64,000 bases of DNA from contig BDIU01000280.1 in NCBI GenBank assembly GCA_002118135.1, positions 186,001-250,000 of the forward strand. Reading direction: 5' to 3'. Shown one piece after another: positions 1-64,000 of this stretch. This DNA is from Trebouxia sp. TZW2008 (taxonomy: Eukaryota > Chlorophyta > Trebouxiophyceae > Trebouxiales > Trebouxiaceae). The position numbers and the translations under genes are program-made. Position 1 is the first letter of the stretch. The number at the start of each line of letters is the position of its first letter. The notes below the pieces were generated by a model. The model searched no databases and was not told the origin of the DNA. It saw only the letters and a list, made by a program, of their open reading frames with translations.

Positions 1-1107
1 AGTGATAGCAAAATTTAGCTGCAAGTCTCGTTTTGACAACACCGGCAATAATCCCAATCCAATGCACAACTCCCATACCTGGTAGTTTCAGAATGTAGTT
101 AAAAAGAGTGTTGCTCTGAAGCTGCAGTAGCCGAGGGGACTGCTATTGATCAAGTCTAGCCAGACCTGTTTCGTCAACGACTCGACAGGGACTCGCGCAG
201 GCTCTTACAGTGACGCGTTTGCTACTGCAGCGAGTACGTCTGACTCAGATTGAAGTTACGAGGCGCATTTCCCGTGGGTTAGGAGCGCGGCTGGCTGCAA
301 ACTTGACTGTGGATCACTGCGCAGAAATCATCACACGCAGTCCAATATGCGTCGACGCGCCCGTGTTTTCTCTGATCAAGGCTGCAGCCTGCAGCCGTCG
401 CGAGAGTAAGATTCGATATCGTACAAAGCATCGCAGCGATGGCTGAAGCGCGATCATGGCACAGGAAGCGCAGAAACACAGGTGCTGCAAGTCGCCCTCA
501 TACTTTGTCGAAAGCCTCGACCAGATCCCCGTAAAGGCCCCAATACGGCACGTATCGACGGGGAAACCGTAGCGAATTTGACCACAAATTTGACGGCGGA
601 TTTACGGTGGCAGCGTATACGAATCCTTCTTCTTGAAAGTCTTACCGGTTCTACCTAGTTGATGCCGCCACCTGTTGATGTTGATAACATTTGCATTGGA
701 TCGGGAACGAAGTTGCAACACACCGGCCTGAATACATAAGGTAGTGCTCAAGCTGACCCATGTACATGTTGTCAGGTTAAGACAGGCTCGTTGCAGTCTT
801 GTAGGGAGCCACATCGTGATGGCTTCTCTGAAAGCATTTGAGGAAGCGCTGTCCAGGAGCGCCTTGCTTTTGACCAAACATATTGAGTGGTAGCATGGCC
901 TATCGTTTTGCGGCACATCGCTACCCAGCATCTACAGAAAGCACGATCATTTGTTGCTGATTCTATGCTGAAAGCAAGTGCTAGGATCATATGTATCGAC
1001 CTTAGCATTGGAACATAATCTGGGCAGACATTCCTTTCTTTCCTTGGAGTACAAAGACAACCCCTAGGTCCAATCAGACTTGTCGGCTGACCAAAGGATT
1101 CAAATGT
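1..1107. other. Left-edge region with no supported gene
   Basis: I find no exon here that I can defend. Open frames are short and lack family resemblance or consistent splice sites. Bases from about 180 to 600 are visibly richer in CG dinucleotides than the introns to the right, which is also true of the start regions of several genes in this window. This could therefore be the promoter and 5' end of a gene running off the left edge on the minus strand, but that is only an inference. TAF12 ends at 1108, so part of the right side is its 3' untranslated region. Confidence 0.3.
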
Positions 1108-4100
1108 CTAGGCAGTCTCTGGCTGTGGCTGTGATGCTGTTGCATTTGCAGCCATAGCTCGCCGGACTGCAGCAGCTCGACTTTTGTGCAGTTCAGAGGC
1201 GGCAGGTCTCTTATAGGGCCGCACCACATTAGACCCAAAGCCTGGTACATGCAATTGCCTGCAGGACAGCAAGCAACACTCGGGTTCTGGCATCATTTCA
1301 CACCAGATCTTGACACTTTGATCACACAAACTGCAAAACCACCCCAACACCCCTAACTCTTTAGCCGTGCTGACTGTCCAAGAAAAGTACAGGGGGTTTT
1401 GTCACATCCTGTGCACTCAAGCACTGTGTGAAGACCCAAACAGAGAAGTTCTCCAGGGACGATATCCCAACACATGGAGTCTGCTAGCTTTGCTGGCATG
1501 TCCTTGTTACGGTGATGCTGGTGGCAATGATGCTGATGTGCAGTGATATGTGTGTAGCACGTGTCTCACCAGTTATGCTCAAGGAATGCAGCAAGATCTG
1601 CTGGCTGTAGCTGTAGGTCTTCAGCACTGGCTCCAGCAGACTGCCTTCGTTGAGCCATGCTGCAGCCAAAACTGAGGGCCTGGCCAACCAAATCTTCCAT
1701 GACTTGAACCAGCGCAGCCTCTGCTTCAGGCTTGAGGTGTAGCTTGGGTCCCCCAACCCTTGTCAGCAGCTGCTGCAGTGCCTAAAAGTGGAACGCAACA
1801 TTCATGGACTGGCTAGGTATGGGTGGACGGATCGACCAGTTGATTCCTCCATGACTTGGATCAACGCAGGGTCTGCCTGAGGCTTGAGCTGCAGCTTGGG
1901 TCGCCCCACTCTTGTCAGCAGCTGCTGCAGTGCCTATAAGAGAAATGGATTTGCAGTTGACTAGGGGACGGGCGGATTGGTTGCTCGATTGATTTCTCCA
2001 TGACTTGAATCAACGCAGACTATCCTTCAAATTTGAGATGAAATTTGGGTCCCACTACCCTTGCCAACAGCTGGTGTAGTGCCTCTACGTTACATGCATT
2101 GTCAATGAACCCATTGACTTGTTGATTGAGTGACTGAAGTGCTGCTTGGAGGCTGGGTGTGCTAATGAAGGTAAGGTTGTGTGAATTTTCGTTTGATACA
2201 TGACTGAGGGCTCATTGATACCTATGAGCATCAGTCATCATGATTAACTCATTGCATGCTTTGGGTTTGAGATGTAGATTGAGTCCACCTACCCTTGACT
2301 ATAGCTGCTGCATTGCCTGCACAGTGCATGCATTGTTGACTGAGAGAGCGTTCAATTGTGACGGTGATGGATGTGCACATGAACAGATGACTGGCTGAAT
2401 GATCAATGCATGACTGAGTGCTCACTGATGCTCGTTGGTTCAGACATTTCTTGTCCTCTTCTGACATGTCAAACTGTGTCAATCAGTGCTTTGAGTCATG
2501 CTCACATCATGGATCAGACACAAACTGTCCCGACATCACATTGTCACGGTCAGATCACACTCAAAAGCTTAGATCTGGTTGGATTGGACATGATGCAGGC
2601 ACTTACCTGTTTGTTCAGAAACTTCTTGTCTCCTTCTGACAAGACTGCTGGTGGTGGGGTTGCTGCTCTAGCAGGCTGCGCGCTAGGTTGGCCTGCCTGT
2701 GGGCGCACCTGTGAGGGGCCAAGACCAGCACTGCCCTGCCCTGCATCAACACCATCGAAAGCACATTCAACACCCGTTAAGACTGTTGCATTGACTACAA
2801 CAAGTAGTGACAACTTGATGGGAGGAGAAAAAGCTGTTGCTGGTGGTGCTGCTGGTCTGGCAGGCTGCGTGTCAGGTTGGCCTGCCTGTGGGCGTACCTG
2901 AAGGGGCCAAAGCCCGGCACTGCCCCGCCCTGCATCAACACCATCGAAAGCACACTTCACACCCGCTTAGTCTGTTTCATTGACTACAGCAAGTAGTGAC
3001 GACTTGATGGGAGGAGAAAAAGCTGTTGCGGGTGGTGCTGCTGCTCTAGCAGGCTGCACGTTAGGTTGGCCTGCCTGTGGGCGTACCTGAGAGGGTCAAA
3101 GCCCAGCACTGCCCTGCCCTGCACCAATCCCAACCACATGACACCAAGGGCACAGTCTATGGCATGGCAGTGCAGCATAGCTGGGCGGTGCGCAAGTCCT
3201 GTGCGCAACATTGCTAGATCTAGTGTGTTCATTGCCTTTCGTTTGCATATGAGTCTGAGCAAAACTAGCAGCAGCTGTAATAGCTGAGCACGATGTAAGA
3301 AACCACAGTCTGTATCATCATGCTAGTTTGGCACATAAGTCTGCAGTCAAGCTCAAAGCATGTGAAACGGTGCTAAAGGGACGCCACGGTCTATCCAAGG
3401 CCTCTCAAACACGCCTAACGGCAAAGACTTTTTCTTTTCTTTTTTCTTTGAAGCGGTGCGCATTCTGCATTGCCAGTGCATCAAGACCTGTAAGGTTGTA
3501 CATTTGTGAACTCATGGCACACATGTCTGCAGCAAAGGTCGCACCACAATGAATCTGTGCACATTCTGCATTGCTGAGCCATTAAGGCCTGTACAACTGA
3601 TATGTTATGGCATACACGTCTGGAGCAAAAGTAGCACCACAATGAATCTGTGCACATTCTGCATTGCTGAGACACCAAGGCCTGTATAAGTGTGCCTCTG
3701 TGACAAACAACTCAGAAACAAATCAGCAGCGTGGTGGTGCTGCTGGTGCACCTGCTGCATTGCTAAGACATCATCATTTACACAGTGTTGACTCTTGGCA
3801 CACCAGCATGCAGCAAAGCTAGCAGCATGAAAACATTGTGCACATTCTGCATTGCTGAAACATTACGGCCTGGATGAATGTGCTTGTGTAGCATACAAGT
3901 CTGTGGCAAAGCCAGCAGCAGGGTGGTAGACTGCTCACCTCCAGGGATGCCTGGGGGAGTGGCAGGCCTGTGAATGCCTTGAGGGTACACAGGGTTGAAG
4001 GCTGGCCTGTTAGCAGGGTAGGAGGTTGACGGCTGAGGAAAGTTTCCCTGCATATGACCAAAATCAAATCATCATCTTTGGATCACATCAGTTTTGTTAT

Positions 4101-7100
4101 GATTGTGTAGTTTTGATCATGAAATCTGATGGCGTGCTGGCAGAATTTAATGAAGTGATGATACACAGGCTTGAAGGCTGGCCGGTCAGCAGAGTACGAG
4201 GTTGACGGCTGAGGAAAAGCACCCTGCATATGACAGGAGTAGAGGTCTCCATCAGGTCTGCGATTCTGATTGCTTGACTTGCCAGGGTTCTTGAAATCTG
4301 GTCCCATGCTGATATGCATGAATGCCTTGAGGGTAGACAGGACTGAAAGCCGACCTGTCAGCAGAGTACGAGGTTGACGGCAGAGGCAATTTTCTCTGCA
4401 TTTGACCAAAATCATACCGTCGTCTTTGACCACATCAGTACTCTTGTTACTGTGTGAGCTTGATCCTGAAGGCTGATTGCATGCGGGAACGGATGAGTGA
4501 CTTGAGGGTTCACAGGCTTGAAGGCTGGCCTATTAGCAGATTATGAGGTTGACAGCCTCTTGTTGCATGATAATTTGGAGAGAGAATTTCCGTGCATATG
4601 ACCCAAACCATATCATTATCTGTGATCATATCAGTATTGTTGTTATTGTGTGACTTGTGATCCTGAAATCTGATTGCACGCTGGTACAAACAAACGGCTT
4701 GATGGTACACAGGGTTGATGGCTGGCCTGTTGGGAGAGTACGAGGTTGGCGGCTGAGGACAGGCACCCTGCATCACATTGCAACACCGCTAGTGTTGGGT
4801 TTGCAACCCCGACTGCCTGCCATACATGCTTGACTTGCCACAGACATGTGAGTACAAGTGAGTGCCTTGAGGTTACACAGGGTTGAAAGCTGCCCTGACA
4901 GCAAAGTACAAGGTTGACGGCTGAGGAAAGCAACCCTGCATGACATCACAACCCTGCTTGTGTCAAATCTGCAGCTTTGCCTGCTTGCCATGCACGCTTT
5001 GTTTGCCAGGGCTCCTGAGATCTGCTTCCATGCTAGTACATGTGACTGCCTTTGAGGTGACAGCTTGTTTGTTAGCAGAGTATGAGGTTGACGGCTGTGG
5101 AAAGGCACCCTGCACAGCATCAGAAAACTGCTTGTATCAAGGTCGCAGCCCACACTGTTTGTCATACATGCTTCACTTGCCAGCCAGTTGGGTCATTGTT
5201 TTGACCTGGGGAGGACATTGTTGTTGGTGGCGCAAAGTCGGGATGCAGCTGTCTTAAGGTTGCATGCCAGCGTACTGCAAAGCTATTGGAGTATGCTGTG
5301 CTTGTAGCCTATGAACAGCTGCAACCTGACCCTGGACCACGCAGCAGCAAACGCACAAAAGACTGCAGACACCCACGCATGACTCTGCAGATACGGACAC
5401 AGCACCAAGCGCAAACCTCAAGGCAGCGTTTGCCTTGAAGTAGAATCAAGGCAGAAGGGCCGTCAAAAGTAACCCAAATGTTGACAAGCTGAGGGGAAAG
5501 AGGCAAAAGTATGGAAACGGGGGCAGCTTGCTGCAAAGCCCAATCACAAGACGTTGCACTTAAAATATTCACGCATCAAAAGTCTGCAATCAGATGAGTT
5601 GAGATCAGAACAAGCAGGCCTGGCAAAACAGAAGCTGTATCTGAGATGCTATAGTTAGTAAAAGAGGCCTGACCTGGTGTGAGTACATGGGTCTTTGCTG
5701 GGCCACTGTGGGTCGGGGCTGCTGACCCATCATCACCCCAGGCTGACCCCCCACTGGGGTCCCCACTGCACCAGGCACCCCAGGCTGCCCTTGGGGCCCG
5801 GGGGGGTAGGGCATCCCTGGGCGCCTCACCCCTGTGGGTGCAGCAGGCCTGTTGACAGCTGGCGGTGGGGTTGGCCTCCTCATTTGCTGACCTGGCATGC
5901 CTGTAAATACAACCACTGTTTCTGTGCTTTCTGTTTTTGACTAATCCTCTTGTGACGGGGTAAGATACTTGAGAGGATCCCCCAGTTGAATGAGGAAATG
6001 AAATGGTTTTCCAAGCAATGACTTGACCCTCACTGCAGCAATTGCATTAACACTCAGGTGCTATCTTAGATTGTGTCACATGTTGAACCCATGCACATGT
6101 GTCGCAAGAGTGATACCAGCAGCGGTAACAACAAATCTGCAAACAGCTGAAACTCATTTGTTAACAGTTTGCTGCAGAAGAATGACAAATTGCAGGCAGC
6201 CAGTGAGATTTTGTGTGTGTTTGCTGCAACAAACCTGCAGGCAGCTGTGGGCCATTTGGCTGGACCAGCCCTCCACCAGGGGCAATGCCCCTTTGCACCA
6301 GCTGCTGTGCAAGGTAGCTTCTGCCTTCTTGATTGCTACGCATCAGGTGCTCAACATTGGCCTGATCCATGCCCAGCGTGCGAGCTATGTAGTCTGGGGC
6401 TGGCATGTTCTGCAGCATCCTGGCAATGGCTTGGGTGTTTTGCAGTGAGGGAGCAGCGGGCGCTTGAGCTGGCCGGACAGCCTGCAGTCAACCTTTCCCA
6501 AGCTTAGTGTTGCCACTAATCTAAGCTATGTAGTCTGGGGCTGGCATGTTCTGCAGCACCCTGGCAATGGCTTGGGTGTTTTGCAGCGAGGGAGCGGCGG
6601 GCGCTTGAGCTGGCCAGACAGCCTGCAGTCAAGCTTTCCCAAGATGAGTCTTGCCACTACTGCAAACTATGTAGTCTGGGGCTGGCATGTTCTGCAGCAT
6701 CCTGGCAATGGCTTGGGGTGTTTTGCAGCGAGGGAGCAGCTGGCGCTTGAGCTGGCCGGACAGCCTGCAGTCAAGCTTTCCCAAGCTTAGTGTTGCTACT
6801 AGTTTGAGCTGTAGTCTGGGGCTGGCATGTTCTGCAGCATTCTGGCAATGGCTTGGGTATTTTGTAGTGAGGGAGCGGCAGGCCCTTGAGCTGGCCTGAC
6901 AGCCTGCAGATCAGCGTTTTCTTTGTGACATGTAAGGTGACAATGGACAGTAGTTCAAGCTACGTAGTCTGGGGCTGGCAAGTTCTGCAGCATCCTGGCG
7001 TGGAGAGCAGAAGCGGGGGGCGCCTGAGCTTGCCTCGCAGCCTGCTTTAAGCTTTGACATTGATGCTGTTGCAAGTGTGATGTTGACACGCTGCTGCATA

Positions 7101-7913
7101 GAGGCAGGTGCTGCTTTGGCTTGCTATGACACCGCTTTGGCGTCAAGCAGCCAGGCAGTCAGACTGTGATCATGATGCCTGATGCTGAGATGGTCATGAC
7201 ATGGCATTTGACACTGCACCTTAAGTGTGATGCTGCATCTGAAGTTAGGCTTGCACAGTTGAGGAATGCACGTAACACAACTGGCAATGTTTCAGCAAAC
7301 GAAGCAGACCAAGCCAACATAGGCCCACCTGCATTTGTGAAGCTGCAGCGCCTTGCTGTTGCTGCTGCTGATGTTGCATTTGCTGCTGATGCATGGCATA
7401 CTGAGCTGCTGGGGGTCTTGCAGGTTGTTGAGGCCTAACTGGCATGCCAGGCTGTGGTTGACCAGGCTGGCTTTGTGCAGCTTGCTGCCGATACTGTCCT
7501 TGCTGAGCCTGAGACATTGCCAGCTGATTCTGAGCCTGCAGGTACTGCTGATGCTGCTGGTGCAAGGACTGACCTGGCTGGTGCATTGCCTGACCCTGCA
7601 TTGCAGCCATTGCCTGGGTACATGCAAAGGCTTGACAGGCTTGCCTTGTTTCAGTCAAGCTTTGCAGTTTTCTGTTATACCCTCTGCTGATATTGGTACA
7701 CATTCGGCTGTGCAGACGCTCCAGGGGCTTGCGCAGGTCGAGGAGCTAGGTTACTTGGAGGCAAAGTGGGTCCTGGCTGCATTGACGGGCGCGGAAACTG
7801 TGATCCAGGTGGGGCAGAGCCTGCATAGCCAGCACAAGATGCTCCGAACTGTCGGCAATGCCCTGAAAATGTTGCCACCGATACAGTAGCAACTTACCAG
7901 GTTGGCCTGACAT
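1108..7913 (-). CDS. TAF12: TFIID/SAGA subunit TAF12 (histone-fold)
   Basis: TBP-associated factor 12 pairs with TAF4 through a histone fold in TFIID (and SAGA) and acts in the nucleus in polymerase II initiation. Nine exons on the minus strand join in phase: 7898-7913, 7681-7862, 7329-7613, 6235-6481, 5674-5900, 3939-4047, 2607-2740, 1570-1781, 1108-1258, giving about 520 residues. Residues 1-400 are Pro/Gln-rich, with a run of Gln near residue 150, as in plant TAF12. The histone fold is about residues 401-475, including VQVMEDLVGQALSFGCSMAQ, the LQL motif and EHNW, followed by the family hallmark HVPGFGSN and a basic RRAMAAN tail. All introns have GT-AG ends. The start ATG lies in a 16-base first exon and is supported by phase. 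Exons 4, 6, 7 and 8 are preceded by arrays of partial exon copies. It is divergent from VPS35. Confidence 0.9.
1782..2330 (-). repeat. Acceptor-side exon-copy array, TAF12 exon 8
   Basis: Upstream of the real exon (minus strand) are three diverged copies of the intron 3' end plus the first ~90 bases of the exon, at about 1840-1940, 1990-2090 and 2235-2325, spaced ~150 bp or more. Each begins with a CAG or TAG acceptor followed by GCACTG(C)AGCAGCTG-like sequence and stops before the middle of the exon. Decay increases with distance from the real exon. Confidence 0.75.
2741..3145 (-). repeat. Acceptor-side exon-copy array, TAF12 exon 7
   Basis: Two further copies of the exon start (encoding RPQAGQP..QPARAA..PP) lie at about 2815-2945 and 3000-3120. 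In both copies the coding sequence diverges where the real exon continues with LSEGDKKFLNKQ and its donor, so they lack the exon 3' half. Confidence 0.75.
3445..3905. repeat. Intronic tandem repeat, ~100 bp unit
   Basis: Inside the TAF12 intron 3' of exon 6 (minus sense), the phrase GTGCACATTCTGCATTGCTG recurs near 3456, 3558, 3650 and 3836 with conserved flanks (CAAGGCCTGTA, GTCTGxAGCAAA). It does not clearly match a coding exon, so it may be a fully decayed donor-side array of exon 6 or a plain minisatellite. Confidence 0.6.
4048..5120 (-). repeat. Acceptor-side exon-copy array, TAF12 exon 6
   Basis: About six diverged copies of the start of exon 6 (coding GxFPQPSTSYxANRPAFNPVY) lie near 4150-4232, 4330-4395, 4510-4600, 4690-4772, 4870-4940 and 5045-5112, each preceded by a CATATGCAG- or CAGG-type acceptor in minus-strand sense. 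Several keep an open frame for 20-30 codons. None keeps the 3' part of the exon with its GGAG/GTGAGC donor. Confidence 0.75.
6482..7075 (-). repeat. Acceptor-side exon-copy array, TAF12 exon 4
   Basis: Four tandem copies of the first ~85 bases of exon 4 plus its upstream intron end, spaced about 140-150 bp (exon starts near 6623, 6770, 6905 and 7050). All encode variants of AVRPAQAPAAPSLQNTQAIA and all break off just after the PAPDY codons. Three are nearly identical to the real exon; the farthest is the most diverged. Short copies of the exon's donor end (CAGCTGCCTGCAG) also occur at about 6125-6200 on the other side. Confidence 0.85.
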
Positions 7914-8269
7914 ACTGTGCCCGTACTGAACGCCTTACATGGATACAGACGACAGAGAATCAACGACCTGGTGATCAGGGCCAGTCGTAACGCTGCAAGC
8001 GCACAATCGACTGGAGCAAAGCAGAGGTCGTGTCAATGACGGAAAATACCCGTGCAAAGTCTCGCTTTGCCGGCAAAGAGCGTCGATTGCGGGATGAAGG
8101 ACAACATGAAGTGCAGCTCAGCGATGAGCACTATAGAGAATTACGGTTGGTTGTCGTCATTACGATTCGTAACTGCTGCCTTTGACCTGCACCTTCGCAA
8201 TGCTAACGACAGTGTTCAACGCTCTGCGGCAGGACTTCGTTCGGTCCAGCTACATCACAACTCGCTGCA
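7914..8269. promoter_or_regulatory. Divergent upstream region between TAF12 and VPS35
   Basis: Only 356 bases separate the two start codons, which point away from each other, so the region must hold both core promoters and 5' leaders. It is richer in CG than the introns. I see no clear TATA box. An ATG at about 8036 opens a short frame in the plus direction that does not connect to VPS35. Confidence 0.55.
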
Positions 8270-11200
8270 ATGTCGGTGCGTAATAGTGCGCGCTTTTTCG
8301 GCACCTTGATGCTGCCTGCGACCTGACGGCATCGAATCCATCAAACTGATGCTCTACTTTTGTGCAGGGCGACCACGGTGGTCTTGTCATATCTGATCAG
8401 GAACAACAGAAATGGTTGGACGAAGCAAGCACGTCCGTCAAGCGCAACGCATTCTTCATGAAAAAGTCGCTGGTGGGTGCTGATCTGTTGCACTGCGACA
8501 GACAAGTCGCGCAGCCGATGTCAGCGAATGGCATGTTTACAGGACGATGACAATTTGCGTGAGGCTCTCAGATACTCAGCAGCTATGTTGGGCGAACTTC
8601 GCACATCGCAGCTCACGCCTCAGAAGTACTTCGAGCTGTACATGCAGACTTTCACTGAACTGCAGCACCTCGAGGTGCGCCAGAGAAGCCCTGCCAAAGC
8701 TTGATATTTCTCTCGTGCTGTCAAGAAAGAACTCTCTGATCTATATGCAGATGTTCTTCAAAGAGGAACACAAGAAGGGTCGCCAATACTCGGACTTGTA
8801 TGAGCTGGTGCAGCATGCAGGCTATGTCTTACCGCGCATGTAAGTCTTTGAGCAGACAGCATCAGTTACTGTATGCATCAATAGCCATAAGCAATCATCA
8901 TGCCTAGAGCTTTGAGATTGCTTTCCTTTGCTGCACGCTTGCATGAGCAAGGTTGTGCGCGTGTGTCAGTCATGCAGACGGACACAAGCTTCAGCAAAAA
9001 AGCATCAAATACTTCATGCAGCATGTGACAGTGTTGCGCCTGATAAGCATTCATTTCATTGACTCGTTCCAAACATGTGCTAGCCAGGCTCAGCAGGCCC
9101 AGCTAGGTACGTACTGGAGCAATCAACTGTCTCCAACCAGTTTGGTCCTGTGCTAATCTCAACCACTTGTATTGAGCATGGAGGGATGTAAGTTCCTTAT
9201 ACACAGTTGTCTGCCAAGTGTCTCTGGCCAATAAGCATGCAGACATGTAATATGACCTGCAGGTACCTTTTGTGCACTGTTGGCTCTTGCTACATCCGCA
9301 GCAAGGAGACAGCAGCAAAAGACATCTTGAAAGATTTGGTGGAACTATGCAAAGGGGTGCAGCACCCAACCCGAGGCCTCTTTCTGCGCAGCTACCTTTG
9401 TCAGGTTTGTGTTATGCTCTCTGCCCCTGAGGCAGCCATGCTGCATTACTTACTGCATGCTGAATGCATCCTGTCAAATAGTAGCCGCTGAATGTGATGA
9501 AACTACCTGTGCTGACATCACACACACAGACAATACTTTGCATCAAATGATGTTCACCAATGCATGCATGAGCAGGTATTCAAGGTGCCACACCCACCCC
9601 AGCAAGCACAAAAATGCTAGGCCACTGTATTCTTGGTGGATGTGATTGAGGTGTCAAGGGATCTTCTGCCGGACGTGAGCCCCTGAGATGTCTAGGGTGA
9701 ACTCCAAATGTATGTCATGCTCAGGCTGTTGCAGCCTTGCTTGATGCGCTTGAGGGCGTCAGGGGCTCTCCTCATGCATGTCATGTCGAACTGTTGTGCT
9801 TGCAGGTGTCAAGGGGTCTTCTGCCAGATGTGGGCTCTGACTATGAAGGCCCGGGGGGTGACATTACAGATGCAGTGGATTTCCTGCTGGTCAACTTCAC
9901 GGAGATGAATAAGCTCTGGGTCCGCATGCAGCACCAAGGCAGCATCCGTGATAGGTATGCCACTTGCACGCCAGTTGTGGTCAGGGCATGTATCAGCTGT
10001 GGGTCTGCGTGCAGCCTCGCGCCATCGAGGCAGCGTCCATTATATGTTTGCCAGATGCACACCAGCTATGGTCTAGATATGAACAAGCTGTGAGTTTGCA
10101 TGCAGCACCAGCGTAGCATTTGCGACTGGTGACCTGCATCAATTGTGTTCTGTCTAACAAGCTCTGCTGCTGCTGCTGCTGCTGCTGCTGCTAACGCTGC
10201 TGCTGCTCATGTGGCTGCTTTTCTGCTGTTTACGATCTACATACAACTTTTATCAACCAGAGTGTGTAGAAGCTGTAACGTGCCCGTCATGCATATAGGG
10301 TCTTGACAAGGCATGCAGGTTGCCGATGCATGAGGTTGTTGTTCAGCAGCTTTTGAATGATGAAAGAACTGTCAGAAGAGCGCTGGTATGAGCTCTCTGA
10401 TTCATATGCTGGGATGCAGGGAGCGGCGGGAGAAGGAGAGGCAACAGCTGGCTGATTTGGTGGGGCGCAACCTCACATATGCGAGCCAGCTAGATGGCCT
10501 AGACTACAAGCTGTATCAGGTGAACACTCACTCCTGCAAGAATTGTCTGCCTTGACCCTGCAAGATCTTATAGGTCTTTCATACAAATTTGGTGATATTG
10601 ACCTGATAGGGCATAATCTCACCATTAAGCCAGCTGGGCAGCCTAGACTACAAGCTGTATTGGGTCAGAAGTTCTATCTATGGTTGAGTGCATTTCTTAG
10701 CTTTCTTTGCTCACGGTCACTGTCATTTGCCATCTTACCTGAAAGTTCTTGCACCTGGCATGAAAGTGTCACTGCTTTTACAACATAGGAGCAAAGTGTC
10801 AGAGACAGCACAAACGCATGTCCAACGCTGCTGCCATAAGCTAGTGTTGCCTATGCAGAGCGCAGTGCTACCCATGTGATTGAGCAAGTCACGCAGTGCA
10901 AGGACAACATTGCCCAGCAGTACCGCATGCAGTGCATCAAACAGCAGCTGAGCACAAATGTTGCTATCCAGAGTGTGGTTCTGCCTTGTGCGTCGAGCTA
11001 TCCCTCAAAGCCAGGACAACTTTGCACAGTAGTGCCTCATGCAGGAAATGACTATTGTGAACAGTAGCTGGCAAAACTTGGTATTGATTGCTTACAAGCT
11101 GACGTTGGCTGTGCAGAGTGTAGTCCTGCCCCGTGTGATGGAGCAAATTGTCCAGTGCAAGGACAACATTGCCCAGCAGTACCTCATGCAGTGCCTTATC

Positions 11201-14200
11201 CAAGGATTCCCAGATGAGTTCCACGTCAGTACATTGGACGTGCTGTTGGGTGCGTTGCCAGAGCTACAGGGCACTGTCAAGGTCCATGTCATCTTGGGAA
11301 GCATGTTGGATCGCCTAGCAAGGTAAGCTTTGCCTGATCTCAATTGTTTTCTGATGGATGAGTGCAATCCTCAAATCAGCACTGTGGATGTGCTGCTGGG
11401 TGCCTTATTAGAGCTGCTAGGCACTGTCAAGGTCCAGGTCATCTTGGCAAGGGATCAGCTGGCCAGGTATGCTTTGCCTAGTGTGTTTGAGCTCACTGTA
11501 GTGAGTACTTCATTGTCCTGTAGTAGCAACTCAAGGGAGTGGTTTCATCATGTCAGCACCCTGATGCGCTGCTGGGCGCATTGCCAGGGCTTCAAGGCAC
11601 TGTAATGATCCACGTCATCTTGGCAAGCATCCTGGACCATTTGGCCAGGTAGTCTCTGTCTGCTGCTTTGAACTGTCCTGAAAAGAATGGAGTCTTGGTT
11701 CTTGCAGCAAGCAGTCCACGCCATCCTGGCAAGCATGCTGGACGGTCGACCCAGGCGCTATGTCTGCTTCTCTGAATTGTCCTGTAAAGGGTTCAGGGCT
11801 GTAGCCCCTGTAAACCTGTCCAAATTGAGGGTTGCAGTCTCTGAACGCCAATTTTGAGCTACAACGCATTGTATAACATTGCTGCTTCTGTGCATTATAT
11901 AGAATAATTCACTGTGATCAGAATCAATGCAGTGTTTGTTGCTGTCATGCAGTTACGCTGCCGATTCTTCAGTCCTTGAAGCGGTCAATGAGGCAAATGC
12001 ACTCAACAAGCTCAGTGCTGCAACCGTTCTTTCATGAATCCAATCATTGAATCCCAAGCTCAAAGCTAAAACCACAATGTCTTGCTGTCATGCAGTTACG
12101 CTGCCAATGATCCTTCAGTCCTTGAAGTGTTCAGTGAGGCAGATCCGTTCAGCAAGCTCAGTGCTGCAGCCCTTTATCCATGAGTAGGTCAATGAATCTC
12201 AAGCTTGCTAACAACATAATGATCTCATGCTGTCATGCAGTTATGCTGCCAATGATTCTTCTGTCCTTGAACATTCAACGAGGCAGATGCATTCAGCAAG
12301 CTCAGTGCTGCTCATGAATCCAATCATCGAATCCCAAGCTCAAACTTGATACGACAATGTCTTGCTGCCATGCAGTTATGCTGCCAATGATTCTTCAGTC
12401 CTTGAAGGGTTCAGTGAGGCAGATACATTCAGTAAGCTCAGTGCTGCGGCAACTGAAGTAGCACAGCAACAGGGTGAGATGCCGGCGGGAGACATTTGCC
12501 ATAGTACATGTTGTGACACTAGTAACAGTATTGTAAAGACGTGTTGTTGACATGCAGTTATGCTGCCAATGATTATTCAGTCCTTGAAGCGTTCAGTGAG
12601 GCAGATGCATTCAGCAAGCTCAGTGCTGCAGCAACCAAAGTAGCACAGCAACAGGGTGAAATGCCAGCAGGGGATGTGGCCTCTATGTACATTGCCCTGC
12701 TTGGGTTCACAGGCAAAGTCTATCCGGACAAGTTGGATTACACTGATAGAGTGCTTACTGAGTGCTACCAGGTACAGAATCTGGGCTTGTTTGTGCCTAT
12801 CAAGTTGGAACAGATAGAAAGATGCCAGCAGGGAATGTGGCTTCTATGTATATCGCCTTGTTAGGATTCACGGGCAAGGTGTATCCAGACAAGCTGGACT
12901 ACACAGATAGAGTTCTTACTGAGTGCTTCCAGGTAGAGGTTCTCGTCTTGTTTGTGCCTGTGCATTTTGAACAGGTGGCACACTTGAGGTTGTTTGTGCA
13001 CAAGGTCATGTGCATTGCCCTGCTGGTTAGCAAGGCGTATCCAGACAAGCTGAATTACAGTGATGGACTCCTTACTGAGTGCTACCAGGTAAGAAGAATT
13101 TGGTCTACTGATGCATGACTGCCTGTCAGTTTGTGTCATCTAGCACATCTGGTTGTGGTTGTTTGCAAGCTTGCTAGCGCGCACTTCCTGTTGGGCTTTG
13201 GCCAAGACCCTTTCACGCAACGACATACGAAAGGCACACAACATGCAAAAGCAAGAACTGTGTAGATGCCTCTCACAAACTTGCCAACCAAGTGCTCAAA
13301 GAAGCATCAGGTGGAGAAGCCGCTCCTCGATCAACTCAATGATCAGCCTAATGTCCATTTGATGCAATGACAGGCACTGCAAAGACTTGGGCTCAAGTCA
13401 GATCCATGAGCAGAAAAGCGGCTTGTGGCGCTGCTATCCATATCTGGTTGACTTCTTCGAAACAGAATCATGTGCAAGTTTGCACAAATGCTGTTCATGA
13501 ACTGAAAATATGTTGAGCAAGTTTGGACGTTTGTGTTGGGCGTCAGGCAAGACTGACTTGACGCAATGACAGGCACTGCAAAGGCGTGAGCTCAAATCAG
13601 ACCCTAGAGCAGAGCAGCAAGTTGTGGCACTGCTATCTAGGTCTGATTGAGTGCTTCAAACAGAATCATGCGCAGATTTGCACATATGCTGTATATGGAC
13701 TGACAAGTGCTTCAGCATGTTGAGACTTATGTTGTACGTCAGGCAAAACTGACTTGATGCAATGACAGGCACTGCAAAGGCGTGAGCTTAAATCAGACCC
13801 TAGAGCAGAGAAGCAAGTTGTGGCGCTGTTATCCATTCCCTTGGACACCTACGACGCTGTAACGGTGCTCAGCTTACGCAATTACCCCAGCGTAATGAGC
13901 CTCTTGAGTCCTCCCACCTACAAGCAGATGGCCGTGACCATTGTACAATCGATCATCAAGGCGCAAACCTTAGTCAGCAGTGAAGCTGAGGTGGAGATGC
14001 TCTTCAGCTTTATAGAGCCTTTAGTCAAGGACGTGCCTGGTGCCCAGGACAGCACTGATGAAGAGGTGTGCACTGCTGTGGCATCTGCTGTGGTCTGCTA
14101 TGTCGGTGAAGTTGAAACTATGTGTGATGCTTCCTGCTTGCCCAGGCACTGTAATTTTGGCATGTGATGTCAGCCTTAGCATTGTGACATGCGTGACACA

Positions 14201-17200
14201 CAATGGGCCATGCATGTCATCTTGCTTGCACTCAGTCAGTCAGCATTCCATGTATGGTTGTGAGTGTGATTAAAAATGTGCCTGCTGCCCAAGATAACAC
14301 CGATGAAAAAATACACGCTGCTGTAGCATGTCAAAACATGAAGGATGTATGCTAACAAGGCATGTTTGCTTGCATGTCGGCATGTACCGCAATGCTCTAT
14401 GGCTTATAGTTTCTTGCTAGCAATCCTGTTTGATGGGGCTGTGCATATGCACAAGCCCCTCAATTTTTGTGCAAATTGTGTGCTCTTACACACGCAATAC
14501 CTTTGTTGTCAACAATTTAAAGCAGCCATGCTTCTTGTTGCAGGACTTTGCTGAGGAGCAGAATTTGGTGGCTAGAATGGTACATCAGCTGCGCTCAGAA
14601 GGCCAAGATGAGCACTTCCATGCAGTAATTCGGTTTTGGTCCGATTGATTCTGTTTTGCCTGTACTTCCAACACAGGTATGGTTGTCATTTCAGGACTTT
14701 GCTGAGGAGCAGAACCTGGTTGCCAGAATGGTGAACCAGCTGCGCTCAGAAGACCCGGATGAGCGCTTCCAGATCCTGAAGACTGCAAGGAAGCACTTTG
14801 CTTCTGGGGGTCCCCAGCGAGTCAAGCACACCCTGCCACCGCTTGCCTTCTCAGCACTGCAGGTAGGCCACCTATCTGTCTTGATGTGTCTTTTTGGCCT
14901 GATGCTTGGCCGACAATAACAATAATAATAATAATAATAATATTTATAAAAAATTTTAAAAAAACATGTTCCAGCATGAATTGCTAGGTATGTGTGGCAC
15001 AAGTCCTATCTCGCCAGGCAGCCTTGTCTTGAACGTCGGGATATGGACGCCTGATGGTCCATGACGATGGTCCATGTGATGGTGATGGTGATGGTGATGT
15101 ATGTACATTTAAGCGTGCTACACCCCTTGCTGTTTCAGCATCGCAATTGTGCTACTTCCTACCTGTCTTGGTGTTTGTCAACGTTCATTTTGCTTTGGGG
15201 GTCCCCAGCGAGGCAAGCACATCCTGCCACCCCTGGCTTTCTCAGCATTGCAGGTCCGTTTTTCAATTCTTGCACAACCAATTTCTCCCCTTGATGCGGA
15301 TGGTATGCTTTCATCAGACTGCCTCTGGTGGCTCGCAGCGGGTCAAGCAAACCCTGCCACCGCTTGCCTTCTCAGCACTGCTGGAACGCTACTTGCTCTT
15401 TGTACATGCCATTTTTGCCTTCCGTTTGGGTGTCTCTGTTGTCATCAACCTGCCTAGCATGCATGCCAACATATGCATGTTATCTCAGATTGCCTTTTCA
15501 GCACTTCACTCATGTTGATTCTGTTGCACCTGCCTTGGTATCTTGTCCTTTGTTGGGCACCCAGCGCCTCTGCTAAAGCGTGTCATCTGATTAGCATTAC
15601 TAGTTGTTATTGAGGGCCCACAATGGTTTAGACACACCCTGCCATCCGTAGCGTTCTCAGCACTACAAGCACGTGATGTCACCTGTTGCCAGCTTTGCAA
15701 GGCAGGAATGCCATTTGAGTCTTGAATCCATAAACACTCCAAAATCACCTGCCCAAAGATTGGCCTGCGTGACTCATTGACTAGACAAATAAAAAGATGT
15801 AGCCGAGAGTTTTCTATTCAACACCTGACTGTACATCCTATTGTCATTCGATCGAGCAAACATCTTGCATATGTCACCTTAGTCAGAGTGCAGGCCTCCT
15901 CTTCTTTGCCACTGTCCTCGTGCTCTCACCTCCTTCTTCTTCTGTGTTTCCTCTGCTTCATTTCTTGTCAGAAGGTGGCAGCAAACCATATTTTCAATAA
16001 TTTTGACACTTCCATCAAGAAAGTTTCAAACAAACAAGGTATGATGGGGACAGGTTTGGGTGCAAAATGTCAAGCCTCCTCACTGTTGTTCCTCTCACGC
16101 AGTTGGTGCGGTCTCTGAAGAAGAGGCAGCGCACTGGCCAGTCAGCAGACACTTCATGCAAAACGGTGAGGCTCTCAGACACATGGACCTTCATGTGCAC
16201 AGATCTGGGTGTGGATCACTTGCATCGACATGTGTTCAGCCATTCATTAGTTTTGTCATTCTCATGAAGATGTACTGATTACATTCATTCCAGGACTCAT
16301 CCCTAGTTCATGCAAACGCCTGCCTGCCTGCCTGCCCACTCACGCACTTTGTTGCACAAGTCTGACCATAGCATCTGCACCAAGGCTTTTGTTGCAGTTT
16401 CACATCCCAATGCATCTGACTTGCAACCTGTCTCAAGGTTAATGTCACCATGCTCCAGTGCATTTAGATGCATGAGTCAGTCAATATGGGCGGCAGAGCC
16501 CTTGTGAATCTTCTTGTTCAGATGTGGTAACATGCAGGTGTTGCAATTTGTGCATGCCATTGCAGCACCTCTAGCAGATGGGCCAGTGGCTGAAGTGGCG
16601 CTGCAAATTCATGTCCAAGCGCCCTGTTAATCATTTCACTACTAAAATGTTGATGGGCACTTTGTTTCCCATCTGACTGGACAGTCCTGACTTTGTTTTG
16701 CAGGTGTTGCAATTTGTGCATGGCATTGTAGCGCCTCTAGCAGATGTGCCGGTGGCTGAGTTAGCGCTGCAGATCTACCTCCAAGCAGCCTTCTCTGCGT
16801 CTGAAGTGGCTCATTTGGAAATGATTGCCTACGAGTTCATGGAACAGGTAATTGCTATTCAATTGCAGTTGTTTCCCAAGCTGCAAATCAAGCAGCCTGT
16901 TTCAGCGCATCGAGTGGCTTGTGAAGAGATGATTGCCTATGACGTTATGGAGCAGACGTCACTCTACGCTGGAATGTGTATCATCTCCTTGTACAGCGTC
17001 TTCATTCATGATTTGTGGTATTGTCATCATCATTCCAGCTGAAATGTCATTTCTGGTCAATTGTAAATTGATGAGACATGGCATGCATACTGCAATGTCT
17101 GAAATGCAGTCTCAAAAGCAGACAATCTGTCAGCATTGACGGGTGCAGCTGAAAATAATTTCTGCTGATGTTCCAGATGGCCTTTGCTGACATTCGCCTC

Positions 17201-20200
17201 TGCTGATAATCATTCACCACTTCTAACACTGCACTCCTTCACTGCTGAGGATCACTCACCTCTGCTGACATTGCATTACCACTTCTGACAAAGGCTGATC
17301 ACCGCTGACAGTGAAGTGCCCATTACTCACAATGAATTGTCCACTGCTGCTGGTGGACTTTCCACTGCTGACATTGCACATGCATCCTGCAGGCGTTCAT
17401 TCTGTACAAACACGCAATCCCCAACAGCAAAGCCGAGATCTCCGCCTTGTACAGCATTATCAGCACACCACAGAGCCACTGAACCTTATCAGCCATAGCG
17501 GCACATTGTGCAGTGGAATGGTCACTGACAGTGTGAATATGCCCTGCAGGCGTTCCTTCTGTATGAAGAGGCCATGTCCGACAGTCAAGCCGACATCTTT
17601 GTCCTGTACAGCATTATCAGCACACCACAGAGCCACTGAGCCTTATCAGCCATAGCAACACACTCTTCAGTGGAATGGACACTGCTGACAGTGTACATAT
17701 GCCCTGCAGGCGTTCATTTTATATGAAGAGGCCATTCCTGACAGCAAAGCGGAGATTACCGCACTGCAGAGCATTGTCAGTACGCTTCACAGGTGCCGAG
17801 TGTTTGCCCCTGAGAACCGAGACGTGCTGGTGCACAAGGCGACAGGCTACAGCGCTAAACTTCTGAAGAAAGCAGACCAGTGCAGAGCAGTCTGCACTTG
17901 CTCCCACTTGTTCTGGCAGGAGGAGGTGAGCAATCACTTTGATATTGCAAGTCTGCGTCTTGGGTTTGCCCATGCTTGTCCTCACCCCTGAGAAACGAGA
18001 TGTGCTGAAGCACAAAGCCACAGGGTACAGCGCTAAGCTGCTAAAGAAAGCAGACCAATGCAGAACAGTCTGCACTTGCTCCCACTAGTTCTGGCAGGAG
18101 GTGGTGAGCAATCACTTTGATATTGCAAGTCTGCGTTTTGAGGTTGCCCACGCTTGTCCTCATCCCTGAGAAACGAGATGTGCTGAAGCACAAAGCCACA
18201 GGATACAGCGCTAAGCTGCTGAAGAAAGCAGACCAATGCAGCGCAGTCTGCACTTGTTCCCACTTGTTCTGGCAAGAGGTGGTGAGCAACCAGTTTGCTA
18301 GAGCAATTCTGGGTTGTGAGTTTCAGCACTTGACCTTTTGCCTCTGAGAATCAAGACAAGCTGGTGCACAAAGTCACGGGTTACAGCGCCATATTGTTGA
18401 AGAAAGCAGACCAATGCAGAGCAGTCTGCACCTGCTCACAACTTTTTGGGCAAGAAGAGGTGAGCAACCACAGTTTGATAGTGATAATTTGGCTTTTGAG
18501 TTTGTCCAATTGAGGATCTGCCTCTGAGAGTCAAGACATGCTGTTCTACAAAAGCCACAGGTTACAGCACTGGATTGCTGAAGAAAGCAGACCAATGCAG
18601 AGCAGTCTGCACTTGTTTCCACTTATTCTGGCAAGAGGAGGTAAGCAGCCAGTTTGATAGAGCACACCTGGGTTGTGAAATTTCGCCACCAGAGATTTTG
18701 CCTCTGAGAATGAAAACATGATGGTGCACAAAGCCACAATCTAAGGCGCCAAACTGATCATGAAGGCTGACCAATGCAGAGCAGTCTGCACCTGCTCACA
18801 CTTTTTCGGGGAAGAAGAGGTGAGCACCCACACTTTGACAGTGACGATTTGGCTTGTGAGTTTCAGCACTTGACCTTTTGCCTCTGAGCATCAAGACAAG
18901 CTGGTGCACAAAGTCACGGGGTACAGCGCCAAAGTGTTGAAGAAAACAGACTAACGCGGAGCAGTCTGCACTTGCTGCCACCTTCTGGCAAGAAGAGGTG
19001 AACAATCAGTTTGATAGAGTGAACTCATGTCTTGAGATTGCCCGCTCAAGTCTTTGCTCCTGATAAGCAACATCGTTCCGGTGCGCACATCCACACATCA
19101 CAGTTGCTCAAGAAGGCAGATGAATGCAGAGCAGTCTGCACTTGCCCCTGCCATAACTTGTATCACCTATGATGCATGCATTAAGTGTGACATGTGTGAC
19201 TTACCAGCAACAGCAGTGCCAGAAGAAGATGGGCAGCCCAGCACAACTGGCGAAGAGGATGGGAACAGCAGGAGCCAGTCTCCTCATTTTGCCCCCCGCG
19301 GTCCCTGTTGTACAATCTGGCATGCATGGCTAAGTTATGACATATGTGGCTAACAGGCAACGGCAGTGCAAGAAGAAGATGGGCAACCCAGCACAACTGG
19401 CGAAGAAGATGGTAACAGCAGCATCCAGCCATTAGTACAAGACGCTGACAACGTCCTGAGCTGCTTGAAAAGGGCACTGAAGATTGCAAATGCGGCACAA
19501 AAGCAACTAGCAGTGGCCTTGAAAGCATCAGATACAGGGCCAGCATTTCTGTATGTGGAGATACTGAACCAGTATCTGTACTACTTTCAGCGGGGCTTAC
19601 CAAACATCACATCATCAGTTCTGCAGGTGATTCTTACATTTAGCAAAGCTTACAGATGCTGTTGTTGAGTGGCTCATCTTGCTGCATGTGAACATATTCA
19701 AGCAGTATCTATCTCTGAGCGGGGCTGACCAAACATCACGTCATCAGTTTTGCAGGTAAGATCTTGCTGTTGCTGAGCTGGCTGACCCTTGAGAGCAGCA
19801 ACTCTGGGCTGCCTCTATCAACAAAGGCTCCCGCTGTGACGCCTAACGGCATAGACATTCCTTATTCTTGTTTTTGAGCTGCACTCACAGTTGTTGAGCT
19901 GCACTCACTGTTTCTGAGCTGCCCTTGCTGTTGTTGAGCTGCTTTTGCTGTGGTTGAGATGCACAAAATCTGATAGCTCATGCATTCAGGTTTGCTTGCA
20001 GTATTTGGTATGTGCTGTAAGCAAAGCCGTTGGCTGTTGGTTTTCTGTTTGCTGTCAGTGTCTTTGAGGCAGTGTTGTACATTGCAGTTTGTCCATGCAC
20101 TGTCACTGATGCTGAAGCTTGCGCTGAAGAATTCTGCAGCAACCCTGCCCATGGCTGAGCAGGCTGCTTGCAATCTTTTCACACATGATGTATTGCATTA

Positions 20201-20597
20201 CAGTTTCAAACGTGCAATGTCACATCACCATAACACTGTTTCACTCAATGCATCTGCACACGTGAACCTCTGCAATGCTCAGCACAGCTTGTCTGCATTG
20301 TTGCATGCAATACTGTCCGCATGTGCCTTCATCAAACTGCAGCCCGTATGCTAGCAATGTGCCAGGAGAGTGTTGTGACATTGTGTGCAAGTGAACGCTG
20401 AAACAAGTTTCTTCTCCTGACCTTGCATTGGCTGGTTGCAGAGTTTGTTGGAGCTTGTGAGCAATGAGATCTCAAGTGACAGCTGCAAGCAAGATGACAG
20501 GTTGCAGAAGTTCTACAGCAATACTATCGAGCATGTAAAAGCTCAGAAAGATATTGAAGGAGACGTAGGAGAGCGATTTCAGACATTGCAAATATGA
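8270..20597 (+). CDS. VPS35: Retromer subunit VPS35
   Basis: VPS35 is the alpha-solenoid scaffold of the retromer, which recycles sorting receptors from endosomes. Sixteen exons join in phase: 8270-8275, 8368-8472, 8543-8674, 8751-8839, 9263-9404, 9806-9954, 10420-10519, 11117-11322, 12558-12771, 13769-14065, 14695-14862, 16103-16165, 16704-16847, 17710-17925, 19357-19626, 20442-20597; about 818 residues, near the plant length of ~790. Visible hallmarks are KYFELYMQ, the VPS26-binding PRLYL element as PRMYL (residues ~109-113), [64 protein letters not shown] and the end GERFQTLQI. The two-codon first exon (ATG TCG then GTGCGT) is inferred from phase and could be wrong. Introns around exons 6-11 and 13-15 hold partial copies of neighbouring exons. 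Confidence 0.93.
9079..9165 (+). repeat. Dispersed repeat family B, copy 1
   Basis: About 85 bases in a VPS35 intron, with core GCAGGCCCAGCTAGGTACGT. Near-identical copies occur at about 41699-41785 (same strand) and 45845-45925 (opposite strand), each in a different gene or gap. The core has a loose resemblance to a tRNA A-box (GGCTCAGCAGG) and B-box (GGTTCGTAC), so a short SINE is possible, but the box spacing is shorter than normal. Confidence 0.6.
9645..9690 (+). repeat. Partial copy of VPS35 exon 6 start
   Basis: About 40 bases upstream of exon 6 repeat its first codons (GTGTCAAGGGATCTTCTGCC, then a diverged end). This is a single acceptor-side exon-edge copy. Confidence 0.6.
10161..10212 (+). 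repeat. CTG microsatellite in VPS35 intron
   Basis: About ten consecutive GCT/CTG triplets with one interruption, then four more. It is intronic, so it is not translated in the VPS35 model. Confidence 0.9.
10855..11095 (+). repeat. Acceptor-side exon-copy array, VPS35 exon 8
   Basis: Two copies of the exon 8 start lie just upstream of it. The first (about 10857-10970) covers [32 protein letters not shown] coding; the second (about 10970-11045) is more diverged. Each follows an in-context CAG acceptor. Confidence 0.75.
11375..11760 (+). repeat. Donor-side exon-copy array, VPS35 exon 8
   Basis: Three copies of the exon 8 end plus intron start follow the real donor, at about 11380-11470, 11555-11650 and 11700-11750. 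They repeat the [19 protein letters not shown] coding and the GCCAGGTA-type donor, with growing divergence downstream. Confidence 0.75.
11945..12557 (+). repeat. Acceptor-side exon-copy array, VPS35 exon 9
   Basis: Four copies of the exon 9 start precede the real exon, with starts near 11950, 12096, 12239 and 12374. Each opens with a CATGCAG acceptor and TTATGCTGCCAATGATTCTT-like sequence encoding [21 protein letters not shown]. The nearest copy (from 12374) runs open for about 130 bases, to EMPAGD. Confidence 0.85.
12772..13100 (+). repeat. Donor-side exon-copy array, VPS35 exon 9
   Basis: Two copies of the exon 9 end follow it, at about 12820-12931 and 13005-13089. Both encode IALL...[17 protein letters not shown](F/Y)Q-like sequence and both keep an intact donor (CAG/GTAGAG and CAG/GTAAGA). 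Confidence 0.85.
13355..13768 (+). repeat. Acceptor-side exon-copy array, VPS35 exon 10
   Basis: Two copies of the exon 10 start (ATGACAG acceptor, then GCACTGCAAAG) at about 13365-13450 and 13563-13650, spaced ~198 bp. Each ends near the codons for VVALLSI. A degenerate copy of the exon 3' end is seen at about 14275-14335. Confidence 0.8.
14530..14640 (+). repeat. Acceptor-side exon copy, VPS35 exon 11
   Basis: One copy of the exon 11 start, encoding [20 protein letters not shown], with its own TGCAG acceptor, lies ~160 bp before the real exon. Confidence 0.8.
14917..15035 (-). mobile_element. Dispersed repeat family A (possible LINE 3' end), copy 1
   Basis: Read on the minus strand, a ~70-base core (AAGG-CTGCCTGGCGAGATAG..TGCTGGAACATG) is followed by an A/T-rich tail with TTTTTTTAAAATTTT and (ATT)n. 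Similar cores with AT-rich tails lie at 27577-27665 (plus) and 49355-49455 (minus), and a diverged one at about 24527-24590. A conserved core ending in a simple AT tail is typical of 5'-truncated LINE or SINE insertions; no reverse transcriptase frame is present. Confidence 0.5.
15185..15680 (+). repeat. Donor-side exon-copy array, VPS35 exon 11
   Basis: At least three copies of the exon 11 end, encoding [19 protein letters not shown], lie near 15195-15255, 15325-15385 and 15610-15670. A short fragment (IAFSALH) lies near 15490. The first keeps a GCAG/GTCC donor. Confidence 0.8.
16530..16965 (+). repeat. Exon-edge copies flanking VPS35 exon 13
   Basis: An acceptor-side copy of the exon 13 start ([23 protein letters not shown]) lies at 16536-16625. 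A donor-side copy of its end ([10 protein letters not shown]) lies at about 16885-16960. The real exon is between them, at 16704-16847. Confidence 0.8.
17385..17709 (+). repeat. Acceptor-side exon-copy array, VPS35 exon 14
   Basis: Two copies of the exon 14 start, with CCTGCAG acceptors, lie at about 17392-17470 and 17548-17640, spaced ~156 bp. They encode frames resembling [20 protein letters not shown] and share downstream intron text (CAGCACACCACAGAGCCACTGA) that the real exon lacks. Confidence 0.85.
17926..19170 (+). repeat. Donor-side exon-copy array, VPS35 exon 14
   Basis: This is the longest array in the window: about seven tandem units of ~180 bp. Each contains the exon 14 3' half ([36 protein letters not shown]), a GAG/GTGAGC-type donor and the same intron start. 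Units lie near 17985, 18165, 18345, 18520, 18700, 18885 and 19060. Nearer units are ~90% alike by eye; later ones carry stops and frameshifts (for example GACTAACG for GACCAATG near 18950). Confidence 0.9.
19190..19300 (+). repeat. Acceptor-side exon copy, VPS35 exon 15
   Basis: A copy of the exon 15 start ([20 protein letters not shown]) with a TTACCAG acceptor lies ~160 bp before the real exon. A short copy of the exon end ([14 protein letters not shown]) with a GTAAG donor is at about 19695-19760. Confidence 0.8.
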
Positions 20598-21718
20598 ATT
20601 TGGCTGATGTTCACATGCCCAAGCACCTGCAATTGTGTCGAGCATGCAGTTTTAGCAGCATTGTCAGTTGCTTTGGCATCAGTGTTGTCGCTTTGCACAA
20701 GTGCCGCACAACATCTTTCAGTAACACACAAACTGACCTGCTGGCCCTGTTTATGTTGACACTGAATGCACAATCGCCTGATAGGGTGACCTCATCATTG
20801 GCTTTAAATGATTCTGCAGCTAAATATGACAGCCGACTGTCACTAAACAGTCACTTCTTACATGTGCCAACAGGTTTGTGATCATGCCTATCTTGATTGA
20901 GAGATGCTGTTCCATGTTTGTTTCAAGATCTGATATCCGTGAGATTTACTAACAACAGAGCACATCAAAATTTGACATGCTATATTGAGGGCACAAAGTC
21001 CGTCAACCTTTAGCTACAGTGACAGAAAATAAGCTGCATTCTGAGGTGACTAGTCAAGTTTTTGGCTGCGATCTAGCCTGATAGTCCATATTATTGACAC
21101 ACAATGCTGTTGGTAAATGTCCTCTTATGGCAGCAAACGTTCAAGTGCATCAGACAGGTTCAATTCTTCCCTACACATGCTCAAAGATTCTGCTGATTAG
21201 CAGCAATATCTTTGCCCCTACAAATCTCCAATACTAGGGGTCAACAAGCATGACACAGTGAGCAGTCCTGCCAAACTCGAAGCATAATATACACAGAGCA
21301 AAAGCTTCAGATTTGCTACCTGTAAACTGAAGCTTTTGCAGCTGACAAAGCAAATTACAGGTACAATAACACGCTGAACCTACCACTGTCTTGCTGCTTA
21401 TAGGCTTGAATTTGCAGTTCTTGATGGCTTCATCTTGGTTCTAGGATACAGCGTGAGGCCTGTTAGTATGCTGTGCACGTCACGCCTAGTGTGCCAGCAG
21501 ACTGACTGTGGGCTTGATTTTGCAGCTGAGACTATTCCAGCCAGCTTTCAGCCTCTCAGCATCTTTGCTGTGTGTCCATATGCTTGAACATTTGGCACAG
21601 CAAGTTGTGTCAATCTAAAGCTGTATTTCTGTACGCTTGCTGCTGCGTTCCTGCTGTATACGGCATATCAAATCTGTTTGCAGGTGTTGGCATCTGCTCC
21701 AGGGTCTGTTTCTGGAAA
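20598..21718. other. Convergent intergenic region
   Basis: The region lies between the stops of VPS35 (plus) and the ureide permease (minus), so it should hold two 3' untranslated regions and terminator signals. I see no exon, RNA gene or clear repeat in it. Confidence 0.4.
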
Positions 21719-24700
21719 TCAGTTCTTCCTTGTGCCAGCTGATCCTAACAAGAGTCCAACAGCAGCTGCAAACATCAGAAGCATGGCCACAAGCAGAATG
21801 TAGGTGAACTTGGATGCTCGCCTATACTCTCCAAAGATGACAATCCCCCAAAATGTACTCACCAATGGCAAAGCCTGCATGATAATTAATACCGCATGAG
21901 AGTTTGTTTTCTATTTTTGTTGCATGTTGTAGACTGGTGCAAACTGATGTTGGCAGCAGGACCATTTGCTATGATGTAGCTGCTGCTCAGGAGCATGTTG
22001 TTTGTCATTGCAGAACATATCTTGCTGCATGTTGCAGCAGCGGGAACAGGTAAAAAGGGTGTACAGCCAAAGCACTCGTGATCACAAGCATCATACTGAT
22101 TTGACTGTCAACCAAGAGAGGCACAATGTTTTGAGGCAGCACAGGGCATGCCTATACAAGTCAGTATGGCAACTGCAATGGGTCCTCAAGTTCAGTGCAA
22201 GCCGCATCTGGCTGAGTGGCAGAGCTAATCTCGCTGTCACATTGCATGAAGATGCATGATTGATCAGTGATTTGAAACTTGTTTGCGTTGAGTCAGTAGT
22301 ATCACATACTAGAGCCTGCCCGCCCTTGATGTGAACGCATGGTTCAACATGCCAAAAGTGATGCCAACCTGAACTGCATCAGCAGCAGCATATCCAGCAG
22401 CTTGGCCGCCCATAAATTGGAAACCATTTCCCCATCCACAAATGATCCCAGCCAACATGGCAATCCAGCGCCCATTCCAGTCCCTCAGATACCCCCCCAG
22501 GGACGACTTGGGGACCCCAAAAGCGGGCTTGTACAGGAAGCACATGTTGATGATGACGGCGCATGCGAAGAACGCCAGGGAGAAGTAGAAGAATGCTGTG
22601 TAGACCACGAGCTTGTCGACACCAGGCTTGAGCTTATGCCACTGATCGTTTGTGGATAGGTTGAAAGCTGGCGAGAAAATGGAGTAGCAGGCACCGGCTG
22701 TGCATACTATGGCCAAGCCCACAAACTTGCTGGCTGCATTCACCTGTCACAGAACGGATTATTGTCACTGCACAGCACTTCAACACTTTGATGAAATCGT
22801 TCATCACAGTGTTGACCTGATGAAAGCTTGTGCCACTGGTCAACTGGGAATAGGTTGAAGGCTGGAGAGAAAATGCAGTAGCAGGCACCAGCTGCGCACA
22901 CCATTGCCAAGCCCACAAACTTGCTGGCTGCATTCACCTGCACACAAAACACCCCTGCAGCTGCAAGCTCACTGTGAAATGAAGCATATTTGTGGGCTTG
23001 AGCTTGCAGTCAGTACCAGAATTAAGGCCACAGACTTGCTGCCTGCCTGTCTGTCACAAGCACACTGTTGTGACTGAAAGTACGCAGAGAAGTAAAAGGA
23101 TTTGTGGCTTTCAGCTCATCAACAAGTGTGCTTCATTGTGCTGTAGTCAAGCCCACAAAGTGGCTGGTTGCATTCACCTGGTCACCAACAAGCGCTTGTG
23201 ACTGCATTGCCCTTGTAAGAGGAGCACAGTGATGGGTTCAGTGCATTTCCGTGTGTGGTGGTGAGGCGATAGTGATTGCGGCAAACAGTCATGCTGCAAA
23301 CATGCGTGGCAAATCTGGCATTGTCCTTGGGTGGCGCACCTTGACACAGCGGCGTGCTTCTACTTCTTGGATGTGGGCAGCACTGCCAATCTCTGCTTTG
23401 CCCGGGCTGACGCCGTCGACCCTCTCACCCTCTTCTAGCTTCCGCAGCTTCATCTCTGCATCAGACAACAGTCATGGCTGTGAAGCTGAACCTGCTCACA
23501 GCCAGCATCATTATGAAGGAGCAGCAACCTCTATTGCACAGCAAGGCATTGTTACGCAGAAAGTGCTGTTGTAGCTTTGCACTGCTGTGAAATTTATACA
23601 TTTGTTCACTGTGCTGTTTCAGTTTGCAACAGTCTCGAGAAACACGATATATAGCCAAATGTCAAGCATGACTGGTTCGTTGCTGTGAGTTGACCGCACA
23701 TGTCTAAAAAGGTGGGTCAGGCATGTGGACGCGGGTACATACCAACATTCAGACTGGGCTGCTCAACCCCTAGGGGCTTAGTCATGCTTGGGCCCCCAGC
23801 CTCTGCTGTCCTAGCATGGGATCTGCATTGCAGCATATGGCTTGGAATAGCAGACCTTCTGGCTTTGAGCATGAGCAGAGCATGACATGTGTATGCAAGG
23901 CTGGACATGTGTACAGAGTGTCATGATGGCCATGGTGCAATTGCAATGCCTTTGTGCCATAGCCATGTGAGTCCGTATCACATTGCCAGAGCTTAATGTT
24001 GCTGTTGCTGTTGCCATGGCACTGCCCTTGATGCAACACAGCAAGCACTTGCAGTGGAACTGCCTTGTTTGTGTGGCACAGTATTGATGCAGGATTGGCG
24101 TTGCAACCAAACTGCAGCAGCAGCAGCAGCCAGCAGCAGCAGCAGAACTGCAGTGAGGGGGATTGCAATTCTGTCGAAGCGCATACCTGTCAATGATGTC
24201 GCCACCTCTTTTTATCCCAAGCTTTCTGTCAATGTCTGCCACATTGGAAGCATGCAGCCAAGACCCCAGACAGGCTGCTATCAAGAAGCAGCCCACACCA
24301 GGAAACAGCACAGCAGCTCTGTTGATGCGGTCATCTAGGAAATAGTTCATTGTTGTGCCTGCAGGTCACAATGGCAATTGATTTTTTAGTTTGACACCTG
24401 CGTCTGCGCAAACGCGAGGTAGGTCACAGGCATGCCTCACCCTGTTCATGTGGGCTATACAGCAGGCTTGTTTTATCATCCGGTCATCACAGCAATAGCC
24501 ATAGTGGACCAAGTAAGTTACGCATTCGAAGTCAGGTGTTAGGTATGCAAGGCCCAAATCCTGGCTTGCCGGGCCAGCTTGTTTGCAGTGCACAATGTTG
24601 GCAACGACATTGATATCTGATGCATTAAGCCTGCTGCATGGCCTACAGGAACAGGCTGAGGCACACTTGTTACCTACGTCGCGTTTGTGCTGGCACAGGT

Positions 24701-25580
24701 GTCATATCAATCAAGCAATTGGTGTCTGATGTAGCTCATCATGTTGGAATTACTGCTTGCATAATTTGTTCCTGGCAAAGCTGATGGTGACCGTTGTAGC
24801 TTGCAGTGGTTGATCATGCGTGTTTTTTGGACAAGGATATGTAACGGGTGGTGCAAACCAAAGCAGGCATTGTGGTCCTGACCTTACCTGCAACCACAGT
24901 GATGCTGGAAGCCACCACCTCTGTCACAGACAAGCCCACAAAAGCCTGCAGTGCTCGAAATCGTCACGCGTTGCATTGCTACATGACATGAAGACAGCAG
25001 TTGTGAACAGCCGCATCAGAGCGGCAGCGCCGATGGCTTTCGGGACAGCTGCAGCAACAGTGAACTGTACGACAGGGCCCTTGATGGGCTGGAGAACCAG
25101 AAAGAGAATAGCTCTCACCAGAGAGTATTGAGTCGCTAGATTTCCGCAGCACAAAAAGACTCCTCCTGCTATGGCAAAGCCGACTGAAGGTCCGTTGTCC
25201 TGCAGTGCGCATGCTCTAAGCAGCGCTCAAAAGACGAGCCGTGCGCCTCGCAGAGGGGATGAATAATGATGCGAGACAAGACTGCCAACGCACAGCACTA
25301 CCGACGCCGTACAGCAGCTGTGCCGCCAGGCCTGATCGTTTACCTGGCCCAGTTGGGTTGTGAAGTTTGGCACGCCGGGTTTTGGGGCACCAATCTGGCC
25401 CAATGTGAATGCAATGATCACGGCGACCAGAAAGTTGGTCAGAGAATAGTCAAGGTACGTGTGAACCGGATTGCGCCCACGCCGTTCCAACAGGTTAAGC
25501 AGAGCTGGCCAGGTTCCAAGGAAGACTAGGGCAACGATCATGAGCGCAATGGCACCACCTTTGTCCTCAACGAACTTCAT
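21719..25580 (-). CDS. Ureide permease-family transporter (UPS)
   Basis: Plant UPS proteins are multi-span membrane carriers that move allantoin, uracil and related heterocycles, probably with protons. Eight minus-strand exons join in phase: 25344-25580, 25119-25199, 24888-24945, 24187-24358, 23743-23810, 23340-23455, 22369-22743, 21719-21874; about 420 residues against ~390 in plants. Hallmarks are MKFVEDKGGAIALM, FLGTWPALLNLLERRGR, HTYLDYSLTN, AFVGLSVTEVV, NYFLDDRINRAAVLFPGVGCFLIA, FSPAFN...NDQWHKLKPGV, DWNGRW..LAGIICGWGNG and QFMGGQAAGYAAADAVQ, ending ALPLVSTFWGI..FGEYRR. Roughly ten membrane spans and a central polar loop (exons 5-6) fit the family. The substrate cannot be told from sequence. 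A partial copy of exon 7 sits just upstream of it. Confidence 0.9.
22817..22937 (-). repeat. Duplicate of ureide permease exon 7 start, with both splice sites
   Basis: This 121-base copy of the exon 7 start has a good acceptor (TTTGTGTGCAG) and a GT donor (CATCAG/GTCAAC), and its frame is open (VNAASKFVGLAMVCAAGACY...DQWHKL). Including it together with exon 7 would shift the frame (121 is not a multiple of 3). Shorter remnants of the same segment lie near 23005-23030 and 23130-23180. Confidence 0.75.
24527..24590 (-). mobile_element. Dispersed repeat family A, diverged copy
   Basis: A ~50-base match in minus sense to the family A core (ACAAGCTGGCCCGGCAAGCC..TTGGGCC) inside a ureide permease intron. 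It is more diverged than the other copies and has no clear AT tail. Confidence 0.35.
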
Positions 25581-25939
25581 TGCGAACTCAGTGATATGGG
25601 ACCGTGCTGTGCAGGCCGTTGAGCGGCCAAAGACAGGCAGTGCAACCTGATTTTGCAGAGAAGTGGCCCCTGTCTGCAGAGCTAGGCATCAAAGCAGGCC
25701 AAAAATTGACACGTGCGGATAAACAAGCGGATGGTACATAATCTGATTGGTCATCAAGTGCAGAGGTCAATCGAGTCAACGGCTGCTTGTCACGGCGGTA
25801 CGCTTCAGCTGCGGCATGTAACGCCTGGTACCAAGGCACAGGCTGTGCTGGCTCTAGCGAAGCACGCTGCGCACGGTTACAACGCTCGGTTCATGCGTCG
25901 TGGTCCACGATCGAGCCACTTGTTGCGGACAATTGCTTG
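25581..25939. promoter_or_regulatory. Divergent upstream region, ureide permease / TTI2-like
   Basis: The 359 bases between two outward-pointing starts must hold both promoters. The plus-strand frame is open upstream of the chosen ATG (from about 25787) but has no earlier in-frame ATG, so the leader could be coding only with an upstream exon. CG is enriched relative to introns. Confidence 0.5.
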
Positions 25940-28881
25940 ATGCATTCTGCAGACACAGCCGGTGCGGATCGAGCACTGCAGGCCGAAAGGGTGGTAGAGG
26001 ATCTGCTACACCCGTCGCAGGAGCTCTTCTCCAACGCGGCCGGAGTCCCAACGCAGCCCGACGCTACTCAGACTGATGCATTGCATCGTCACGAGTTCAC
26101 GGCGCTGGCATCGCTAAGGCAGCTTGAAGATCACTTCAGAGACTTGATCAAGCAAGGACGCTCGCTGCCTCCAGTCACAGAATCTGAAGGGCAGCCTCAG
26201 CACAAAGGCCCGCTCAAAGAGGAGCTCTCAGATGCGCATGCGGAAGCCAGTGAAGCAAAGCTTTTGCAAACGCAGCTGGTGTTGAAAAGCTGTCTTGCAG
26301 CAGCGTTATATGCTGTGGACACATCACTTTTGACACCCTGGACAAGTCATCAGCTCGATTTGGCCGGCAGAAAACTACTTCACACCATCTGTGCAGCATG
26401 CACATCTGCAGCTTCAATCGCAAGTTACGCAAATGCCACAGCAGACTCAGAGCATAACAACCTCCTTCCCATGTTGCCATTGCTGTTGCCGCAGCTACAG
26501 GCAGTCCTGATGCAGAATGACAACCGGCCCGACAACCTACAGTCGCCAAAGCAGCAAGGTCTGCTTCCACACTGCTTGCAAGCAAATTCTCAGGTTGCAG
26601 CTAAATCTGTGCTTCAACCCAGTGCTTGCACAGCCCTTGCAGATTCTGCCCACTGACAGCTTGCATCTGCTTGGCTCACAGCATAAGGCTGTTGCCTGGC
26701 GCAGACGACCAGGTTTGCATGTTGCCTGAACAGAACAGTTCTACTGCGCATCAAGCAATCAGGCTTTGCTTTATATGTCTTCACAGTGCGCTAGCGTGGT
26801 AGACCCAACTATTCTTCCTTCTCTTTTTCATGATGTGTGTTTGTAATAATCAAATATTTGTTCCCAAGCTTGCCGCTTCCTTTGCAGGGCCTGACTCCTT
26901 TACAAGATGCTTGGCTGCTCGTCAGCTGGCCTTCTTGATCAGGCAACTCCCCTACAAGCAGCTAAGCAAGGCTGTGTCACTGGTCTTACCATATGTCATT
27001 GCTGCTGCCAAGGATCAGTCGCCTGCAGTGCAAGTCTATGGTCTACAAGCTCTGCAGTACATTGCCACAGGTGATGAATGCTCTGCTTAGCATGCTACTG
27101 CTGCTGCTGCTGCTGCTGCTGCTACTCAAGCCCATGTGTTTGCATATGACAGAGTACTTGCACAGTTTACATACACAGTGCTCAGCTTTGTCAGAAGCAG
27201 ACAATCATATTGAGTGCTCGATATTCCAAGATATACTCATCCCAAAATTGTGCCCATGCATGAGATATAAACTGGCTTGCACACTTTGTCTTGTCATTGT
27301 TGCATTCTGACAATGGCATAGAAAGGCAGAGCAGGCAGTGGCAGCACAGGCTGTGGTTTTCTTGTGCAGAGGCTTTGTCATCAGATTTGAGGCAGCATCA
27401 AGCGCAACTTGTGGTCCTGGCACAAGAGATGCTAGTGGGCTGTGACGATGATGTGTGGGCTGTGGCAGCACCCACTGCCTGTGCCATTGTGTGCAGTCTA
27501 GGTGAGAATGAATGCCACAGTAGTTCAAGTTTTTGTCTGATTTTTGCATGTTGAACATTAACCGTCCTTATTGTGACGCTCAGAACAAGCCGGCCTGGCG
27601 GGATAGGGCTTGGGCCACACACACCTAGCACCTGTGCTGGACAGTGTAAACATTTATTATCATTTGTTGATAGTTCAAGTTGCTTTGTGTGCAATCTTGA
27701 TGCAATGGGATACTAAAGTAGCTCAAACTGCATCAGCTGTGCAGTTTTGAGATGTAAGGCCTTATGCTGTGCCTGCGCGTCCTAAGATCACATCACTTTT
27801 TTGTAGCACAATTGTAGATTGTAAATTGTGTCTGTCATCAAAAGCTCTGCCTACAGCATTAATGCACGCTTGCTTGAAATGCAGGCATTAGCTGTCAACA
27901 GCCTGGGTATCAGGACATCATGCAGGAGCTCTTACGCCAGGCAGAGACGCAGTGCCACAAAAGGAGCAGGAGGCTGGTGTGGCTGGAGGTTGTCAAACCT
28001 ATCTTTGCGGTCTGTGCTGCTGTCATTTCTGAAATGCATTGACACGCCCTTCACAGCATGCCCTTTTATCCCTTTTCTGTGTACTGCTGATTACTTTTCA
28101 TGTAGTTGAGGAAAGTCGGACTTATCCCCCTGTGTTATGTGCGCTAATGTCTGATGCGCCTCGGGTCACTTTCATTGTTGAGACTCCACTGCCATGAGTT
28201 GTGATGAATCTGTGCTTTCCACCATTGTGCTTGTTGACTTGTCCTCTAGCGGCTTTGCCATGCCTTAGTCACAATGCAGGTTGCACCCTGAAGCATATGC
28301 TTGTCAACATCTTACAACAATCAACGCCCAAAGAATAAAGTGCTGCAAGGCACTACCAGTCTTGGTCCCAGTGGTTTGTAGGTCGAAGGGAGCATGGTGA
28401 TGTGATATGTTTGCCCTGTTTGAGTCAGGTTAGAGAGAGATATCGAATGTTTGATGCTGAACAAGTGCATGACTTGCAGGTGCTTGGTTTGCTGAGCTTG
28501 CGCTATTTCAGCAGCTTCATGCCTCTGCTACTGGAATGGAGCAAGGATGATGATCACCTGACTCAGCTCAAGGCTCTGCTAGTCTTGCAAGAAGTTGTCA
28601 AATACACATGGCCACGCATGACAGCACATGCCAGTTTCATGTGGTCACAACTGCAAAGCATCTCTGCTGATCAACAGCTCCTGCCAAACAGTAGCACAAG
28701 CAACGCTACTGCGTCTGGGTTGCAGAGTGACATTCAGCGTGCTGTTTGCAGCATTGCAGAGCTGTTGTATATGTGTGGTGGTTTGCCCTTTCGGCAAACA
28801 GTTGATGATGCTTTACAGATGCATGACAGCCAAATGAGTGTCATGCTGCAAGCGGTAGCCAAGCTGGAGCAATGTCACTGA
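25940..28881 (+). CDS. HEAT-repeat protein, TTI2-like
   Basis: Five exons join in phase: 25940-26558, 26888-27070, 27370-27501, 27885-28009, 28480-28881, giving about 486 residues. The product is an all-helical HEAT/ARM-type solenoid: LAARQLAFLIRQLPYKQL, VQVYGLQALQYIA, WAVAAPTACAIVCSL, then an RRLVWLEVVKPIFA..LSLRYFSSFMPLLLEW...LKALLVLQEVVKYTWPRM block. The last block and the length (human TTI2 is ~508 residues) suggest the TELO2-interacting protein 2 family, a partner of TEL2-TTI1 in maturing PIKK kinases. The assignment rests on remembered resemblance and is tentative. The donor of exon 1 (CAAG/GTCTGC) is weaker than the alternative CTCAG/GTTGCA but is the one that keeps phase. The start is the first in-frame ATG. 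Confidence 0.65.
27092..27126 (+). repeat. CTG microsatellite in intron of TTI2-like gene
   Basis: About ten CTG triplets directly after the exon 2 donor region, intronic in the model. Confidence 0.85.
27577..27665 (+). mobile_element. Dispersed repeat family A (possible LINE 3' end), copy 2
   Basis: Plus-strand core CAAGCCGGCCTGGCGGGATA, then TTGGGCCACACACACCTAGC and TGTGCTGGAC, followed by an ATTTATTATCATTTGTT tail. It matches the copies at 14917-15035 and 49355-49455 over most of its length and lies in an intron. Confidence 0.55.
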
Positions 28882-29491
28882 TGTACAATTTGTGAACCAT
28901 AGCCAAACAGCCTTGAAACATGCCTGTTGACAGCTGCAACACTGGTATCATCTGTTGTCTCGAAAATGTTCTGACAGCTTACACAGGCATGCTAATCCGC
29001 TTGCAAGCCTTGCTTGGCACCATGCACAGTCCAAAGTGCACTTCCAAAACAACTGATGGTGCTGTGACATTGAGTCATGCTGTCTTTGACTTCACTGATT
29101 GAGGATATCGCTACCTGAAACTCCGTGCTGAGCCCTTGTTTTGTTCTCATGCATAACGACATTGCCAGTCTCATACGACCAAAAGCAGGGTTGCTAACTG
29201 ATATTTCAGCCTGAGACTCAGAGACCTGTAGCTTTGTCTTGTCAGTGCTTACACTTGATGCGTCCTCTGGCGCGCAGCTTGCTGCACAGATTGCACGCAG
29301 GACACAGCACTGCCAGGTGTGACACTCATGTCAGACATATGCTGATCTGCCATTCTTGATTGCTCAACTGATATCTACATCACCGCAATCACTTAAGAAG
29401 CCACCTTATCATGCATACATTTCCTGAGCTTGCTGCAACTGATGCTGCTTATATTCAAAACTTCTGGCTTCTGCTGCAACACTGCTCAGGT
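28882..29491. other. Convergent intergenic region
   Basis: Lies between the stops of the TTI2-like gene (plus) and GIN protein 1 (minus). No exon or repeat is evident. It should contain both 3' untranslated regions. Confidence 0.4.
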
Positions 29492-32400
29492 TCAGCTTGT
29501 TTGGAAGATGTTCAGTGTTGCAGGGTCAGCAGTGCATGTGGCGCTTTGCACAGTGCCTCCAAATTGGTTGGCGCTTTCTGTACTGCCTGTGCTGGTTGAG
29601 GTGCTGGGGCTCAGACCTACGGCACAGCAGACCATTATGACACGTCAACAGCAGGCATGTGCCATTCCAGCAGACAGATCAAAATAGAGCTTTATGCACG
29701 TAATATCAAGCAACTATCACTGACATGCTCAGATGCTTGCAACACACAAAAAGTGCAGACACTCCCTGTACTGCTTGTAGTTGAGATGCTGGGGCTCAGA
29801 CCCGTAGCACATCACACCATCAAGGCACATCAACAGCAGCCACCTGCCAATCGTCATCTCCAAGAGACAGATCAAGCTTTAATGTTATGCTGCACATATC
29901 AGCAAGCAACTGATACAGACATGTTCAGACGCTATCAAGACACAAACAATGCAGTCACGTTCTGCATCGCCTGTGCTGGTTGAAGTGCTGGGGCTCAAAC
30001 CTGTAGCACACCACACCTCGGTCACACACGCACAGCAGCTGCCAATCATGTGGTGATATCAGTGCTGTTGACGTTACCTTGTTGTGTGAACTTGCTGTTT
30101 AACTAGCTAGATCACATCATTAGCATCTTGCAACACCACAACATTCCATTTGCTGTACAGCAGTGCAAATGACTGTGCAGCGAATGAAGCTACAATCAAG
30201 TATCAGAGGGCAAGTCACCTGTGAGACTGCAGATGCAACAGCATTGTTTCGCACCCTGGTTTTCTGAGCCAATTGAAGACATGGTCCCAGATCCAGTTGC
30301 TTAACAGCAATACAGATGCCCAGAGAAAGAAAGGACGGGTGAACATACCTGTGCCAGAAACTGCAGAGGCAACAGCGTTGTTGCCTGAGGCAAAGGCGTT
30401 CTGATTGCCAGAGCCGCTTGCAAAAGCGCCTTGATTTCCTGAACCAACTGAAGACACGGTCCCAGATCCGGCTGCTAGGTTGTTGAAAGCCTGGTTGAAA
30501 TTGGAGAAGAAGTCATTTGGGAACTGCATGCAGTACAAACGGTTGTTTCAGTCAATGGTCAGAGAACATCTGCAAGATGACACGCATATGCTGTGCTAAC
30601 GCGCAGTCAAGCAACGCGCAAGTGTATGATGAAATACACAGATTGTGGACCGATACAGTTGGGGAAGTGCAGTTTTCAGCACAAATGACCACCTCAGACA
30701 GGTCAGCATGTCAGATGACATGTGTGAAATGACATGCAGAGATGGTGCCAGGAGATAGTCAAGCAGGGATGTGAGAGTGTTGGATTACATGCACAGCTGG
30801 CGCTAGCATACAGCCATTGCTTGCATACTTCACCTGCTTGAGCTTGCGGCCAGAAATGGAGCTGGCGTAAGCAGGAGCATTGTTGCCAATGGCATTTGCA
30901 GAGGAGGTGACTGGGGACCCTGGAGGCAACCCCTGCCCATTGTTGAAGGCACTGGCTAGAGCTGCTTGCCCAGGTGATCCTACTGCAGTGGCTGACTCAG
31001 TGCCAGTTGCCACAGCCGCTGCAGGCACAAGCATACAGTCTTTGTACAAAAGAGAGTTTCCTATATGACCATGTCCTATAAGACCATGTAACACAGATAA
31101 CAAAAGTTCTCTTGCCCATTGTTGAAGGAACTGGCTAGAGCTGCCTGCCCAGGAGATCCTACTGCAGTGGCGGACTCCAGACCGGTTGCCAGGCAGCCGC
31201 TGCATTTGGGCACACACAGTGGGTATTCAGCAAATGCATGATGGCAATGTAAAAGCATAAGCCTTGTCCTGCCCATTGTTGAAGAAAGTGGCAAGGGCGG
31301 CTTGCCTCGAAAATCCTACTGCAGTGGCTGATGCAGTGCCAGTCGCCACAGCAGCTGCATAGGACACACGTGCATATGGCTCGTGTACATGTGTGACTTG
31401 TAGTGTAGCTACTTTGCTTGTACTCTGACTGCTGAGATTCGAGCTGCCAAGGCAGAGGGGCGCTACTTTTGGGGACGTTTCAGGTGTACGGGCAGATATC
31501 AATTTTCACAGACCTAGAAATTTGTCTTCTGCCCAAAGTCCACTGCACTGGCTGCTGCTGCCTGCTCAGGTACTCTTACTGCATCAACAAGTTGGATACC
31601 ATTTGCCAAAACCGCTGCAGAGATGCAGGCATGCAACAATCACACATGCATGACCTTGACTTTGGACCATGATACAAATAGACAGCCAGGTGATGGGCTG
31701 AACCCGACATCTTGTCCTGTGGCTACAAATGATTCTGTACAAATGAAGCATCTTGCTGAACCACATACCTAATGGCTGTGGTCCAATGCCTGCCTGGCAA
31801 GCGTGTTCAGTGAAAGAGTAAACGGCAAACTCACCTGGAACAGTTGTGCCACTGCCTGCTGCCAAACTTGGGATACCTGCTGATTCAGCGCTGGCAGCTG
31901 GGGATAATGCCATTCCTGCTGCTGAGCTACCTGCATACAAGCAGCATGGCATGGTCAATTGTCTGGCATAAGCAAGATAACAATGCAATATAGCCAGCAG
32001 CAGCATTTGAGCACAACAGCTTTAGCGCATCCCATGGTTTTACATGCTGGTGCGACAGCTTTCAGCAGCGCTGGCTGCTGTATGCCTTCTGAAAGATAGC
32101 CGCCTTGCGCCCGTGCTGTCTACGTGAAGCTATCTGACTCAAAAGACAGATCGCAATGTGACAAACTCCCTTCACATTAGGCAAGTTCTCTTGGACAGGT
32201 TCAGATTAAACTTAGCAGATCAGTGAGCCAGGACGAGGCGCAGACCTCACACACAGTCATGCAAATGAACCATCAGCCAGAGCAACACTAAAATGTCACC
32301 AACATTGTAACCATGCAAGACGAAGAGCATCAAGCCGCTTGGTTAGCAGGTTCACAGCAGAAGGAAGTTCGAGGCTTACTTGAAGCGCAGGTAAAATTGC

Positions 32401-35400
32401 CAGTGACAACAAGGCCACAGGAGTACTGGGGGTTGATGGTTGGGACTGTCAGGGCCGCCACTTGGTTACATGGTCCACCAAAACCAAATGGGCTCTGCAA
32501 CGCAGTGTACCAATGTCAATGCAAAATCATTTGCATAGTGTTTGGATGCAAGGTGTTGAGGTGGCAGTGCGACAGCAGCAGAGCTTGACAGCAATGCATC
32601 GCTTCCTTGGGCTTGATACTGTCTGAACACTCAAACGTAGCGTATTCGCTTTGACTCCTGGCGGCTGTGCACCTGTGGCTGCAGTATTGGCGAGCAGGCA
32701 GTGCAAGCTGCAAGGCACATACGCAGCAAAGACTGCTGGGCAGGGGCATTGAGAGCGGCGCAGGGGTATGAGCAGGGGGAGGGGCAGAAAAAGGACTTAC
32801 TGGAATGGTGCACACTCCACCTTGGTAGGTGACGCTGTTCACGCCGCTGGTGCTGCCACTGATCACCACATTGGCTGCAATGCAAGCACAGCATTGAGGC
32901 CATGTTTCTGAGTCAGTGTCATGCGCTTCAGGCATGCAAGGCAGACATGGCATCAGATTGAAGCTGCTGTTGTCATTTCGGTTTGAGTTCCTGCAGGCAT
33001 CGCATGCAACAGATAGCTATGCATGCTAGTCACATGTCATTGCATGTAAGCAGAAGGGGGTTGCAACAGCTGGCTGACATGAGTGACCCTTCTTGATGAT
33101 GGCAAATGATCCGCAGATGGTGTTTGACAGAGCTTGTCCCTGAGTTGGTGGTGCAGATGCTCATGGGAAGTCCACCATCAGAGCCAGCACCAAATGCAGC
33201 AAAATTGGCAGCGCAATTGTGTCAAATGCCACGGCAGTCAAAGCTTACGGTTGTCATTTCTGAGGTACACATTGGAGACTCCCTGCAGGTCCACTTGCAC
33301 GCTTGTGTTGGTGCCCAAGACATATACGCTACCTGTGCCCGATGAGGCAATGGTCGTGTTGCCAATGGTCCCATTCACCAGCACACTTCCAGTCCTGCCG
33401 CAGCAATCAAGGATGCTTGTTCATGTAAAAATAGAATTGGGCCATGCACACATACTGTGAACAGGTCTATACATTCAGCAGACCGTTGAGCCCTTAGCAG
33501 CAGCCAAGCATTGAATGAGATCAGTGGGGGTGTTGCCAATGATTCCAATAATCATCAAACTTGCCGTCCTGCAGAAATGCAGCAGCACTTGGTGTTTCAA
33601 ACAAGGTCAGTAATGCTGGTGATACTGACTACCAGTTCTACAGCAGCACTTATTGAGCAGTGTGCAGCCCAAACAGCCTCAAGGCATTACTGCCATTTTA
33701 GTGATAGCAGCAGCCAGTTGTCCTTGCCTGTCTTGCGCATGGTCGCACTTGGGGCATGTCAGTGGAATTCATTTGTGTCAACATGCTGTAAGCACTGCAG
33801 ACTCAACAGACTCATGCTTCTGTGCCTGGGCAGTCACTGGGCAGAGTTCACATGTCCTGTCATGCAGCTGCTGTGTATATGGGAACCAGTATGAACACTG
33901 TTGCTGCACAGAATGGCACGCAAGTTGCCATGATGCTGCTGGAATTTGATGCAGATCTCATGGCAGTCTGCACTAACAGAGACAAGCCTGAGCAGTCTCC
34001 TGCAGTCAAGTGTGATGGCAGAATCAGTGAAGGCCTATACTGCTGAGGTTAAGTGCTTTGACAGCGTGAGTCCCCAAGAGCATGTTTGTGACCATGGCAT
34101 GAAAGCTAGATGATGATTGCTGTCTAGCCTTCATCACCTGGATGCAGCAACGCTCACAGGCACTTGTGCATTCCTTCTACCCCAGCAGCAGACATCAACG
34201 CAGGTCCGATCAGAGTCTGTATCAAGACAACAGCTTGGGCAGAAGCATGCTGCCAAGTATAGTGGCAAATATTATGCAAGCCTGATGCTGGGGTTGAGTG
34301 CCTTGACAGCATGAGTCCCTAGGAGCGCACTTGCAGTCATGCCATGAAAGCTAGAGGGTGATTGCCATCTAGCCTTCATGACCTGGACGCAATGGTGGTC
34401 ACAGGCACTTGAGCATTTCCTCTGCCCCAGCAGCAGACATCAATGCAGGTCTGATCAAGGTCTGCATCAAGAAGACAGCCTGAGCGATTGCATGCAGCCA
34501 AGGGCAAACGTGTGCAGCCAAGTCGGTGGCAGAACCCGTGAGGGCCTACTGCTGAGGCTAAGTGCCTTGACAGCGTGAGTCCCTAGGAGCGCGTTTGCAG
34601 TTATGCCATGAAAGCTAGAGGGTGATCACCGTCTAGCCATTATGGCAAGCCTGCAGATGCGCTCATAGGTTTCAAAGCCTCACGCTGCAATGTCAAGTGA
34701 CTGTCAGTGTCAGTCACTCAACCAGCTTACAATGGGCAGTCTTACAGCCTGTTTGCAATCATGACATGAAAGCTAGATGGTGATTGCCGTCTAGCTGTCA
34801 TAGCATGGCTGCCTCTGCACTCATGGCCATCAGTTTCTGCCAGTGTTGTAGTCAGTGTGCGTCAGCACAAGTAACCTACCCAGAATGTGCAGTGGACACG
34901 ATAGCTGAATGGTCAGCTGTAAACCCCAGAATGCTTTGACAGATTATTGTCAACATCAGTCAGAACTCATCAAGGGTGGGCGATGCACAGTGTGTCATGT
35001 CACTCTGGATGGTGACTGTTAGCAAAAGTGACTCTCGTAGGGTTTTCAATGGACACATTGCCAGCGGTGATGCCTAGAACATACACCTGGCCAGATGAGA
35101 AAGTAGAGGAGACTCCAAAGGATGTGCTGTTGAAGCCACTCTGCACTGTGACTGTCAGCAGAAGCGACTCACCCAGAGTTTGCAATGGACAGATTGCCAG
35201 CGGTGATACCCAGGACATACACCTGGCCTGATGAGAAAGCCGATGACAATTGAGCTGTTGAAGCCGCTTTGCACTGTGACTGTCACCAAAAATGACTCAC
35301 CCAGAATTTGCAATGGACAGATTGCCAGCCGTGCTGTCTCATAGACCTGGCCTGGTGAGAAAGTAGAGGTCAGTCCAAAGGTTGTGCTGTTGAAGCCACT

Positions 35401-37120
35401 CTGCACTGTGACTGTCGGCAGAAGCAACTCACCCAGAGTTTGCAATGGACAGATTGCCAGCGGTGATGCCTAGAACATAGCCCTGGCCAGATGAGAAAGG
35501 AGAGGACACTCCGAAGGTTGGATTGTCCAAGCCACTTTGCACTGTGACTGAGGTGATTGTCAGCGTAAGTGACTCACCCAGAGTTTGCAATGGACAGATT
35601 GCCGGCGGTGATGCCTAGAACATACACCTGGCCTGATGAGAAAGGGGAGGACACTCCGAAGGTTGGGCTGTTGAAGCCACTCTGTACTGTGACTGTGGAA
35701 GCTGGCGAGCTCAGGATCAGGCCTGACAGTTGGTCTGCTGGCAATGCAACCTGCAGATACCAGTGTATCAAGCATCAGCAGTGTGAGCAGACTATACTTT
35801 CAAAGGCAAAGGCTTTTCTCAATCACTAGATCTAGGGCTGAGATCAGAATCAGGCCCAGCAGTTGGTCTGCTGGCAGTGCGACCTGCAGACATCAATCTA
35901 TCAAACATCACCAGTGTGATCAAACCATGCTTCTCAATGCAGAGGCACTTCTCAGGCCCTAGATTTAGGGCTGAGCCCAACATCAGGCCTGCAAGTTGGT
36001 CTGCTGGCAGTGCAATCTGCGGATATCTAGTTTGTCAGTTTGACAGACAATAGCAGTACGATCAGACCATGACTTCAAAGCCACTGCTCCAGCACCAGAG
36101 CTTGAAGTAGCATATGGCCTGACAGCTGTTGTGCTGGCAATGCAGCCTGCCTGCAGGTACCAGCGGTGTCAGCAGGTGAGGCTCCCATGTGCTTTGGCTA
36201 AGGCCGCCTCATGTGCTTTGGCTAAGGCCGCCTCATGTGCTTTGGCTAAGGCCGCCTCATGTGCTTTGGCTAAGGCCGCATCAAAGTATCAGCAGCATGA
36301 TCAGGAACATGCATCAAAGGCACTTTCCAATTGGAAACCACTCAAGCTCAAGGTAGCATCAAGCATAAAAGTTGCTCCGGCAATGCCGCCTGCAGACATC
36401 AGCAGTGTCATCAGGTTATGCTCCCATGTGCTTTGATTAGGGGCGCAAGTTTGCCAGCTAGCATGCAATCAAGGATTTTTTGAGTCCTGGGTGAAGGGTC
36501 AGATGTGACTCATCAGGCTTTCTGACTGAACTTGCAGGGTGACACACTGACTTTTGAAAGCATAATAACAAGTGTGTGATGCAGACTTTTGCATGCTGAT
36601 GAGTCTCAACTGTTTGCTGGCTAGGTGCACATAATGCAGCAGTTGCTGATCAGTGTGTGCTTGAGGCCACCAGCACAACTGGGACAGATTCTGCTCAGTA
36701 TCTGCTCCTGATGTGCTGGTGGCATCAAGCGCACAATGGTCATGAGCACCAAGACCAGGGCCACAATGAGCTGTCTTGACTTACTTGAAGTGAGATGCTT
36801 GTGCTGGTGCTGAAGTTGCCGTTGCTCTGTAGCTGCAGGGTGCCGTTCGCCACGACGGGAACGAGGGCTTGCAAGACGCTTGGTTCCGCTTGGCCGGTGA
36901 CAGTGTAGTTGGTGCCATTGCTCGGCACAATAAGCACGTTCACGGGAACGCACACCTGGATGGTGCTGAAAGGCTGTGTCCCGACCACCGCGATAGGCAA
37001 TGCCGCAGAAGGAGCTGCGGCTGGCACTGAGGCCGTGTCCGGAAAGTTGATCTGAGCGCTTGCGGGTGCAGCTGCCAGCGCAGCAACGCACAGTGCGACT
37101 GCCAGAAAGCGGCAGCTCAT
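29492..37120 (-). CDS. Secreted GIN-domain-like (DUF2807-like) protein 1
   Basis: Nine minus-strand exons join in phase: 36785-37120, 35578-35750, 33249-33394, 32801-32874, 32380-32494, 31835-31930, 30834-31018, 30349-30523, 29492-29616; about 474 residues. A signal peptide is clear (MSCRFLAVALCVAALAAAPASA, residues 1-22). It is followed by a repetitive beta-rich region with PFSTIQVCVPVNVLI, LP.DQLSGLI, SGQVYVLGITAGNLSIANSG and SGVNSVTYQGG, the pattern of the GIN/DUF2807 beta-helix domain known from bacterial surface proteins. The second half is Ser/Ala/Gly-rich, with paired Cys segments (NPQYSCGLVVTGNFTC). A secreted wall or matrix protein is likely; its partner is unknown. Protein 2 at 45494-51032 is a paralogue with matching intron phases. 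Confidence 0.8.
29617..30010 (-). repeat. Acceptor-side exon-copy array, GIN protein 1 exon 9
   Basis: Two copies of the exon 9 start lie ~195 bp apart, near 29755-29812 and 29960-30010. In minus sense they repeat GGGTCTGAGCCCCAGCA with a preceding TAC/TAG acceptor. The plus strand of these units yields an apparent protein VLVEVLGLRPVAHHT, which I judge a shadow. Confidence 0.75.
30222..30305 (-). repeat. Donor-side copy, GIN protein 1 exon 8
   Basis: Minus-sense text repeats parts of exon 8 (GGGACCATGTCTTCAATTGG, GCTGTTGCATCTGCAGT) and ends in a CACAG/GTGACT donor. Confidence 0.65.
31090..31370 (-). repeat. Acceptor-side exon-copy array, GIN protein 1 exon 7
   Basis: Two copies of the exon 7 start (AAVATGTxSATAVG..QAALA..FNNGQ) lie at about 31095-31200 and 31255-31365, each with a TGCAG acceptor. 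The real exon (30834-31018) is the only one that continues to the donor after KLKQ. Confidence 0.85.
34040..34835. repeat. Tandem repeat with conserved hairpin in GIN protein 1 intron 2
   Basis: Units of ~160-260 bp each contain a near-palindrome: GCTAGAnGGTGAT, then nnCnnTCTAGC, flanked by CATGAAA and TCATG. Copies are centred near 34120, 34365, 34622 and 34782. The phrase TGACAGCGTGAGTCCCTAGG also recurs three times. The stem (GCTAGA/TCTAGC plus flanks) is kept while the loop varies slightly. It may be an exon-3 array decayed beyond recognition or an independent structured element. Confidence 0.7.
34985..35577 (-). repeat. Donor-side exon-copy array, GIN protein 1 exon 2
   Basis: Four copies of the exon 2 end plus donor lie downstream of it in transcript sense, spaced ~125-145 bp (donor ends near 35043, 35170, 35305 and 35432). 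They encode QSGFNSTxFGVSSTFSSGQV(YVLGITAGN) variants and keep a CTGGGTGAGT or similar donor. Two encode altered ends (for example YETARLAI). Confidence 0.85.
35751..36180 (-). repeat. Acceptor-side exon-copy array, GIN protein 1 exon 2
   Basis: Copies of the exon 2 start (TCTGCAG acceptor, then GTTGCATTGCCAGCAGACCA-like) lie near 35830-35895, 35960-36025 and 36110-36160, spaced ~125 bp. A further fragment is near 36365-36425. Exon 2 therefore carries arrays on both sides. Confidence 0.8.
36186..36281 (+). repeat. 24-bp minisatellite, four near-perfect copies
   Basis: CATGTGCTTTGGCTAAGGCC plus GCCT repeated four times head to tail, inside intron 1 of GIN protein 1. The copies are identical except for the last base or two, so this is a recent expansion. 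Confidence 0.95.
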
Positions 37121-38157
37121 AGCGTACAGCTCGGTAAGGGGTCCAGTGCACAAGCTGTGTTTGGCTGGCGTGATTTAGCGCGGCGGTGTGCGTGAGACAG
37201 CAACCGAAGAGGCTTTTGCAATTGGCTTATTGTGCTGGTGGTTCTGTCATAATGACAGCTGCTTGTAGCTGCAAGACAGGTTGATGAGAAGGATCCGACA
37301 CGTGTGCAAGACCATGACAGAAGATACACTCAACCGGCACGCTGGCGCAGCATCGGCGGCTTCCATAGTACCCTTCCAAGCTTTTCTGCCAATCGGTTCT
37401 GACAAGCACAACTACGCGTGTGTGTCTGCAGACCGCTTGTCTTGATCTCTCGGACCGGTGACAGGCGCTGCAAAGCCAGCACGACAGGACAAGACCCACA
37501 GTCATTGAGGAACTGTTACAATGGCACTTGCAGTAAATGGCTACATGCACAGTCCTCGCTTTGCTGCGCGCTGATGCATGCTAAATAGCGTGTATCGTCC
37601 GTAGGAACGAAATTATGGCCACAGTCATGACCAGCGCTAGCATGCAAAACGCCATGCCATGATGAGAACCTCATTGAGATGACCCAAATGCCACCGCAAA
37701 GCAAAGCGAGGACTCTGAACTTCAGGATTCGGAATGACAAGCACAAATCTAAATCTACAGCTTTGACACGCCCTGAGAGTATGGCTAGAATGACTGATCT
37801 ACTTGCGGTTCAACAGTCTGTTCAGGTGAACATCTGCAAACCCCATAGCCAGCCTAATCTTCACGGTTACAGCACACCATCAGTACACTAGGTGATCTGA
37901 AGACAAGCAAACTTGCAATTGTTGTACACAGCCTGCCTGCCTCAACAAAGCACAATAACATTTCCTGCTTGCAAAAGCCATAGCCGTGCTCGACAATGCT
38001 TACACTCTGCTGCGCACCAAACATGAGGCCTGCTTGGCTCATACAATGCTGTCAGACTTCACTTTCTGTAGACTCGCTATTTGAAGATCCGGCTTGCAAC
38101 TTGCTTGCTAACAGTTCTGCTTATGTATTGAAACACCCTCGCTGACACTTCATTCCA
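37121..38157. other. Intergenic region upstream of GIN protein 1
   Basis: Lies between the start of GIN protein 1 and the stop of the SPX-MFS gene (both minus), so it holds the promoter of the former and the 3' end of the latter. The part just above 37120 is CG-richer. No exon, RNA or repeat is recognised. Confidence 0.4.
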
Positions 38158-41100
38158 TCATGCTGCCAAGCGCTTCCAAATAGCCAACATGTACCCCAAA
38201 TTGCTGACTGTCAAAAAGCCCATCAAGCCAAACAGCAAGAACCCAAAGCGGTACACCTCACTGTCAGTTGCCACGCCTGTGATCTTGCTCACAAGGGACA
38301 GACACAAGTTGCCAGTTAGCCGTCCAAGCGTGCCTGCCTCTGTTGACATGAGCCCAGCATTCCACGTGCCTTTGGCTAAGCTGGGGTGCATGATCTTGCT
38401 CATAAGACTCATGCCTGATCCCTCCAAGATCACTGTGCACATGAACACCAGTGTACCGCCAAGGAAGTACATCCAGATTGGGCGGCCACCGCACATCAGC
38501 AGTCCACAGCCCACAGCTGTGATGAACAAAGTGACGGCATTCAAGCCGCGGTCGCTGACAAGGTCTGAGATCTGTCCCACTGCGGTGTTGACTGGAATGA
38601 CAGTGATGCCAAACACTGCTAGCATTAACCCTGCTTGTGATGAGGTCCATCCGTACAGCTTCCCTGAGAAAAGGGGTAAGCTGTCCAAGTACGCTTGCTG
38701 CACCAGCTTCAACAGGAAGAGGATACAGAAAGTACAGATCATGGGCTGCACTGTGCTCTGCCATGTGGGTATCCTGGGGTCCCCCTTGGGGGGCTTCATG
38801 GGTGACACATAGCTTGGGGTGATCTGTCCGCCTGTGTGTCCATTTTCTAGTTGCCCTGGGGATGATGGCTCTTCTGTCAGCAGAGGCTGCTGCAGCGTTG
38901 ACTCTGGAATGCTGTCCTTGCTGTGGTCAATTGAGTCAGCCCTGCAATTGCGTTGAATTTGAACGTGCTACCCAGACACATCATATCGCTGTGTTGCAGA
39001 CTGCATCAATGAGCGCAAACACATGCAGCACGTAGAGCACTGACATGCAGTGAGGCAGGAAGCATTGCACTTTGAATGACAAACAACTGATCTCGAGGCA
39101 GACCTACCAACACACGCACAGACAGACAGACAGACAGATAGATAGACAGACAGACAGACACACAGACAGACGGCTGGACAGAAGGACGGATGGACGGACG
39201 GACGGACAGACAGACAGACACAGACAGACAGACACAGACAGACAGAGAGAGATTGATGCAAAATGGTCATGAAGATTAGGATGCATCAGTGTAAGTTTGC
39301 GCATATAGACAAATCAGACAGACGGACCAACAGACAGACAGCCAGAGTGACCAACAGCCAGAGAGACAGACAGACAGACAGCCAGACATAAAGATGGAGG
39401 ATGGACAGACAGACAGACAGACAGACAGATAGGTCTCGAAAAGGGACCATCGTCACAAGGCAAAAGTGTGCATCAATGTGAGCAAAGCAGTCAGGCCATT
39501 GCATACCTAACAGGTGGCTCTTTGAAGAAGAAGACTGTCACAGCCAGGAACACAAGCCAGATCAGGCTCATTATGTATGCCCCTGCTGTGATGGGGTTGA
39601 ATGTGACGTAACCCAGTTGAATGGTTGGGACTCTGGACATTGGCACCGCCAGCAATGGCCCTAGGGCCATTCCAGCTGCACTACATGTCACAAAGGCTGC
39701 ATACACACAAACACAATCAGGTCAGCTTGACAGTTTGTGCTTGCTGGGATGGGGTGGAATGTGATGGGGCACAGTTGAATGGTTGGGGCTGCTTCAGCTG
39801 CATAGGTGGTCTCAGAATAGACACATAGCGGTGCAGTTAGGCAATCAAGGCAGTCAGCCTATACTGGCTAGTTCACATCAATGTGCTCTAACCCACAAGA
39901 AACTAAATGACAGTAGGAGAACAAGGCATCGATGACAAGTGGCTAGCAGATGCAGAGGGTGATCCAGGCACAGTGTGTTGCTATGCCAGACACATGCCAG
40001 TCCATGTAGGCTTAACACCATCTGACGCTGCTGTTCATGCATGCTTCTCGACAACAAAAGCGAAGGTAGCAGAACCAAAACAAGCGTACAGGCAGAAGCA
40101 GAAGCATGCACAAGAATAAGCATGGCTGACTGACCTGCACTGGCCTTAGTGCGGGCAGCTTTCCTGACAAAATCTGCAATGTAGCGCCGATTCACGGTCC
40201 TCGCAGAGCCTGCAACAGCATTTTCAAATTCAGTTATAAGATCAACAGTGATGACATTGTGATACCTAAAGCTTTTTGGACAGAGTCTGCAATGAAGCGC
40301 CAGTCTACGCTTTCAGCAGCTTTGGCATCAGTGAGAGCTGTGTATCTCAAAAGCGACTGAGTACTGCTAGTTCCCATTCAGGAGCACGTAAACATAAGCA
40401 AGCCACAATGACAGCACATTGTGATAGCAAGTAGGTGAACAGCTTGGACTATCAAGCAGCATGCAGTGAAGCTGGCCGGATGAGACAAATTAAAGCTTCC
40501 CTCTGGTCAGTATTTGTGACAAATATTTGATAGGCACAAATAAGTGGTACATGCTAGCAGCAACTGTGAGTGGGTGAGTACTGTACTTATCAGTGCAGCA
40601 GGTGGTGAAGCAGTGGAAGGTTTACCAAGGCCAGTAAGCAACCTTGCAGCCATCAGGATGGACAGCCATTTGGTGTCATAGCCGATACAGTACAGAGCAT
40701 TGCCCAGGATGCAGGCAATGGCACTGCTGATGAGAGGCGCCTTGAAACTAGAGTTGGTCCATACACTGTACCCTGCAGTGATCAGCATCGCGTGTCAAAA
40801 AGCAAGCATGATTTGATTTGTTTGCAATGGCATTGCTGAAGAGGGTTGCCTTGAAACTTGAGTTGATCCACATCCTGATTCCGGCAACAGGATGATTACT
40901 TGACAGCGTTTTGGTGTCATACTCAATGCAGTAAAGAGCATTGCCAAAGATGCAGGCGATGGCACTGCTGGTCAGAGGCGCCTTGACCTTGAAATTTGTC
41001 ATACACTGTACCTTGCAATGATGAATATCACAGGTCAGAGAAAACGCATGACGCAGCAGCAGCAGCAGCAGAATATGTCAGAGGAGCTGCATAACACAGC

Positions 41101-41240
41101 AGCGTCAGCAGCAGCAGCAGCAACAACAACACAGCAGCATACGGCAGGGAAGATGTATAATACAGAAGCAGCAGCAGCAGCAGCAGCAGCAAGGGCAGCA
41201 GCAGCAACACCAGCAGCATATGTCAGGGAAAATGTATGAT

Positions 41241-41272
<32 letters not shown>

Positions 41273-44200
41273 ACTGGATGATTCACAATAGCCTTGTACT
41301 GGCAAGGAAAATTTTGAGATGCATAAGAGACACACATTATAGGAGCTGAAATGACTCAATTGCTTCAAAACAAGAAAACCATAGGTATTGTTGTGAGTGT
41401 GATGTGTACTCACCTATGGTGCCAGGAATGGAGGCAACATCACAGCACCCAATCACAACACCCGCCATTGTGACTGCTGCCCCAATGTCGATCAGATAGT
41501 CCTCAATGTTTGGCAGTACCAGCTGGTAGTTTGCCTGCAGGCAGTTGCAACCACATGTCAATAGCACTGATGACTAATTGCAGAGGCACATTGACATCGC
41601 TGACACTGATCACTCTGGGTATTTTGATCAATCGATGCACGTGGACATTGCCAAGTTCTGCCAAATGAGGAGTCATGTTCATTTGTTTATTCTCAACATA
41701 TGCTAGACAGCCTCAGCAGGCCCAGCTAGGTACATACTGGAGCAATCAGCTGTCTCCGACCAGTGGTATCCTGAACCATTTGACTGTGCATCAAAGGTCA
41801 CACAAGGAGCCCGCAACAGATATGATAACAGGAGTCTGAGCACGCACAGTGTGAGCTAAGCCACTTAAGAATCAGCACCAGACCAGCCCACAGCTAACAT
41901 ACGTGTACGTCCAATACTTGACAACGCTTGGTAGGACATAGCAAGCATTGTCGCATCTGATTGCATCTTCTTGCAAAACCGACAACGGGCGATGTGCCTC
42001 ACCATGTACAGCCCTGAGCTGAGGCAGTTCAGCACAAGCCCCAGAGTGGTGGCCACAGCTAGCACATCAGTGGGAGCAGGCTCAAAGATACCAGCTCTGC
42101 GCTCATGTAAGTCAAGGCCACGCAATGCTTTGCATGGCACTTCCCTGATTTTGTGGCTTTCACAACAAAGTAGGGTAGTTGACTCGCCATGTACAGCCCT
42201 GAGCTGAGGCAGTTCAGCACAAGCCCCAGGGTGGTGGCCACGGCCAGCTCATCAGTGGGAGCAGGCTCAAAGATACCAGCTCTGCGCTCATTCCAGTCAA
42301 GACCATGCACCAGCAAGGCATTGCGCTGAGCCAGCTTTTCCCAGTCATCCATGCTGCAGCAGCAAAAGTGTTTGTTCTACATTGTGTTTCTTTACAGACC
42401 AGCATGCGCCCAGTGGGTTGCTGTGCAGGGTCTACAGAGGAGAAGTTTCAGCTGTTGTTTGTTGTTGTTGTTGTACTTGTTTTCAGAGCTTGATTGCATT
42501 GATGCCAGAATGTGCACACATGAGCAGCTGGTGAAAGTCCAGAGATGAGCCTGAAGACTGCTATGAGCTTTGACAGTTGTGAGACATCTTCCATCATGCA
42601 AGCGATTCCTGTTTTTGGCATCTCAGTATGAGCAACCATGCCTGCAAGTGAGCAGGCATGGCGTGACAATACTTGTCCATCAGAGCAAGATACCACTCCT
42701 AAATCTGAAATGTCATCTATGTTACGCACAGGTACCTAGACATCCCAGCTGCTGGTGTTTCAAGCCGTGATGAATATTTGAGCACAAGCAAAGCAGGACG
42801 TCCAGCATTATGCAATCTGACATTGCGCCTGTTGCAGAAAATCACCTCTTGAGAACATTCTCAATCTCTGTGCCCATATCTCCATGTGCCACAGCGCCTG
42901 CCAAGTCTGGAGAGCTCTCCTTCAACAGACTGGACCTCCACCCTCTCAGCTTTGCATAATGATGCTTCACCTACAGTCACAGTCACAGAGTTTTCAAGCT
43001 TTCAGCGCCCTGTTCAACACACGGCAATGCTGATGTTGCAATGCCATCATGGAGTGTCAACACCTGGTATTGCATTTAGGTCAAAAACATGATTGCTTAG
43101 AGACAGCCATCTGCTGCTGGATGGCTAGGCTGGGTTTGAGATCTGTCAGAGGTGCATGTGAATGCTGTATAAATTGACCTGGGTTCAGAGAGCAATGCAC
43201 CCTGGCAGCAGCTGTGACCAGCACCTTGTGAGAGAGAGAGACAGAAGTGATTGAAAGCAGTTGATGGCTTCTTGATTGGATCAGTGAGTGGACCAGTGGT
43301 GAGTGACGAAGTGGGTGAGCTAGTGCGTGCGTGCATACAGGTTGCACCGGCGAGTGTGCGAGCAGGAGAGTGAGCAAACGAGTCAAGTTTAATACCTTGG
43401 CAGCAGATGTGACCAGCACCTTGTGAGTGGACATGTCGTCCAGCTGCTCTGACACGTTGGCTGGCAGGAAAGTACCCTGCACAAGCCACACATGCAGAAT
43501 TTAACACGGTCCAAGAAAAAGCACGAGCAAGAGTGTCAAGCCTCTACAAGACAAGCAGAGTTCAGACTGCAAAACAAGCTGCCTGTTGTGCAAGTCCCAT
43601 GGCATGTGCACTGGGCAATGCAGCTTTGGGCACCAATATGATGCGATGAATCGTGTTGATGCAATCAAAATTATGAAGTCCCCGTTGGGTGCATAAGTTC
43701 AAGCACACAGTTCGCGAGCATGATTTCAGTGTTGCCAGCTTGTGTACAGCTCATCAACTGCAATGCCATAGGTGACTGAATGCAGAGTAACTGACTGCAA
43801 GCTGTCGCAGAGTGATGGGCTGCACTGATGTTGCACAGCACTCTGATGAACTTGAACGGCAATGCGGTACCTGCATCATCTTCCATCCAGGTTCATGGGG
43901 ATGCTGAATCTCAAGGGCCAGGAAGCCTGGAGAGGGCTTAGTAGGTTCCACATGCTTTGCAAATTTCTTCAGGATTTTGCGAATGCCTTGCATATTGAGG
44001 CTGACATACTGCAGCAAGTCTGTGATACGCTTTGCAACTGATTGCAACTCCTCTATTTTGTCATCGACTCTGTGTAGCTTCTGTTCAGTGTCAAGCTCTT
44101 CAGAATCCATGACTGCTCCTTGGAAGTGATCAAAGGACTCTTCACCATTTTGCAACTCTTGTTTGATGCTGGTGGAGACATCAGCGTAGAAGGAAAGCAC

Positions 44201-44539
44201 CTTCTCGATTTCAGAGTCAAGAGTGCCTGCAGTGCAGCAAGGCCACATGCAGCAGCTGAGTTTAGCTTTTCACAGAACATTTGCATCGTTTGGCTTGCAT
44301 CAAGCACCGTGAACGCAGAATGGCTAGGGGAGTTGGGTAGGCAATGACAGCGTAGCTTAGGCAATGGCAAAGGTACCTTGGAAGATGAATTTGCGGGCTG
44401 TGCAGACTTGGTCTAGCTGCTCACTGTCTTTAACAGCGATAATGTCTTTCAGCTTGAGTTTCAACAGGCTGTAGTTCACATATTGTGGTGCCCATTCAGC
44501 AAGCCTAGCATTTTCAAGGTTGTGCTGAAACTGCACCAT
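38158..44539 (-). CDS. SPX-MFS vacuolar phosphate transporter (PHT5/VPT family)
   Basis: PHT5/VPT proteins move phosphate across the vacuolar membrane, gated by inositol pyrophosphate binding to an N-terminal SPX domain. Ten minus-strand exons join in phase: 44377-44539, 43871-44226, 43396-43476, 42846-42970, 42188-42353, 41414-41534, 40626-40772, 40135-40209, 39507-39696, 38158-38941; about 735 residues (Arabidopsis ~700). SPX spans residues ~1-150, with VNYSLLKLKLK (Tyr23, Lys27) and GIRKILKKFAKH (~135-146), the basic ligand-binding helices. MFS part: CLSSGLYMANYQLVLPN, DIGAAVTMAGVVIG, GLGSARTVNRRYIADF, SAAGMALGPLLA, then a polar loop (EEPSSPGQLENG) and the C-terminal six spans with LEGSGMSLMSK and GLMSTEAGTLGRL. 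The donor of exon 5 is GC (ATG/GCGAGT). Copies of exons 3, 5, 7, 8 and 9 lie in introns. Confidence 0.92.
39108..39432 (+). repeat. GACA/CAGA microsatellite blocks
   Basis: Two (GACA)n blocks (about 39115-39250 and 39318-39432) with GGAC and GATA variants in the last intron of the SPX-MFS gene. Both strands give long artefactual frames (poly-SVCL or TDRQ). A matching block is at 53285-53370 in another gene. Confidence 0.95.
39740..39815 (-). repeat. Exon-edge copies, SPX-MFS exons 8 and 9
   Basis: A fragment of exon 9 (GTTGAATGGTTGGG context) lies at about 39745-39800. A fragment of the exon 8 start lies at about 40268-40310 (TCTGCAATGAAGCGCC). Both are acceptor-side copies in minus sense. 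Confidence 0.55.
40825..41020 (-). repeat. Acceptor-side exon-copy array, SPX-MFS exon 7
   Basis: Two copies of the exon 7 start (SSFKA.L.S.AIACI and FGNALYCIEYDTK) lie at about 40828-40945 and 40948-41015, spaced ~125 bp. Both resemble the intact exon closely but break off before its LLTGLG donor end. Confidence 0.8.
41052..41276 (+). repeat. CAG-rich interrupted microsatellite
   Basis: Four CAG runs of 6-9 triplets separated by ~35-base similar spacers (CATACGGCAGGGAAGATGTA and variants). The spacers are repeated too, so this is a higher-order tandem of [CAG run + spacer] in SPX-MFS intron 6. Confidence 0.9.
41699..41785 (+). repeat. Dispersed repeat family B, copy 2
   Basis: Shares CCTCAGCAGGCCCAGCTAGG and TACTGGAGCAATCAGCTGTC with the copy at 9079-9165. 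It is intronic in the SPX-MFS gene, on the antisense strand of that gene. Confidence 0.65.
42003..42140 (-). repeat. Donor-side copy of SPX-MFS exon 5, with a GT donor
   Basis: This copy repeats the exon 5 3' part (ERRAGIFEPAPTDVLAVATTLGLVLNCLSSGLYM) almost unchanged and ends at ATG/GTGAGG, a normal donor. The intact upstream exon 5 ends at ATG/GCGAGT. The copy lacks the exon start (MDDWEKLAQ) and an obvious acceptor. Confidence 0.85.
43185..43240 (-). repeat. Donor-side copy of SPX-MFS exon 3
   Basis: Minus-sense text CACAAGGTGCTGGTCACAGC then TGCTGCCAGG/GTGC repeats the end of exon 3 about 200 bp after it. Confidence 0.7.
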
Positions 44540-45493
44540 GATCAAAGCTGGCTACGAGACGATGAAACGCTCAGTACATTTACAGACGATGATACAGCTA
44601 CTTTTGCCCCGAGCTGACAACGTTAGTCAAGTTAGCGAACACACCCCGACACTATCGCTATATGATGCAGCGTCGCGGCGGCAGGCGCGAGTGACGGTCT
44701 GTCCTCTGCAGAACCACTCCTGTCAACCAGCAAGTCGACTGTAACTGCGTCACAGTGCCGGTGACGGAGTACTGACAGAATATTCCTACCTGTCGGTTTA
44801 AGCGCAATGAAACGCTCGTAACGCTTGCATGGCAAATCTTTCTTGATGATGTCTGCTTGTGCAGTCGCCAGTATTGTCAGGCTTTCTTGCCAGGATGCGA
44901 CACAGAGGACAAAGGTCTGATGTGGACGTCACTATGGATCATAGCACGGCAACATAAGGCAGCATTGGAGCTGAAGCTTCATGTGATGCATGATTATAAC
45001 CGTTATAATTGAACTTCATCGCCCAGGCGTTTGCTTGTATGCAATGCGATTCTAGCGGTGCAATTATGATGCTTGCTGTATGCTTGTACATGAAGGCTTC
45101 TTTACAGGTGGTGGAAATGTGATGACCCTGGGTGAAACGTATGACCAACAGACACGGTGTTCTTGAGCACAGCAAGTCAACACTGTGATAGGAATTCGAC
45201 TACAGCTGCAATTATTGAACATGCAAACAAGGTACTTGTGTACTTCAAGAGGCATCTGCAGATGGTCCACAAAAATGGCTGCATGCAGCGCACGCGCTTC
45301 AGTCATGTCCATCACCGCATATATAGACAGCAACAGCTAGTAACAAGCAACACGACAGTGAAATGATACATTACGCATACGTGGACGGCAACATGATCTT
45401 GATATAAGCAAACAGATGAATGTGATAGTTGCTGCAAATGGGCATCATGGCATCAGGGTCTTCATAATGACTCTTGTCTCTGCAAAAGGCAGA
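44540..45493. other. Intergenic region upstream of SPX-MFS
   Basis: Holds the SPX-MFS promoter side and the 3' end of GIN protein 2. Bases just above 44540 are CG-enriched. No exon is supported. Confidence 0.4.
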
Positions 45494-48400
45494 TCAACCA
45501 GCTGTAGCCAGAGCCTCAGCTCCAGGAGTAGCAGCAACAGCACCAGTGGATGAAGGAGGTGCAGAAGTTGCAAACAGCACTGCTGGTCTGGTGGCGCAGG
45601 TCTGAATGACAAACTGGCCAGTGGCTGTCTTGCCTCCCTGCCCTGACACCCCCCCTGCTGAGCCCCCAGAGGGGTTGGAAGCCTGCAGCCCAAAGCCTTG
45701 ACCTGCAACAGAGCACTAATGCTACATTGCATGCATAATAAAACGATGAACATGGTGATAATCAACAACAGGAGTGACAGTCATGGGCACAGCGACAGTG
45801 ACAATGCCAGAACCCCTGCTATACAAGAAATTCAGGATAGCAGAGGATGGAACTGATTGGAGTCAGCTGATTGCTCCAGTACGAACCTAGCTGGGCCTGC
45901 TGAGCCTGTCTAGCACACGTTCAGAACAAATGACTGCATGAGAAACCCTGCTGGCAGTAGGTCAAATGTGATACACAGGTGTGTGACCCTTGTCCTGTCT
46001 TGGCATGCAATCTGGTACTTCACAATCATTGTCGCAATCACTATGCTACATGCACAGAAAATGTCGTTACATGAACAGCAATGCAACATGTGTGCCCTAC
46101 AATGGTGTGAACACAGCTGCTGTTTCTTTCTGAACCTTGAATCCTTGTCAAGCGCTGGAACCCATGCTCAAAGTTGTGTGATCACACTGCAGCTATGGGT
46201 CTCAGCGGTTCCACAAGGGCCCAATGGCAGAAGTTGAACAAAAGCTGTGTACTGTCCATCTGCTGAATGTTGTGTGCATTGCATTGGCTGAAATCTTGTG
46301 CTACAGTTGCACTACACATCACGTATTCCCAGCATTGCTGTCCAACTCTTGTATCCTCAACTGTACAACCTCCAGTCAACATGACACCACTGAGACCGGC
46401 TCTGCTGGTGTGCAATGCTACACGGGGCTAACAGGTCTAGCATTACTCAGCTTCAGAGGAGGTCTTGATGAGGGCATGTCAACTGAACTCTGTACAGTTG
46501 AGAGAGCATGCACTGGACATCAATGCTGGTGACAGCTCTGCAGGCACTGCACACCATCAGACCAGACTCCAATACTGCCGTACTAAACAAATCCTGTGAA
46601 GTCAAGGGCATGCATAGCAGCTGAGTTCTGTGCAATTGAGGACATGCACTAGACAGCAGTGCTGAGAAAAGGTGTGGCATCAGCTACCATGTCAGCGGTG
46701 TCTTACCAGTTGATTGCTATACAGGCAAAGGGCATGCACTAGACAGCAATGCTGTGAACAGCTCTGCAGGCACTGCACATCATCAGAACAGATGCCAGCA
46801 CTGCCATCTAACTAAATGCTATAAAGCCAAGGGCATGCATAATAGCTGAATTCTGTGCAGTTGAGGACATGCACTAGACAGCGGAGCTGGAAACAGGCGT
46901 AGCATTGCTCACCGTCAGAAGAGATATCCATGGTGGATACTAGCTGAATGCTATACAGGCAAGGGCATGCTCTAAACAGATGTGCTGGGAACAGAGGTGG
47001 TATTGCTCACTTTCAGAGAGAGGCTTAGAGGTGCCACTACAGTCAAATGGGCCTTTAGGAGGAAGAGCATAAGCTAAATGCTGCTTGCGGTCTGTATACA
47101 TCTTCTTACTGGCGTCTAAGCCTATACATATCTGCACCTGGCGGAAAGTATGCAGGACGACATTGAGGCATGCACTGGACAGCAGTGCTGAGAATAGTGT
47201 GGCATTGCTCACCATCAGAAGAGGTCTCAGTGGTACCAGTAGAGCCATCTGGGCCTGAGGAAGAAGAGCTGTAGGCACTTGCACTGTTGGTGCCAGTGGC
47301 CTCGCTTGATGAGGACACACCGTTGTCGCCGTCAAAGCTACATCACATATGTTTAACATTGGTTTCATCACAATTGGCATTCCTATGAACCCTTGACTCA
47401 TTCAAAGCACTGCATAATCTGTACATGCGTAGCAATGCCCAAGCTATCAGTGACTGCATATGAATGCTGAGAATGACGCGCCACAGACACCATCAAAGAT
47501 GTAGTACAATGGCAGATACTTGACAAATGTCCTGCCTATCAGTGTGACGCAAGAGCATGGCCAATGCAAACAAATTGAATGCAGAGCCCCTTTGACAGAC
47601 GTCCTTGCTGTGCTCAATTACTACACCTGACTACTGCACATATACTTGCAGCATTGCATGCTCCAAGGCATTCTGCTATAGAGCAGATATTGCAAATTGA
47701 CGCCGGGCAAGCTTGATATGCGTTCAGGCTGCTTGCACTTGCATGCATGCACAAGCCTTTGATCAATCAGAGGGCGCCACAGTACGCCAACACACAGCTA
47801 TCAGAAGCCAAAGTACCCACTTGATGTTCTGTGCTTGGTTGACAGTTGCAGGTCCAGCAGGGGTTGAGATCTGGGCTACACTGCCAGCACCGCCTGCACA
47901 AATGGCAGCAATCAAGCTGTGCATCGTTTTCTGCAATTCTTTTGCCAATTTTTATTGAACCCTTTCACCGTCATACATCACAATGTCCTTTGACATGCTG
48001 GTGTGTAATGCTGTATGCCAACGGCATGTGACAATCTGGCGTCCCTGCTGAAGTACTGTAATCATGCTATGCCTAGCACAGCAAACCAGCATCATGATGG
48101 CTGTACAAGATGCTTCAGGTAATGAAATCATGCTATGTCAAACAAGAAGACTGGCCATGTGATACAAGCATCCAGTCTACGCAGCAAGTCCTGCTGCCTG
48201 GCATAGCATGATGGCGGTGCTTGTGCATCTTGTACAGCCCTGAGGATGCGAATCAGCAGATGGACACCAGATTGTATATGTGCTGACGTCCTGCCAAGGG
48301 GCCGCGCTCTTGCTACACATGCGGGGATTGTGTCATGCGCAGCAGATATTGAAAACTTGTGAGCATGGCTTTGATGTGCATGCAAGCATGTGCCATTGCA

Positions 48401-51032
48401 GCTTGAGTTAACATGTGTTGTAGTCACTGTGGCAGTGCCTATGCCCCGACGTTGACTCAGGCACAGCACTCTCATTCAGCATGATCTCATTGCAACATGT
48501 TCCCTTGGACAGCAGCAGAGCTGTGGCGCCTCAGCTGCAGCCTAAGCTCTGAGAGCTAAGCTGTCGTGCAGATTCACAACAGGCAACATAGATGTGCAGA
48601 TCGACAGATGTGCTGCCTCGATAATTACTAATTGCCAGCACGCTGAGCAAGCATGTGCAGATCAACAAGTGTGCTGCCAGGCAACTGCAAGCCTGCATAC
48701 AAGTAGTGCTTGTGTCACATGCAGCAGATGCTTGGGTTACCTGAGCATTGGAAGCTGCCAGTGACCTGTAAGCCACAACTGTAGGTGATTTGCTTAGCTG
48801 GCACGCTGGGAGAAGAGACAGAGGTGCAAACCCCACTTGGTGCAGCACTCCCCTGCAAAGGTGCAACATCAGCAGTCAAGAGGAATGCAAACACATGCAC
48901 AGGCTACTCAACTGAGACTGAGACAGCAGCCGTCCAGCACGAAATCAGACAGTCTGCACTGAAGGTCTTTGCGCTGTTTGGACATTTGTCAAAAGGCTGA
49001 GACAGCGAGGTGCCCAGCAGCAAAGATTCCAGGAATGCACAAGGATTGTCATCTTTATTGCCTTCCCTTGGAGAGGCTGAGAGAGAGTAAGAAGCACAGC
49101 TCTGGGGCTGGCAACGGCTTTGATGTATGCTCAGGCAACAGAAAGCTGTGGCAAAAGACGGCAGTGACATGCACAAACACATGCAGCATCGTCTGCATCG
49201 CCACCTCTGCCATACTTGATTGAGTATGTGACAGAAGACGATGCAATCTGTGCTACATCTGCCGTCTGCTGATTACTGCCATGCTTACTGCCGCGCATTG
49301 TCACACCAAGAGGCAGGTTGCATAAAACAAAGACAAAATCAACACTCTGAGCACAGACAATAAAAATAATAAATAAATGGTGACGCGTTCCAGCACATGT
49401 GCTAGGTGTGTATGGCCCAAGTCCTGTCCCGCCAGGCCGGCTTGTTCTGAGCACAGATGTTTTGTAAGATTAACTGATGAGCTGCGCAACAGCCATCTTG
49501 AGACCCCTTTGAGAGTGAATGTGTCAAGCAAGTGCATTGGCAGCTACCAGGCTAGACATCTTGCTTATACACTTACCGATACAGTACACTTGCCATCAAC
49601 CAGAGTGACTGTGCCTGCACTGCCAGGTGAACTTGATACTGCCGTTCCTGCAATACAAGCGAAGGTCAACCTCAGCCTGTCAAGAGCATCTTGGAAACCA
49701 TTGGCATCACGAAAGAGTGCAGTAACGGAAGCAGTCATTCAGCTTCAGCTTGTTGTTGAGAGACAGTATATCAAAGCCAAAGCAATGCAAATGTGGATGG
49801 TGCTGAGGCTGACAATGACAGCTGGAGCAAGGCATTATGTCAGACTACTTCACACCTGTACAACAGCAAGAGTTTGCCAGCAAGACACTGCAGCAGCAAA
49901 GGCCAGTTGGCATTGTTTCAGGTTCCTTACGTGATAGGAGGTGCACAATAAGGAATATGCAGCTGCACAGGTGTGCTTGCCAGCAGATATTCAGAGAGGC
50001 ATGCAATCGCACAAATGTTGCAGGCCAGCAGTTTCATGCAATTGTTCAAGTGTTGCACTGCATGCGGGTGACACAGAAGACATACCGCCTGTAGGCAACA
50101 CGATGGTCTTGCCAGAGCCAGACACAGCTGCAGCAGCGCCTGCTGCCACTCCTGAAGTGAAGATGGTGCCTGTCCCAGTGTTGGCCAGAGTCAAGGCACC
50201 TAGGTTGCCAGCAACAGCAATGGTCCCCGCACTGCAGTGAAGAAGATGAGTCAGAAGAAGCCTTGCGTGCACAGGCAAGCTCATGCAGCCTTTGTGAGTC
50301 AGACATTTGCCTGTGCAGATTGCATGCTTGCTTGACAGCAAAAACATGCAGAGCTTGTGGTGCCTGTTTGCTGCTCCCTCTGGATCTGCTGAAGCCTGAT
50401 GCAGACGGCTGCAAAGTTGTGTGCAGACGCCTAACTGGGATGATGCATGCTACATGTCTGGAGTCGCATGATGGTTGCTGTTGCATGACAGCAAGCTGTA
50501 CTTTGCATGGCAGCAGCTTTATGCAGACGTTGAGGAAGTCAGACTCTCAGACTGATTGGAGGTCAGACTAGTGTCGACTGCAGGCTGACACTCACCCGCT
50601 AGCCGTGAGTGCACCGCTGGCAGCAGCCAGTCCGTCAGCAAGCAAAGTCGAGCTGCCAGCGACTGCCGCTGTCAGCTTGCTAGACGTGAAGCCGTTCCTG
50701 AGTAGCACCTGCGTCTGTGGGGCGGTGACGGTCACTCCTGTCAGCTTGGAAGCTGGGAGACTGACGATGCATTGAATCGGCTGCGTGGTGGTGAAGCCCC
50801 CGGACGTCTGCAGGGACAGCAGTCCTCCGCTGCCGACGGTAGCCTGAAAGACGTCTTTGACAGCTTGCTCCGCAGCTATTTGCACAGCGTAGCTGGGGCC
50901 GGGCTGGATGGCGACGTTGAAAGGCACGCAGACTTGGACATCAGAGAAAGGCTGGACGTTGATGGTGGTGTAGTCCTGCGCAGAAGCTCCTACAGCCAAT
51001 AAGGCCAGGCCCAGAAGCAAGGTCCGCATCAT
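45494..51032 (-). CDS. Secreted GIN-domain-like (DUF2807-like) protein 2
   Basis: Seven minus-strand exons join in phase: 50596-51032, 50086-50231, 49577-49647, 48741-48852, 47821-47893, 47213-47337, 45494-45702; about 390 residues. A signal peptide (MMRTLLLGLALLAVGASA, 1-18) leads into PFSDVQVCVPFNVAI, SLPASKLTGVTVTAPQTQVL and TVTLVDGKC, the same GIN-like beta pattern as protein 1. A Cys-paired segment (ITYSCGLQVTGSFQC) and Ser/Gly/Thr-rich tails follow. Exon lengths and phases match protein 1 (146/146, 71/74, 112/115), but exon 1 here equals exons 1 and 2 of protein 1 with no intron between them. It probably shares an extracellular role with protein 1. Start chosen at the first ATG of the hydrophobic leader. 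Confidence 0.78.
45845..45925 (-). repeat. Dispersed repeat family B, copy 3
   Basis: Minus-sense text AGGCTCAGCAGGCCCAGCTA and TACTGGAGCAATCAGCTGAC matches the two plus-strand copies. It lies in the last intron of GIN protein 2. Confidence 0.65.
46440..47212 (-). repeat. Donor-side exon-copy array, GIN protein 2 exon 6
   Basis: About six units of ~110-120 bp carry a trace of the exon 6 end with its donor (TCTTCTGATG/GTGAGCAAT in the real one) followed by intron text CAGCACTGCTGTCTAGTGCA in minus sense. The exon part is badly decayed while the intron part stays recognisable. The nearest unit (about 47005-47040) is the clearest. Confidence 0.65.
49355..49455 (-). mobile_element. Dispersed repeat family A (possible LINE 3' end), copy 3
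   Basis: Minus-sense core CAAGCCGGCCTGGCGGGACA then CTTGGGCCATACACACCTAG and TGCTGGAACGCGTCACC, ending in an ATTTATTTATTATTTTTATT tail. This is the best-preserved copy and lies in an intron of GIN protein 2. Confidence 0.6.
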
Positions 51033-51833
51033 TTTGCACGCTGCTCGCTGCGCTGCCGGCTGAGCTGAGTCAGACACGTCCCGAAAGGCCGACAACACGC
51101 TGAAGCAAGGAGTCCTGATGCACCCTGGGATCAGCCGTTCAGATGTTCTGAGCGTATCTTGGAGCCTCCAGTGATCTTGCGTATTGCTGGCTGAAAGCTT
51201 AGGCTATGCGTCTTTGATCACGTTTATGAAAATGAATACAGAAATTCAACCTGGCAAGCCATGTGGTACTGCCAAGGGGCATCACTCGACTGCGTGAAGA
51301 CGCTACAGAAGATTTCTGACCATGTGACCCTACTGCAGGTACAGCTGGCAGGATCAAGGAGACGCCAAATAGTTGGACAAGCCAAGATGCCTCTTTACCT
51401 CAGCGCACAGTCAGACGCATGACCAAATCCAAGGCAACGCAGTGCCGACCTGGCCCCACGTGTGCACTTAGAAGCAGGGCTCCAGACAGACAAGCTGTGG
51501 TAAAAGCATGCATATGCAGTACGCTGCTTGCATTGCATAGCATGCAAGACGCAATCATGATCATGCATACGCCAAAAAGCATGCATGATCACTCGCGCAT
51601 CTGAGTCAGCAGACTTGTGCTGCTTACATCCAACATCAGTCTCAGTGTCGACACTACATTGCAGGCCTGTATGACAAAGCTACACTACAGAAGCAACTGA
51701 AGCAAAAGAACACCATACATTAATATTACTGTTTCTTGAGGCTGCATATGAAGCAGCAGACAAGACGTGGTGTCTACAAAGATATAGCAGGGGTGGTCTC
51801 TATTTTACATCTTTTCAGGCCAGCACAAGCTGC
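51033..51833. other. Intergenic region upstream of GIN protein 2
   Basis: Contains the GIN protein 2 promoter side and the 3' end of the GATA-type gene. A small inverted repeat of GCATGCAT/ATGATCATGCAT type is seen near 51505-51590. No exon is supported. Confidence 0.4.
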
Positions 51834-53286
51834 CTAGAACTCCTCCTTCACCCTGGGCTCCTGCTCAGCGGCAGTACAGCTGCGCACAACCTTCAGCTTG
51901 ATGCGCGTCTGCTGGCCCTGCAGACCCATCAAACCACTAGCCCCCTTGCCATCTTCCCTCTCACCCTCATCAGCCTTCTTGCTAGCATGGGACAATCTGG
52001 CTGCATTGGCTATGGCCCACATGTTACGGCTGCTTGAGCTAGTGCTAGCCTCAGTCTGCCATCTCTTAGCCTCAGGCTCAGCATTGCTGCCGTCAGCACT
52101 CCTCTTCTTGTTGGCTGCATGGGCTGCAGCAGTGGCTGGAGGGGCAGCAGTGGCTGGAGAGGCAGCAGCGGTGGCATCTACCCTGTCCGTCAAAGGGGAA
52201 GCTGCAGGACCGCTTGAAGCGCGCAGCATGCTGGTTCCAGCTGCCCACCGCTGCATAGTGCTGAGCTGGACAGTGTCAGGAACTCTTGCCACCAGGTTGT
52301 TACCTGCCCAAGGCTGCATCCTGCTGAAAGGGCCCACAGCTGGGGCAGCAGCTGCCACAGCTGCAGGGCTGAACTGCACACTGGCTGACCTGGCTATTGA
52401 GGATGACTCAGGGAGGCTGTCAGCTGAGAGCTGGTGGGAGCCTGCCCTGGCCAGCTGGGGCTGGTGGGAAAACGCCCTGGGCTGGGGCTGGTGGGGAAGT
52501 GCCCTGGCCTCATCATGCTGGTGAAGAAGACCTCTGCTGTTACCTGCTGGCCGCTTGATTGCTGCTGAGCCAGTTGAGCCCCTCCGACCCAAGTTTGGCC
52601 TGTCAAGATCCATTGCCTGCATGTGAAAACAGCTGTTCAGCAAATTCTGCCAAGGAAAACGACATGAAGACCAGCTTAAATCAACATGTTACAGTGCTGT
52701 GACATGTATTCTGATATAAATTTCAACATAGATGAGGCACTTGGGATGCAGAAAACCGCTTCACATGCTTCCTGTCAAGTTTATTGGCAAGCATTGTACG
52801 CAAACCTTCTAGCAGCAAAAGGCTTTGAAGCATGCAACTGCTGCATCAAGGTGCAACCTTCAGCCACTTGTTATGTGATTGATGCATGGTAATCAAGCTG
52901 CAATGAGCAAACATGATTGCAATTGTTCTGGTACTTTGACCTGTTGCACACAAGTGCTTCTGTCAGTCACAGCAATGAAACGCAGAAGCATCTGGATGAT
53001 AGACATGCAGCGAAAGTGCTGTCTTATACAAACAGCATGTTGAAACTGGGCTTACCTCATCTCTTGGGGGGCTGTCAGGATGCCTAAACTCCCACACACC
53101 ACACTTGTTGCACAAAGGCTCACCACTGTGGCGTCCACCGAGAGCACCACGCCTCCAGGTAGCAGATTCTGCAGGGCAAGGCAGCATTGTAAATACATGT
53201 TGTTGACTGTTCAAGTAGCTATAGTGTCGCTTCATAGTAATCTGCACGGCAATCCAGCTTTTCTTTACTTGCTGTTGAAAGAGAGA

Positions 53287-53323
<37 letters not shown>

Positions 53324-55378
53324 CAGACATAGACACAGACACAGACACAGACAGACATACAGACACAGGCGGACAGACACTTACTTGTCACAAAGCAAAC
53401 GGCACAAGGGCCGCCCTCCTTCTGGCCCTTGGGCCCTCCAGAGGGCTTGGGGCTGCCACTTGAGCTGCCATGGGGGGCAGCAAGGGGGTTGTGCTTGGGC
53501 TGCTTGGGGGCAGAGACCTTGACCTTCCTGGGGCTTGGGGTAGGGGTGTAGTCCTCCAGGTCAGCCAGGCTCTGCTTGGCAACCCTACCTTTCCTGACAC
53601 CTCCCACAATCTCATCTTCCTGCAAGCCACAAGGATTGTATTTCAGAGGTGATCACCCGTGTCAGCAGCTGGGTATTGCCAGGGGCAGTCAAGGGCAGTC
53701 CTGGTCTGACAACCAATTCTTCAGATGCCGGGCTGGCTTGTACTTGATACAGAGCATGTGATGTTCATGTTGTGTCAGGCAGGTGAGACATGGCCAACCA
53801 AGGCAAGATTGCAGTGCAATTGACAGTGCACTTTGAGTCTTGGCTAAAGCACAGCATACAAAGAAACCTCCTTGTGCACTGTTCAAACCTGGAGTGCAAT
53901 TGATTGTGTTCCAGCCTGCTCCAGGCACAATGAGGGGCTCAGGTGGACGGAAATTGACCAAGACAGAAAGTGACAAGTTGGACAGATTTTCCTCACCACA
54001 TCAGCAATGCCTCGTGAGTAAGACACTGATGTGCAAGGCAGACATTGCAAGCCCTCTTGGGCAGTGACATCACTCTCTTCACACTGTAGCCTACCTTTGT
54101 GTCCAGGGTAGTCAGAAATGTGGGACTCCGCTTGGCAGTGTCAGCCGAAAGACTCTGATGAAGCAGCGTCAGGCTGGACAACAAAAAGGCAAATTAAGTG
54201 GCAGTGCTCTGCCTGTCCATGCAAGCAAACAGCAAAAAGCACATCTGCTATTTTCCTTCTCTATATGTGTTTTCCACACATACATGTCTGATGAATAGGT
54301 ACTTAATACAAATTGGGAGAGAACCCTTACCTCCCACAACTTCTTGGGTGTGTGCCTAACCGGAAGATCCCGGGAGAAACGAGGGCTCAAAGCTTCCTTG
54401 GCACTTGTCTTCCTCTCAAGCTCCTTCAAAGGTTGCACCTGGCTCACGCCAACAGCTGCAGCTGCATCAGGCACATACAATTTAGACTCACACTTTTGAC
54501 CTGACATTGTTTACTTTGCACTATGAATGATGGTGAGCTTGCACTGTGAAAGCTGACGGACGCATGGTCAGTATCGATGATGTCAGCACAATACAGGGTA
54601 TCAAGTACAGGCAGCAATGAATCGCTTAACAAGGGAAGCAATGCTGGAATCTGGGTACAGCTACATCAGATATGCTGAGCAGACAGACAGCACACTGCAA
54701 TACATCATGTACGCTCGCAAACTGTGCCGTAACATATGCTTGCAGCGTTGCACATGCCAGCGCTGTGCACATGAAAATCAACACAGTGAAAACACAGGAC
54801 AGACGCTGCCAAAGCAAAGCACTACAGTGAAAACACAGGACAGACGCTGCCAAAGCGAAGCACTACAACGTCAGGTTGGGTACAATCCAAAGTACAGGGG
54901 GGAAAGGACCACCTGCTGCCTTGGGCTTGCGCCCAGGCTTCTTGTGGACAGGGACATTCTCAACCTCTTCAGCAGGCCTTGACTTCTTCATAGGCTTGCG
55001 CTGACGCTTTCTGATAGGCAAAGGCCGGTCCAGGGCAGAAGCCAGGTGGCTAAACGCTGATGCATGGGTAGCCAGGGAGTCAAGGTTGTGCAAGTCATCC
55101 TCAACTTGTGTGGTGGTGTTGCTGCTGCTTCCACTGCTTGGGGAGGTACCCACAACTGCAGAGAACAACACAATTTTCAGCAGATTTTGGGAAGCTGCTT
55201 TGCCACATGTCAGTAGGCAGGATGCTTCGAGTGCTGTGTTTCCGGCTCGATGCGGTCGGAACGTACCGTCGTAAGCTGCTTTGAACGCCGGTGGTGCATG
55301 GTTGTCGGGCAAAGGGTAGAAACAAGCCTCCATTCCAATGTAGTACTCCGCGTTCATGCCTGAGTAGGACCTCTCCAT
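51834..55378 (-). CDS. GATA-type zinc finger and AT-hook protein
   Basis: A nuclear DNA-binding protein by its domains. Seven minus-strand exons join in phase: 55267-55378, 54913-55155, 54331-54461, 54095-54154, 53385-53619, 53056-53168, 51834-52616; about 558 residues. An AT-hook-like KKPGRKPK is at 109-116 after a basic stretch (RKRQRKPMKKSR). The zinc finger is split over exons 5 and 6: Cys254, Cys257, Cys280, Cys283, with TWRRGALGG and LCNKCGVW, a C-x2-C-x22-C-x2-C spacing longer than the usual 17-20. The C-terminal half is low-complexity Ala/Ser/Pro with HQPQ motifs and a final LKV...RVKEEF. The start is the first ATG of the exon (MERSYSGMNAEYYIG); an upstream coding exon cannot be excluded. 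No exon-copy arrays were noticed in this gene. Confidence 0.8.
53285..53372 (+). repeat. GACA microsatellite in GATA-type gene intron
   Basis: (GACA)n then (GACACA)n blocks in intron 5, adjacent to the finger-splitting splice site. Same motif as 39108-39432. Confidence 0.95.
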
Positions 55379-56914
55379 CGTGGAAGGCGAAGACCTGCAA
55401 CGCCAGCAGCTGTTATATGACCAGCGTCTTGATGCGCTGTAGCACATGACGTCAAATGCAACTAGCATCAAGTCGTTTGATTGACTGCGCAGCACCGTCA
55501 GCAAGTCAAGCCAAGGCCAAGAGCACCACAGCATAAGCACACTGTACCTTAAAAACGCGCTTCAAAACTGCAGAGCTGCTAGCAGAAGGCCGTATAAGCC
55601 AGTGGGAAGCACTGCTGAGGATCTCAGCTGGTGTTTGGGCTGCCTCGCGACGGTACCTTGAGAGTGACGATCAGACCTAACAGAGATGCCGCAAAATTTT
55701 GGCTTCACCTTGTGAGCTGAAGAGTCGATGTTGTCGGCCGCGACCTCCAATGACGAAGTCGTCTGAGCCTTGCAACTCTTCTGCCAATCGCTACACCGTC
55801 AAAAGCACAAGCGCAAGCGACAAGCGGCACCCTACTAGCCTACGGGCCTAGACTGGCTTGCTTGTTCTGCAATCCCCAAAAGTTTGCAGGGAACGGCAGC
55901 ACACCAAACCAGGCTAGCTCGCTTCTGACAGCTGTTGAAAGCGCTCGTCCGGTACCGTCAAGATTTTGTCCAGTCAGCGCTTCCTGTTCCTGGCAAGGCG
56001 GCACCTCAACGGCGTAAGTAAAGCTTGCAGTTGCGTGAAAGACTGCATCGCTAGGTCACCATGCCTTCTGGTATAGCTAACAGCACTTGCTCACTCGTTG
56101 TCAACAACTTTTCACGTATGACGAGCTGATGTTGTTGCGTATTTATGTCCAGTTCAGCGCAGCCATGTGATGCTTTAACTGGGCTCATCATTGTGGCCAA
56201 ACAAGGCATCACATGGCTGCACATGCGCTTGAGAAAGCTGCTGTCACGCACTTCGTGATTGATGCTCGCTGTATTCTTTTCGCACTGGTGCCAGTGGAGC
56301 CAACGCAGAAAACACCAACATTGGAGACAAAGGTTTTGCTCTTAGCATGGCAAAAGGACCCAGTGTGTGCAAAAGCAGCATGAGAGACTACAGTCTAATG
56401 CTGCTCACACCCTGCGCATTTCTGTGAAGGACTCTGGTGTCCTCTGCCTCGTACAGCTGTTCTGTCAAGGCAAGCGCTCATGCCTAGGCATTACATTTAA
56501 TCTGGGTTGCTTGACTCGGATAAACATGCTGCCGTCGCAATGAAGAGTCTGCACGCATTTGGACTGGCTGCTGCTCGATGCAGTTCTAGACAAACTCTGG
56601 CCTGACCAATCAGAGTGTCAACCGGCACTGTGCGACTGATGAGAGTTGCCAGCATGCCTTGAAAGCGCTGTTTATAGTGCCCCTATGGCATTGCATACTC
56701 ACGCACAGACATTTTGACCCTGGACATGCTTGGTCAGTTTAGTACAGCATGGAAACTGCGATCGGCAGCACACTGCACCTGTACGTGGCATGAATGTGCG
56801 CTACTTGCGACGCAGAATACTCTCTCTCTAATTCAACAATGCTTCAGCCTTGCTAGGCTGTCAGAAACTGGGTATTCATTGCTGTACAAAGCATACTTGC
56901 TGTGCTGTGAAGGC
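55379..56914. other. Intergenic region between GATA-type gene and TGD3
   Basis: Holds the GATA gene's 5' side (CG-rich around 55600-56000, where a GT-ended open segment near 55700 could be a 5' leader exon) and the TGD3 3' end. I see no gene that I can name in it. Confidence 0.35.
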
Positions 56915-59900
56915 TTATAGGTATTTGATTGGACCCTCCAGGCTTCCTTGGGAGAATTGTCTTACAATCGCTTCTTCTGACTTGTCAAAATCTGCTGTTG
57001 GCCCTTCCCACACGACCTGGCCCTGCAAACAATGCAGAACAGAACATTCAGCACGGCCCGAAAAGATCAAGCGCTTGACGAAAGCTTGTGCATTTTGCGT
57101 GTTGCACCTTACTGCCAAGCCCAACATCGTGATGCTTTCGGCACATTGAGCCAGACAGGGGTCTTTCCGTGATGCTGCAAATCATTGACAGCACTAAGCA
57201 AAACAGCAAGCATCAGCTGCATTCTGCAGCTACAAGCAGGAAGCAGTGCAGGTGCTCAAGCCAGTGCCGAGCAGTTTTGACAACAACCAATAGCATGTCT
57301 GCAGCTGGTATGACCAAGTGCAAGAAAGTCAGAGCTCACAGATCAATTCAGCACTGCACCCTTGACGTTGAACCTTACAGTCAATGTGCAGAAGCACATG
57401 CACAGTACTACTACTATGCATGAGGCATAACTTGGGACACACATATATTGCCTGTATTGGAGCATGCATAGTATTGACTCACTTCAAGAGACTGTACCTC
57501 ATGCAAGAAGACAAGTCTGTCCACAGCTCTCCTGATAGTGCTGTGCTGGTGTGTGACCACTATATAGCTGGAAATGCCCTCTGTCGTTTTCCTCTGACCC
57601 CTTGTGCTCTGCAGCGACCTTATGAGGTCCTCAACTACAGTGGAAGCCACGGGATCAAGGCCTGCTGTTGGCTCATCATACATCACAACCTGCAAGGCAA
57701 AAAGCACCATTGCCTTTTGGGGTCTAAGAGATAAGCCAAGCGCTGTGAAATATAGCTGGAACAGCCCTCTGTTGCTTTCCGCTTGCCCCCTGTGCTTTGC
57801 AGCAATTGGGTGAGATCTTTGACTATTGCAGGAGCAAAAGGACCAAGGCCAGCTGTTGCTGCACCATACATCACAAGCTGCAAAGACAAGAAGGAAAATA
57901 AACTATATGCTCCTTGCGTCAATTAGATAGAAGCCAAGCGATGTACAAAGATTCCTGATCAGTTCATAGCCTGCATCGTTCACAAGTGAACTTCTGAGGT
58001 GTTGAGCTCAAAGGCGTAAATTACTTTCCAAGAACGTGCATCTGGTCATGACTTGTGCAAAAGTTTGCTAGATGACATCACCAAACTATGCTTTGGTGAC
58101 TGTAGGTCTTGTGCTGCAGGAAAGGTCGACATGCGAGTGGTGTTGAGGGCACCTTTGTAGGCAAGTTCTGCAGGCCTTGCATGATCAATGACACTTTCTT
58201 GTGCTCTCTGCTGCAAACAGCGATTTGGCGGCGCAAAAGAAGATATGCATAGGTGCAATGAACCTGCAGACATGGCGCCTTTGTTGACAGATGATGCCAT
58301 ATCAAGGTGCTGGCGTATATGTAGCCTTCAAGTGTTTATGTTTGATTCTGTTGAAAAGGATCAGATGAATGCCTGCTCTGCGTGGTCATTCTCATTGTCC
58401 CTGATGATGGCTCTGGCCAGAGCGACCCTCTTCTTCATGCCACCAGACAGCTCACCGGGAAACAAAGGCTCCACACCAGACAAGCCTACTGCCTTCAATG
58501 CTTGCGCCACAAGCTCCTGGAGGTCAAATGTTCAGCTCCGTTTACACGTTACGAGCACAGCAGTAGAATATCCAGCACCAGAATGCGCTGTGTCGAAAAC
58601 CACGGGCATAATCATTCCTTTTTGCGTCTATGCTTCATGAATGCTCTGCAGAGAGAATGGCAACATCACCTGCTCGTGTAAGGATGAGAATAGTGAAGCT
58701 GTGACAATATGCCATGCCAAGCAGAAGTGTCAGAGATGTTGCTCAAACACCTGATGCTGCAACAGTCCTCCAAGATTCCGTTAATAGACATATTTGATTT
58801 CATGATTCAGCATCTGACCTTGCCAATGCACATTGTAATGCGCAAAGCATGCTAACGCCAACCCACTCTGGACAACAGCTTCAGCCACTCGCGACAGGGC
58901 AAGCATGTGCTGAGCAGCTGCTGGGATCAGGCAGTAGTATTATCACACTACTCTCACCTCAATCCGGTCTTTGGGCAGGTTGCTATGCTCATACAGCATA
59001 AAACCCACATTTTCTCTGACATTGAGGGAGTCAAACAGGGCGCCATTCTGGAACACCATGCCAACTTTGAGCTGACTAGCAAGGTCCTTGTCATCTGCCA
59101 AAAGGCCCTTTCTGGCTTTGCCCTTGATCAAGACCTGCCCCTGGAGCAACAGCATCAAACACTGTCAGGTAGTTGGATCAGAAACTGCTTTATACATGAC
59201 ATGCGGTTGCAGCTGGCAGCTTGCTGGCATCATGCTCGACAGAGTATGAGACAAATTCAAACGGGACAACATGGCAGGAACCTTTGTGGGATGACTCCAG
59301 CAGGCACCTTCAGCATACGACTTGATACGAGTTTGGCGACTACCCACAACCATGATGACATTATACAAGGGCATGCAACCGCATGACAATCACGCCCAAT
59401 AATGTCAATGTTTGAAGGCCAAAGATGTGCATGCAAATGCTTGACATGTCATACCACATCAGGCGTCAGTAAGCCCGCCATAATCCTGAGTGTGGTTGAC
59501 TTGCCCGTGCCAGAGCCCCCGATTATGCCCACAGCCTCACCCCTATGTATGGTGATGTTAGCCCCTCGCAAGATTGGTTTGCTGCCAAATGACTTGTAGA
59601 CATTCTTCATCTCTATGAGCACATCACCCTTGGCAGATTGTGGTGCTGCTACAGCTGCTGATTGAGCAGGCTGTGGAGAGGCTGGTGCTTGAGCTGAGGA
59701 AGATGCTTGTGCTGGGGAAGCTGAGTTTGAGCGTGAAGAGGATGCTTGTGAGGGCAGTGACGGTTCCTGGTTACACAAGACCCTCTGTGAGTGTTTGTGC
59801 TGTGACCTTACTCATGACACCTTCACTGTAACACAAGCACAGAACACAGGAGCTTGGCAAGTGGTTGCTGCAGGAAGTGAGTGCCTCACTCGCCAGCCAA

Positions 59901-60060
59901 ACGCCTCGCATGCCTTTCCAGCTGAACGTCTGTCGACGCCCTGACGAAGTCGTGTCCGCTGTGCAGCCTGACTTCTCGATGTGCTACCTTTTGCTAAATG
60001 GTATCTGCTGGCAAGCCCTGGTGCATGCAGTTCACAAGGGCACAGGAGACTGCTGATCAT
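56915..60060 (-). CDS. TGD3: TGD3-like ABC ATPase of chloroplast lipid import
   Basis: TGD3 is the ATPase of the TGD1-2-3 complex, related to bacterial MlaF, which brings ER-derived lipid through the inner chloroplast envelope. Six minus-strand exons join in phase: 59821-60060, 59455-59766, 58958-59134, 58373-58516, 57498-57689, 56915-57022; about 390 residues (Arabidopsis 345). Residues 1-125 are a Ser/Arg/Ala-rich transit-type extension. Walker A GGSGTGKST is at 163-171, signature LSGGM at 266-270, Walker B VVMYDEP at 292-298 and the switch His at 338 (VVTHQHS). FDSLNVRENVGFMLYEHS and the C-terminal GPIKYL are TGD3-like. An in-frame stop lies just upstream of the ATG. The donor after exon 4 is GC (GAGCAG/GCATTC), required to join to the Walker B exon. 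It is divergent from the mTERF gene. Confidence 0.92.
57700..57895 (-). repeat. Decayed acceptor-side copy of TGD3 exon 5 (Walker B exon)
   Basis: A ~150-base copy of the exon 5 start with its own TTGCAG-type acceptor encodes MYGAATAGLGP where the real exon has MYDEPTAGLDP. The catalytic Asp-Glu of Walker B and the D-loop Asp are both lost, so it could not encode a working ATPase segment. Confidence 0.85.
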
Positions 60061-61122
60061 GACCTCAACACGAGGCTACGTAGGCAAGCTGCGTCTGGCA
60101 GGTCGCGATGGCATAGCCACAGCTATGTCTTCCAGTTGATCTGGTACTCGACTTTGCGAAATTTCGTTGCCACCTTCGATGCCAACGCCGAGCGCCGGGC
60201 CTGGAGGCTTTGTGATTTGGCTGCACTAGAGCCTGAGGCTGCTTGCACCGTCAGAGCGCCCGAAAGTGCCGGTCAACGCTTCGCAGGTCGGAATGCCCTT
60301 CTGAAGCTTGTGGCAATCTTGCAAGCAAAGCACGCAGCATGATGCATGCAGCACGAGTTGCAGCATGACATTTCTGACATGACTCTTTGATTGGCAATGT
60401 GTGCTGCTTACGTCTGCTGTTGACCTTACAGACGCTGGAATAGTTCGAACATGCAACACTGAAAATGCATGGGTCTTGACATGATTGCTGAGAAATGGTC
60501 CACAGCGCTCCATTGTCTGCAAGGTTTGCAGGCTATTGACCTGTTGACTTGCATCGGTTTCAGGTTTGCATTCGATAGTCTACCTGCGAACGTTGCTGAC
60601 AATCCTGTTACAGCATCACTGGCTGTGTTGAGAGCTGTTACTGGGACGAGTTCAGCAACGTCTGTGTGCACTTCAATGCACTCAGTACGTATCTCGTCTT
60701 GTACAGACATCTTTTAGCATCCTGTTCTGCTTGACAAGCTGCCAAATAGCAAAAATGCAAGGCCATTTTGTATTGCACTTGTTGTGTCTGGCATGCCTAG
60801 ACCAAGATGACTAAGATCACTATGCACCTTCGAACTCAGCTATGGCGAACTACAACTGCGGCAATTCTGCGACCGATGGTGGACGCCTGCTGCTGCACAT
60901 TCTGCACAAGTTGCCGTGCACATACTGAACAACCCAAGCATGGGTCAGATTGAGCGATGACGCTAGGACGAGGGATTCATGCAGAGCGCTTAGTGCAAAG
61001 CGTGTCGCGTTTCCTGAGCGATCACTTGCAGCAGCAAAGGTAGAACCTCAGTCGTCATAGTTGTTTCCGTCATGTCCCTCCCGTGCCGCTGGCGAGGCAC
61101 TACGACCCCTGGTCCTTAGCTC
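60061..61122. promoter_or_regulatory. Divergent upstream region between TGD3 and mTERF gene
   Basis: Carries both promoters. It is CG-rich at 60080-60300 and 60860-61120. A minus-strand frame at 60553-60710 (MSVQDEIRTECIEVHTDVAE...) has an ATG and a possible GT donor (ATGCAA/GTCAAC), so a small gene or alternative 5' exon is possible, but I recognise no family. Confidence 0.4.
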
Positions 61123-64000
61123 ATGACACTGTCGTATTGTAGGAGCCCGTCGTCGGCGATAAACGTGCTTCATACAGCCCAACTGCTGTTGCAGCCAGCA
61201 AATGTACAGCTACTGCATGAGCCGTTTCTTGTCTTGTTCCAGTCGCCCCTCAGTCGGCCTGTATCGCTTGTCAGTAACTGCAGCCCAGGAGCAAGCCAAG
61301 GATTTTCCCGTTTTTATGGCACATCCGCAGCAAGCCAGTCTGCAAAAAGCGCAATGCAGCTCAGCAATGTGCAAGACAGGCACAAGGCCAGCAGAATGCT
61401 GTCTGCACTGCTTCGCCAGTCTACCACCAGCATGCCCTCGATAGCACAAGATCAGAGCAGCAAGAAAACGCTTGCACCGGGAGCCAAGAAGAGCATTGCC
61501 GCTACAGCTAAGAATGTAGGAGAAATGCTGGCACAGAACGCAGAGAATGCATCTGCAAAAGCTGCTACAGCAGCAAAGAAGGCAAAAAAGACAAAACCTG
61601 CATCCACCAAAAACTCTGCCAAAAGCTCTACAAAAAGTTTCACAGCTTCTAGCTTGCAAGTGAAGCAGTCCAAAGCAGCCAGCAAGCAAGTCATCCCCAA
61701 GAAAGCAATGACACAGCTGCAGAAGCAGTTGCGTGCCATACTCACGGAAGCAGCAGTTTTGCCGCACTGGCAAGGCCAACATTCTGGCTTCCAAGCGTGC
61801 CAGGACAATGTCAAACTTCTGTTTCAGCTCATCTTTACTCCACCCAAGAGAAAGAACGCTGCACAGCATTTCCAAGCTGTGCAACCCACAGAAGCCGCCA
61901 TCAGTCAATGCCTGGAACAGATTGTGCCGGTGTTGCTGATGCCAAAACAAGCGCCTGCTCAGAATATCATGGGGGTTGCGGAATTTCTGCAAGACATCAT
62001 GCACTTGAGTCGGGAGCAGATCTTCAAGTGCATTTGTGAAGAGCCGTCAATACTGCATCTGGATGTGTACCAAGATTTGATGCCCATGCAAGACTACTTC
62101 AGCACTTTGAACTGGGAGCCTCAGGCGTACAATCACATGATTGTCAAGTACGTTTGCTGCTTGCAATGCTTGCCATGTGTGCATCAGATCTCCAAGTGCA
62201 TTTGTGAAGAGCCTTCAGTGCTGCATCTGGATGTACACCAAGACGTCATGCTCATGCAAGACCACTTCAGCATGCTGAAATGATGTTGAAAATCAAGTGC
62301 ACAATTGCATGATTGTCAAGTATGTGGTTGCTTGCAGTGCTTGCCTTTCATGCATCTGACTTACTGGTCTGTTGAGCAGACATCGCATGTGCTAGGCACT
62401 GTTTGATACACGTCTGCTTGGCATGAAGCTGTGGGTTCTGCTCACTGTATGCCAAGGCCATCTTACCATGTACATGTTCACTTCAAAGCACTTTGTGGCC
62501 TTTGTGGCAGTTCATTGTCGTGCAGCGCAGTGAATAAGCAGCAGCAAAGTGAGGCAAGCAGTGACTGTTTGGCTGTGTGTACAGCCTGTCAGGGAACATG
62601 CCATCACGACATTTGTGTCATGTGGATTCAGACTGTCAACAACTGCCAACTGTGTGCATGCAGGCATCCGCAGATCCTGCTGTTGCCGCTGCAGCAGTAT
62701 CAGCGCAACATAGGCTACCTCTTGGGACAGGGATTGGAGCAAAGGGAGATCCTGGGCATGTGGCTTCACAGGCCAGGGCTCTTGATAGAGCCCCTGAGGC
62801 TGCTGCATGGCGAAGTGCTTGCCTTGCGGCAGGCTGGCCAATCACTCCAGGTGCGTATGCTAATCTGCTCGTTCTTGCGCTTACTCAGTCATGATCTTAC
62901 TTGCTCACTCAGCCATGCACTCACTCGCTCACTCAGTCATGTACTCACTGCCTTATTCAACATGCGACCAATCACCTTAATGGTCATGCGGTCACTTCTC
63001 TCTCTCGCTTGCTGTTTTGCCTGCTTGCTCGCTCGCTCGTCTGCTTGCTTGCTCGCTCTCGCTCGCTCGCTCGCATGCCCACCCACCCCTTCACTCAACC
63101 GCCGACTTACTCGCTCACTCGTCCGGTCACCCATCCTCCCACTTACCTACCCAAGCACCCTTCCACAATTCTAAGCACTTGATCACTCACCCAGTCATAC
63201 ATATATTTCCAGTTCTGTATCAGCCTTGCAGCCTCTACTCTTGCTTCAGAGAGCTTACACGGTTGTGTAGTCTATGTAGCAACAGGTTACCTTTCCAGAA
63301 ATTGGGTACAGAAAGCTGATAAGGCTCTTGTTGAGCATGCAGGATCTGGCCTTGCCAGCCAAAGACAGGATTGCACCGCTGCTAGAGCCCAAGGGGCAGC
63401 TTGTCAGCCCAGGTGAGAACTTACTGTCACATTGCTGTCGTAATGCTGTCACAAATTTGAGAGATTAAGCCTTTGCTAATGTACCTTTCAAAAGATGCCT
63501 AAGCGGAAAAGCCCTTGGCTAATGAGATGCTGTTGCGCTTGACCATGAATGTGATGTGACAGCATCTGGTACAATGCAAGATTTGGACCCATGTGATGAA
63601 AGTACTCCCTTTCTGGTTAGGCCCACCATTTGTGACCTCCAGAGCGTAGTGGTGTTCTGTTTGACGAGCACATAATACTTCTGGTATAGGTAGCACATAA
63701 TACCTAGGGTGTTGACAAAGCATAGAGATTAGGTACCGTGCTGCAGGTTATGGGCAGCTTGTACCACAACATGCAATTACAAGCAGACCGCAGAACGACG
63801 CCGTTTCAGCAGTTGTTGGAACGCCGCAAGCTGTCTACAAATGGAGAATGAATGCCTTCATCCTGAAAAGGTTTATTGGAATCTACCAGACCCCTGGGAA
63901 CAAGTTTTATGTCAAAGGTCCTTTTGGGAAGAGGAACGGCATCGTCAGGCTTCAGAGGACGTATGACTCCATGCTTGATGCTGCCAAGGTGTACGACAGA
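61123..64000 (+). CDS. mTERF-family protein with C-terminal AP2-like domain (3' end missing)
   Basis: mTERF proteins are organelle nucleic-acid-binding helical-repeat proteins. Four exons join in phase: 61123-62147, 62664-62850, 63316-63412, 63747 to the edge. The N-terminus looks like an organelle presequence (MTLSYCRSPSSAINVLHTAQ), followed by a Lys/Ala/Ser-rich linker (~110-195). mTERF-type repeats follow: IMHLSREQIFKCICEEPSIL, NHMIVKHPQILLLPL, LGQGLEQREILGMWLHRPGLL and LLSMQDLALPAKDRI. The last exon, read in the only phase that continues, gives FIGIYQTPGNKFYVKGPFGK...VRLQRTYDSMLDAAKVYDR (residues ~479-521), which matches the AP2/ERF pattern (G-V-x; W/F-x-x-x-I; LGTYDT..EAA.AYDR). The exon 3 acceptor (AGAAAG/CTGATA) is atypical. 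If exon 3 is wrong, the AP2-like exon could belong to another gene. Confidence 0.72.
62148..62335 (+). repeat. Donor-side copy of mTERF exon 1 end
   Basis: A ~185-base unit repeats the last ~150 bases of exon 1 (KCICEEPSVLHLDVHQDVMLMQDHFS, then a diverged end) and its donor (GTCAA/GTATGTGG in the copy). A single tandem duplication across the exon-intron junction explains it. Confidence 0.9.
62860..63175 (+). repeat. Low-complexity CACT/CTCG tract in mTERF intron
   Basis: Pyrimidine-rich CTCACTCA and GCTCGCTCGCTC repeats fill intron 2 of the mTERF gene. Frames here (LARSLACLL...) are artefacts. A purine-type counterpart (GAGTGAG, GTGCGTGC) is seen at 43255-43385 in the SPX-MFS gene. Confidence 0.85.

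Follow-up and report, generated by a model that had tools for sequence, protein, structure and literature searches.

Introns of several Trebouxia sp. TZW2008 genes carry tandem copies of the adjoining exon edges

Intron growth is usually ascribed to transposons and to unspecific insertion, and the repetition of exon sequence in tandem within a gene is familiar from tandem exon duplication and mutually exclusive exons. As set out in the available parts of the sources, tandem duplication is also an accepted route of intron gain (PMC3443670), a single tandem duplication across an intron-exon boundary of the potato RdRp gene made a new intron (PMC4974935), and introners change intron content on a genome scale in unicellular eukaryotes (PMC9860276). 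The arrays described here resemble the potato case, as so described, in that an intron-exon boundary lies within the duplicated stretch and splice signals travel with the copy, but potato offers one event in one gene that yielded a new intron, whereas in Trebouxia there are many events in many genes, with up to seven copies, and they lie in long introns that already existed. With the AGGT model of intron gain they share a tandem duplication within a gene, the effects of which splicing conceals; however, in the part of PMC3443670 consulted that model duplicates an exonic AGGT segment to give an intron, whereas the Trebouxia units straddle an existing splice site, which the match itself crosses in 17 of 18 arrays of the modelled genes, the exception being exon 9 of the SPX-MFS gene. 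The genome scale recalls introners, but these, on the description available, are copied into many genes, while each Trebouxia array resembles its own gene. Unlike tandem exon duplication, none of the 44 copies that we extracted holds a complete exon with both splice sites. Boundary-crossing tandem duplication is a known kind of event; its repetition on a large scale, lengthening introns rather than founding them, appears to be new. The main text of one Trebouxia genome paper (PMC11523091) contains neither 'intron' nor 'tandem', that of another (PMC12712428) contains 'tandem' nowhere and 'intron' once, in a reference, and in the literature that can be read without a subscription we found no description of the pattern at this scale.

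The window is a stretch of 64,000 nucleotides (G000:C266:186001-250000) within the 68.5-Mb Trebouxia sp. TZW2008 assembly, which in size and GC content agrees with published Trebouxia genomes, at 63-74 Mb and about 50% GC according to the available part of PMC11523091. The firm basis of the analysis is the 33 exons and 30 introns of three genes modelled by spliced alignment of database proteins, VPS35, SPX-MFS and ureide permease, with 15, 10 and 8 exons respectively. VPS35 matches three named Trebouxia proteins at 81-85% identity. The SPX-MFS protein matches one named Trebouxia protein at 76% and two other sequences at 77-78%, and the ureide permease shows 80% identity across 64% of the query. 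The modelled splice sites are mostly CAG/GT donors and TGCAG/G acceptors; exon 5 of the SPX-MFS gene is modelled with a GC donor (window 42188), and its downstream copy has a GT donor. The models are as follows, in window coordinates:

8362..20594, plus strand: VPS35 gene, spliced alignment of Trebouxia protein P0001, 15 exons
8362-8472, 8543-8674, 8751-8839, 9263-9404, 9806-9954, 10420-10519, 11117-11322, 12558-12771, plus strand: VPS35 exons 1-8
13769-14065, 14695-14862, 16103-16165, 16704-16847, 17710-17925, 19357-19626, 20442-20594, plus strand: VPS35 exons 9-15
21722..25580, minus strand: ureide permease gene, 8 exons, spliced homology model
38161..44539, minus strand: SPX-MFS gene, 10 exons, spliced homology model

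A wider sample adds to the window 18 loci elsewhere in the genome (171.9 kb), of which 17 are evenly spaced (163.9 kb) and one holds a ureide permease paralog. Exons outside the three modelled genes were predicted with a small custom gene finder and are provisional. The finder over-predicted at first and was tuned on the modelled genes, which also seeded its first predictions at the loci, and it merged adjacent genes into long chains. Trained on the loci alone it matched 30 of the 33 modelled exons, 20 of them exactly, with two false positives in the first round and three subsequently; when entire genes were withheld from training, it matched 12 of 15, 7 of 10 and 0 of 8 exons. Pfam matches for GIN and ABC lie above cut-off, that for TAF12 just below it and that for mTERF below it, while a Pfam read-through of two reverse frames of 1-15 kb gave no matches, nor did Rfam at gathering thresholds.

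Comparison of the window with itself reveals 90 tandem pairs (at least 40 bp long and 50-2000 bp apart) occupying 21.6% of its length, against none in three first-order Markov shuffles of the same sequence. In the three modelled genes 23 of 60 exon edges are copied in the adjoining intron (17 of 28 in VPS35, 5 of 18 in SPX-MFS and 1 of 14 in ureide permease), against 3 of 3486 control comparisons with other introns and reverse strands, the 99.9% point of which served as the match threshold. Some arrays at other loci are coding repeats (locus L020), and it might be supposed that the arrays at large are chance similarity, low-complexity sequence or assembly error; this is almost certainly wrong, and for the three modelled genes the controls refute it, the copies being 75-94% identical to the exon and thus too divergent for assembly duplicates. 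The arrays are confirmed as real and far above chance.

The arrangement of the copies is ordered. Among internal exons of at least 120 bp, the first half matches the upstream intron in 10 of 18 cases and the downstream intron in one, and the last half matches the downstream intron in 9 of 18 and the upstream intron in one. With 130-bp queries 14 of 54 edges also match the intron on the other side, because such queries often extend past mid-exon; the single wrong-side match each way was obtained with 75-bp halves. The smallest period per array has a median of 151 bp (interquartile range 121.5-178.5, 63 arrays), with 41 of the 63 between 120 and 200 bp. All 18 arrays of the modelled genes lie at exon edges and none is confined to an intron. 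Similarity extends clearly into the flanking intron part (z of at least 3) in 8 of 16 units. The SPX-MFS exon 5 copy matches at 93% identity over its exon part, whereas its 63-bp intron part has no clear similarity (z 1.2). The original prediction of tandem exon-edge arrays within introns, with units of 110-200 bp, acceptor copies upstream and donor copies downstream, is thus borne out. Each of the eight genes that it named has an array touching an exon edge, on homology models in three and on the provisional gene finder in the other five, which are TAF12, the two head-GIN genes, the ABC (TGD3-like) gene and the mTERF gene. Its proposal that introns are lengthened agrees with the modelled genes, in which 17 of 30 introns hold an edge copy and 13 have no detectable one: the median length is 629 bp with a copy and 364 bp without (P=0.0003), and the introns without copies include the shortest, at 70, 76, 144, 150 and 173 bp. 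The copies and arrays are:

10838-10935, 10963-11044, plus strand: VPS35 exon 7 start, two acceptor-side copies
11376-11479, 11549-11662, 11714-11742, plus strand: VPS35 exon 7 end, donor-side copies
11937..12492, plus strand: VPS35 exon 8 start, four acceptor-side copies
12822..13106, plus strand: VPS35 exon 8 end, two donor-side copies
13359..13637, plus strand: VPS35 exon 9 start, two acceptor-side copies
14538..14620, plus strand: VPS35 exon 10 start, acceptor-side copy
15186-15255, 15320-15392, 15633-15667, plus strand: VPS35 exon 10 end, donor-side copies
16533..16620, plus strand: VPS35 exon 12 start, acceptor-side copy
17368..17630, plus strand: VPS35 exon 13 start, two acceptor-side copies, period about 157 bp
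17985..19148, plus strand: VPS35 exon 13 end, seven donor-side copies (the last only 42 bp), period about 178 bp
19188..19278, plus strand: VPS35 exon 14 start, acceptor-side copy
19679..19757, plus strand: VPS35 exon 14 end, donor-side copy
22825..22947, minus strand: ureide permease exon 7 start, acceptor-side copy, about 38 codons without a stop
41995..42124, minus strand: SPX-MFS exon 5 end, donor-side copy, 92% identical
40824..41051, minus strand: SPX-MFS exon 7 start, acceptor-side copies
39742..39790, minus strand: SPX-MFS exon 9 inner part, acceptor-side copy; the match stops short of the splice site
1693-2336, 2645-3127, 3449-3927, 3971-5183, 6379-7055, minus strand: TAF12 gene, five arrays, four touching a predicted exon edge and 3449-3927 touching none
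29576..36446, minus strand: first head-GIN (DUF2807) gene region, arrays, of which 29576-30017 and 36128-36446 touch no predicted exon
46503..47269, minus strand: second head-GIN gene region, array
57562..57893, minus strand: ABC (TGD3-like) gene, acceptor-side array at a predicted exon
62017..62359, plus strand: mTERF gene, donor-side array at a predicted exon

The 44 copies extracted from the modelled genes all fall short of crossing an exon (longest reach 123 bp, with queries of up to 160 bp of exon); 23 contain a gap, an in-frame stop interrupts 7, and 31 of 35 retain the splice dinucleotide. Identity between exon and copy is 82% over the exon part and 65% over the adjacent intron part (52% when shuffled), and between copies 79% and 70% respectively; the halved decay of the exon part would be expected if one partner there is conserved while both partners of the intron part drift. 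In nine arrays with at least two copies, changes private to a copy are distributed 55:33:56 over codon positions 1:2:3, with a dip at position 2 (P=0.03), and changes private to the exon 8:5:25. Mismatches at positions 1, 2 and 3 amount to 21.7, 13.0 and 24.1% between copies and to 12.6, 9.2 and 24.6% between exon and copy. The copies thus decay close to neutrally while the exon stays constrained. The predicted rise of decay with distance from the exon holds as a tendency but not strictly: among copies of at least 60 bp, similarity is greater for the nearer copy in 20 of 24 pairs and peaks at the nearest copy in 5 of 8 arrays. The innermost position of the intact exon is correctly described, yet tandem duplication makes it a geometric necessity.

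An alternative is that the copies are still used, as alternative exon parts or new exons, the duplication having created a new intron with the copy in use as in the potato RdRp gene. The scarcity of in-frame stops and the persistence of the splice dinucleotides speak for such use, as do the exon-copy codon differences, 211 synonymous and 208 non-synonymous, which contain more synonymous changes than neutrality would give, at 74% non-synonymous, and are more codon-shaped than expected for a neutral copy beside a constrained exon. At the start of a TAF12 exon, moreover, the gene finder takes the copy (window 1856-1924, minus strand) as an in-frame exon of 23 codons, resembling the potato case. 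A single instance is the first donor copy of VPS35 exon 8 (window 12640-12960), which stays in frame and looks constrained, its codon differences being 14 synonymous and 2 non-synonymous, but its P=0.0023 falls to 0.10 allowing for 44 copies. The changes private to copies show no clear third-position excess (56 of 144, with 48 expected), and reading the third-position excess of the exon-copy mismatches as a sign of coding copies finds little support in arrays with at least two copies. Spliced alignment to relatives' proteins skips the copies, and the SPX-MFS proteins of three relatives, compared as proteins rather than as gene arrays, have 733-734 residues and lack them. We therefore regard continued use of the copies as unlikely. 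We also note that at the VPS35 exon 8 copy an in-frame GT-AG path can be drawn by eye, making it a possible alternative exon part; a reading of GT and AG at the unit ends there as an intron gain rests on that path and was set aside.

The account that we favor, with a probability of roughly two in three, is that short random tandem duplications are sieved by their splice-site content and then decay neutrally. Duplications of about 100-250 bp would arise at many places in the genome, presumably through a DNA-level mechanism, and those holding at most one splice site would survive. A unit straddling an acceptor would place its new copy upstream and one straddling a donor would place it downstream, in both cases within the intron; the intact exon would keep one acceptor and one donor at exon distance, and splicing would presumably recognise that pair (exon definition), leaving the mRNA unchanged and removing the copy together with an intron now 100-200 bp longer. 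A unit with two splice sites would add an exon, and one lying wholly within an exon would in most cases disrupt the frame; both would tend to be purged. Some arrays would expand to four to seven copies, which would then decay nearly neutrally, and a copy of an exon edge would stay recognisable for longer than an intron-only copy because the exon is conserved. The intron end beside the working acceptor is at least 65 bp in 9 of 9 acceptor-side units, which may well suffice for a branch point and pyrimidine tract; it is 45 bp in SPX-MFS exon 9, 58 bp in locus L025 and less at some predicted acceptors.

How far such a sieve could yield edge arrays in all 18 cases depends, in simulation, on intron length. 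A random unit of about 150 bp holds one splice site with a frequency of 33% at present intron lengths and 65% with introns capped at 150 bp. If the visibility of intron-only arrays is taken as 5/16, the modelled edges whose intron part is at least 70% identical, the simulated probability of 18 of 18 edge arrays rises from 0.0006 at present lengths to 0.08, 0.44 and 0.85 with introns capped at 300, 200 and 150 bp; if it is taken as 8/16, those significantly similar, the values are 0.00002, 0.022, 0.27 and 0.77. The sieve with unequal visibility would therefore fit only with introns of about 200 bp or less at that time, and of near 300 bp at the most; at present lengths the model predicts too few edge arrays, which counts against it. 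Also against it are the units whose intron part lacks clear similarity, such as the SPX-MFS exon 5 copy, the codon-shaped exon-copy differences, the dip of copy-private changes at position 2, the intron ends shorter than 65 bp, and a centring of VPS35 units on the acceptor beyond what random breakage would give. The longer copy-bearing introns and the lack of copies in the shortest fit growth from introns that would once have been short. In the relative Asterochloris, with 9 introns per gene and with genes of 4240 and mRNAs of 1400 bases in the part of PMC6652019 consulted, introns of about 315 bp are implied, already borderline for the sieve. Systematic breakage of units inside exons, which had been taken as a sign of a special process, is observed but expected without one, since a unit that exceeds a short intron in length necessarily has an end in an exon.

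The original prediction went further and envisaged a process that keeps duplicating splice junctions. Such a process might, for example, act through breaks at splice-site-phased nucleosomes or breaks linked to co-transcriptional splicing and duplicate about 150 bp around the junction. The confinement of the modelled arrays to exon edges and the clustering of periods near 151 bp would agree with this, and in 7 of 10 acceptor units the centre lies no more than 8 bp from the splice site (null expectation 1.8, P=0.0005, taking the innermost copy), 7 of the 10 modelled acceptor-side units extending 65-83 bp into the exon; with four units outside the ten restored (VPS35 exon 5, SPX-MFS exons 8 and 9, and L025) the centring is 7 of 14 (P=0.003). 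However, it is clear in VPS35 (5 of 8, P=0.006) and not outside it (2 of 6, P=0.26) or at predicted exons (5 of 16, P=0.22), it weakens to P=0.03 with a limit of 12 bp and 0.06 with 20 bp, the 8-bp limit being post hoc, and only 1 of 8 donor-side units is centred (VPS35 exons 6, 9, 10 and 12 and SPX-MFS exon 3 left out). Visibility bias together with short introns can account for the excess at edges. Such a process is not needed if introns were short, when random duplication and a sieve fit, and we consider it improbable. The VPS35 centring may reflect chance in a single gene, or may hint at nucleosome-sized phased units. What favors nucleosome phasing is solely the unit size and this centring, and it seems slightly more doubtful still that a splice-site- or nucleosome-phased process duplicates blocks of about 150 bp centred on 3' splice sites, so that introns grow coupled to gene architecture; if it did, the fossil exon edges would date each growth step.

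Sieved random duplication, as the preferred reading, can also be set beside the wider sample. In the window and 18 loci together, 50 of 63 arrays touch an exon edge (36.4 by random placement; the count leaves out three arrays inside exons). Exactly one end lies in an exon, with no whole exon inside, in 39 of the 63 against 18.2 expected (P=5e-8); another nine, against 2.8 expected, combine one end within an exon with a complete predicted exon, some of these exons being copies, and of the remainder 12 touch no exon, two hold only a whole exon and one has both ends in exons. At the loci alone the first of these classes accounts for 18 of 32 arrays (10.6 expected, P=0.006). The process has a wide but patchy reach, and arrays are denser in the window than in the average sampled locus: the suggestion that it is genome-wide holds in that it extends beyond one gene and one window, with an edge-touching array at 12 of the 17 evenly spaced loci, yet tandem coverage there is 7.7%, part of it coding repeats in L020, and within the window VPS35 supplies 17 of the 23 copied edges. 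A chaperonin gene (L024) counts as support from other contigs; on contig C170 all three self-matches of a chaperonin gene lie at predicted exon edges, and in another chaperonin gene, on C237, the single self-match extends 16 bp into a predicted exon. In the second ureide permease gene no tandem self-match appears at E values up to 0.001. A search of the whole genome with two units of one array found five places, all within that array.

Here part of intron growth can be read from the sequence itself, in the form of copies of the exon next to the intron. If the process is genome-wide, each copy would preserve a former state of its exon with a near-neutral clock beside it, and the rate of intron growth, exon constraint and the limits on splice-site choice, that is, which outcomes are never seen, would be measurable in one genome. 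Gene predictors applied to such genomes may mistake fossil exon edges for exons, as in TAF12.

Other repeats are also present. Locus L020 (C375:20001-30000) encodes a long coiled-coil-like protein whose repeats recur at multiples of 42 bp, and its arrays sit inside predicted exons. Short-period repeats at window 36186-36283 and 54783-54867, with 24-bp units at 98% and 41-bp units at 97%, are not tied to a modelled exon edge. Two sets of similar sequences of about 60-110 bp are dispersed through the window, one at 9043-9172, 41665-41772 and 45821-45930 and the other at 14968-15049, 24517-24599, 27563-27665 and 49364-49461; both sets occur in both orientations and are perhaps short mobile elements.
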